A DNA stretch of 37,899 bases from assembly GCA_017857825.1 (NCBI GenBank), contig JAFMCK010000003.1:1-37899 (forward strand), given 5' to 3'. The notes under the pieces are model-generated. The model ran no database searches and was not told the DNA's origin. It worked only from the letters and a program-made list of their open reading frames with translations. Below, piece after piece: positions 1 through 37,899 of the stretch (position 1 is the stretch's first letter; every line of letters starts with the position of its first letter). The position numbers and the translations under genes were made by a program. This DNA is from Rhodospirillales bacterium (lineage in GTDB: Bacteria; Pseudomonadota; Alphaproteobacteria; Rhodospirillales; Casp-alpha2).

Positions 1-1
1 C

Positions 2-313
2 GCCATCCGCGAAATTTACGAAGAGACCGGCCTAGATGCAGCCGTAATCGGCCTCGTCGATGTGGTGGACTCCATCACCCACAGCGATGATGGACGGGTG
101 CAGTATCATTACACTTTAGTCGACGTGGTCGCCGAAGCCGATCCCTCATTTGATCCCGCAAGCGGCAGCGATGCGCAAGATGCTCGCTGGGTAGCACTAG
201 AAGATCTAACCGCTTTCAGCCTTTGGTCTGAGACCGAACGTATCATCCGCCTCGCACATGATATTTGGTCTGATCCGAACCACGCGGTGCGTACGCTCCG
301 GCAACGCAGCTAA
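2..313 (+). CDS. NUDIX hydrolase, 5'-truncated by window edge
   Basis: The open frame enters from the window edge and ends at TAA 311-313. Its first residues hold the end of a NUDIX box (REIYEETGL), the Mg-binding helix that hydrolyses nucleoside diphosphate-linked substrates. The rest (about 100 residues) fits the C-terminal half of small NUDIX enzymes such as ADP-ribose pyrophosphatase-like proteins, with a conserved 'ARWVALEDL' segment. The true start and substrate lie outside what can be seen. The next gene converges on it, with only 6 bp between the stops. The NUDIX assignment is fairly sure because of the box; the substrate is unknown. Confidence 0.8.
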   Translation, partial: AIREIYEETGLDAAVIGLVDVVDSITHSDDGRVQYHYTLVDVVAEADPSFDPASGSDAQDARWVALEDLTAFSLWSETERIIRLAHDIWSDPNHAVRTLRQRS

Positions 314-319
314 GCCAAA

Positions 320-1030
320 TTAGACAGCATCCTGCGACATCGCATGCAGCGCATCCATATTCAGTTGCGCCATCAGCGGCAGATGATCAGACAATTGCCG
401 CTCTCGAGTCACCGCATGGGCTGACTCTAACAACGCCCCCGGTCGTGCGATCATGCGATCCAGCGGAAATATGGGCAATTTAGCCGGAAACGTGCGCATC
501 ACGGGCGATGTTCCCTGTGCACTCGCCCCCAATAGGCGTCGCGCCAAACGGGGTGCCGGCAGCCATTCATTCATATCGCCCAACAACACAACCGGCATGC
601 TTGGATCAGCCATCGCGATGGACCGAATAATTTCAAACTGATAAGCCCGCTCGCGCCGCTTCAGCCCTAAGTGCGTCGCCAAAACCCGCAACATGCTGCC
701 GCCGATGTCCAACACGGCGTCGATCAGACGTCGGGGTTCGGCGTCGTTAAAACTGAGATCATGAATCTTATGTCGAACAACGGGGTATCGACTTAACAAC
801 ACTTGTCCGTACCACTGGCCACCGCTACCCATCGCCGGTGCGCTGACGCAATGTGGACCGACCACCGCATTCAGTTGCGCCACCAGGTCAATGTTCGTCT
901 GCCGAAGATCAATTTCCTGCAACGCTGCAACGGCAGGTGCCAAAGCGCCAAGTGCGTCCGCAATGCGATCTGGATCGTACACCCCATCGCCTCCGACGAA
1001 GCCATGCACATTCCAACTCAAGAATTTCAT
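320..1030 (-). CDS. Endonuclease/exonuclease/phosphatase (EEP) family protein, YbhP-like
   Basis: This is a 236-residue EEP-fold (DNase I/exonuclease III-like) hydrolase. The expected active-site landmarks are visible: LSWNVHG with Asn7, LQEID with Glu39, ATHLG with His120, LGDMNEW with Asp152/Asn154, and SDHLPL with Asp215/His216. No signal peptide is seen. The start at 1030 is chosen because its ATG overlaps the stop of the upstream VTT gene (ATGA, 1027-1030), which implies translational coupling. A longer frame to 1105 would run deep into that gene. EEP proteins of this type are often found beside phospholipase D/VTT membrane proteins, as here. The substrate (nucleic acid, phospholipid or inositol phosphate) cannot be told from sequence. 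Confidence 0.82.
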   Translation of the reverse strand: MKFLSWNVHGFVGGDGVYDPDRIADALGALAPAVAALQEIDLRQTNIDLVAQLNAVVGPHCVSAPAMGSGGQWYGQVLLSRYPVVRHKIHDLSFNDAEPRRLIDAVLDIGGSMLRVLATHLGLKRRERAYQFEIIRSIAMADPSMPVVLLGDMNEWLPAPRLARRLLGASAQGTSPVMRTFPAKLPIFPLDRMIARPGALLESAHAVTRERQLSDHLPLMAQLNMDALHAMSQDAV

Positions 1031-1527
1031 GCCATTCTTCGCGCACGCCGCCAAACCGAGATACGGCGGATCAACCGTTGCGCGGCAATCGACACGGCGA
1101 ACCAAAGCGTGATCGCCCCAACGACGAATGCAAGGTCGAGCGGCGTTGGGTTTTTCAGCAATTCAAATAACCGATTGCCGACCAACGTCATCGTCAAAAT
1201 GCCGGGCGCAAGACCGATCAATGTACCGATCGCGAACTCGGAGAATTTGATATGGCTGGCACCGGCGACCAAATTGATCAGCGTAAACGGTGCCACCGGC
1301 ACGATCCTGAGCGTCACCACCGTCAACACACCCTTACTCGCCAAGGACCGACTGATTTTATTTAAGCGTTTCCCCATCATCTGCCTGAGAAACGTGCGGC
1401 CCAACAACATACCCACCGCATAGTTTACAAACGCGCCCAGCAACGAGCCCGCGAATGCGATGATGAATGCGGAAAGCGGTGGGAACACAAAAGCCGTAGC
1501 CGCGATCATTGCCGTTATCGGAAACAC
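1027..1527 (-). CDS. VTT/TVP38-type membrane protein, probable stump of a PLD-VTT fusion
   Basis: This is a hydrophobic VTT (SNARE-associated/DedA-like) domain of about 167 residues. It contains the family landmarks LLGRTFLRQMMGKRLN, RIVPVAPF and NLVAGASHIKF. That version of the domain is, to my knowledge, the one usually found at the C-terminus of long phospholipase D-like proteins. Here nothing resembling PLD precedes it: 50 bp upstream is the stop of an unrelated secreted-protein gene. The start is uncertain. GTG at 1527 (GGAC about 7 nt upstream) or ATG at 1509 fit the domain boundary, while an open frame continuing to 1746 overlaps the neighbour by 170 bp and reads as non-protein-like sequence. 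It may be a functional short VTT protein or a decaying remnant. Confidence 0.65.
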   Translation of the reverse strand: MFPITAMIAATAFVFPPLSAFIIAFAGSLLGAFVNYAVGMLLGRTFLRQMMGKRLNKISRSLASKGVLTVVTLRIVPVAPFTLINLVAGASHIKFSEFAIGTLIGLAPGILTMTLVGNRLFELLKNPTPLDLAFVVGAITLWFAVSIAAQRLIRRISVWRRARRMA

Positions 1528-1576
1528 CGATCGTCCAGTTACACCTTCGCGACGTCCAAATTGCGTCGCGCCGACT

Positions 1577-2800
1577 TTAACCTTCGATTTTAAGGGAATT
1601 GAGCATCTGTTCGGCGACCGGGCGATAGGTATCAAACTGTTCAACCGGTGCGGTATAAGACCAAATGTGTGCGACTTCGCCATCGGGACGCGGCAACACC
1701 AATGCCCATTTGCGAAAACGTCGGCCATTGTGTTCGTAACTGGCAACGAACTGACGTCCAGCTAATATCAAGCCCCCCTTTGCATAGGTCACCGCTTTCT
1801 CGCCGACGATATCGACGGCAACAGCCTGCTGGGTCAGGGTGGTTTTTAAATCGTTGAACGCGGCGTCGGTCACCGCATCAGCGGTCGCGATCCCATGCGG
1901 CTTGACGTTCTGCACCGACACAATGGCGTCGTATGCTGGCGTGCCTTGCTTGCCACTGAACACGTTGGTGAATGCGCTGACTTTTTCGAGTTGCCATTCC
2001 ATCGGGTAGGAAACCCGATAGCCATACCCGCTTTCAGCAAATACCTGCATGTCTGCGGCCACGATATCGGGAATCTCTGACATAACCGGTGCAGGGCGCC
2101 CTGCAGGGGCCGCGGACGGGGTCGCTTCAGCACGCAGCGGTGCCGGCGCCGGCGTCGGGTTTTCAGCAATCGGTGTCGGCGCCTCGGCTGGGCGCTCGAT
2201 TGCGGCGGGGCGGAAGCTCGTCATCACCCAATCGAATTCGGTCTGTAACTGTTCGAAGTGGCTGGCGGGGGCGAAGAACATAAACACAAAGTCGGTTTTC
2301 TGGCCGCGCGCAATCACCACCTTGGTCCGGGTCGAACCCGCATCATAGGTGCCGACGATGGCCGGCAAACCGGCGATCACCGCATCACTTTGCGATGATT
2401 TGATGCTCCACGGCTTGCCTTCACCTAAATAACCAGCCTCAAGCTTGGAAAACATTTGTTCCGTCGTAATCGCCGGATTTGCGTCGCCCGTTTGCAGGTT
2501 GATGGCAAAACCCTTGCGCGATTGAATGGTGATTTGATCGCCACCCTCGCGCTCGACAAACCGTGCACCCGGCGGCGCGACCAACATATAGCCACGCTTC
2601 GGGTCTTGATACGCGACCGGTTTCGCGCTGGACATCGGGCCTTCACCCGGCATCGGCGCTTGTCCAGTCGATGCGACGGCATTCCGCTCCGGCACGCCAC
2701 CGGACAACAAGCCGATTGATCCCGTATTGTCGTCTGCAAACGCAGCGCCTGCGCTTAACAACAATCCCGCGCCCGCAAGGACGAATAATTTGGTGCGCAT
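1577..2800 (-). CDS. Secreted protein with two PsbP/DUF1795-like domains
   Basis: This is a 407-residue protein with a clear Sec signal peptide (MRTKLFVLAGAGLLLSAGAAFA, cleavage near residue 22), so it is exported. The start at 2800 has GGGAG eight bases upstream. Two similar globular units follow, about residues 60-190 ('GYMLVAPPGARFV' to 'DWVMTSFRP') and 255-405 ('GYRVSYPMEWQL' to 'AEQMLNSLKIE'). They are joined by a Pro/Ala-rich linker. Each starts with an aromatic G-Y-x-(L/V) strand and ends in a helix preceding 'SF/SLK', the pattern of Mog1/PsbP-like lipoprotein domains. No catalytic motif is seen. It lies 137 bp downstream of the antiporter gene and may be co-transcribed. Confidence 0.7.
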   Translation of the reverse strand: MRTKLFVLAGAGLLLSAGAAFADDNTGSIGLLSGGVPERNAVASTGQAPMPGEGPMSSAKPVAYQDPKRGYMLVAPPGARFVEREGGDQITIQSRKGFAINLQTGDANPAITTEQMFSKLEAGYLGEGKPWSIKSSQSDAVIAGLPAIVGTYDAGSTRTKVVIARGQKTDFVFMFFAPASHFEQLQTEFDWVMTSFRPAAIERPAEAPTPIAENPTPAPAPLRAEATPSAAPAGRPAPVMSEIPDIVAADMQVFAESGYGYRVSYPMEWQLEKVSAFTNVFSGKQGTPAYDAIVSVQNVKPHGIATADAVTDAAFNDLKTTLTQQAVAVDIVGEKAVTYAKGGLILAGRQFVASYEHNGRRFRKWALVLPRPDGEVAHIWSYTAPVEQFDTYRPVAEQMLNSLKIEG

Positions 2801-2899
2801 ACCCACGCTCCCCTTCCCGGCCGCATCCAAGGGTCCATGACGGCCCTCAAGCAGAGCGGCAATATCAGGGCCTATGATGGTTAAGTGTGGTTAAGATTC

Positions 2900-2928
2900 A
2901 GTGAATCACGGCTAAACCCGGATTCACT
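2900..2928 (-). terminator. Intergenic inverted repeat after the antiporter gene
   Basis: AGTGAATC (2900-2907) pairs perfectly with GATTCACT (2921-2928) around a 13-base loop. It lies 10 bp beyond the antiporter stop in the direction of transcription. No T-run follows, so it is a weak terminator or an RNA-processing/stability hairpin rather than a classical intrinsic terminator. Confidence 0.35.
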
Positions 2929-2937
2929 CGGTAACGA

Positions 2938-4611
2938 TTATTTCCGAAAACCACGCATTTTCGCATAGTTTTCCGCGCTTAAGTCTTCGAATAACGCGCG
3001 CCGGCGATCTTCGTCGACCCCCGCTGCCTCCAGCGCTGCGGCGCCCAGACGTAAGCTCGCCTCGACAACTTCGGGCATAGCGTGCTCGGCGCCGATCGCG
3101 GTCAGCGTATCGGCAACCTCCCAATCCCGTGCCCGCACGTGGACAGGGACGTGCGGGTATAAACGCCTGGCCGCACGTACCATGCCTTCGGCAGCTTTTG
3201 GGTCATCCAAGGTGACAACGATCAAGCGTGCATGCTCGGCACCGACGGTGCGCAGAATTTCCGGTCGGGACGCAATCCCGAACACCACATGATAGCCGCG
3301 CCGACGCGCCGAATTCACACAGTCGGCATCTGCGTCAATGGCGACGTAAGGCACCTCGGCGGCCGTCAACATATTCGCGACCGTCTCGCCGACACGACCG
3401 AAGCCCGCGATCAACACCGGGCGTTCACTGGCCGCGACATCATTATACACGGCATCAGGGGCCGTTGTATTGACGCGCGACGCCAAACGATTCCCAAGCC
3501 AAACCATCAGCGGCGTTGCCGCCATCGACAGCACGATCACCGCGATCAACGGGCCCAACAATTCATCTGGCAGAATGCCATGCACGGCAGCCAAGGTGAA
3601 CAGCACAAAGCCGAACTCACCCGCTTGCGAAAGCAAAAAACCGGAACGTATACCGACATCAAGCGGCATACCCCATAATCTCGATAGGCCGACAATGATC
3701 ACCGTTTTGAGGACGAGCAGCAACGCCGTACCGCCCAGCACCAAGCCGGCATTTTCAAGCACCGGCTCAGGGTTCAAGCTCATCCCGACACTCATGAAAA
3801 ACAGCCCGAGCAACAAGCCGCGAAATGGCAGCATGTCGGCTTCGATCTGATGACGGTATTGGGAATCCGCGAGCAAAACGCCGGCGATAAACGCCCCCAT
3901 CGCCAGCGACAAGCCGACGTAATCCATAACCCAGGCAAACCCCAGCACCAGCAACAACGCCATCGCGACAAACGTGTCATTATTGCCGATTTTGGCGATG
4001 ACATGCATCACTGGGCCAATCGCAAAGCGCCCGATCAGCAGTACGCCGGCGATGATCGCGACCGCCTGCAGCACAGCAAGCCCCATCGACGCCGTCACGG
4101 TAATTTCGCTCAGTGCCATCAACGGCAACAACACCAGCAGCGGCACCACGGCAAGGTCTTGGAACAACAGAATCGCAAAGCTGTTGCGGCCATAATGGCT
4201 TGTCATCTCGTTACGATCAGACAGCAACTGCACACCAAACGCGGTCGACGACAGCGCCAATCCGAAGCCGACCACCAACGCGGTCTGATACGACAGTGCC
4301 AAAGCCCAGTGCGTCAATGCCGCCAACGCGATCCCACTCAACACTACCTGTAGACCACCCAGCCCAAACACCAGGTGGCGCATCACCAAAAGCCGCTGCG
4401 GTTTCATCTCGATCCCGATCATAAACAGCAAAAACACCACACCGAATTCACCGATATGGCGCATGTTTTCTGCATCCGAGATCAGACCAAGGCCGAACGG
4501 CCCAATTAGCGCTCCGGCAGCCAAATATCCCAATACAGAGCCCAGACCAAGACGTGTCGATATCAAAACCGCCAACACGGCAGCCGCCAAAAGGCTCAAG
4601 ATTTCGACCAT
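2938..4611 (-). CDS. Kef-type monovalent cation:proton antiporter (CPA2) with RCK domain
   Basis: This 557-residue inner-membrane protein has about twelve membrane helices (residues 1-375), followed by a cytosolic Rossmann-type RCK/TrkA-N domain. The domain is marked by VLIAGFGRVGETVA near residue 398 with an acidic 'AIDAD' strand end. This matches YbaL/KefB-like K+(Na+)/H+ antiporters, which exchange cations for protons and are gated by nucleotide binding to the RCK domain. Conserved membrane motifs include 'GYLAAGALIGPFGLG' and 'LLFMIGIEMKP'. The ATG at 4611 has GGGG seven bases upstream. It starts 13 bp after the AsmA gene stop, so the two are surely one transcript. Length is normal for the family; ion specificity is not readable. 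Confidence 0.9.
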   Translation of the reverse strand: MVEILSLLAAAVLAVLISTRLGLGSVLGYLAAGALIGPFGLGLISDAENMRHIGEFGVVFLLFMIGIEMKPQRLLVMRHLVFGLGGLQVVLSGIALAALTHWALALSYQTALVVGFGLALSSTAFGVQLLSDRNEMTSHYGRNSFAILLFQDLAVVPLLVLLPLMALSEITVTASMGLAVLQAVAIIAGVLLIGRFAIGPVMHVIAKIGNNDTFVAMALLLVLGFAWVMDYVGLSLAMGAFIAGVLLADSQYRHQIEADMLPFRGLLLGLFFMSVGMSLNPEPVLENAGLVLGGTALLLVLKTVIIVGLSRLWGMPLDVGIRSGFLLSQAGEFGFVLFTLAAVHGILPDELLGPLIAVIVLSMAATPLMVWLGNRLASRVNTTAPDAVYNDVAASERPVLIAGFGRVGETVANMLTAAEVPYVAIDADADCVNSARRRGYHVVFGIASRPEILRTVGAEHARLIVVTLDDPKAAEGMVRAARRLYPHVPVHVRARDWEVADTLTAIGAEHAMPEVVEASLRLGAAALEAAGVDEDRRRALFEDLSAENYAKMRGFRK

Positions 4612-4624
4612 AAATATACCCCGT

Positions 4625-6433
4625 TTAGTTGATCGCTTCGACCGTAACCTGAAGCGCTGGACCGGAAACGCGGAACCGTTTTAGAGGACCGCCATCGCCC
4701 CCAAGGCGACCGATATTCACGTCGACCGTCCAGTCGGCAAGATCAACTTGCCCTTTGCCGACCAAGCTGAGGCCCGGTGCACGCAAAATCAAATCATCAC
4801 TGACCGCGATCCCTTGGGCGATCCGAAAGCGCCCGTCCAAGGTTTGGAACGCAATCATTTCACCTTGTTCCGGTGCCAGACCGACGACCAAATCAGGCAT
4901 CGTCAACACACCGCTACGGACGATTAATTCGGCATTGCCGGTCAATGCCTGCATCAGTTCATGCTCGTTCCCGCCAACGGAAAACAGTTTTACCTCAAGC
5001 GAGGCCTGCCCGCTGAGCGGCGGCAAAGAATCAGCACTGCCAACTGCTAAAAACGGTCCAAGTTCGACATCAATCGCACGCAGTGTGCCGTTGAGCGCAC
5101 GCATACCTTCGGAATTATCAAGTATCACGTTGCCACGTAAGACACCGCCATAAGCGACGCTTTCATTCAGCAACAGTTCCATACGGTTGGTACCAGAAAT
5201 TCTGCTCAACACGGCATTGCCTGAACCGATCTCGACATCACGCCACAACAGACGCCGCCAGCTAAGCTCCATGCGTCCAGCTGGAATACCTGCCGTTATC
5301 CATGCCGGCTGCCTGTCACTGTTGGCCGAGTCATCGGCGATACCACCAAGGTCGAGCGTCTGAGCACGAATGCGACCATCAATGATCGCGGCCCCTTGAT
5401 CATCACGCGTGATCTGCACGTCACCGGCGAGCTGTGTTTCACCAACATTGAGTTGCAGCGCGGACAGTTCAGCACCGCCCTCAATGACAGAAATCTTCGT
5501 TGTAAATTTTAGCGCACTGCCCGATCTCGCAGGTAACATTGGCCCCAACCAAGCGTTCAACGCCGACATATCGTCGGCATCAATCCGCAGATCACCCTCG
5601 CCCAACAGGCTTTGACGCAATGATAAAGCACCTTCAAAGTCAGCGCTGAACAGCGCCGCGCGCGCACTCGCGCGCACCGGCCAACGATTGCCGGCAACCA
5701 AAAGCTGCGGGTCCGCACCTGAAGCTCGAACCGAAACAGACTGCCCGTTCAACATGCCCGCCCCTTCAAAGGCAATGGCGTCGACGGCTTCATCTCCGCC
5801 TGGGGTAACATCGGTCAGCGTGAAGTTCTCAAGGGTTATCTGTTGCCCGCCACCGGCGCGTTCAAACTGCACGCCCGCGTTTTCAATGCGCAGGCTCTGC
5901 AGAGTCATATCGCGCCACCAACCCCAGTTTCGGTTGAAGTCGCTGCCCATTTCAGCGTCATTCGCCATGCTGTGACCAATCTGCACACGCACATCAGGGC
6001 TTTGCAGATAAATGCTTTCGACATCGACGCTGCCGGTCAGGATACCAAGGGTGCTTAGCTCAAGTTCAAGGCGCGCGGCGGATGCCTGCACGGTGGCTTG
6101 GTCAGCTGACGTTCCCGATATATTCTCTACGATCAGCCGCATCGAAGGCAAAATACGAAAGCTATGGTCACCTTGAATGCTGACTTCGAGGCCCGTCAGA
6201 TCACGGATCACACGTTCCGCGGCGTTGATGGTCATCGACGCCGGCAACAACATCGACGCCACTAATAACAGCAAAATTAATGTCAGCACACAGCCGGCAA
6301 CGACAATGCCAAAGCGCGCCAAGACTGGAAACCGTGATGTCGGACCATCGGCTTTAACCGTCCAGGCATCTTCGTCCGCGCCGGGTTGAAAGCCGACATC
6401 ATCGTCGTCGGTAAGTTCAGTCTGTGTGCGCAC
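4625..6433 (-). CDS. AsmA family protein
   Basis: This is a 602-residue protein with a short acidic cytosolic N-terminus and one membrane helix at about residues 40-65. A long beta-rich periplasmic part follows, typical of AsmA: 'AAERVIRDLTGLEVSIQGDHSF' after the helix, and a C-terminal 'LTGNAELIVRSGVLTMPDL' segment. AsmA-like proteins are thought to act in lipid transport or outer-membrane homeostasis. The start is GTG at 6433; no ATG is available before the helix. Its first 17 bp overlap the end of the GGDEF-EAL gene, so translation is probably coupled. No strong ribosome site is visible, which fits coupling. Confidence 0.82.
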   Translation of the reverse strand: MRTQTELTDDDDVGFQPGADEDAWTVKADGPTSRFPVLARFGIVVAGCVLTLILLLLVASMLLPASMTINAAERVIRDLTGLEVSIQGDHSFRILPSMRLIVENISGTSADQATVQASAARLELELSTLGILTGSVDVESIYLQSPDVRVQIGHSMANDAEMGSDFNRNWGWWRDMTLQSLRIENAGVQFERAGGGQQITLENFTLTDVTPGGDEAVDAIAFEGAGMLNGQSVSVRASGADPQLLVAGNRWPVRASARAALFSADFEGALSLRQSLLGEGDLRIDADDMSALNAWLGPMLPARSGSALKFTTKISVIEGGAELSALQLNVGETQLAGDVQITRDDQGAAIIDGRIRAQTLDLGGIADDSANSDRQPAWITAGIPAGRMELSWRRLLWRDVEIGSGNAVLSRISGTNRMELLLNESVAYGGVLRGNVILDNSEGMRALNGTLRAIDVELGPFLAVGSADSLPPLSGQASLEVKLFSVGGNEHELMQALTGNAELIVRSGVLTMPDLVVGLAPEQGEMIAFQTLDGRFRIAQGIAVSDDLILRAPGLSLVGKGQVDLADWTVDVNIGRLGGDGGPLKRFRVSGPALQVTVEAIN

Positions 6434-8210
6434 GAAAAAACTCGGTCAAGGCATCACCTGGGACCGGCCTGCTCAAAAGATATCCTTGGACCTGATCGCA
6501 GCCATACTCTTTTAACAACGCCAACTGAGCTTCCGTCTCTACGCCTTCAGCAACGACTTGGCGGCGTAGTGTTTTGCCCATATTGATGATCGTGCGAATG
6601 ATCTCAGCGTCGTCGCTTTTGGACGTAATTTCCGCAACAAATGCCTGATCAATCTTAATGGTGTCGATGGGAAAGCGTTTCAGATAACTCAGCGACGAAT
6701 ACCCGGTGCCAAAGTCGTCCATGGCGACGTGGATACCCATGTCATGCAACACATTGAGTGATGAAATCGCAGACTCGGTATCCGACATCAGCATGCTTTC
6801 GGTAATTTCAATCTCCAGCCATTCCGGACTCATGTTGGATTCTTGAAGGATGTCCTGCAGCACTGAAACAAACGACATTTCTCGGAGTTGGCGAGCAGAT
6901 AAATTAACCGCCATGCGTTTCTGTCCGAGCCCTGCGTCGACCCATTTTTGATGCTGCGCACAGGCGATTTGTATTGCCCAAGCGCCGACCTCGACCACCA
7001 TGCCGGTTTCTTCTAGAACCGGGATGAATCGTGCAGGCGACACCATGCCGAGATCCGGCGAGTCCCAGCGCATCAACGCTTCCACACCCTCAAAATTACC
7101 TGAACGCAAACTCAACTTCGGCTGATAATAAAGATCGAACTCTTTACGCTCGAGCGCCTTAATCAGACCGTTCTTGATGCTCAACCGTTCGACCACCTGC
7201 TCATTCAAGTCAGCGGTAAAGAACTGATAGTTTGCCTTGCCCAGTTCCTTCGCACGGTACATGGCGGCGTCGGCATTTTTTAACAAGTCACCGGACAATT
7301 TTGCATCATCTGGAAAAATCGTGATGCCGATGCTACCAGAAACAAACGACTCCGTGCCGTCCAATACAAACGGCGCGGTCAGTGCATCCAAAATACGCTG
7401 CGCGACCACGGGTGCGTCGCGCGCGTCGTGAAGGTTTGGCATAATCACGGTAAACTCATCCCCGCCAAGCCGAGCCACCGTATCACCACCCCGCGTGCAC
7501 GACGCGATGCGCCTTCCGGCTTCGTTTAACAGATCATCACCTTTGTCATGACCTAAAGTGTCGTTGACCAATTTGAAGCCATCCAAATCAATGAATAAAA
7601 GCGCAAGCTTGCTATCGGCACGCGCCATCGCTGCCAACGACTGCTCTAAGCGGTCCACAAACAACGCACGATTGGGCAACCCGGTCAGTGTATCGAAGTT
7701 GGCTTGATAGCGGATGTGTTCTTCATCTTTTTTACGCTGCGTGACATCGCTGATGATGGCGCCGTATTGGCTCAAACGACCAGTTTGATCGATAATGCTG
7801 GTTATCGAGATATGAATCGCAAACTTTTCGCCGCAGTCCGATTTGCCCCACAATTCGGACTCCCAAGCACCATTCAACCGCATTGATTTTTGTGCCGCAT
7901 CGTAGACTTCGGGATACTCCTTGATCAGGTCTTCAAACGGCGGACGTTTGCCTAAAATCTCTTCTTCAGATTTCCCCGAGATTGCACAATATGCATCGTT
8001 GACTGAGGTCACACAAAAGTCCGCATCCATGATGACGACACCGATCGACAGGTGACGAATGACTTCGACCAGCAGACGCAGTTGTCCCTCGGCTTCACGC
8101 TGTTGCATGAGGGCCTGACTCAAAGCATCTGTCTTCTCGGCCAGCAGCCGTTCGAGTTGATTTAGCTCAACAATTGACGGCGTCGCCTCCGATGTCGAAT
8201 TCGAACGCAT
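6417..8210 (-). CDS. PAS-GGDEF-EAL c-di-GMP signalling protein
   Basis: This is a cytosolic 597-residue protein with an N-terminal coiled coil (about 15-50), a PAS domain (about 45-155, ending 'SDVTQRKKDE'), a GGDEF domain and an EAL domain. The GGDEF motif is intact at about 249-253. An inhibitory-site RGGD sits exactly five residues before it, so diguanylate cyclase activity with product feedback is plausible. The EAL half keeps the metal and catalytic set: EAL (377), NLSARQL, EITES, DDFGTGYSSL, KID, VVAEGVE and QGYLL. It may therefore also degrade c-di-GMP. ATG 8210 has GGGA eight bases upstream; GTG 8231 is an alternative without such a site. It heads a run with AsmA and the antiporter. 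Confidence 0.92.
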   Translation of the reverse strand: MRSNSTSEATPSIVELNQLERLLAEKTDALSQALMQQREAEGQLRLLVEVIRHLSIGVVIMDADFCVTSVNDAYCAISGKSEEEILGKRPPFEDLIKEYPEVYDAAQKSMRLNGAWESELWGKSDCGEKFAIHISITSIIDQTGRLSQYGAIISDVTQRKKDEEHIRYQANFDTLTGLPNRALFVDRLEQSLAAMARADSKLALLFIDLDGFKLVNDTLGHDKGDDLLNEAGRRIASCTRGGDTVARLGGDEFTVIMPNLHDARDAPVVAQRILDALTAPFVLDGTESFVSGSIGITIFPDDAKLSGDLLKNADAAMYRAKELGKANYQFFTADLNEQVVERLSIKNGLIKALERKEFDLYYQPKLSLRSGNFEGVEALMRWDSPDLGMVSPARFIPVLEETGMVVEVGAWAIQIACAQHQKWVDAGLGQKRMAVNLSARQLREMSFVSVLQDILQESNMSPEWLEIEITESMLMSDTESAISSLNVLHDMGIHVAMDDFGTGYSSLSYLKRFPIDTIKIDQAFVAEITSKSDDAEIIRTIINMGKTLRRQVVAEGVETEAQLALLKEYGCDQVQGYLLSRPVPGDALTEFFRAHTD

Positions 8211-8359
8211 TCGCGTTTTCCCATTGATCACGCAGTTAACTTATGGCCATTCAACCATATTTACGCCTAAAAGAGATGGATAAATCGTAAACGGGGTATT
8301 TCATCTACGTGGATCTTACGCATTGAAGTTGCGAATCACTCATGCACATGCAGGCATCG

Positions 8360-8388
8360 TTGACATTTTCGCAAGTGTGGCCTAGAAG
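8360..8388 (+). promoter_or_regulatory. Candidate sigma-70 promoter for the TSUP operon
   Basis: TTGACA at 8360-8365 is a consensus -35 box. After 17 bases TAGAAG (8383-8388) matches four of six -10 positions. Transcription would start near 8395, giving a leader of about 65 bases before the ATG at 8460. The 8211-8459 gap otherwise holds nothing recognised. Confidence 0.45.
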
Positions 8389-8459
8389 CTTGAACACGTT
8401 ATATCTTTTTGCTTGCACGCAGTTTTCAGCGTGGCTGCCCGGTCGGAGCTGCCGCCCAC

Positions 8460-9371
8460 ATGCAGATTTATCTACCGATCGCCGAAATGTCGGTGAACAT
8501 CTTTCTCATTTTGGGAATGGGTGGCGGCGTCGGTTTTTTGTCCGGGCTGTTTGGCGTTGGCGGCGGATTTCTCATGACCCCCCTGCTCATCTTCATCGGT
8601 ATTCCCCCTGCTGTCGCGGTCGCGACTGAAGCAAACCAGATCGTCGCCAGTTCGGTCTCAGGCGTGCTCGCCCATTGGCGGCGCGGCAACGTCGACTTGA
8701 AAATGGGCGTTTTGCTGCTGATCGGCGGTGTGATCGGCTCGACCTTCGGGGTTTGGCTCTTCACGTTCTTAAAGGGCCTTGGCCAGATCGACTTAGTGAT
8801 CAAACTGTCTTACGTGGTGTTCTTGGGCGTAATTGGCAGCTTAATGCTCATTGAAAGCCTGAACGCTATTCGCCAACGCAAAAAGCGCAAACCCAAGCGC
8901 TCGCATTCTCATAACTGGATGCACGGCTTGCCGTTCAAAATGCGGTTCCGCAAATCCAGACTTTATATCAGCGCCGTACCACCAATCTTGATCGGCATAT
9001 TCGTCGGCATTCTATCGGCGATTATGGGGGTTGGCGGTGGTTTTGTGATGGTACCGGCGATGATTTATCTGCTCGGCATGCCGACCGCCGTCGTCGTCGG
9101 CACATCGCTTTTTCAAATCATCTTCGTGACCGCAAACGTAACGGTGCTACAATCGGTATCAAACCAAACCGTCGACATCGTGCTGGCGTTATTACTATTA
9201 ATCGGCGGAGTCATCGGTGCGCAGATCGGTGCGCGCTTCGGCAGCCGCATGCAAGGTGAGCATTTGCGCAGCCTGCTGGCGCTGATCGTGATTATGGTGT
9301 GCTTAAAACTGACCTTTGATCTGGTGGTCACGCCAAGTGATATCTACAGCATCGGCACAGGAGGCCATTGA
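8460..9371 (+). CDS. TSUP (TauE/SafE) family anion exporter, copy 1
   Basis: This is a 303-residue inner-membrane protein with about eight helices in two pseudo-repeats. Each repeat carries the TSUP signature: [15 protein letters not shown] near residue 30 and [15 protein letters not shown] near residue 190. A basic cytosolic loop (RQRKKRKPKR) separates the halves. TSUP proteins move sulfite, sulfoacetate, thiosulfate or other small organic or sulfur anions. The ATG at 8460 is preferred to an upstream ATG (8409) because it aligns exactly with the start of the second copy at 10729. The gene ends 2 bp before the next start. Roughly two thirds of residues match copy 2 by eye. Confidence 0.9.
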   Translation: MQIYLPIAEMSVNIFLILGMGGGVGFLSGLFGVGGGFLMTPLLIFIGIPPAVAVATEANQIVASSVSGVLAHWRRGNVDLKMGVLLLIGGVIGSTFGVWLFTFLKGLGQIDLVIKLSYVVFLGVIGSLMLIESLNAIRQRKKRKPKRSHSHNWMHGLPFKMRFRKSRLYISAVPPILIGIFVGILSAIMGVGGGFVMVPAMIYLLGMPTAVVVGTSLFQIIFVTANVTVLQSVSNQTVDIVLALLLLIGGVIGAQIGARFGSRMQGEHLRSLLALIVIMVCLKLTFDLVVTPSDIYSIGTGGH

Positions 9372-9373
9372 TC

Positions 9374-10141
9374 ATGGCAAGACGCATTTCAGTCAGGCGT
9401 ATTATGAAATGGACAGCGTGCCTGCTTTTATTGGGCATCGTCGGTAGTTCAGTCGCACAAAGTAAGGATCTTGTTGTTGACCTGTCGTCGCCGATTGTCC
9501 GGATCACGACCGGCTTTGCCGGCGCTGATTTATTGCTGTTCGGCGCCAAGCAGGGTGAAGGCGACATCATCGTTGTTGTACGTGGCCCTTGGGAAACGCA
9601 GACCGTCCGCCGCAAGGACCGGGTCCTTGGTGTCTGGGTCAATACCGAGCAAATGGTGTTCGAAGACGTTCCATCCTATTACTGGGTCGCATCGAACAAA
9701 CCAATCGAAGACCTTTTGTCGTTCGAAGACCGCGACATCAATCAAATCGGGCTCGCTGACCTAACGTTAACGCCCGCCGACGAAAATGCCGATCCAACAA
9801 AAGCCATCGCCTATCGCGATGCCCTGATCCGCAACAAAATTGTCAGCCGTTTGTATAGCGAAGCGCCCGAACAAATTCTGTTTGTCGACGACGTCTTGTT
9901 CCGCACACACGTGAATTTCCCGGCCAACGTTTCCGTCGGCACATTCGGGATCGAAACATATCTGGTGCGTGATCAAGAAATCGTTGCGACCACAACAACG
10001 CTGCTGAACGTTCGCAAATTCGGAATCGAAGCAGAAGTTTTCAACTTCGCCCATAAACAGTCATTCCTTTACGGGATCGTTGCCGTGATCATCGCTTGTG
10101 CGGCAGGATGGCTGGCGAACGCCGCGTTTAGGAGGAGGTAA
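9374..10141 (+). CDS. Alph_Pro_TM (TIGR02186-type) membrane protein
   Basis: This is a 255-residue protein with an N-terminal hydrophobic segment (about 10-25, possibly a signal sequence) and a C-terminal membrane helix ('FLYGIVAVIIACAAGWLANA'). The soluble part between them contains 'DLLLFGAKQGEGDIIVVVRGP' and 'RTHVNFPANVSVGTFGIETYLV'. This is the pattern of the alphaproteobacterial Alph_Pro_TM family, whose biochemical function is not known to me. The start at 9374 has AGGAGG nine bases upstream; TTG 9368 would be too close. Its place between two TSUP exporters in one operon suggests a periplasm-facing partner or accessory of the exporter. That role is inference. Confidence 0.8.
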   Translation: MARRISVRRIMKWTACLLLLGIVGSSVAQSKDLVVDLSSPIVRITTGFAGADLLLFGAKQGEGDIIVVVRGPWETQTVRRKDRVLGVWVNTEQMVFEDVPSYYWVASNKPIEDLLSFEDRDINQIGLADLTLTPADENADPTKAIAYRDALIRNKIVSRLYSEAPEQILFVDDVLFRTHVNFPANVSVGTFGIETYLVRDQEIVATTTTLLNVRKFGIEAEVFNFAHKQSFLYGIVAVIIACAAGWLANAAFRRR

Positions 10142-10143
10142 GC

Positions 10144-10680
10144 ATGAGCGACACCAATCAGCCGACCAACGAGGCGCCAACGGAAACAGAAGAAACCGGC
10201 AATACCGAGCGCAAGCCGAGCGGTCGTACGTTCTTGTGCGTCGTCGATGACTCCGAGGAATTTGCCGCCGCCCTGCAGTTTGCCTGTCGCCGCGCCACCA
10301 ATACCAACGGGCGCGTCGCGCTTTTGTATGTGGTACAGCCAGCCGAGTTTCAACATTGGATGGCGGTCGGCGAGCGGATGCGCGAAGAAGCCCGCGAAGA
10401 GGCCGAGGAAATGCTCAACGTCGTCGCCTCAGTTGTGCAAAAGCGCACGGGTCATCTGCCGGCCTTGTATATCCGCGAAGGTAAAATCCGCGAAGAGGTC
10501 GTCAAACTGATTTCGGATGAAGACGGCATCTCATTGTTGGTGTTGGGCGCTTCGTCGAATGCCGAAGGCCCAGGACCGCTGGTCACCTACCTGGTTGAAA
10601 AAATGGCAGGACGCCTGCGGATTCCGGTGACCATCGTGCCGGGCAGCCTATCCGAAGAAGATATCGAACACATCACGTAA
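10144..10680 (+). CDS. Universal stress protein (UspA) family protein
   Basis: This is a 178-residue cytosolic protein. After a disordered acidic N-terminus (about 30 residues) it has the Usp fold: 'TFLCVVDDSEEFAAAL', then 'RVALLYVVQPAEF', 'ALYIREGKIREEVVKLI' and 'LLVLGASSN'. The usual ATP-binding glycine motif G-x2-G-x9-G is not clean ('GASSNAEGPGPL'), so nucleotide binding is uncertain. The start lies 2 bp after the preceding stop with GGAGG upstream. Usp proteins encoded beside transporters often act as regulatory subunits, which would fit here. Confidence 0.88.
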   Translation: MSDTNQPTNEAPTETEETGNTERKPSGRTFLCVVDDSEEFAAALQFACRRATNTNGRVALLYVVQPAEFQHWMAVGERMREEAREEAEEMLNVVASVVQKRTGHLPALYIREGKIREEVVKLISDEDGISLLVLGASSNAEGPGPLVTYLVEKMAGRLRIPVTIVPGSLSEEDIEHIT

Positions 10681-10686
10681 TGTTAT

Positions 10687-10714
10687 TGATGATGGCTATG
10701 TCAGGCCATCATCA
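10687..10714 (+). promoter_or_regulatory. Perfect 10-bp hairpin inside the TSUP operon
   Basis: TGATGATGGC (10687-10696) pairs with GCCATCATCA (10705-10714) around the loop TATGTCAG, in the 48 bp between usp and TSUP copy 2. No T-run follows, so it is more likely an mRNA stabiliser/processing site or operator that sets separate expression of copy 2. Confidence 0.5.
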
Positions 10715-10728
10715 CGATTAGGTAATTC

Positions 10729-11646
10729 ATGAACATCTACTTTCCGATTGCCGAATTGTCGGCAAACGTTTTTGTGATTCTCGGGATCGGGGGTGGAATC
10801 GGTGTGCTGTCCGGTATCTTTGGCGTCGGCGGCGGATTTTTAATGACGCCACTGTTGATGTTCGTCGGGGTGCCGCCGGGTGTCGCGGTGGCGACCGGTG
10901 CCAACCAGATCGTCGCAGCATCGATCTCAGGCGTACTCGCGCATTGGCGGCGTGGCAACGTTGATGTGAAGATGGGGGTAGTGCTTCTGATCGGTGGTCT
11001 CGTCGGCTCGACGCTGGGAGTCAGCTTATTCTCGCTGCTCAAGCAAATCGGCCAAGTCGATTTTGTGGTGCAGATTTGTTACGTGGTATTCTTGGGTATC
11101 ATCGGCGGTTTGATGTTAATCGAGGCCGTACAGTCGATGATTTCGACCGGGGTAACCAAGCCAAAGAAAAAGCGCGAGCGGAATTGGACCCACGCACTGC
11201 CGTTCAAAATGCACTTCCGGCGCTCTCGTCTATATATCAGCGTATTGATGCCGCTCGGCGTAGGCATTTTCGTTGGCATCTTGTCGGCGATCATGGGGGT
11301 CGGCGGCGGCTTCGTCATGGTGCCGGCGATGATTTATCTGCTCCGGATGCCGACTGTCGTTGTCGTCGGCACGTCACTGTTCCAGATCATTTTCGTCACT
11401 GCCAACGTGACGATTCTACAATCGGTGCAAAACCAAACCGTCGACATTGTGCTGGCCTTGGTGTTGATTTTCAGCGGGGTTATTGGTGCCCAGTTCGGTG
11501 CCCGCCTGGGCGCAGTCCTAAAAGGCGAACAATTGCGCGGCCTTTTAGCCCTGATGGTACTCGCCGTAAGTTTGAAAATTATGTTCGATCTCGCGGCAAC
11601 GCCGACCGATATCTATTCTTCTATCGGTGTATTGCAGGGCAACTAG
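10729..11646 (+). CDS. TSUP (TauE/SafE) family anion exporter, copy 2
   Basis: This is a 305-residue close paralogue of the gene at 8460, with the same eight-helix plan, the same two signatures ([15 protein letters not shown] and [15 protein letters not shown]) and an identical '[11 protein letters not shown]' loop. Differences cluster in the central basic loop (KPKKKRERN) and at the C-terminus, which suggests different cytosolic contacts or substrates. The stop TAG (11644-11646) shares bases with the stop of the converging rpe gene (CTAG, 11643-11646). The two copies with the genes between them look like an old tandem duplication with insertion or retention of the middle pair. Confidence 0.9.
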
Positions 11647-12287
11647 ATCGCAGCACGCAACGCGCCGATCGTCGCCGCGTAATCGTCACCCTTAAATACC
11701 GCACTACCGGCAACCAAAACATCGGCGCCAGCCGCAACCACCTCTTTGATGGTTTCGACATTAACGCCACCATCGACTTCAAGTTCAATCGATCGGTCAC
11801 CGATCATCTTGCGGATATTGCGAATCTTATCCAACTGTTCGGGGATGAAGCTCTGCCCGCCAAAGCCTGGGTTCACGCTCATCACCAAGATCAGGTCAAC
11901 CTTGTCCATCACGTACTGCAACACCCCTTCAGGGGTTGCAGGATTAAGCGACACACCGGCTTTTTTACCAAGGCCCCGGATCACCTGCAGAGAACGATCC
12001 AGGTGCTTATCAGCTTCGGCGTGCACGGTGATGATGTCGGCGCCGGCATTCGCGTACTCTTCGAGGAACGGCTGCGCCGGGTCGATCATCAAGTGCACGT
12101 CGAACGGCTTTTTGGTGTGTGGTCTCAGTTTAGAAATCACCGGTGGGCCGAACGTCAGGTTGGGCACAAAATGCCCGTCCATGACGTCGACATGGATGTA
12201 ATCGCACCCAGCATCATCAATGGCGCGAAGCTCTTCGCCCAAACGCGCGAAGTCTGCCGACAGAATAGAAGGTGCGATTTTGACCAT
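11643..12287 (-). CDS. rpe: Ribulose-phosphate 3-epimerase
   Basis: This is a 214-residue TIM-barrel enzyme interconverting ribulose 5-phosphate and xylulose 5-phosphate in the pentose phosphate (or Calvin) pathway. Motifs are complete: [10 protein letters not shown] with the active Asp, [29 protein letters not shown] and EVDGGVN. The length is standard. It starts 18 bp after the fba stop, so it is the last gene of a tkt-fba-rpe transcript. Its stop overlaps the stop of the converging TSUP gene. Confidence 0.97.
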
Positions 12288-12305
12288 ACGTCCGGTGTCC
12301 TAACC

Positions 12306-13313
12306 TTAAGCGGCTTTGCCGTAGGTGCCGGCGCAGGCTTTGCTGTTGGCGGCCGCACGCTCGATAAATGCGGCTTGGGCTGCAGCGACGTTTTCAGCTT
12401 TGCCGCTCCAGGTGCTGAGCGCACTCGCTTGCAATGCACGCCCGTACGAGAAGCTAAGCCCCCATGGCAGATCGTAGCCCGCATTCATCAAGTCCAAATG
12501 CACGGTGGCGTCTTCTTCGGACTGACCACCAGACAAGAACATGATGCCGGGCACAGCAGCCGGCACACAACGCTTCAAAGTTTGCACGGTCATATCGGCG
12601 ACCTGCTGGTGGCCCGCTTGGGTTGGACATTTTTTGCCGGCAATGACCATATTTGGTTTCAAGATCATGCCTTCCAACATCACTTCTTGCGCATAAAGTT
12701 CACCGAAAACGGCATTCAACACACCCTCGGTGACTTCCTGGCAGGTTTCGATGTCGTGGTTGCCGTCCATCAGGACTTCCGGCTCAACGATTGGGCACAA
12801 GCCGCCTTCTTGACAGATTTTCGCATAGCGCGCCAAGGCATGAGCGTTGGTGTGGATCGCGTGCGAGGTTGGGGCTTCGTCTGTGATGTCGATGACAGCG
12901 CGCCACTTCGCGAAGCGCGCACCCAACTTATAATATTCATCAACGCGTGCCGGCAAACCATCAAGGCCTTCGGTGATGGTTTCACCTGGCGCACCCGGCA
13001 GCGGCTTCGCGCCGGCATCGACTTTAATCCCTGGAATGATGCCGGCATCCTGCATGATTTTGACCAGCGGCGTGCCGTCGGCAGCTTTTTGGCGGATCGT
13101 CTCATCAAACAAAATCACACCAGAAATGTATTCGCCAATGCCCGGCGCACGGAACATAAACTCGCGATAATCGCGACGGTTATCTTCAGTGTTTTCGACG
13201 CCGATGGCATCCATACGTTTGCCCATGGTGCCGGTGCTCTCGTCAGCTGCCAACAGACCTTTGTTGTCGGCAACCATGGCGACGGCAGTTTGGTTGAGTT
13301 CTTGATGGTTCAT
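12306..13313 (-). CDS. Class I fructose-bisphosphate aldolase
   Basis: This is a 335-residue Schiff-base aldolase of the eukaryote-like class I type, splitting fructose 1,6-bisphosphate to the two triose phosphates. Visible landmarks are 'GLLAADEST', 'RFAKWRAVI', 'CPIVEPEVLMDGNHDI', 'GMILKPNMVI' (Schiff-base Lys) and 'FLSGGQSEEDAT'. The start at 13313 has GGAGG eight bases upstream, while a longer frame to 13328 would use the ribosome site as coding sequence. The gene follows tkt by 30 bp. With tkt and rpe it can run non-oxidative pentose rearrangements and glycolysis or gluconeogenesis. No Calvin-cycle-specific gene (RuBisCO, phosphoribulokinase) is in view, so cbb naming is not justified. 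Confidence 0.95.
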   Translation of the reverse strand: MNHQELNQTAVAMVADNKGLLAADESTGTMGKRMDAIGVENTEDNRRDYREFMFRAPGIGEYISGVILFDETIRQKAADGTPLVKIMQDAGIIPGIKVDAGAKPLPGAPGETITEGLDGLPARVDEYYKLGARFAKWRAVIDITDEAPTSHAIHTNAHALARYAKICQEGGLCPIVEPEVLMDGNHDIETCQEVTEGVLNAVFGELYAQEVMLEGMILKPNMVIAGKKCPTQAGHQQVADMTVQTLKRCVPAAVPGIMFLSGGQSEEDATVHLDLMNAGYDLPWGLSFSYGRALQASALSTWSGKAENVAAAQAAFIERAAANSKACAGTYGKAA

Positions 13314-13343
13314 AATCTCATCCTCCAATCGGTGTGTGTCTGA

Positions 13344-15353
13344 TCACCCAAGCTGACGACGTGCCTCTGCGATGACGGCGTCGGCGGTGATGCCGAATTC
13401 TTCATAAAGTTGACCAGCGGGTGCCGAAGCACCGAAGCTGTCCATACCCACGAAGCCCCCTTCGGGGCCTAGGTATTTGTCCCAACCGAACCGCACGGCG
13501 GCTTCGACGGCAACGCGAACGGTATCTTTACCCAAGACCTCTTGGCGGTAGCCGACGTCTTGACGATCAAACAGTCCCTGGCACGGCATCGACACCACCG
13601 CGGTGCCGATCCCATCAGCCTCAAGCGCGTCACGGGCGGCGATGGCAAGCTGCACTTCCGAGCCGGTCGCCAACAGCGTCACCTTGCGGTCACTCGCGGC
13701 CGCATCCGCCAACACATAGGCACCGCGTGCCGACAGGTTTTCATCCGTATGCTCGGTCCGCAACGTCGGCACACCCTGGCGCGACAACGCCAAACCCGAC
13801 GGGCCTTTTTCGTTTTCAATGGCCAGCTGCCAGCATTCCACGGCTTCCACACCATCGCAGGGTCGGAACGTCAAGAAGTTCGGCATAGCCCGCAAAGAGG
13901 CCAACGTTTCCACCGGCTGATGCGTCGGGCCATCTTCGCCGAGGCCAATGCTATCGTGGGTCAACACGTACATCACTCGCTTGCCCATCAACGCCGACAA
14001 ACGCATAGCGCCGCGCATATAATCGGCGAACACCAAGAACGTGCCGCTGAGCGGGATCAAACCTTGGTGCAAAGCAATGCCGTTCATCGCCGCTGCCATA
14101 CCGTGCTCGCGTACACCATAATGAATATAGCGACCGCCGAAATGCGTCGGCGTCAGGGAGTCCGTATCCGGCGTCACCGTGTTGTTGGAGCCGGTCAGAT
14201 CAGCAGAACCCGAAATCAATTCCGGGATCACCGGCGTCAAAACCTTCAGCGCTTCACCGCTGGCAGCCCGGGTCGCCCACTTCGGCTTTTCTTCGGACAC
14301 ACGTTTTTTGTGCGCGATCACCGCGTCGTTGATACCGGCGGGCAGGACGCAGTTGATGGTCCGTGTGAATTCGGCTTTTTTCGCGTCTGCAGCCAGGCGG
14401 CCCTGCCATTCAGTGTACGCCGCATCGCTGCGCATTCCTGCAGCACGCCAAGCTTCCAACACATCAGCCGGCACTTCAAAGGGGCCTGCTTCCCAACCCA
14501 ACGCTGCGCGGGCGCCGGCGATTTCATCCGGACCCAACGGTGCACCATGGGTCGATGCCGTACCGGCCTTGTTCGGCGCGCCAAAACCGATGGTCGTCTT
14601 GCATGCGATCATTGATGGCTTGTCAGCTTTGTGGGCGGCCTCGATGGCCGCTGCAACGGCGTCCATATCGTGTCCATCGACCGCTTGCACATGCCAGTTG
14701 CTCGCTGCGAAACGAGCGAGTTGATCGTCAGAAACCGCCATGTCGGTGCTGCCGTCAATCGAGATGCCATTGTCGTCGAACAACACAATCAACTTCGACA
14801 ATCCAAGATGCCCCGCCATAGAGATCGCTTCATGACTGATGCCTTCCATCAGGCAACCATCACCGGCGATCACATATGTATAGTGATCAACCAACGGATC
14901 ACCGTAGCGCGCATTCATCATTCGTTCTGCCAGCGCCATACCGACCGCATTCGCAATACCTTGACCGAGCGGACCGGTCGTCGTCTCAATCCCCGTCGCA
15001 TGACCATATTCCGGGTGGCCGGCGGTCTTGGCGTCGAGTTGACGGAAGTTTTTGATTTCTTCCATTGTCATGTCGGGATAGCCGCTCAAGTGCAAAAGCG
15101 CATACAGCAGCATCGACCCATGTCCCGCAGACAGGATGAACCGATCGCGATCCGGCCATTTCGGATCAATGGGATTGAATTTGAGAAACCGCGTGAACAG
15201 CACCGTCGCAGCATCGGCCATGCCCATCGGCATTCCCGGATGTCCGGAATTCGCTGCTTGAACAGCATCTGCCGCTAAAAAGCGGATCGCATGCGCCATG
15301 CGCTTTTCTAATGTACCTGCCAAAGCCGTGTCGCTGCTTGCGCCCGATGTCAT
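13344..15353 (-). CDS. tkt: Transketolase
   Basis: This is a 669-residue thiamine-diphosphate enzyme moving two-carbon units between sugar phosphates. It has all family signatures: '[16 protein letters not shown]', '[18 protein letters not shown]', the ThDP-Mg motif starting '[13 protein letters not shown]', '[17 protein letters not shown]' and a C-terminal '[18 protein letters not shown]'. The ATG at 15353 has GAGGAG about 10 bases upstream; a frame extending to 15488 is leader. It is first in the tkt-fba-rpe run. The family usually places gap and pgk between tkt and fba in alphaproteobacteria, and they are absent here. Confidence 0.97.
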
Positions 15354-15372
15354 GCGGTGTGTTCTCCTCGCT

Positions 15373-15398
15373 GGGCCCGGCATTCGGTGGGCGGGCCC
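15373..15398 (-). promoter_or_regulatory. GC-rich hairpin in the tkt leader
   Basis: GGGCCCG (15373-15379) pairs with CGGGCCC (15392-15398) just upstream of the tkt ribosome site. It could modulate translation or early termination. The remaining 15399-15664 stretch holds no gene I can support; the tkt promoter must lie here but no convincing boxes were found. Confidence 0.35.
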
Positions 15399-15664
15399 GA
15401 TGATCGACCGCGCGCCACCCAATAGGAGCACGCATTGAAAAATCGCCTCATCTCGGCCCAGGCAGTCACCGCTCACACGGCGCCGCACGAGAGAAGCTAA
15501 GGATCAGTTCAATACCTTTTCAATGCCGCCTCGGCAAGGCGCGCGGCTAGGTTTTCAGGGATTTTTAAGCAATAAAATTAAGGGTGAGGTCACACAGGAA
15601 ATGATTTGATGTTCAAATAGAAAGGTATCGGAACGAGAAGCTTAGGATTGGCCGCTGGCGCACA

Positions 15665-16168
15665 TCATTTGTCTTTCGTGCCATCGGCTAAAACTTGGAA
15701 CATGGACATCAATGCTTCACGCTTCTCTGGGTCAACAATCCGATAATACGCACGAACAAGCTCCAAGGTCTCACGACGATTCATCTCATCGCGTTCCGGC
15801 GGCTCATTATCCCGGTAATCTATGCCGAGACGGTATCCTTCTGCCGGATCGCCCATTTTTTTATCCAGGCCATCAAAGAAAAAGTTGATGGAGACTCCCA
15901 GGAGCTGGGAAAATTGGAACAAGCGACTCGCCCCAATGCGATTCGCGCCCCGTTCATATTTTTGAATCTGCTGAAACGTCAGACCGACGGATTCCGCCAA
16001 TTTTTCCTGAGTGAGACCCAAAATCGTCCGGCGCTGACGCAACCGATCCCCGACATGAATATCAATCGGGTGGGCGACACCAGGCGGCAGTCTAACCGGC
16101 GCAGAACCTTTTTTATTCAAAGGCTTGCGTGGTTTAGATTTACGTCTGGCCAGTCGTTTTTCAGCCAT
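15665..16168 (-). CDS. XRE-family transcriptional regulator, PraR-like
   Basis: This is a 167-residue DNA-binding protein with a Lys/Arg-rich N-terminal tail (1-30) and an XRE helix-turn-helix at about 37-95. The domain reads 'GDRLRQRRTILGLTQEKLAE', then 'TFQQIQKYERGANRIGASRL'. A C-terminal acidic helical part follows, ending in 'YYRIVDPEKREALMSMFQVLA'. This is the widespread alphaproteobacterial type that includes PraR of rhizobia (control of biofilm, quorum sensing and nitrogen-fixation genes). The start at 16168 has GAGGAG upstream. Repeated TATTGT motifs just upstream are possible autoregulatory sites. Confidence 0.9.
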   Translation of the reverse strand: MAEKRLARRKSKPRKPLNKKGSAPVRLPPGVAHPIDIHVGDRLRQRRTILGLTQEKLAESVGLTFQQIQKYERGANRIGASRLFQFSQLLGVSINFFFDGLDKKMGDPAEGYRLGIDYRDNEPPERDEMNRRETLELVRAYYRIVDPEKREALMSMFQVLADGTKDK

Positions 16169-16190
16169 CGAACACTCCTCAGAGCAACAC

Positions 16191-16221
16191 TATTGTCCTT
16201 AAACGACCTATTGTTGCAATA
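16191..16221 (-). promoter_or_regulatory. Candidate operator upstream of the XRE gene
   Basis: TATTGT occurs at 16191-16196 and again 18 bases on at 16209-16214. The second lies in a 13-bp dyad (TATTG-TTG-CAATA, 16209-16221). It sits 23-53 bases upstream of the XRE start, where a self-repressing regulator would bind. Binding is inference. Confidence 0.3.
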
Positions 16222-16327
16222 TTCACTCGTAATTTTCAACGTCCCGCTGCCGCACTTCAGACGAGCATTGACCGCAAAACAACAGTGCCCGATGCTGCAG
16301 CTTGATCATTTTAAAGGAGCGTCATCG

Positions 16328-16687
16328 TTGGCTGAAATTGTGTCCGCTGTTGCCATCATCATCGCACTTGCCGCTCTTTACCTAGGAAATATGGCGCATA
16401 GGCAAGTTGACTCAACTTTTGAAAATTTTACCCAACATGTTGCAAAACACGTGCGGGCATCACAGGCAGAACTTGCCGCACAGGCCGAGCAACTAAAGGT
16501 AGAAATAAAATCACTGGAATCGACCGTCGAAGCCGCTGAAGCTAAGAATCTTGATCAAAACCAGACAATCCACCTATTGACGCAGAGAATTGCTGTGCTT
16601 GAGCATGATCTAAAAAGCTTGAGCGACGCGATCCCTCCGCAACTTCGCCGCCCGCCCCCGAAACGGGCGTCAGATACGATTAGCTGA
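16328..16687 (+). CDS. Small membrane-anchored coiled-coil protein
   Basis: This is a 119-residue protein with an N-terminal membrane helix ('IVSAVAIIIALAALYLGNMA', about 4-23). An acidic coiled coil follows (about 35-105; heptads such as 'QAEQLKVEIKSLESTVEAAE'), then a Pro/Arg-rich tail. The start is TTG at 16328 with AGGAG eight bases upstream (16315-16319). Longer upstream frame is antisense to the XRE gene and is not protein-like. No family is recognised; the layout suggests a structural or scaffold role at the inner membrane. It is followed by a strong hairpin and then bolA. Confidence 0.7.
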   Translation: MAEIVSAVAIIIALAALYLGNMAHRQVDSTFENFTQHVAKHVRASQAELAAQAEQLKVEIKSLESTVEAAEAKNLDQNQTIHLLTQRIAVLEHDLKSLSDAIPPQLRRPPPKRASDTIS

Positions 16688-16689
16688 GC

Positions 16690-16716
16690 CAACGCCCAGC
16701 TGACTTTTGGGCGTTG
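16690..16716 (+). terminator. Hairpin after the coiled-coil gene
   Basis: CAACGCCCA (16690-16698) pairs perfectly with TGGGCGTTG (16708-16716) around nine bases, 3 bp after the stop of the preceding gene. The stem is strong but no T-run follows, so it may be a terminator or an RNA 3'-end stabiliser. Confidence 0.5.
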
Positions 16717-16787
16717 CGGACAATTGCAGACGCCGCACGGAAAACTTATTTAAAGATCGTGATCTTTTTTGACCGGAGCCACAACAC

Positions 16788-17132
16788 ATGAACAACGCCC
16801 ATCCCGTGCAGTCCGCCATTGACCAAAAAATCGCGGATGCGCTTGAACCGGCACACCTTGAGGTGATCAACGAAAGTCATATGCATAACGTGCCGCCGGG
16901 TTCGGAATCTCATTTTAAACTGGTCATCGTCACCGATGCTTTCGAGGGCAAACGTCTGATTGCTCGCCATCAAATGGTCAACGCAGCGCTGAAAGCAGAA
17001 ATGCAGGGGCCCGTTCATGCACTTTCCATGGAAACCCTGACCCCGGCAGAATGGCTGGCACGCGGCGGTCGGACCATGACGTCCCCGGCCTGTCGCGGCG
17101 GCGCGAAGAACGACCCTATATTCGGCGCATAA
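16788..17132 (+). CDS. bolA: BolA family protein
   Basis: This is a 114-residue BolA-fold protein. It carries the diagnostic helix-turn 'ESHMHNVPPGSESHFKLVIV' and 'LIARHQMVNAAL', giving conserved histidines for iron-sulfur cluster ligation with a monothiol glutaredoxin. BolA proteins act in iron homeostasis, cell shape and stress response. The ATG has GGAG nine bases upstream. An extra C-terminal tail of about 20 residues (after 'LARGG', with one Cys) extends beyond the minimal fold. Confidence 0.93.
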   Translation: MNNAHPVQSAIDQKIADALEPAHLEVINESHMHNVPPGSESHFKLVIVTDAFEGKRLIARHQMVNAALKAEMQGPVHALSMETLTPAEWLARGGRTMTSPACRGGAKNDPIFGA

Positions 17133-17270
17133 TCCCTAAAGCCGGAACTTTCGAAACATCAATTCGAACTTCGCAGACACCCGCGTGCTATCTGTCACAC
17201 ACCGTTTTTTGAGGACGTTGTAGGATTGCTGCATGGGGATTAGCATCCCAGGACGAAATGGGAGTGGCAT

Positions 17271-18557
17271 ATGCTCGAATGGGTACTTGGTCGGCGTACA
17301 TCGGCAAAGAAGCCGTTGAAAGCCGGTCAGAAAAAGAAACCATCGTACGAAGAATCCAAGAAAATCGCCGCTAAAGGCGATGCGAAGGCGCGTGCGGCGT
17401 TGGCCGCGCACGCGGATTTGGAGCCCGAATTTCTGTATCTTTTCGCCTCAGACAAAGACGCCACCGTCCGTCGCGCGGTCGCAGAGAACGAGAGCTCGCC
17501 TTTACAAGCCGACTTGTTGCTGGCGAGAGACGTTGATCAGGGCGTCCGCGAAGAACTCGCTTATAAAATCGGACGGCTGGTACCGACCCTGACCGACGAC
17601 GAAAGTGAAAGCTTGGCCGAAATGGCGTTTGCGGTGCTGGAAATCCTGGCGACTGATCAGGCGCCGCAAATTCGTACGATCATCGCCGATGAAATCAAGC
17701 ACCTGAGCAACGTGCCGAAACGGATTATCCTGCGCTTGGCCAAGGATGCTGAGGCCACGGTGGCCGGTCCAATCTTGGAATATTCGCCCTTGCTCAACGA
17801 CGATCAATTGCTGCAGATCATCGCCAGCGGCTTGCGCGGCGGTGCGTTGGAAGCGCTGGCCCGACGCAAAGGATTATCGGCGGCGCTCTCGAAGGCCGTC
17901 GTCGCCGCCGAAGAAGATCCGGCAATCGCCGAATTGTTGAAAAACCGCACCGCCAAAATCAGCGACAAACTGATGAACGAGATCGCCATTCGTGCCGAGC
18001 AGGCCCCCGACCTTCACTTGCCGCTGGTGGATCGCGGTAGCCTATCACAAAGCACGCTTCGGCGGATCGCCATGTTCGTCAGCGCTAATTTGGTCGACCG
18101 CTTGATTTCGGCGAACCGCCTCGATGACTCGCTCGCACACGACATTCGTATGGCGGTCCGCGAACGCATTGAAGAGGGTGATGCGACATCAGTTGATGAC
18201 GATGACGAAGAAGATGACAGTGCCGAGCGCGCAGAGCAATTGCACAGCGCCGGGGAGCTTGACGAGTACGCGATCCTCGACGGTATCTATGAAAAAGACA
18301 TCGCATTCCTAACTCGCGGCTTTACCCTGCTGTCCAAGCTTTCCGAAGCACACGTCACGCGGATGCTCGAAAGCGAGAGCGCAAAAGGCCTTTGTGCCTT
18401 GACCTGGAAGGCCGGACTTAGCGCCGACATCGCGGTATCCCTGCAGCGTCGAATCGGCAACATTCCGCCGAAATCGATGATCCATGAAGCCGCGGGCGGT
18501 GGCTATAAACTCGCAGAGGAAGAACTTAAATGGTACGTCGATTACTTCGACACCTAA
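17271..18557 (+). CDS. DUF2336 family protein
   Basis: This is a 428-residue, largely helical cytosolic protein. A basic N-terminus is followed by HEAT-like helical pairs ('DKDATVRRAVAENES', 'DVDQGVREELAYKIG', 'QAPQIRTIIADEI'). These match DUF2336, an alphaproteobacterial family of unknown biochemical role. A very acidic stretch (about 304-314, DDDDEEDDS) separates the repeats from a C-terminal domain. The start has GGGAG upstream. The last 28 bp overlap the eipA gene, so the two are translationally coupled. Confidence 0.85.
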   Translation: MLEWVLGRRTSAKKPLKAGQKKKPSYEESKKIAAKGDAKARAALAAHADLEPEFLYLFASDKDATVRRAVAENESSPLQADLLLARDVDQGVREELAYKIGRLVPTLTDDESESLAEMAFAVLEILATDQAPQIRTIIADEIKHLSNVPKRIILRLAKDAEATVAGPILEYSPLLNDDQLLQIIASGLRGGALEALARRKGLSAALSKAVVAAEEDPAIAELLKNRTAKISDKLMNEIAIRAEQAPDLHLPLVDRGSLSQSTLRRIAMFVSANLVDRLISANRLDDSLAHDIRMAVRERIEEGDATSVDDDDEEDDSAERAEQLHSAGELDEYAILDGIYEKDIAFLTRGFTLLSKLSEAHVTRMLESESAKGLCALTWKAGLSADIAVSLQRRIGNIPPKSMIHEAAGGGYKLAEEELKWYVDYFDT

Positions 18558-19111
18558 GCATCTGTTTCGCGATTTTCGGTATTGTCGGCTGGCTGACCAT
18601 CCCCCCTGCCCGCGCAGATGAAGACCGCGATACGTTTTCCGCCTCCGAAGTCGCTGATGCTGCCACCGGGTTTTTCGGCGCCACCACCGAAGGCGTCGCG
18701 AAAGTAATCGAGGGTATTTTTTCTGATCTTGGCCGCCCCAATGCCTACATCGCCGGCGAGGAAATCAGCGGCGCATTCGTTGTTGGTCTCCGCTACGGCA
18801 AAGGCGATTTAGCGATTAAGAACGGCGGCACGTCGAAGATTTTCTGGCAGGGACCGAGCGTCGGTTTCGACGTCGGCGGCAACGCCTCCAAGACGTTCGT
18901 GTTGGTCTATGGGCTCACCGAACAGGCTGATATCTATAAGCGGTTCGCGGGCATGGAAGGGACCTTCTATTATGTCGCAGGCCTCGGCGTGAACTACCAG
19001 GGCGATGGCGATATTACCCTGGTCCCGATCCGCACCGGCGTCGGCCTCCGCCAAGGTGCCAACATCGGCTACCTACACTACAACGAAAGCCATTCGTGGC
19101 TGCCGTTCTAG
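18530..19111 (+). CDS. eipA: EipA/DUF1134 periplasmic envelope protein
   Basis: This is a 193-residue protein with a Sec signal peptide (hydrophobic 10-25, cleavage after 'ARA'). The mature domain is small and beta-rich: 'ISGAFVVGLRYGKGDL', 'SVGFDVGGNASKTFVLVYGL' and 'GLRQGANIGYLHY'. This matches DUF1134, called EipA in Brucella, where it is needed for envelope integrity. AGGAAG lies about eight bases before the ATG, inside the 3' end of the DUF2336 gene. The symbol is given by family similarity. Confidence 0.85.
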   Translation: MVRRLLRHLSICFAIFGIVGWLTIPPARADEDRDTFSASEVADAATGFFGATTEGVAKVIEGIFSDLGRPNAYIAGEEISGAFVVGLRYGKGDLAIKNGGTSKIFWQGPSVGFDVGGNASKTFVLVYGLTEQADIYKRFAGMEGTFYYVAGLGVNYQGDGDITLVPIRTGVGLRQGANIGYLHYNESHSWLPF

Positions 19112-19131
19112 CTCCCTGCGTAAGGCCAAAG

Positions 19132-19962
19132 CTAACTTCTTCGCTCGGCAAGAAGCTGCTTAATCTCGGTAATTTCTGTGATCAGCGCATCCAGACGATT
19201 TTCGAGCACGGCGTTGTCCGCGTGCATCACTTCTGTCTGAGCATCGATTTGCGCGTCGATTTCCTGCTGTTCTTGTTTGTGCTGAGTTTGCATGGCATCG
19301 ACGACGATACCGATGAATAAATTTAGGACGGTGAAACTGGTGATCAGAATGAAAGGGATGAAGAAAACCCATGCCGCTGGGAATACCTCAAGAACAGGCC
19401 GGACGATCCCCATGGACCAGCTTTCCAAGGTCATGATCTGGAAAAGGGTATACATCGACTTGCCAATGCTGCCGAACCATGCCGGAAAATCGGCGCCAAA
19501 AACCTTCGTAGAAATCACCGCGCTCACATAGAACACCAGCAGAATCAAAAGACAAACCGAACCAATCCCCGGAATGGCTGCGAGTAAAGCCTGCACCACT
19601 CGGCGCATGGATGGCACGACGGATAGCAGTCGTAAGGTTCTCAAAATGCGCAACGAGCGGAGCACCGCTAGAGGCCCAGACGCGGGAATCAGGGCGATGC
19701 CAACGATAACGAAATCAAACACGTTCCATCCGTTAAGAAAAAACCGCCAATTTCGGTATATTAATTTTCCCAATATCTCGAAAACGAAAACGATGATGAC
19801 GAATTGATCAAAGGTACGCAGCCAAACACCATAAGCATCCGCGATACTCGGTACGGTCTCTAGCCCGAGGGTAATGGCATTGGCAATGATCAACGCCAGA
19901 ACGAAGCCTTGAACCTTAGGCCCCTCGACAAAGGTCCCAATTTTCTCGCGCAACGTGATCAT
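19132..19962 (-). CDS. Voltage-gated sodium channel (BacNav family)
   Basis: This is a 276-residue six-helix channel subunit that would form a tetramer in the inner membrane. S4 carries arginines every third residue (R102, R105, R108, R111). The pore filter TLESWSM (178-184) is the sodium-selective signature of NaChBac/NavAb, followed by the S6 segment 'FTVLNLFIGIVVDAM'. The C-terminus (about 230-276) is a coiled coil expected to hold the tetramer together. The start at 19962 has AGGAA upstream; a longer frame to 20022 precedes it but lacks a signal. It stands alone on this strand. Such channels are common in marine and alkaliphilic bacteria and can feed motility or pH control. Confidence 0.93.
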   Translation of the reverse strand: MITLREKIGTFVEGPKVQGFVLALIIANAITLGLETVPSIADAYGVWLRTFDQFVIIVFVFEILGKLIYRNWRFFLNGWNVFDFVIVGIALIPASGPLAVLRSLRILRTLRLLSVVPSMRRVVQALLAAIPGIGSVCLLILLVFYVSAVISTKVFGADFPAWFGSIGKSMYTLFQIMTLESWSMGIVRPVLEVFPAAWVFFIPFILITSFTVLNLFIGIVVDAMQTQHKQEQQEIDAQIDAQTEVMHADNAVLENRLDALITEITEIKQLLAERRS

Positions 19963-20045
19963 TTTGACAATTTTCCTATTCCTGTGCGTTCTGACGCGCG
20001 CATGAAATAGTACCGGAATCAATGCATGGCAAGAAGCACCGCACC

Positions 20046-20060
20046 GAGGTGTTATACCTC
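20046..20060. promoter_or_regulatory. Small dyad upstream of the sodium channel gene
   Basis: GAGGT-GTTAT-ACCTC is a perfect 5-5-5 inverted repeat about 85 bases upstream of the channel start. It overlaps TATAAC (complement strand), a possible -10 box. It could be an operator, but could occur by chance. Confidence 0.25.
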
Positions 20061-20170
20061 ATCACACGATACCCTTTTGAACCGACCTTGGTAGTTTTCA
20101 GACTAGGTTCGGCGCACCTCAATTTTAAAACAACAACCGATGGCTGAACGACACAATGCCGCAAAAGCTG

Positions 20171-20416
20171 TCAGTCGAGAAATTCAGTTATTTGATCCAG
20201 CAAAGCGAGACGCTTTTTCTTCAGTTCTTCAAGGTGTAGGTCGTCCATCGGTTCGATGTCGGTTTCGCCTCTATGAATCTCTCTGTTCACGGCATGATAT
20301 TGATCGCTCAATTTCACGAAATGCGCATTCCCTAGCCGCAAAGTGTGGATGCGATCGGCGTGTTCTGGAAACTCGTTTACGAGTTCATGCGGTGTGTGGC
20401 TCAATTTAAGCTCCAT
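20171..20416 (-). CDS. YdcH/DUF465 family small helical protein
   Basis: This is an 81-residue, almost wholly helical protein. It has the YdcH pattern: 'HELVNEFPEHADRIHTLRL' then 'FVKLSDQYHAVNREIHRGE', and a C-terminal 'LKKKRLALLDQITEFL'. Function in the family is unknown; a short helical hairpin acting as an adaptor is likely. ATG 20416 matches where family members begin; the ribosome site is weak. The 20417-20655 gap between it and the divergent PrpF gene should hold both promoters, though none was convincing. Confidence 0.78.
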   Translation of the reverse strand: MELKLSHTPHELVNEFPEHADRIHTLRLGNAHFVKLSDQYHAVNREIHRGETDIEPMDDLHLEELKKKRLALLDQITEFLD

Positions 20417-20655
20417 CAACGGATTAAGTAAGTTTATTACTATCTGATTGAGGGGCGTCCGGCGCATTGATCTGAATCAATGAGGCAGGCATGGCGTTGC
20501 CGGCGTTTTTCCGAGAGATCGGCATCAATTGAGGTTTTCAAATGCACCCGCCAGGTTTTCGATTCAGAGAGGATTGATGTCTCGGTGATCAACGCGGATA
20601 CTTGGCAAGCTTGCGCGTGATTACGTCGATCCGAAAACAAAAGGAAACGATCTAA

Positions 20656-21807
20656 ATGTCAGATTCTGTGCGATGCGTGATTCTTCGAGGTGGTACCAGC
20701 AAAGGCATCTATCTTCGAGATGCCGACCTGCCGCGTGATCCCGTAGAGCGCGAGAACACTATTCTGCGTATTTTCGGATCGCCGGATAAGCGCCAGATCG
20801 ATGGCCTGGGTGGGGCCGATCCGCTCACCAGCAAAGTCTGCATTATCGGCCCCCCCCCCACAGACAATCCGCGCGCCAAGGACGCGGACCTGACCTATAC
20901 CTTTGGACAGGTCGAAATTGACCATCCGGCGGTCGACCTCAGATCACTGTGTGGCAACCTGACTTCGGGGGTCGGCGCGTTCGCAATTTGGGAGGGTATG
21001 GTCGAGACGCAGGAACCGATCACCACAGTTCGCATCTACAATACCAACTTGGACCGGATGCTGATCACTGAAGTGCCGGTAAAAGACGGCAAACCGCTTG
21101 AGGTCGGTGATTATCAAATCCCCGGCGTTCCCGGCACGGGTGCGCCAATCCAAGTCGACTTTGCCGATACCGCCGGGGCCAGCGCCGGCGATCTGCTGCC
21201 GACCGGGAATGCAATGGAACGGTTGGAGGTGCCGGGTGTCGGCACGTTGGAGGTTTCCATGGTCGATATCGGCAACGCTCATGTGTTTGTGCGTGCAGCT
21301 GATTTGGGCATGACGGGCACGGAAACCGCCGCCGAAATCGACGCCAATACAGAACTATGTGCGAAGTTAGAGAAAATCCGCGCCTACGCAGGGGTCGCCA
21401 TGGGAATGATTGATGATCCGGAACGCGCGGCCGAGACCAGTCCGGCAACCCCGTTCGTCGCGATGATCGCGCCCCCCCAAGATTACTATGACGAAATCGG
21501 AGGGCGAACGGTAAAGGCCAATGAGAGCGATTTCCTATCGCGGCTGATGTTCATGCAACAGATGCACAAGACCTATGCCGGCACCAGCACGGTCTGCACC
21601 GGGGTCGCAAGCCGCATCCCCGGCACCATCGTTTACGAAGCGTGCCGACCTGAGGCCCGAGAAAATTTAGAAGTCAATTTCGGCCATCCTGCGGGCGTGA
21701 TTGTCACCGAAGCGATTGTCGAGCTTGAAGGCAACCACTACGTCGCCAAACGCGCCACACTCGGCCGCACCGCGCGTCGGATCATGGAAGGTACCGTGTT
21801 CATCTAA
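20656..21807 (+). CDS. PrpF family aconitate/oxalomesaconate isomerase-like protein
   Basis: This 383-residue enzyme has two diaminopimelate-epimerase-like domains. The N-terminal 'VRCVILRGGTSKGIYLRDADLP', 'GLGGADPLTSKVCI' and 'CGNLTSGVGAFAI' are PrpF signatures, as are 'STVCTGVASRIPGTIV' and 'FGHPAGVI' later. PrpF relatives isomerise 2-methylaconitate or 4-oxalomesaconate. The substrate here is not fixed, since no prp or aromatic-degradation neighbours are in view. AAGGAA precedes the ATG. A run of ten cytosines lies in the coding region (20850-20859). Confidence 0.85.
   Translation: MSDSVRCVILRGGTSKGIYLRDADLPRDPVERENTILRIFGSPDKRQIDGLGGADPLTSKVCIIGPPPTDNPRAKDADLTYTFGQVEIDHPAVDLRSLCGNLTSGVGAFAIWEGMVETQEPITTVRIYNTNLDRMLITEVPVKDGKPLEVGDYQIPGVPGTGAPIQVDFADTAGASAGDLLPTGNAMERLEVPGVGTLEVSMVDIGNAHVFVRAADLGMTGTETAAEIDANTELCAKLEKIRAYAGVAMGMIDDPERAAETSPATPFVAMIAPPQDYYDEIGGRTVKANESDFLSRLMFMQQMHKTYAGTSTVCTGVASRIPGTIVYEACRPEARENLEVNFGHPAGVIVTEAIVELEGNHYVAKRATLGRTARRIMEGTVFI
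20850..20859 (+). repeat. Poly-C tract (10 C) inside the prpF-like gene
   Basis: Ten consecutive cytosines encode the Gly-Pro-Pro-Pro stretch near residue 65. In the given sequence the frame is open. One added or lost base would truncate the protein, so the site is prone to slippage or base-calling error. Confidence 0.9.
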
Positions 21808-21844
21808 ATACTGAACCGAGCCGGGACTTATCTGTTGCCTGCTG

Positions 21845-22186
21845 TCAGCTACACACAGCGGTAATGATGATTTCAACCTTCAATTCTTTACGCGCGAGCT
21901 TCGCTTCGCCGCAGGCGCGCGCAGGTGCATGCCCTTCAGGAACCCAGGCATCCCAAACGGCATTCATTTCAGCAAAATCATCCATATCAGCAACCCAGAT
22001 GATTGCCTGCAGAATATTTTCCTTCGAAGACCCCGCCTTCCCAAGTAAAGCGTCTACGCGTGAAAGGCAGTCTTTTGTCTGTTCAGTGACGGTGTCGCCA
22101 CTTCCCACCTGACCACACAGATACACTACACCATTGTGCTTCACGATCTTGCTCATACGTGTCGCGGTTTCCATACGTTCAATCAT
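21845..22186 (-). CDS. RidA/YjgF family protein
   Basis: This is a 113-residue RidA-fold protein, expected to form trimers with active sites between subunits. It has 'VVYLCGQVG', '[18 protein letters not shown]' and the arginine motif '[11 protein letters not shown]' where the imine-binding Arg lies. RidA enzymes hydrolyse reactive enamine/imine intermediates, but this subgroup differs from canonical RidA and may have another substrate. The start has GGACTT upstream. Its last 28 codons have a diverged second copy inside the mobile element (27783-27869). Confidence 0.88.
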
Positions 22187-22327
22187 TTGATTAAGTCCTT
22201 TGCCTATCCGTGTTCACAACTTTCAATGGCATCAAGCCTGAAGCTTAATGCACAATCATCTTGTATTTCAGTCTTGGCAGCATTGCGGTAAATCTACGTG
22301 CGAAATCAGCGTAGCACGCCGACCATA

Positions 22328-23212
22328 CTATGCCGCAATGTCGATCCTGCGACGAATTTCAGCGATGTGAGACGGGCCAACCCCACAGCAACCTCCAATG
22401 AGCGTTGCGCCTTTATCGGCCCAACCAAGCGCATGATCGGCATACTCGTCTTGTCCGAAGTCACCTCTTGTCGCGAGTGCGTCAACGCCCCCGCCAGCCT
22501 TTAGGTCCGAGGCTGACACATAGCCATTCGCCATCCCACCGAAAGGGATGTTCAGTTTTGAGAGCACGGCCATAGACTGTCCGATGGCTTCAGGCGTTGA
22601 ACAATTTACGAGGATTGCCGCAGCGTTCGCTGCAACAGCCTCATCTACGCCAGCTTTCAATGTTTCACCCGAGCGAAGGACTGTGCCATCGCTATCATTC
22701 ACCGTGAACGACACCCAAATCGGCTTCCGAGTCTTGGCAACGACCTCACAGACGTACCGCGCCTCTGCGACGGATGACAAAGTCTCGGCGATAAACAAAT
22801 CAACCGCTGCCTCCTGCTGTTCCACAATGCGCTCATAGCTTGAAATTGCCTGATCTTTTGGTGGAACCAAGTCTGCATGGTAGCTGGCGACAAGGGGCGG
22901 CAGACAACCAGCGATGAGAACTGATTTTTGTGTTTTATCCCGTGCTCGTAAGGCGGCCTTTATGGCAGCTTTCTGGAGGGGCTCGAAGAGTGATATATCC
23001 GCATCTCTCTTCAAGCGTTCGGGTGTCGCAGCGTAAGCATTCAAGCTGATTAAATCAGCACCGGCTCTGATAAAATCACAATGAAGCTCGACCACCATCT
23101 CCGGGTCATCAATCATCGCCTGCGCAGAAAAGAGTGGCGTTGCTGTTTTTCCACTACGAAGGAAAAGCTCTTGCCCCATCCCGCCGTCCAGCAGCGTTAT
23201 TTTTTGTGTCAA
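22328..23212 (-). CDS. Homocysteine S-methyltransferase family protein
   Basis: This is a 294-residue TIM-barrel protein with the zinc-thiolate set of the family: Cys in 'ILVNCS' and the double Cys in 'IGGCCGVG'. The starting 'ITLLDGGMGQELF' is the usual N-terminal strand. It is shorter than cobalamin-dependent MetH and resembles MmuM-type enzymes that methylate homocysteine from S-methylmethionine or related donors. The donor is not known. It shares a strand with the RidA gene 142 bp downstream, so the pair may form a small amino-acid repair or salvage unit. Confidence 0.88.
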   Translation of the reverse strand: MTQKITLLDGGMGQELFLRSGKTATPLFSAQAMIDDPEMVVELHCDFIRAGADLISLNAYAATPERLKRDADISLFEPLQKAAIKAALRARDKTQKSVLIAGCLPPLVASYHADLVPPKDQAISSYERIVEQQEAAVDLFIAETLSSVAEARYVCEVVAKTRKPIWVSFTVNDSDGTVLRSGETLKAGVDEAVAANAAAILVNCSTPEAIGQSMAVLSKLNIPFGGMANGYVSASDLKAGGGVDALATRGDFGQDEYADHALGWADKGATLIGGCCGVGPSHIAEIRRRIDIAA

Positions 23213-23432
23213 AGCCTACTACCCCGCTGTCGCTACCTGCACCTGGCCAACTTGTCAGATATTTCGGCCCCCTACACAATCGATATCGGCCGCATTTGCC
23301 CTCTCAATGGTACCCCGACACGCATATGATGATACCTGTCTTTGGGTATTTCCAAGGGGATGCCATGCGACACATCTTGTGCTACTCGTCCGTATCATTC
23401 GAAAGAGTGTAAGCCGTTGATTTTATTGAAGT

Positions 23433-23455
23433 CCGAAGCCAGCCTAGGCTTTCGG
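23433..23455 (-). terminator. Hairpin behind the left tRNA-His remnant
   Basis: CCGAAGCC (23433-23440) pairs with GGCTTTCGG (23447-23455) with one bulged T, 6 bp beyond the tRNA 3'-end copy. It was probably the terminator of the tRNA-His gene before the element inserted; it is now cut off from the live tRNA. No T-run is seen. Confidence 0.4.
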
Positions 23456-23460
23456 AAGGG

Positions 23461-23516
23461 ATGGGGTGGCTGATGGGATTTGAACCCACGACCCTCGGCA
23501 CCACAAGCCGATGCTC
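23461..23516 (-). repeat. attL: copy of the tRNA-His 3' part
   Basis: These 56 bp match the 3' part of the intact tRNA-His gene at 37499-37554 with four differences. A perfectly identical 28-bp core occupies 23489-23516. The homology stops at the anticodon arm, after which element sequence begins. By the logic of site-specific integration this copy carries the host's original T-arm and CCA end. Confidence 0.9.
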
Positions 23517-23591
23517 CCTGTGCATTAGGTCAAACTCAAGTGTAAGAATTTTATAAAAATTGGCTGTTTTATTGGTTTTTATGTGGTTTTT

Positions 23592-23656
23592 GTTGCCTTC
23601 CACAGCATAAGGCGGTAGCAAGGTGTAAGCGATAATTGTTGCCTTGACGTTGCCTT
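23592..23656 (+). promoter_or_regulatory. Left integrase arm-type sites (GTTGCCTT)
   Basis: GTTGCCTT occurs at 23592-23599, 23638-23645 and 23649-23656. The last two are 11 bp apart, one helical turn. The same 11-bp-spaced pair is found inside the right end at 37415-37433. This arrangement is what tyrosine integrases use as arm-binding sites. Confidence 0.65.
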
Positions 23657-23679
23657 AGGCCTTCTGCGGGGGAGTGATG

Positions 23680-24924
23680 ATGCCAAACAATATTCCAGAC
23701 ACGGTCGCGCAACGTGACCGTCTTGAGGCCCTAGATGGAAAGCAAACTGATTTCACAGACACAGGACCGAGACGCGTTCCAGGTCTAGCATTGCGGGTCT
23801 CGCCAACTGGTCAAAAGTCCTGGGTCATAACTGCCCGAAGGCCAGGACATAAAAACCCGAGTCGATTTGCACTCGGTGATTATCGTGACTTCACATTATC
23901 CGAAGCGCGCGATAAGGCGCTCGATTTCAAACGTAGTTTACGTGAAGGTATTGATCCTCTTGCTGAACGCACCGCCAACGCTGCCAAAGCTAAGGCAGAA
24001 AGATTGGAAACAATTGATGAGCTGATCGAACAATTCAATCAACGTTGCCTGGAGAAAAATAGAAGTGGAGCAGAACAAGTCGCTCTGATGAACCAAGATG
24101 TACTCCCGTTCTGGAGAGGTCGAAATATAAATGACATCACACGCAAGGATGTGAAGGCAGTCGTCATCAAGAAAAAGAAGACAGCTCCGGTCAGAGCTAA
24201 TCGCCTTTTAACACTGCTAAAAACATTCTTCACTTGGGCAATTGAAGAAGAATTTCTCAAGGAAAACCCCGCTAAGGATATCAAACCAGTAACCCAAGAA
24301 AGCGAACGTGAGCGAGTTCTCGATGATAACGAACTGCAAATCTTGTGGACGGCAACCGACAAGATGGGAGCTCCTTTCGGGGCAATCACTCAACTATTGA
24401 TGCTATCCGGCCAACGTCGACAAGAGGTCGCTGGCATGAAGTGGCCTGAAGTCGATTCAGAGAAAATGCTTTGGGCAATCCCAGCGGAGCGAAGCAAAAA
24501 TAAAAAGGCTCACACGCTCCCCCTTACACAAACGATGCTAGACATTATTAACGCCCAGCCAAAAGTTGCAGGGTCGGAGTATGTGTTTCCGTCAGGTCGA
24601 AGCCCGATGACAAAGCACGTCTCAGGTTACTCAAAGGCGAAGAAACGGCTTGATAAATTCAGCAGTATCAGTGATTGGACGCTACATGACTTGCGTCGAA
24701 CTGCTGCGACAAACATGGCCCGCTTGCGCGTGCCTATCCATATAATCGAAATGCTATTAAATCATCGTAGCGGGACGCTCAAAGGCGTAGCAAAGATATA
24801 TAACCGATACGATTATTTAACTGAGTCACGTAGCGCCTTAGAGGCTTTAGATCGACTTATGTTGAGCATCCGAAACAACGATGAGCTTGTAGTCGTTCCC
24901 TTGAGGCCGAGCAATTATGGATGA
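23680..24924 (+). CDS. int: Tyrosine recombinase / integrase (P4-type, DUF4102 N-terminus)
   Basis: This is a 414-residue site-specific recombinase that should integrate and excise the element at tRNA-His. The N-terminal DUF4102-like arm-binding domain (about 10-95) reads 'GLALRVSPTGQKSWVI' and 'FALGDYRDFTLSEARDKA'. A core-binding helical domain follows at about 110-200. The catalytic domain holds Arg246 (SGQRRQE), a Lys in 'SKNKKAHTLPL', His336/Arg339 (HDLRRT), His362 (LLNHRSG) and the nucleophile Tyr in 'IYNRYDY' (about 374-379). All catalytic residues are present, so it looks active. ATG 23680 is best spaced from GGGGGAG; GTG 23674 and ATG 23677 are in frame just before. The next gene overlaps its end by 8 bp. 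Confidence 0.95.
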   Translation: MPNNIPDTVAQRDRLEALDGKQTDFTDTGPRRVPGLALRVSPTGQKSWVITARRPGHKNPSRFALGDYRDFTLSEARDKALDFKRSLREGIDPLAERTANAAKAKAERLETIDELIEQFNQRCLEKNRSGAEQVALMNQDVLPFWRGRNINDITRKDVKAVVIKKKKTAPVRANRLLTLLKTFFTWAIEEEFLKENPAKDIKPVTQESERERVLDDNELQILWTATDKMGAPFGAITQLLMLSGQRRQEVAGMKWPEVDSEKMLWAIPAERSKNKKAHTLPLTQTMLDIINAQPKVAGSEYVFPSGRSPMTKHVSGYSKAKKRLDKFSSISDWTLHDLRRTAATNMARLRVPIHIIEMLLNHRSGTLKGVAKIYNRYDYLTESRSALEALDRLMLSIRNNDELVVVPLRPSNYG

Positions 24925-25450
24925 TTACAAAAAGTATTGTCCCGACAATAATGTTGAAGAATTCGATCAATGTGCGCGAGCGCTTATTGAAACTCTGATA
25001 GAGTTCAGGGTCAGCCCACAATCAAAGCAAGGATACGCGAAGGGAGTTCAGCGAAATCTATCTCAACTGCGCAATGCCTTAAAAAAAGCGCTCCAGTGCA
25101 AGGATACAACTGCCGTGATTCATGGGCGTCAGATCGATAAATTGACGGCAGGAAAAGATACCTCAGCCACCTTCGCCGACCCCGAAGCTTACGGCATAGC
25201 GATTGGCAACTTGGGCATTTTAAACCAGTTAAATGAACTTCTAGATAGCGATTACACAGAGAGAAAGTTAGATTCTCGTCGCAGCGCTGTTGCCATAGTT
25301 GCAAGTAGTCTGTGGCAAAAGCATGGTGGCACTATTACAACAAGCCAAGGTAACAACGAAAAACTTTTCACATCGTTTCTCGAGCGAGTTTGTATGGATG
25401 CGGGATTAGACTTCGATGCAGTGAGGTTGACGCGCGACTTTCTAAAGTGA
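24917..25450 (+). CDS. Unknown protein coupled to the integrase
   Basis: This is a 177-residue, mostly helical, soluble protein with no recognised domain. Its ATG lies inside the last codons of int (8-bp overlap), so it is translated with the integrase and may help or control it. The C-terminal part ('AVAIVASSLWQKHGG' to 'LERVCMDAGLDFDAVRLTRDFLK') looks compact. Its composition matches int rather than the host genes. A possible role as an excision or directionality partner is speculative. Confidence 0.65.
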   Translation: MDDYKKYCPDNNVEEFDQCARALIETLIEFRVSPQSKQGYAKGVQRNLSQLRNALKKALQCKDTTAVIHGRQIDKLTAGKDTSATFADPEAYGIAIGNLGILNQLNELLDSDYTERKLDSRRSAVAIVASSLWQKHGGTITTSQGNNEKLFTSFLERVCMDAGLDFDAVRLTRDFLK

Positions 25451-25515
25451 CCTGTCTGGGCGGATTTTGCCCACCGCCGTCCCTGCTACTCTGCGACGCT
25501 TACGGCCTACTAGGA

Positions 25516-25540
25516 AACTCCAAGAACCTAACTAGGAGTT
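25516..25540 (+). promoter_or_regulatory. Stem hiding the alpA ribosome binding site
   Basis: AACTCC (25516-25521) pairs with GGAGTT (25535-25540) around a 13-base loop. The second arm contains AGGAG, the ribosome site six bases before the alpA ATG at 25545. Folding would block translation, so synthesis of the regulator could be switched by RNA structure. Confidence 0.35.
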
Positions 25541-25544
25541 CTCT

Positions 25545-25760
25545 ATGACCATCGCACTTCTTACCCGATACGACCTAATCAAAAGATATCCTGTTCCCTC
25601 CTCCCGTCCTGGCCTTCGCGCGTGGATTAAGAAGCTAGGATTTCCTAAGCCACGATATGCTAACCCCAATACGCCTTTGTGGTCACCTGACGAGGTCGAC
25701 GCTTGGTTCTTAAGCCGCCCTAGTCATCACTTGGATGCGGGGCGTGTAACCAATGTCTAA
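25545..25760 (+). CDS. AlpA-like excisionase/regulator
   Basis: This is a 71-residue helix-turn-helix protein: 'LLTRYDLIKRYPVPSS', then 'LRAWIKKLGFPKPRY', and an aromatic 'LWSPDEVDAWFLSRP' that fits the wing and last helix of AlpA/MerR-type excisionases. In P4-like phages and satellites AlpA activates or aids excision and early transcription. AGGAG precedes the ATG within a possible stem. The primase-helicase start lies inside its last codons (8-bp overlap), giving a coupled regulator-replication unit. Confidence 0.85.
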   Translation: MTIALLTRYDLIKRYPVPSSRPGLRAWIKKLGFPKPRYANPNTPLWSPDEVDAWFLSRPSHHLDAGRVTNV

Positions 25761-27729
25761 AATGGAAAACCCCCGCGCGTCTGCAAACGCGCAAGGGTCT
25801 ATTCAGGGAGTAGTAGTCACCCCTGATAATACCCTAAAACCGGAATTGATAAAAGAGTATGTGGCGTTAGTTCACGCTCGCGCCGCCGGTCTTGAAGGAA
25901 AGCTGGTTCTGGCGAGCTATGGCGAGAACCCTGAAACCGGCCAAAGCATTTCGGCCAGAAACCTACACTTCGAAATTGGTGACGTTGACGGCATGACCGA
26001 AGCCGCATTTGCGTTAGGCAATCACCAGCACCGAAATATATATATCCCGCTCGCCGTTATGCGTGCTGACTTGAAGCGTGCGGCTAAGGGTAGCGAAGCT
26101 GATATCGAGGCGGTCCTAGGTTTGGTAGCGGACTTTGACGATCCAGACGCGGCTAGATACGCGAAGCGGATGCCCGTTGATCCTGCCTTGGTGATGGAGA
26201 CAAGCCCAGGCCGATACCAAGCCCTTGTTCTATTTGATACGCCACAAAAGCCAGCCGATGCGAAGCAACTGGCTATAGGACTAAAGCAAGCTGCCGCGTG
26301 TGACCACGGGACGGCAGACCTTTCCCATGTGTGGCGTGTTCCCGGTACTTTGAATTGGCCGAATAAAAAGAAGGTGGCCGAGGGGCGTAGCCCGCAGCCG
26401 CAGCCGGTAAAGATTGCTGAGCCGTGGATGGGCGTGTTTACGAGGCCGAGTGACTTCCCTTCCCAGCCAACACTTGAGGCAAAGAGCCCAGATAAAAAGC
26501 CAACGAAGGATGACGATAAATCCGCAGCGATTTGGACCCTAGAGACTGACCTGCAAGCCCTGATAACAAAGGGCGTTCCGGTAGGTGAACGCAGCGATCA
26601 ATTTTATCATGTGGTCGGGTGGCTAAAGGACAAAGGCTTGTCGCGTGAGAAGATTACAAGTTTATTGGAAGCCCACCCTAACGGTATCGCAGAGAAATAT
26701 AAGGGTCGTGTTGGGGCTCAAGTTGATGCGTGCTTTTCTCAGATTGAAAATAACACGCCGCCGCTGAGCAATGCATCGAGGCATGGTGTGAAGCTCTACA
26801 CCATTGACGAAATCGCAAACCGGCCACCGCCCGAATTTTTGGTTGATGGGTTATTCCCCTTAAAGGGTGTTGCCATCGTCGCGGGTGCATCCGGCCACAT
26901 GAAGTCCTTCGCCATGATTACCATTGGCATGAGTGTGGCTTCAGGCACGCCGCTGGGTGGTCGGAACGTAAAGAAAGGTGACGTGGTCTATATGCTGAAC
27001 GAGGGGCAGAATGGCTTTAGCTATCGGGTCAGAGCGTGCCGTGAGTTTTATGATATGGGCAGCGTTAACGGGTTTCGTGTTGCTGAATGTACGCCCAACC
27101 TAATGGACCCAAAGTCCCTCGAACCATTTGTTGAGGCCATCCAGGCGGCAGACGTATCGCCCCGATTAATCGTGATAGATACGTTTTCCAAGGCAACGTA
27201 TGGCGGCGAAGAAAACAGCGCGAAGGATATGTCGATGGCGATAAGCAATGCCTACGCGATTGCAGATAACTTTGATTGCCTTGTGGTTCTGGTCGACCAC
27301 ATCGGGAAGGATGAGGCCAGAGGTATGCGTGGTTCATCGGCTAAGTACGCCAACGTCGACGCCGTGTGCATGGTTAAAAAGCAGTCGCTACCCTTAAAAA
27401 CTACCGTCCAAATGACCGTTGCAAAGATGAAAGACGGTGAAGATGGAAAGAAGGTTCAGTTTGATATGCGGTTAGTTTCCGTCGCCGGTGAGAGAGTTCC
27501 TGCTTTAGAAGCTCAGCTTGGCGAAGGTGAGAAGCTCGGACAAAGAGACTGGATACGCCTAAAAATTGCGAGTGATGGCTCAGCCTCAAGGGATGCGCTT
27601 CAATCGGAATTCCTGTTGGAATATCCTGAGAGTTCAGCCAGTAGCTTTCGCAACCACATAAGTGCGCTGAAAAAGGCTGGCGACATAAGTGAGGACGCGA
27701 ACGGCTACACTTGCGATGCCGCTTTTTAA
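25753..27729 (+). CDS. Fused primase-helicase (RepB-like primase plus RepA/AAA_25 ATPase)
   Basis: This 658-residue replication protein has three parts. The N-terminal domain (about 35-210) has archaeo-eukaryotic-primase traits: the acidic pair VADFDDP (D127/D129), SPGRYQ (151-156) and RVPGTLN (195-201). The middle (about 365-560) is a RecA-like hexameric helicase domain with a P-loop GASGHMKS (378-385) and Walker B LIVIDTF (Asp476). The C-terminus (about 600-658) resembles a winged helix that could bind an origin. The P-loop has Met where the second Gly is usual. Such a single protein can open and prime an element's own origin, as P4 alpha does; the dyad array at 34018 is a candidate target. 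Confidence 0.88.
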   Translation: MSKMENPRASANAQGSIQGVVVTPDNTLKPELIKEYVALVHARAAGLEGKLVLASYGENPETGQSISARNLHFEIGDVDGMTEAAFALGNHQHRNIYIPLAVMRADLKRAAKGSEADIEAVLGLVADFDDPDAARYAKRMPVDPALVMETSPGRYQALVLFDTPQKPADAKQLAIGLKQAAACDHGTADLSHVWRVPGTLNWPNKKKVAEGRSPQPQPVKIAEPWMGVFTRPSDFPSQPTLEAKSPDKKPTKDDDKSAAIWTLETDLQALITKGVPVGERSDQFYHVVGWLKDKGLSREKITSLLEAHPNGIAEKYKGRVGAQVDACFSQIENNTPPLSNASRHGVKLYTIDEIANRPPPEFLVDGLFPLKGVAIVAGASGHMKSFAMITIGMSVASGTPLGGRNVKKGDVVYMLNEGQNGFSYRVRACREFYDMGSVNGFRVAECTPNLMDPKSLEPFVEAIQAADVSPRLIVIDTFSKATYGGEENSAKDMSMAISNAYAIADNFDCLVVLVDHIGKDEARGMRGSSAKYANVDAVCMVKKQSLPLKTTVQMTVAKMKDGEDGKKVQFDMRLVSVAGERVPALEAQLGEGEKLGQRDWIRLKIASDGSASRDALQSEFLLEYPESSASSFRNHISALKKAGDISEDANGYTCDAAF

Positions 27730-27782
27730 GCGCATCCCAAGAGGTCATTTTAAATCGATTGTAACGCCCCTCTTCTCCCCTA

Positions 27783-27869
27783 TTAGCTACAGGCAGCCGT
27801 AACTATGATTTCAACCTTTAGCTCTTTCCGAGCGAGTTTAGCTTCGCCACAGGCGCGCGCGGGAGTGTG
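27783..27869 (-). pseudogene. C-terminal remnant of a ridA-like gene
   Basis: Read on the minus strand, 28 codons and a TAA stop encode the end of a RidA-family protein ([13 protein letters not shown]... to ...TAACS). 25 of the 28 residues equal the end of the intact protein at 21845-22186, while the DNA is only about 78% identical by eye. Upstream of these codons the similarity stops abruptly and no start or rest of the gene is present. It is a broken fragment of a related, not recently copied, gene. The rest of the 27730-28047 gap shows nothing recognised apart from the ribosome site of the next gene. Confidence 0.82.
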
Positions 27870-28047
27870 GCTATGAAAGCGGGCCCTGAGACGGCAACCT
27901 GGGTCCACGGTAGTTTCGCGACAATTAAGCGGCCGACTGTTAATCGCCTGACGCGATCAAGCTCCTGGAGGATAAAAGCAACAAAACGGACTTTCGGATA
28001 GCTCCTGAAATGTGGCATTGTCACATTAAAATAGCGGGGAGATTGCA

Positions 28048-28515
28048 ATGTTCGGCTTCGGGAAAAAGAAAAAGCTACATGAAATGTCACGACAGACAAT
28101 TTCTCAATTCCACGGGTGGGTGCAAGGGCAACCCGCAGAGGTGTTAGGTGAGTTGTTGGATACGGCTGATCGAGTTCGATTTGATATGAGCATGACCGAT
28201 ACAGCTCGAGAGGCTGAGAAAGTATTTACACAATTTTTCGAAAACCCGTTCTCCATGCAGGAGCAACAACTTCACGCTATGCTTGATTGGTGTACGGACG
28301 TATCCGGCCAGTTCAAAGGACAGGGAGACATGATTCGACTTAGTGGCTTGTCGGTATGGGTTTGTAATGGCGTGTGTGCAGCACACACAGATTTGATCCC
28401 ACTCGGCTCAGCTTTGTGGAAGGACTTGGTGCGGGGTAAGGAACACTCACACTCATTTGAATGGGAAAAATACGAACTAGTACTTAAGCAGTTCGGAGCG
28501 AATGTTTCCCTATGA
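28048..28515 (+). CDS. Hypothetical cytosolic protein
   Basis: This 155-residue protein begins MFGFGKKKK. It is otherwise mainly helical, with two Cys in 'VWVCNGVCAAH' and no membrane segment or known motif. GGGGAG lies eight bases before the ATG, so expression is credible. It is the first gene of a rightward pair with the secreted protein at 28564. The lysine-rich start resembles small peripheral membrane or nucleic-acid-binding proteins, which is not enough to assign a role. Confidence 0.6.
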   Translation: MFGFGKKKKLHEMSRQTISQFHGWVQGQPAEVLGELLDTADRVRFDMSMTDTAREAEKVFTQFFENPFSMQEQQLHAMLDWCTDVSGQFKGQGDMIRLSGLSVWVCNGVCAAHTDLIPLGSALWKDLVRGKEHSHSFEWEKYELVLKQFGANVSL

Positions 28516-28563
28516 CGCGATCTAATGCTCAGCGTGCGATGAAATATAAAGCGGGGGTGCAAT

Positions 28564-29142
28564 ATGCTTATAGCGTCTTTTTCTAGGGGCAAGACGAGAT
28601 GGTTCATTTGTATCCTGACAATTTTATTCGTCGCTGAACCGGCTCACGCCAACGGGATTGAAAGATTAAAACAGTCCAAAGCTAGTGTTCTGGATATAGG
28701 ACTGAATAGACTGAATTTGGCTCTGCAGAGCCGAAACCAAGAATTCTTAAACAGTTATGCTTTCCAAGCGTCCAAAGGAAACTTAGAGCGCTATAAAAGC
28801 ATCCAGAAGATTGATGGAAAACTTTGGGCCAGATATGACGCTCAAAAAAAGAAGATAATGGTCGGCTATTGGCCGGGTAACGGAGAAGTCTTAAAAGGCG
28901 AATGCGGCGCTGTTTTTCATGGCATAAGAAGTATAGCTGGTCTCGATCCTAGAACGCTATCCCCCCATCATGGCTTCTCTTCATTCTCTGTTCATTTGTC
29001 TTTAGTGCATGACGTTTTAAAAGCGGATAAGACGGAGTTGAGAGCGTTGGACGAAGAAATTGTACTACACGTCTATTCATACCCAGTTGAATGCTGGGGA
29101 ACCTTGTATAGCGAAGATCTAACAATGGAAGTTAAAGAATAA
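28564..29142 (+). CDS. Hypothetical secreted protein
   Basis: This is a 192-residue protein with a signal peptide: basic start, hydrophobic 'WFICILTILFVAEPAHA', cleavage near residue 29. The mature part is about 160 residues and has a pair of Cys ('GECGAVFH' and 'PVECWGTL') that could form a disulfide. No family is recognised. GGGGG precedes the ATG. It follows the 155-residue gene by 48 bp and is probably co-expressed. As an exported cargo protein it might act on the cell surface. Confidence 0.62.
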   Translation: MLIASFSRGKTRWFICILTILFVAEPAHANGIERLKQSKASVLDIGLNRLNLALQSRNQEFLNSYAFQASKGNLERYKSIQKIDGKLWARYDAQKKKIMVGYWPGNGEVLKGECGAVFHGIRSIAGLDPRTLSPHHGFSSFSVHLSLVHDVLKADKTELRALDEEIVLHVYSYPVECWGTLYSEDLTMEVKE

Positions 29143-29212
29143 TATTGCCTGTATTCGATTATAGAATAGCCGCCCCAATCGTCCTGAGCAGCTGTCTAGT
29201 TCGCTAACCGAC

Positions 29213-29587
29213 TCATTCGCAAACCTTAGTAATACCGGCGCCGTAGCAGTTTCCTGATGGAGAGTCTCCTCCGTCGCCTGCAAAAAAATAACCGAAAAGC
29301 CCCATCCCAAGTATAAGGATGACAGCCATGATTAAGTCGGGACGTGACCGCTCATGCTCTTCCTTCATTTCGCGGTTTTTTTCAGAAGTCTTCGAGTTAT
29401 AGCTTAGAGCAATGTTTTCATATGCACGTCGCCAATTAGCGTCTTGTTCATGCGCCCAAAAAGCTAACTCTATATCTTTAACTTCTTCAATTGGCCGAGT
29501 AACGATGGGTGATTGTTTGCACACTAAGGCCAGCATTGGCCGTAAGGTTTTAAGATCGGCGAAATGCAGATCATCGAAACTCGGCAT
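29213..29587 (-). CDS. Hypothetical single-pass membrane protein
   Basis: This is a 124-residue protein with a helical, charged cytosolic part and one membrane helix near the C-terminus ('IMAVILILGMGLFGYFFA'). A short glycine-rich tail with two Cys (GNCYGAGITKVCE) follows. The ATG at 29587 has AAGGAAG nine bases upstream; a TTG at 29611 would take the ribosome site into the coding region. No family is recognised. It runs opposite to the secreted gene, and their 3' ends are 70 bp apart. Confidence 0.55.
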   Translation of the reverse strand: MPSFDDLHFADLKTLRPMLALVCKQSPIVTRPIEEVKDIELAFWAHEQDANWRRAYENIALSYNSKTSEKNREMKEEHERSRPDLIMAVILILGMGLFGYFFAGDGGDSPSGNCYGAGITKVCE

Positions 29588-29617
29588 GTTCGGCAGCTTC
29601 CTTTTAAACAAAGCTTA

Positions 29618-29824
29618 CTACCTCACCGCCACAACCTGCACCGACCCGCCCAGCCCGCCGCACTCATTACACCGCGCCTTAGCGCCTATCTCAGTCAGCG
29701 TAACACTCCCACCATACTTTGCGGCAATCGCATTCACGTCGATATCTGCAACGCGCTTACAGGCGTCACAGAACACACGTAGGCCGTGATTGTTGGATAG
29801 GAGGTTGGCGAGGGTGGCGGTCAT
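29618..29824 (-). CDS. Small zinc-ribbon protein
   Basis: This is a 68-residue protein with two Cys pairs, FCDACK (about 18-23) and ARCNECGG (about 50-57), spaced to bind one zinc ion. Similar short zinc-ribbon proteins are common in alphaproteobacteria and of unknown role. It ends 30 bp before the start of the downstream membrane protein and may be co-transcribed with it. The ribosome site is not clear. A 6-bp inverted repeat directly precedes the ATG. Confidence 0.65.
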   Translation of the reverse strand: MTATLANLLSNNHGLRVFCDACKRVADIDVNAIAAKYGGSVTLTEIGAKARCNECGGLGGSVQVVAVR

Positions 29825-29849
29825 GTCTGCATTTTAACAGGAAGCAGAC
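29825..29849 (-). promoter_or_regulatory. Inverted repeat touching the zinc-ribbon start
   Basis: GTCTGC (29825-29830) pairs with GCAGAC (29844-29849) immediately upstream of the ATG. It may be an operator or leader hairpin. On the plus strand it is followed by GTTTTT, so it could also act as a terminator for rightward transcripts. Confidence 0.3.
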
Positions 29850-29947
29850 GTTTTTCCATAGTGGGTCAATGGTCTGCTTGTAGCTAGCTCCAGAAATCAA
29901 TACAGCGGAGAGAAATGGTGCAAGAGGATTAGGTCGAATCCGCCACC

Positions 29948-30073
29948 TTAGCCTTTGCCTTTGCCAGTCGTTGTTTTTTTGATGCCTGAATCTGCCGTCG
30001 CTAAAACTTTTTCTTTAACTTTTTTGGGCTTTTTGGCTTCTCGATTGCCTCGTTGATTATTACCTTTAGCCAT
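29948..30073 (-). CDS. 41-residue Lys/Gly-rich small protein
   Basis: This short gene encodes a very basic peptide starting MAKGNNQRGNREAKKPKK and ending in 'TTTGKGKG'. The ribosome site is excellent (GGAGG eight bases before the ATG), and the leader holds a palindrome at 30100-30117. From memory, near-identical 'MAKGNN...KKPKK' proteins occur widely in alphaproteobacteria as unnamed small proteins, probably binding nucleic acid or ribosomes by charge. It lies 114 bp downstream of an ATP-grasp ligase gene on the same strand, so a peptide-substrate role is conceivable but unproven. Confidence 0.75.
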   Translation of the reverse strand: MAKGNNQRGNREAKKPKKVKEKVLATADSGIKKTTTGKGKG

Positions 30074-30099
30074 TATGGTACCCTCCGGGTGCTAAAAAC

Positions 30100-30117
30100 T
30101 TAGGTCGTCAGACCTAA
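30100..30117 (-). terminator. Palindrome with T-run between ATP-grasp and small-protein genes
   Basis: TTAGGTC (30100-30106) pairs with GACCTAA (30111-30117) over a 4-base loop. Read on the minus strand it is followed by GTTTTT, a short intrinsic-terminator layout. It would end or attenuate the ATP-grasp transcript before the small gene, or serve as an operator for it. Confidence 0.5.
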
Positions 30118-30187
30118 ACGTGATCGATTTTCTCCCGCGAAATCGCTGGTTGCAAAATTACGAGGCTTCCGCATCAAGGGGGCCTAA

Positions 30188-31354
30188 TCATGGTGTTAAT
30201 TCAAGCGTGGCAACCGGGTGATGTCGCGTTTTGTCACTATTGTGGGTTAGCCCGTTATCCGCAATTCGGAGGATCATTTGTTCATAATCCATTTCTAGAT
30301 TGAGTAAACAGGCTCGATAGAAATACCCCTTTCGAAGGCCCGGCATAAGGTTTGCCTCGATAAAGTGCGGGACCTGGTTAGCATCCATTTTAACATCAAT
30401 GCGACCAAAAGATTTTCCGCCCAGTGCCTTAAAGGCAGCTTTTGCCAGATCAGAAAGTTGCTTGTGAACGAGGATGTCGGTGACTGCGGTGACCGTCTCA
30501 CGGTCAAATTTCTTAATGTCGAAATCCAGAATGCGATCGCCATTTTTGTTTTCGTCCACGATAATTTCTATCGGCATTGCCGTCAGCTTCTGACTGGCGT
30601 TGTCTTCGAAAATGCCAACGCTGAATTCTCTGCCGGATAAGTAGGTTTCTACCAGGCAGGGTAATGCCTGAGACTGATGAATATCCATGACTTTTGAACG
30701 AAAGCTTTCAAAATCATAGACGATTGAGTTGGCATCAATTCCCCGGCTATCACCACCAGTTAGCGGCTTCACAAACAGCGGGTACTCCAGCGGGACGGAC
30801 CCTGCCGTCGGGTGAGTGTCGGGGGCCGTTATAAAGTGACGGGCTGTTGCGACCCCTGAGTCGCGCATAATGTTTTTTGCCCGGCTTTTGTCTGACTCTC
30901 TATCGAGCGCTTTTCGGTTGGACGCCATATAGGCAATGCCATGACGGTCGAGAAAATCATTAAGCCACAGGTCGGTACCACTGAAATTGAAATATTTCAC
31001 ACCAGAGAATACGAGATCTGGCTTTCGCGTCGCCAATTTTATCAAGTCAGCTAAGGTGTTGATGCAGGTAATGACGACGCTTTCATAGCGACTGGACAGA
31101 ATGCGTAAAATTAGGTTTTCGTCTAATCCGATGCCAATGGATTTTCTATTCTTGGTGACGTCTATGGCATCGGGAATAGTAACAATCTCGATCGTCTTGC
31201 TCGACTTCGTCGTCGTAATGGCCGTCGGAAGGATGGACGGCGGATGGTGTAGGCCTTGGTAAGGCGCTGGCAAAGCACCCAAGATCATTTCATCAGGAAT
31301 GTTCGTCGCTTTCGCGTTAATTGTTTTCAAAGCACGCCTTTCTCTAGAGGGCAT
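30188..31354 (-). CDS. ATP-grasp ligase, D-Ala-D-Ala ligase-like
   Basis: This 388-residue protein has an ATP-grasp fold in its second half. Landmarks are 'KSRAKNIMRDSGVATARHF' (hinge helix), 'YPLFVKPLTGGDSRGI' (phosphate-binding loop), 'VETYLSGREFSVGIF' and 'GRIDVKMD' with 'FIEANLMPGL', the metal-binding Glu/Asn strand of Ddl enzymes. The first 190 residues hold a Rossmann-like preATP-grasp region. Such enzymes join a carboxylate to an amine using ATP. The amino acid or peptide acted on is unknown; it is longer and more divergent than housekeeping Ddl. The start at 31354 has GGAGC ten bases upstream. Confidence 0.8.
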   Translation of the reverse strand: MPSRERRALKTINAKATNIPDEMILGALPAPYQGLHHPPSILPTAITTTKSSKTIEIVTIPDAIDVTKNRKSIGIGLDENLILRILSSRYESVVITCINTLADLIKLATRKPDLVFSGVKYFNFSGTDLWLNDFLDRHGIAYMASNRKALDRESDKSRAKNIMRDSGVATARHFITAPDTHPTAGSVPLEYPLFVKPLTGGDSRGIDANSIVYDFESFRSKVMDIHQSQALPCLVETYLSGREFSVGIFEDNASQKLTAMPIEIIVDENKNGDRILDFDIKKFDRETVTAVTDILVHKQLSDLAKAAFKALGGKSFGRIDVKMDANQVPHFIEANLMPGLRKGYFYRACLLNLEMDYEQMILRIADNGLTHNSDKTRHHPVATLELTP

Positions 31355-32105
31355 GAGCGGGTTCGCTCCATGGAAATGGAGCGGAACGGCGAAAGCTGCG
31401 GACACCGAAGGCGCCGCCGGGCTCACTTAATTTTAAGGTTAGGGCGTCCCGATCTATCTCGATCGCGATGCTTAAACAGCGTCAATTTGTATAGGCTTTA
31501 GCGCGCAACACCAACGATCATGTCAAGAAGGCGACCATGCAGTGGGCCAACACCTCTAGGATGTAGCTATTATCGCCCAGTTCGTGGATAGAAATGTTGG
31601 ACGCTGTATTTAAGAATACCACAGCGCCATCATGATATAAGGTCATGAGGCGTGGTTGCCGTCAAGGTGATTGTTTTCGGGGGTCGGCAGCATTCCTATG
31701 ACAACACTGTTGGCGTCGATAGTTAGGGTCGCGTAACGGGAATTAAAGTCGCCGCTGAGAGGGCGAAGATTAGAGTGATCTCAATATGCTTCTAGCCGTA
31801 AAGCTCGACTATTTAGGGGGCTGTATTTTTCTGCAAGCCGCCGAGCGAAGCGTCTCCGAAACCAAATCATACGCCAATAATTAGCAACTCCAGTGCATTC
31901 ACCTCAGTCAGCAAATGACAGCATAGGGTCATCAACGGACCTCGACAATCCAGCCTGATAATGTCCGCTTACAGATCATAACCAGTCTCGATGACGTGAC
32001 CTCAATCTGGTCCGCTTGTAGCCAAAAGGGGAATATAGATATTCTGATCCACGTCATGTACTTTCTATCGACAGGTGCGAGAAATGGCGACGATTTGGAA
32101 TTTCG
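31355..32105. other. 751-bp stretch without a recognisable gene
   Basis: I see no open frame with protein-like composition, RNA gene or insertion sequence here. Short half-similar segments (TCCGCTTACAG at 31966-31976 and TCCGCTTGTAG at 32009-32019) are the only repeats noticed. It separates two divergent cargo genes and should hold both promoters; it may also contain decayed DNA. Confidence 0.5.
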
Positions 32106-33077
32106 ATGAAAAACATTTTCTCTTCTTATCCAGTTGCCAATATTGGAAGGCATTTTGGGCTGACATATTTTGACATTGGTTCCAGAGGCGGTTTTCAGGA
32201 CGACCTATACCCCATTGCCTTTGCTGTAGATGTGGTGGGGTTCGAACCTGATCCAGAAGAATTTGAACGTTTACTCCACCGACCGATTGAACCGTGGAGG
32301 TCGGTTACACATTTGCCATATGGTGTTGGAGATATATCTGGACGCCAAAAACTTTTCATACCAACCGACCCGCAATCAGCCTCTTTATTAAAACATAATA
32401 CGAAGATCGGACGTAAGTTTAACAAAACACAGTTTTTTGAAATTGATCGAACCGAGGAAATAGAAACACTTTGTCTGAAAGACGCTCTTGAAAAAACGAC
32501 TCTCAAATCAATTGATTATTTGAAAATTGATATTGAAGGGGCGGAGCTAGCTGTTTTCATGTCGTCTCCTGCCGTAATGGGCGACGTGCTGGCGATTAAA
32601 ACTGAGGTTTCCTTTTTGCCATTTCGCAACGGCCAACCGCTGGCCAGAGATGTTGATCTCTTCCTAGAACAAGCTGGTTTTGAATTGATGGACATTGCCG
32701 AACCAGCCCATTGGCGGCGCCATGGACATTTAATACACCCCTATTATTCTTCCGAGAATCCACCATATTCAAAAGCACAGATCATGCAGGCGGATTGTCT
32801 TTATTTCCGAGATCCGGATAGTTTGGATGGTGATGTTACAAAGCTTCTCAAGTTAACCCTGATCGCTTTATCTTTTGGCTACTTTGATCATGCGTTGATG
32901 ATCTTGGAACGATCAGAAGTTGCAGAATTCCTATCGACCGAGTACAGCAAAAAACCTATCGATATCGTCGGGCCACTATCAAGTGCATATGGTCGCAAGG
33001 CATTTCTTCAAGCATTCTATCTGCAGATCCGGAACATCATACCATTCGTTCGTTATCTAAAAAATCTGCTACGTTGA
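32106..33077 (+). CDS. FkbM family methyltransferase
   Basis: This is a 323-residue S-adenosylmethionine-dependent methyltransferase of the FkbM type. 'LTYFDIGSRGGFQ' near the N-terminus is the SAM-binding loop, 'VVGFEPDPEEF' the acidic strand that holds the ribose, and 'SIDYLKIDIEGAELAVF' the family hallmark. FkbM enzymes O-methylate sugars, glycans or secondary metabolites. The gene is AT-richer than the host genes and has only a weak ribosome site (GGA). The C-terminal third (about 240-323) extends beyond the fold. In an element this points to a surface glycan or metabolite modification cargo. Confidence 0.87.
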   Translation: MKNIFSSYPVANIGRHFGLTYFDIGSRGGFQDDLYPIAFAVDVVGFEPDPEEFERLLHRPIEPWRSVTHLPYGVGDISGRQKLFIPTDPQSASLLKHNTKIGRKFNKTQFFEIDRTEEIETLCLKDALEKTTLKSIDYLKIDIEGAELAVFMSSPAVMGDVLAIKTEVSFLPFRNGQPLARDVDLFLEQAGFELMDIAEPAHWRRHGHLIHPYYSSENPPYSKAQIMQADCLYFRDPDSLDGDVTKLLKLTLIALSFGYFDHALMILERSEVAEFLSTEYSKKPIDIVGPLSSAYGRKAFLQAFYLQIRNIIPFVRYLKNLLR

Positions 33078-33200
33078 TGAGCGCATTTCTAAGTTTGGAA
33101 ACTTCGGCTTCGGGTCACAAACGGCCTAAGCAGAGCGGATGGTAATTAGTCCGCGTTCCAAGCATAAGCGGTAATTTTCCTCAGAATTTAGCCTTACAGG

Positions 33201-33917
33201 CTACTTCACATCTGCGAACGCCGTAGAGAGGAATTTATCAATCGTGGCCTTCGTCTTTGGATCGTGGGCAACAGGGTGACCTGTATCGACGTAAATAGCT
33301 TCAAATTGCCCTCTAAAGACATCTGAGCAGAGTGAGTTGTCTGAGACTTCCGTATCGTGGCGGCCATTGATATGCAGGGCAGGAATGTTTGATGAGGCTT
33401 TAAAGTTGCGCTTTGAGCAACCGAACCCGATTGCAACCACAGCATTGAAATCATCACCGCCATACTCAGCGGCAGCTATTCCGCCTTCACTGAAGCCAGC
33501 CAGAACCACCCTGTTTTGATCAACCCAATCGAATTGTCTAACGCGCTCTAACATTAAACGCGCTTCTTCGTGACGCCAGCCAAGTACACTATTCGCCCTT
33601 CCGCATGAACTTGATCTATTTGGGCGGGCAAAACTTGAAGGGGCAAACACCACGTAACCGAGCTCGTTAAAAATGCTGATGTGGTCGAATTGACGACCAT
33701 TTAACCCTGAACAGCCGTGCAGAAAAACGACTGCTGGCAATGGTTCCTTTTGACACCCTTCATCTTGAAGGGTCAGCGGCCCAGTGAAGCACTCTGAGGT
33801 TATGGGAAAGCTCACCCTAGCAAAATCTACAATCTTCGACTTTGTAAGCTCACTTGTCGTCACACACCCTGCCGTGAGTGATATAGCGATTAAACATACT
33901 AATTTGGATATCTGCAT
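33201..33917 (-). CDS. Lipoprotein alpha/beta hydrolase, dienelactone-hydrolase-like
   Basis: This is a 238-residue protein with a lipoprotein signal ('ISLTAGC', Cys near residue 18), so it is membrane-anchored outside the cytosol. The hydrolase fold is clear: 'AVVFLHGCSGLNGRQ' (oxyanion loop), 'VVLAGFSEGGIAAAEYGG' with the G-x-S-x-G nucleophile, 'HINGRHDTEV' with the acid Asp, and 'VDTGHPVAHD' with the catalytic His. It should cleave an ester or lactone; the substrate is unknown. ATG 33917 is chosen over GTG 33923, which is two codons upstream and in frame. It ends the cargo block; its upstream flank is the dyad-rich region. Confidence 0.82.
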   Translation of the reverse strand: MQISKLVCLIAISLTAGCVTTSELTKSKIVDFARVSFPITSECFTGPLTLQDEGCQKEPLPAVVFLHGCSGLNGRQFDHISIFNELGYVVFAPSSFARPNRSSSCGRANSVLGWRHEEARLMLERVRQFDWVDQNRVVLAGFSEGGIAAAEYGGDDFNAVVAIGFGCSKRNFKASSNIPALHINGRHDTEVSDNSLCSDVFRGQFEAIYVDTGHPVAHDPKTKATIDKFLSTAFADVK

Positions 33918-34016
33918 TATCACCCAACCATGAGAAAACTATCTTGTGCATCGCCCATAAACCTAAAATCAGAAAACACACGTATCAACTATGGATACAT
34001 ACGTGGGTATGTTTAA

Positions 34017-34164
34017 GCGCATCACCCCTGATGCGCCCTACTCCGCATCTAAGGTGATGCGCTAGTGATGCGCTTTTTAAGTGATGCGCGCTGAAAGCCG
34101 CAGAAAACATAGGCTTTTGAGCGCATCTGGGGTGATGCGGAATAGATGCAGCCACAAGCGCATC
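34017..34164. repeat. Array of GATGCG dyads, candidate origin of replication
   Basis: The hexamer GATGCG or its complement CGCATC occurs nine times in 147 bp. Six of these copies form three 18-bp units of identical geometry, CGCATC-N6-GATGCG: 34018-34035 (N6 ACCCCT), 34044-34061 (TAAGGT) and 34122-34139 (TGGGGT). Further single copies lie at 34067-34072, 34083-34088 and 34159-34164. The first and third units are near inverted copies of each other. GATGCGCGCTGAAAGCC (34083-34099) also faces GGCTTTTGAGCGCATC (34112-34127), so the strand can fold extensively. This resembles an iteron or operator array; origin function is inference. Confidence 0.7.
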
Positions 34165-34195
34165 ACCACTCCCCCTCTGTAAGAGGGGAGTGGTG
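34164..34195. promoter_or_regulatory. Strong 11-bp hairpin next to the dyad array
   Basis: CACCACTCCCC (34164-34174) pairs perfectly with GGGGAGTGGTG (34185-34195); a bulged C and three more pairs (TCT/AGA) extend it to a 3-base loop. No T-run follows on either strand. It could be a single-strand initiation or transcription-blocking structure. The remaining 34196-34651 shows nothing else recognised, apart from AAAGGAG before the next gene. Confidence 0.6.
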
Positions 34196-34651
34196 CGCGT
34201 GAGAGTGATTTGAGGTGATAAAACTTTGTGGATGTACTCAACCCGTCGCTGATTAGAAATCCCTGAGACTTCGCGTCCAGCGCTAGGCCGCAGATTTACG
34301 GACAAAAATAGAACTACTGGTTCTCCATAAAACTGGCAGCTCAAAGCCTAGCATCGGCTAAATAAACAGCGGCATCCGATGAATTAAATCAATCATTTCC
34401 AAGCGTTGGGTTGCTGTGGGTGTTTCAAGGCATCACCAAGGCAACAAAACCAGCTACGCCAAGACTTTTAGACCCCGGGGGTGCCATACCCCATACCCCG
34501 AGAAAATCGACGAGGGCATGATGTGTATGGTGGTCTGAAACTCGTTCTGAGCATAATTTTTTTGAAAATCTAACGCCTTCTACCACCCGTGTATCTCCCG
34601 CTGAAAGACACGCAATGATATATTTCATGTGTAGTTTCAAAGGAGAACACG

Positions 34652-34993
34652 ATGAGCGGCAGACCACCGGGCTACCCCAAGACAGGCGGAGCCAAAAAGG
34701 GCAGCGTTAAAACGCAGACCCGCGCCGTGAAGGATGCCATCCGCAACGTGTTCTATGACCAGCTTGGCGGCGAAAAGTATCTGAAAAAGATAGCCGACAC
34801 CGACCCCGCTCTTTTTTGCTCATTGCTGGCGAAGGTAATCCCCCAGGAAATCGCTGCCGAGGTGAACGTGAACCACCGAGGCATAAGCCTAGGTGATGCG
34901 ATGATTGAGGCCGAAGGCCGCATTGAGGCTTACCACCAATCAAAGATCATCGACGTAACCCCAACGGAGCCAGCCAATGTTCGACGCGATTAG
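34652..34993 (+). CDS. Phage-type small protein, terminase-small-subunit-like start
   Basis: This is a 113-residue protein. It begins with a Gly/Lys-rich 'GRPPGYPKTGGAKKGS' tail, followed by a helical domain ('VKDAIRNVFYDQLGGEKYLKKI', 'ALFCSLLAKVIPQEI'). Similar N-termini and helical parts are seen in phage proteins encoded just before terminase genes (DUF5681-like or small-terminase-like). Such proteins bind DNA at packaging sites. AAAGGAG lies eight bases before the ATG. It opens a tightly overlapping rightward run; the next ATG lies 17 bp before its stop. The packaging role is inferred. Confidence 0.6.
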   Translation: MSGRPPGYPKTGGAKKGSVKTQTRAVKDAIRNVFYDQLGGEKYLKKIADTDPALFCSLLAKVIPQEIAAEVNVNHRGISLGDAMIEAEGRIEAYHQSKIIDVTPTEPANVRRD

Positions 34994-35606
34994 ACGCATG
35001 AATGGCGGTTCAACGGCGCTGACTGTTTTTAGAATGGACTGGAGCAAAAAGATGGAAGCCATCGAAACCAAGCTATCGGAGATTAACTCGGAAATCAGCA
35101 AGGCCGAAGCCTTCTATCGTGACGCCGCACTAGCCGCCGATGAAGGTGGTCAGGCCGAAGTTAAGAAGCGCGATCAGGCTTTCAGCAAGATCGACAAGCT
35201 ACATCGCCAGAAACGTGACGCCGAAGCTGCCCATGTGGCCGCTCAGGAGCGCGTAGAGCGCGATAATGAGAAGCGTCGGCGCGACAATGTCCGGCAGCAA
35301 GAAACGCTAATTACAGAACACCACAGACGCCTAGAACGGCACGCTAAAAAGATTGATGACTTGATTGGTGAGCTTGCTGAGGTGTCGAGCGAGTTTCTTG
35401 ATTGCTGCGACGATTTGATGGCCGCTGGGGTAAAGCCCCGCATATCACACGCCGCCGTCCAAGACTTTCCTAGAGTGATCGGCAGTCACTTCAAGGGCAG
35501 TCGAATGGAGGTCGGTATCCGGCACCCCTTCGATAATGAGCCGCAACGGTTCGCGGATCGCTGCCCTGCCCTTGATGACGTACTTCGCCACCGGAGGGCC
35601 GTGTGA
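34977..35606 (+). CDS. Coiled-coil protein of the phage-like block
   Basis: This is a 209-residue protein dominated by a highly charged coiled coil (about 25-150; Lys/Glu/Arg-rich heptads such as 'KLSEINSEISKAEAFYRDAA'). A small C-terminal domain with a Cys pair (FLDCCDD) follows. GGAG stands eight bases before the ATG at 34977; ATG 34998 is a possible later start. It overlaps both neighbours, so it belongs to one polycistronic unit. No known family; a structural, scaffold or adaptor role is suggested by the coil. Confidence 0.6.
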   Translation: MFDAIRRMNGGSTALTVFRMDWSKKMEAIETKLSEINSEISKAEAFYRDAALAADEGGQAEVKKRDQAFSKIDKLHRQKRDAEAAHVAAQERVERDNEKRRRDNVRQQETLITEHHRRLERHAKKIDDLIGELAEVSSEFLDCCDDLMAAGVKPRISHAAVQDFPRVIGSHFKGSRMEVGIRHPFDNEPQRFADRCPALDDVLRHRRAV

Positions 35607-35863
35607 TGCCCCGTGGTGGTTTCCGTATGAACGCCGGTCGAAAGCCAGGATCGCGCGACCTTCGCACCGTACAGCTTGAAAACGCCATGCTGGAAACGGG
35701 CGTTGATGACTTTGTTGGTGCCCTTGTGGCCGTGGTCGAAGATGACACCCAGCCCGAAAAGCTGCGCATTGATGCCTGTCAGACCCTAGCCGGTCGGATG
35801 ATGGGCGGCGTTCTTGCCCCTTCCCAACTTCAACGCAAATTCACCGGAGCCGCAAATGACTGA
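35606..35863 (+). CDS. Small protein with terminase-small-subunit-like N-terminus
   Basis: This is an 85-residue protein starting MPRGGFRMNAGRKPGSRD, the Arg/Gly-rich 'GAGRKPG' type of lead common in phage small terminase and related DNA-binding proteins. A short helical domain follows ('LRIDACQTLAGRMMGG'). Its ATG shares one base with the preceding stop (TGATG), with GGAGG upstream. It is shorter than a full small terminase (usually 130-180 residues), so it may be a minimal or interfering form. Confidence 0.55.
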   Translation: MPRGGFRMNAGRKPGSRDLRTVQLENAMLETGVDDFVGALVAVVEDDTQPEKLRIDACQTLAGRMMGGVLAPSQLQRKFTGAAND

Positions 35864-36512
35864 GGAAGCCCCTGCCCCAACACAAACACCCGAAGCCCCA
35901 GCCCCTTCGCCGTCTGAGGCCGTTGCGAACTTACAAGCGGACAAAGAATGGACTGCCGATTTTAGCGGCACCAATGGTCGCCAAGCTCAGCTTCGGGCCG
36001 TTGAACGTAAGACAGCCCTTTTACGGCCCGCTGAGGACGCCAGCCCTGCCGTCCCTGAGCATCTAAAGGAAGCTTTAGAGGACAGCAGCACACGGCCACA
36101 CGCTGAGCGGTACGTCCCGGCGCAATCGCCCGAGGAATATAAATTCACCTTTAACGATGCTGAGAGCTTTGAACACGCCAAAGAAATCACATCGCTCGCC
36201 CAGGAAACCGCGTTCGCAGTCGGTGCCAATCCTCAATTCGCTCAGGCAACGGTTAAGCACGTCCAAGAGCGTATTGCCCGTGTGGCCGAAGGTGCGTCGG
36301 TCGACGCTAACCCTGGCAGCTTAGACGCGGCTATTGAGGCTAGGTATGGCAGCAAAGCCACCGAGACAATCGAAGCCGCTGGTGAAGCCCTAGCCGCCAT
36401 GCCGGAGCAAGGACGCCAATGGGTACAGAACACCCTTAGAACCTTGGACCCTGAAACGGCGACTTGGTTTGTCGGACGCCTAGCGTCCACTCGTCGGGCA
36501 TCTCGCCCATAA
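35856..36512 (+). CDS. Ala/Pro/Glu-rich phage-like protein, possibly scaffold
   Basis: This is a 218-residue protein. It has a disordered Pro/Ala/Glu-rich start ('APAPTQTPEAPAPSP') and then an acidic helical body containing 'EEYKFTFNDAESFEHAKEI' and 'MPEQGRQWVQNTLRTL'. Acidic, helix-rich proteins with disordered starts between packaging and capsid genes are often head scaffolds, but no motif proves this. The start at 35856 has GGAG and overlaps the previous gene by 8 bp. No capsid gene follows, which is odd for a true scaffold. Confidence 0.5.
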   Translation: MTEEAPAPTQTPEAPAPSPSEAVANLQADKEWTADFSGTNGRQAQLRAVERKTALLRPAEDASPAVPEHLKEALEDSSTRPHAERYVPAQSPEEYKFTFNDAESFEHAKEITSLAQETAFAVGANPQFAQATVKHVQERIARVAEGASVDANPGSLDAAIEARYGSKATETIEAAGEALAAMPEQGRQWVQNTLRTLDPETATWFVGRLASTRRASRP

Positions 36513-36546
36513 CCCGCCGTTAAACGGCACATAGAAAGGAATGAGA

Positions 36547-37143
36547 ATGTTTGTATCTCAAAACCAAGCCGTTGCAGTGGCGACGGCATTAGCTAAGAAA
36601 TTCTCCAGCATCGAAGGGCGTCCACAAGACAGCCGGACGGCAATCCCAACCGCCACGATCAACGACGGCGGTAACGCTGCCTATCGCTTCGTGTGCGACC
36701 AGGAAGCGGCCCGCCGTGCGCGTATCACGACCGCCCCAAGCGATGCTGCGGCAGACGTGGACGCTCGCACGAAGGACGTTGCAGACGCTAAGAAGGCTAT
36801 CGGCGCTGCCAATGACGATAAACTCTCGCTGGTCGATGCGCGTCTAACGCTGGCAGTGGCCGAGGCAAGCCTTGTCTTTGCCCAGGCCCAAGCTACCGCC
36901 GCCGATGCCGTCGCACGTGCTGACAGCGAGGCTATGGCTTCGGAGTTGATTACCATTGAAGCCCAGGCCGCAGCCGAGGCGGCCCGTCTTGCCGTTGATG
37001 CCGTCCAAGCCGACCAAAAGGCCAAGGTCGATATGGTCAACGCTGAACAAGGCGACAAGATCGCACAAGCCCGCAAGAAACACCAAGAGGACTATCACGC
37101 CGTAAAGCGTGCCGAGATCCTCAAAGCGGCAGACGCCGTCTAA
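36547..37143 (+). CDS. Ala-rich helical protein of the phage-like block
   Basis: This is a 198-residue, extremely Ala/Asp/Lys-rich protein forming long amphipathic helices (about 65-190). The first 55 residues ('SQNQAVAVATALAKKF' to 'AAYRFVCDQEA') look globular. AAGGA lies seven bases before ATG 36547; ATG 36541 would be too close. Its composition resembles colicin- or tail-fibre-like coils, but no family is recognised. It precedes the zinc-ribbon gene by 3 bp. Confidence 0.5.
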   Translation: MFVSQNQAVAVATALAKKFSSIEGRPQDSRTAIPTATINDGGNAAYRFVCDQEAARRARITTAPSDAAADVDARTKDVADAKKAIGAANDDKLSLVDARLTLAVAEASLVFAQAQATAADAVARADSEAMASELITIEAQAAAEAARLAVDAVQADQKAKVDMVNAEQGDKIAQARKKHQEDYHAVKRAEILKAADAV

Positions 37144-37146
37144 GCA

Positions 37147-37389
37147 ATGAGAGTTGAACGTGAAACCCGTTACCGCATTCGCGGTATAGCCTGCCCCGGT
37201 AAGAGGTTCTCTTACGACGGGCAGGCTTACCACGTTGTCGAGGTTGAAGAGGTTATCACCCGTAGCGGACGTGTCGGCGACGTGCTGACGTTTGAGACAA
37301 ACTGCGAGAACTGCGGTCAGGCGTTCCATTTCTCAAAGATGAAAAGCTATTTCCGGCCACTGAAACAGTGCCGGAGATGTGAAGGGTAG
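37147..37389 (+). CDS. Small zinc-ribbon protein at the element's right end
   Basis: This is an 80-residue protein with a beta-rich first part and a four-cysteine zinc site: CENCGQ (about 53-58) and CRRCEG (about 75-80). The CxxC pairs, 22 residues apart, suit a DNA-binding or structural zinc ribbon. It is the last gene of the six-gene run and ends 26 bp before the right arm-type sites. No closer function can be read. Confidence 0.6.
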   Translation: MRVERETRYRIRGIACPGKRFSYDGQAYHVVEVEEVITRSGRVGDVLTFETNCENCGQAFHFSKMKSYFRPLKQCRRCEG

Positions 37390-37414
37390 ACGCTGCGGTT
37401 TTAATCACAAAAAC

Positions 37415-37433
37415 GTTGCCTTGATGTTGCCTT
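37415..37433 (+). promoter_or_regulatory. Right integrase arm-type sites (GTTGCCTT pair)
   Basis: GTTGCCTT at 37415-37422 and 37426-37433, 11 bp apart, repeats the left pair (23638-23656) in the same orientation, about 94 bp inside the right core. The intervening bases are GAT here and GAC at the left. Confidence 0.65.
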
Positions 37434-37498
37434 GGGGGAGATGACCCCAGAGAACTCTCAAGGTAAAATCAAATAAGCAATTGAATAACAAAGAGGAA

Positions 37499-37554
37499 AT
37501 GGGGTGGCTGACGAGATTTGAACTCGCGACCCTCGGCACCACAAGCCGATGCTC
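37499..37554 (-). repeat. attR: tRNA-His 3' part joined to the element
   Basis: This is the partner of 23461-23516. The 28-bp core is 37527-37554. On its left the element supplies the T-arm, acceptor strand and CCA of the live tRNA-His; on its right is the host's original 5' part. Confidence 0.9.
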
Positions 37555-37577
37555 TAACCAACTGAGCTACAGCCACC
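37500..37577 (-). tRNA. tRNA-His (GTG), 3' part supplied by the element
   Basis: The minus strand reads GGTGGCTG (acceptor with the extra G-1 typical of tRNA-His), a D-arm 'TAGCTCAGTTGGTTAGAGC', an anticodon loop TTGTGGT with anticodon GTG, and a T-loop TTCAAAT. It ends with discriminator C and an encoded CCA. All stems pair. The T-arm stem differs from the left remnant at two pairs, both changed on each side so pairing is kept. Integration therefore left a functional gene. Confidence 0.97.
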
Positions 37578-37587
37578 ACAAAGACGT

Positions 37588-37604
37588 CGCCTTCGCGAGA
37601 GGCG
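37588..37604. terminator. Short hairpin between the thiamine-enzyme gene and tRNA-His
   Basis: CGCCT (37588-37592) pairs with AGGCG (37600-37604) over seven bases, 11 bp before the tRNA 5' end. It is a weak stem without a T-run; it may be a leader hairpin of the tRNA transcript. Confidence 0.25.
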
Positions 37605-37607
37605 CAT

Positions 37608-37636
37608 TCATTAGCCCCTCCCCCGGTGCGCGTCAA
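37608..37636 (-). promoter_or_regulatory. Candidate promoter of tRNA-His
   Basis: On the minus strand TTGACG (37631-37636) stands 17 bases before TAATGA (37608-37613), about 31 bases upstream of the tRNA 5' end. The -35 is good and the -10 weak. It lies in host DNA, so the tRNA keeps its own promoter after integration. Confidence 0.4.
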
Positions 37637-37661
37637 GGGATCGGATCAGGCATGCCTCGCC

Positions 37662-37898
37662 CTAAAAAACGATCTCAATCAAAAACGGCCCTTCAGCGGC
37701 AAGACCTTGTCTGATCGCCGAGACCAGATCGCCGGCATCATCAACGCGCGCACCCGGCACGCCCATCGATGCCGCCATGCCGACCCAATCAATATCGGGC
37801 TCGCGGAGGCTGAATAATGCGTCGGCGACATGGCCGGGTTTGTCGACGCCCATGCCTTTCATCTCGCCCTCAAGAATCCGGTAAGCCCGGTTCGAGAA
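37662..37898 (-). CDS. Thiamine-diphosphate-dependent enzyme (acetolactate synthase-like), C-terminal end
   Basis: The open frame enters from the right window edge and ends at TAG (complement of 37662-37664). The visible 78 residues begin FSNRAYRILEGEM and continue 'PDIDWVGMAASMGVPGARVDDAGDLVSAI' to 'GPFLIEIVF'. This matches the end of ThDP enzymes of the acetolactate synthase/benzoylformate decarboxylase group, after the 'NN' cofactor motif. The reaction cannot be fixed from the tail alone. It is host sequence next to the tRNA. Confidence 0.8.
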   Translation of the reverse strand, partial: FSNRAYRILEGEMKGMGVDKPGHVADALFSLREPDIDWVGMAASMGVPGARVDDAGDLVSAIRQGLAAEGPFLIEIVF

Positions 37899-37899
37899 C

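Follow-up and report, generated by a model that had tools for sequence, protein, structure and literature searches.

A probable phage satellite with a candidate small terminase gene, integrated in tRNA-His of a Magnetovibrio relative

We analysed a 37,899-nucleotide stretch of a Rhodospirillales genome (the window) and found a 14,038-bp element integrated at a specific att site in a tRNA-His gene (Table 1). We favour, with a probability of roughly 0.72, an integrated phage satellite whose own small terminase subunit (TerS), encoded by r113, would steer packaging of the element by a podovirus-type helper; induction, packaging and the helper are what we infer beyond the integrated DNA.

Table 1. 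Features of the element and of its integration target, by position in the window.
Feature	Position	Strand	Description
left att repeat	23461..23516		56-bp direct repeat, 93% identical; displaced original 3' end of tRNA-His
arm-site-like motif, left copy	23638..23656	+	exact GTTGCCTTGAYGTTGCCTT; putative integrase arm site
int	23674..24924	+	tyrosine recombinase; Pfam Phage_integrase 2e-23, Arm-DNA-bind_3, Phage_int_M
orf177	24917..25450	+	8-nt overlap with int; same place as iolg in PICMIs
AlpA-like gene	25545..25760	+	71 aa; probable excision/activation factor
primase-helicase	25753..27729	+	Pfam RepB_primase N-domain and AAA_25 RepA-like helicase
cargo, 155 aa	28048..28515	+	no family match (Pfam, PHROGs, NCBIfam, PADLOC)
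cargo, 192 aa	28564..29142	+	likely exported (signal peptide by eye); no family match
cargo, 132 aa	29213..29611	-	small membrane protein (membrane segment by eye); no family match
cargo, 68 aa	29618..29824	-	Cys pairs; no family match (Pfam, PHROGs, PADLOC)
cargo, ATP-grasp	30188..31426	-	D-Ala-D-Ala-ligase-like; Pfam Dala_Dala_lig_C 1e-19
cargo, methyltransferase	32106..33077	+	FkbM-type; Pfam Methyltransf_21 2e-16; TIGR01444 above cut-off
cargo, esterase	33201..33923	-	dienelactone-hydrolase-like; Pfam DLH 2e-6
r113	34652..34993	+	proposed TerS
r209	34977..35606	+	charged, coiled-coil-like protein
r86	35603..35863	+	small protein; 40% over 53 aa (E 7e-7) in G008 element
r232	35814..36512	+	putative capsid-assembly (scaffold-like) factor
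r200	36541..37143	+	Ala-rich, coiled-coil-like protein
r80	37147..37389	+	small Cys-pair protein; no family match (Pfam, PHROGs, NCBIfam)
arm-site-like motif, right copy	37415..37433	+	exact GTTGCCTTGAYGTTGCCTT; putative function
right att repeat	37499..37554		56 bp, 93%; element-borne 3' part of working tRNA-His
tRNA-His(gtg)	37500..37576	-	integration target, kept intact; ARAGORN; Rfam 68.9 bits

An earlier reading of the sequence alone had described a 14-kb unit with clear att cores at 23489-37554. The cores are borne out by the two repeats that bound the element, whose spacing gives its length, and the right edge stands; the proposed left edge falls inside the left repeat. Joining the flanks in silico yielded a tRNA identical (77/77) to the uninterrupted tRNA-His of G004, a genome of the same genus, and the insertion-site flanks in G001 and G004 hold relatives of window genes 16788, 17271 and 18530 and of the TPP enzyme. 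The T-arm of the left repeat is one form among the tRNA-His genes of the family (for example in G004, G013 and G014), and that of the right repeat, GAGATTTGAACTC, was absent from the 17 other genomes that had a match. The tRNA was the sole Rfam match at the gathering threshold. Exact GTTGCCTTGAYGTTGCCTT occurs once near each element end, and a third copy with 2 mismatches lies at 34427, for which 0.01 matches are expected by chance.

The sequence-only reading had also placed an integrase, an AlpA-like regulator and a primase-helicase at one end. Pfam confirms the first and last of these; the small regulator gene had no match in Pfam or NCBIfam and a weak DNA-binding match in PHROGs (E 0.0015); its label is a tentative one, based on gene size, position and reading of the sequence. 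The primase-helicase matched the PDB RepA helicase 1g8y (E 6e-4), and its helicase half is 40-42% identical to those of a related element in genome G014 and of the IMG/VR phage contig L081. We found no family match for orf177 in Pfam, PHROGs or NCBIfam, and comparison with the int-overlapping gene of G097 gave no similarity.

The right end, as the sequence-only reading had noted, is a series of small overlapping genes; consecutive plus-strand ORFs there share 17, 4 and about 50 nt. The first of these genes, r113, is most likely a TerS, judging by the surroundings of its relatives, which lie upstream of the large terminase gene (TerL) in 4/4 IMG/VR loci found, representing two distinct phages (L081/L082 and L083/L084). 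Further relatives are present in the elements of G014 (45%) and G008, and G641 gave a weak match (E 9.5e-5); a match in G033 (E 8.5e-4) was not reproduced by tblastn and was dropped. The r113 product matched PHROG_11043, of unknown function (2.5e-6), and none of the TerS families of Pfam. Its C-terminal tail weakly resembles a protein that another phage encodes upstream of TerL (hhalign E 3.6e-4, probability 37%) and, more weakly still, an annotated TerS (E 0.004, probability 8%). A PDB search returned nothing below E 0.29, and a structure model built from four sequences was of low confidence (pLDDT 58), too poor to judge a TerS fold. Phage-record searches with r113 and its L081 form gave no match, and a viral-contig scan with r113 as a single sequence found no relatives.

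PMC10690885 mentions some SaPIs whose interference protein inactivates phage TerS, and the r113 sequence by itself would suit a decoy as well as a partner. The gene product might thus block the helper's TerS or TerL, making the element a defence island against podoviruses. We consider this very unlikely: in all four viral contigs (two phages) the r113 relative belongs to the phage itself and lies near TerL, and the cargo proteins scanned had no match in the PADLOC defence search.

The neighbours of r113 are more divergent. Weak matches link r209 to r209-like genes of G008 (E 2e-3) and of genome G488 (E 6e-4), and a profile of those two genes missed the r209 of the window. At E up to 10, r209 gave weak matches of coiled-coil type, the best to a tape-measure family (E 0.011); it was also the only one of 10 proteins to match PADLOC at E 0.1, with three weak hits (best E 0.0046) that we read as coiled-coil. 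At the same permissive setting (E up to 10), r86 matched a TerS family at E 0.24. The r232 protein is 39% identical to that of G008 and has a C-terminal relative in G488; the gene is present in 2/297 genomes of the order and 2/385 of the class, the window's own genome being counted in both. A profile comparison of r232 with phage capsid-assembly proteins was in register and not significant (E 0.24, probability 0.3%), a PDB profile search gave nothing convincing, and a single-sequence AlphaFold model was poor (pLDDT 48) and unfit to judge a scaffold fold. For its G008 counterpart, PHROGs yielded only a family of unknown function, matched weakly (E 0.0066). In phage records, the sole match to the r232 of the window was a capsid protein at E 0.6, which we took as chance, and the G008 r232 and r86 had none. 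Viral-contig scans with r232 (as a single sequence and, twice, as a profile) and with the r209 profile found no relatives. The similarity of r200 to an Ala-rich gene in the same position of L085, a contig of G488, was not significant.

Overlapping sets of these genes recur elsewhere. In G014, a Magnetovibrio MAG, two tRNA-His copies 13.16 kb apart enclose int, the AlpA-like gene, the helicase and r113 (integrase 58%, AlpA-like 65%, helicase 42% and r113 45% identical to those of the window); the integrase frame ends early at a stop, suggesting that this copy may be dead. In G008, a tRNA-Arg end and its repeat bound a 7.26-kb element that carries a distant integrase, r113, r86 and r232. The modules proposed from the sequence thus co-occur in other genomes, and recurrence in tRNA-His of relatives, the check that had been proposed, holds for the G014 genes, those of G008 being in tRNA-Arg. 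The proposal of an alphaproteobacterial satellite also fits, since the Magnetovibrio MAG belongs to the same family as the window. In L085 (5.9 kb; G488 belongs to another family), genes resembling r209 and r232 follow a TerS gene that Pfam assigns to Terminase_2 above its cut-off; a VapE-type protein is encoded ahead of that TerS, and the r209-like gene is 39% identical to that of G008. Among 61 relatives, 9 genomes matched the primase and, besides the window's own copy, only G014 did so strongly (8e-78), the remaining matches being 2.5e-25 or weaker. An integrase-profile scan of genome contigs gave 3 loci, the Magnetovibrio MAG being the only close one.

Consistent with the sequence-only reading, which had seen no large terminase, capsid, tail, lysis, conjugation or transposase genes, searches of 19 element ORFs against Pfam and PHROGs at E 0.01 revealed no terminase, capsid, portal, tail, lysis, relaxase or transposase family, and tblastn of the L081 TerL, portal and capsid-assembly protein against the window gave no match. 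The same three proteins had no relative in the neighbourhoods of G008, G014 and G097 or in the 5.9-kb G488 contig, so the right-end set was not seen within a complete prophage in any of these; the G488 contig ends inside the right-end block, leaving the region beyond it unseen.

The element could instead be a decayed prophage that has lost its TerL, capsid and tail genes and keeps those for integration and replication along with a few from the head end (TerS, scaffold-like). It does carry in r113 a phage-type gene that lies beside TerL in phages, and its helicase family is shared with one of the same phages (L081). We nevertheless regard this as unlikely. Overlapping gene sets recur in G008 and G014, whose integrases, replication genes and tRNA targets differ, which makes independent decay to the same small set unlikely; neither of these att-delimited elements matches the L081 TerL, portal or capsid-assembly protein; and structural-gene remnants were not detected in the window by Pfam, PHROGs or tblastn. 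The G488 contig, as far as it extends, is compatible with such a recurring set.

Between the replication genes and r113 lies a mixed-strand block of ~6.3 kb (28048-34344), in agreement with the 6-kb cargo described earlier; its ATP-grasp protein scored below the cut-off of each NCBIfam family among the 25 of 42 matches listed. Such long non-phage cargo, together with the metal-efflux block carried by the G014 element, would also suit an integrative element that moves without a phage, by conjugative mobilisation or passively, with its right-end genes acting on the element's own DNA or in regulation; no function is assigned to r209, r86 or r232, and no helper was found. We judge this quite unlikely. 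Relaxase and conjugation families had no match at E 0.01 among the element ORFs scanned (Pfam, PHROGs), and a gene in TerS position, the slot that holds a Pfam TerS in L085, has no evident use outside packaging.

The phage evidence bears on the helper that the satellite reading calls for. L081 encodes TerL (phrog_2, 1e-38) and portal (phrog_332, 1e-135) and has relatives of r113 and of the helicase, its primase-helicase being 40% identical over 606 aa to that of the G014 element. Two IMG/VR phages have r113 alone, in TerS position, which is where a gene common to satellite and helper would be expected. Viral-contig scans recovered two distant relatives of int and, as above, none of r232 or r209; these scans thus showed no encapsidated copy. 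With the primase as query, 19 viral loci were recovered, within which the other element genes had no match. In the window's own assembly, the L081 TerL had no match in a search run without a positive control, and the connector family was represented by just a 33-position remnant below cut-off. A 3.6-kb contig of this assembly (C95) encodes TerL (phrog_2), TerS (phrog_51) and a 32%-identical helicase, and is possibly a helper or stray phage contig.

As a satellite, the element would operate as follows. Recombination by the integrase takes place within tRNA-His, where the element brings in the replacement 3' tRNA end, as its borders show. On entry or induction of a helper phage, the integrase would be switched to excision by the AlpA-like protein, possibly together with the product of the int-overlapping gene, as in PICMIs, and the primase-helicase, given its domains, would replicate the circle. 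From the place of r113 in phages, its product would pair with the helper's large terminase and direct it to element DNA, so filling helper capsids; r209, r86 and r232, linked to TerS, would probably adjust helper packaging or capsid assembly. The middle block would be cargo, its benefit unproven. As helper, a podovirus of the L081 type, with a T7-like head-tail connector, is the most likely candidate.

More tentatively, and at somewhat less than even odds, these elements may form a family of satellites that target tRNA genes, occur in Magnetovibrio relatives as well as in one or more further alphaproteobacterial families, and parasitise T7-connector podoviruses. Its packaging-takeover block would consist of TerS, r209, r86 and r232, with an exchangeable TerS (r113 or Terminase_2) and an exchangeable replication module (RepB_primase-AAA, Prim-Pol-AAA or VapE); r232 and r209 would then be new proteins that redirect capsids or packaging. 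If so, satellites would extend to another large alphaproteobacterial group, the Magnetovibrio relatives; r209, r86 and r232 would be unnamed candidates for takeover of podovirus packaging or capsids; and there would be a hint of how blocks such as the metal-efflux set move among Magnetovibrio relatives.

Well-studied phage satellites come from few bacterial groups, chiefly enterobacteria, staphylococci and vibrios; cyanobacteria and actinobacteria have been added in more recent reports. The P4 core genes are Sid, Psu, Delta and alpha, none of which had a Pfam or PHROG match among the element ORFs, as judged by these family libraries only. VEIMEs and tycheposons are further (marine) satellite families, named in PMC11389934. 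Among the literature matches listed, none described an alphaproteobacterial satellite family of this gene content, as far as titles and abstract openings tell. The element shares with PICMIs the order int, int-overlapping gene, alpA-type gene and primase, as outlined in PMC10803314. By contrast, the same source gives integration at fis as the PICMI hallmark, AlpA of PF05930/PF12728 and a primase with DUF3987/DUF5906, whereas our element lies in tRNA-His, its AlpA-like gene has no Pfam match and its primase is RepB_primase plus AAA_25. It also differs in its host (a Magnetovibrio relative rather than Vibrionaceae), its TerS-like gene, its 6-kb cargo and its size (14 kb, against a PICMI average of 6.7 kb). 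The cf-PICIs are described as having their own capsid, portal, protease and terminase genes (PMC10690885), whereas the element has no recognisable capsid, protease or TerL gene; a 10.9-kb viral contig (L014), the locus read among the 19 of the primase scan, shares the primase start with it (44%) and is cf-PICI-like, having protease, capsid and Terminase_4 genes. By the features tested, the element is neither a PICMI nor a cf-PICI. PICIs are outlined in PMC6092414 as having a specific att site, int at one end, a regulator, a primase/replication module, sometimes TerS, and accessory genes. PICI-specific genes (a stl/rpr-type regulator, capsid redirection) were not matched in the scanned ORFs by Pfam, PHROGs or NCBIfam, which are general family libraries rather than dedicated PICI models, and the TerS type and right-end genes differ from those of PICIs in being unnamed. 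The element resembles PICIs in its integration at a specific att site, int at one end, primase/replication module and TerS (by position in phages, not by Pfam), with no TerL or tail genes found. In working, though not necessarily by descent, it would be like PICI and P4 satellites, and it probably represents a new satellite family acting in the manner of a TerS-encoding PICI.

A 56-bp direct repeat (93% identity, spacing 14,038 bp) bounds the element, and its right copy forms the 3' part of an intact tRNA-His gene. In G001 and G004, two genomes of the same genus, tRNA-His is uninterrupted and is flanked on one side by a TPP-enzyme gene (Pfam) and on the other by relatives of window genes 18530, 17271 and 16788. 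Both flanks are present in the window with the element in between, showing integration in tRNA-His and confirming the 14-kb tRNA-His element described in the sequence-only reading. Joining the left repeat copy to the right flank rebuilds a tRNA identical to that of G004 at 77/77 positions and of G001 at 76/77; the window's present tRNA-His has 4 and 5 differences from these, respectively. Among 41 family genomes searched with the tRNA-His stretch, 18 had a match, at 20 places, and 23 had none; two copies occurred only in the window's genome and in G014, and none of the 17 other matching genomes has the T-arm form that the working tRNA-His of the window carries. Because the joined flanks rebuild the relatives' tRNA and the present T-arm form is absent from the other 17, the element most likely carried its own tRNA 3' end in with it. 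The 19-bp motif GTTGCCTTGAYGTTGCCTT has one exact copy near each element end, in the interval between the two repeats, and these two copies are putative integrase arm sites; a further copy is imperfect.

Four genes separate the element from the conserved flank; the tRNA-His neighbourhoods of G001 and G004 contain nothing that matches them, and they are perhaps an older insertion. Pfam names a homocysteine S-methyltransferase; we take the rest to be ion channel, PrpF-like and RidA-like genes.

Locations of the element and of features in related or viral contigs
Feature	Location	Strand	Detail
Element, repeat to repeat	window 23461-37554
Intact tRNA-His	window 37500-37576	minus
Further GTTGCCTTGAYGTTGCCTT copy	window 34427		2 mismatches
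Four-gene group	window 19132-23212
Efflux block of G014	L033/L075 13.0-19.5 kb		between r113 and tRNA
Integrase of G014 element	L033 7959-9197		stop ~70% through frame
Shortened r113 relative and HGG protein	L043 (G008:C83) 899-4163		near tRNA-Met
Viral contig L014	1-10857		10.9 kb, IMG/VR
Phage contig L109 (G000:C95)	1-3572		3.6 kb, window's own assembly

At its left end the element encodes an integrase (Pfam Phage_integrase, 2e-23), orf177, which overlaps int by 8 nt and for which we detected no relative, a 71-aa AlpA-like protein with no Pfam match, and a primase-helicase (RepB_primase and AAA_25) whose helicase half resembles RepA (PDB 1g8y, E 6e-4). Pfam gave no name to right-end genes r113, r209, r86, r232, r200 or r80, with one sub-threshold match, for r209; structure models of r113 and r232 were poor, and comparison of r232 with scaffold proteins was not significant.

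Parts of this gene set recur in other genomes. G014, a Magnetovibrio sp. MAG (NZFO01000006.1, NCBI order Rhodospirillales), has a 13.16-kb tRNA-His element with int 58%, the AlpA-like protein 65%, the helicase half 42% and r113 45% identical. Its integrase frame has a stop beyond which similarity continues, so this copy may be immobile. CusB/HlyD-type and AcrB-family proteins occupy its middle; because this efflux block sits inside the element, satellite-like elements of this kind may carry metal-efflux cargo. In G008, a tRNA-Arg end and its imperfect repeat (36 bp, 83%) enclose 7.26 kb encoding a distant integrase (22%, E 5e-13), relatives of r113 (44%), r86 (40%) and r232 (38%), and an r209-like gene (window versus G008, E 2e-3). 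The layout is that of the window, with int at the tRNA-distal end facing the tRNA and the r113-r232 block on the tRNA side. A resolvase adjoins the r113 relative of G097 (37%, E 1e-9). Elsewhere in G008, a shortened r113 relative precedes genes for an HGG-motif protein of 117 aa and for small proteins that are probably exported; G097 has a similar r113 and HGG pair (L044), and the arrangement is possibly a further element type.

The element family is rare in the genomes searched. In overlapping samples drawn from larger groups, r232 was found in 2/297 order genomes (its own and G008) and 2/385 class genomes (its own and G488), r113 in 5/297 (including G033, since discounted) and 2/385 (its own and one weak match), and the r209 profile in 1/258, a genome other than the window's.

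A three-sequence r113 profile gave pattern matches in 75 IMG/VR stretches, four of which encode a relative; these four represent two distinct phages, since L082 duplicates part of L081 (100% identity) and L084 has the same matches as L083. The relative lies upstream of the large terminase gene (TerL) in 4/4 loci, and r113 is therefore most likely a small terminase (TerS). In L081 an HNH-like ORF separates it from TerL (phrog_2, 1e-38); further along are a Head-tail_con portal (4e-106) and a protein related to ones that are annotated, in some Pelagibacter phages, as putative capsid assembly protein. Two TerS-position genes of other phages gave only short C-terminal matches to r113 (E 3.6e-4, probability 37%; E 0.004, probability 8%). 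Independently, a 5.9-kb contig of G488 (another family, same class) carries, in order, a VapE-type gene, just past which the contig stops, a TerS scoring above the Pfam Terminase_2 cut-off, an r209-like gene (39% identity with its G008 counterpart) and a C-terminal relative of r232. Because a recognised TerS fills the place of r113 here, the slot before r209-like and r232-like genes appears to be a TerS slot.

A Prim-Pol and AAA_25 protein is also encoded in L081; it shares 40% identity with its counterpart in the G014 element (over 606 aa) and 40% with the helicase half of the window's protein (over 312 aa). The primase start of the window's protein is of another type, matched in the viral scan only by L014 (44%), a likely cf-PICI-like element with matches to prohead protease, Phage_capsid, Terminase_4 and DUF5906, and a sub-threshold RepB_primase. 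Elements of the window type thus seem to swap both TerS and replication modules with phages, and likewise with other satellites.

Searches of viral contigs and the window's own assembly found no encapsidated element copy or certain helper. L109, a candidate only, is possibly a phage of the helper type; it encodes TerL, TerS (phrog_51) and an AAA helicase that shares 32% identity with the window's. Relatives from the genus and the family, G004 (L100), G008 (L101) and G001 (L102), have a portal gene of podovirus type (PF12236); the G004 copy is close to genes that, judged by eye, also adjoin a portal remnant of 33 positions in the genome containing the window (L103). This may be a phage relic that has been conserved, or else a cluster that has been domesticated.

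Integration, gene content, recurrence in relatives and the position of r113 in phages support the proposal that the element is a phage satellite, with a probability of roughly 0.7. We infer that Int would act together with the AlpA-like protein in excision, that the primase-helicase would replicate the element, and that r113 would recruit the helper's TerL for packaging; r209, r86 and r232 may target head assembly or packaging by the helper. The element would thus work like a TerS-encoding PICI, a likeness in mode of working that we do not claim by descent. PICMI115 encodes int, a gene overlapping it, alpA and prim; the first three are required for its excision, and prim participates in replication (PMC10803314). 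The window element has the same gene order, but its Pfam families and integration site differ. On the features tested it belongs to neither the PICMIs nor the cf-PICIs, and it probably represents a new family of phage satellite.
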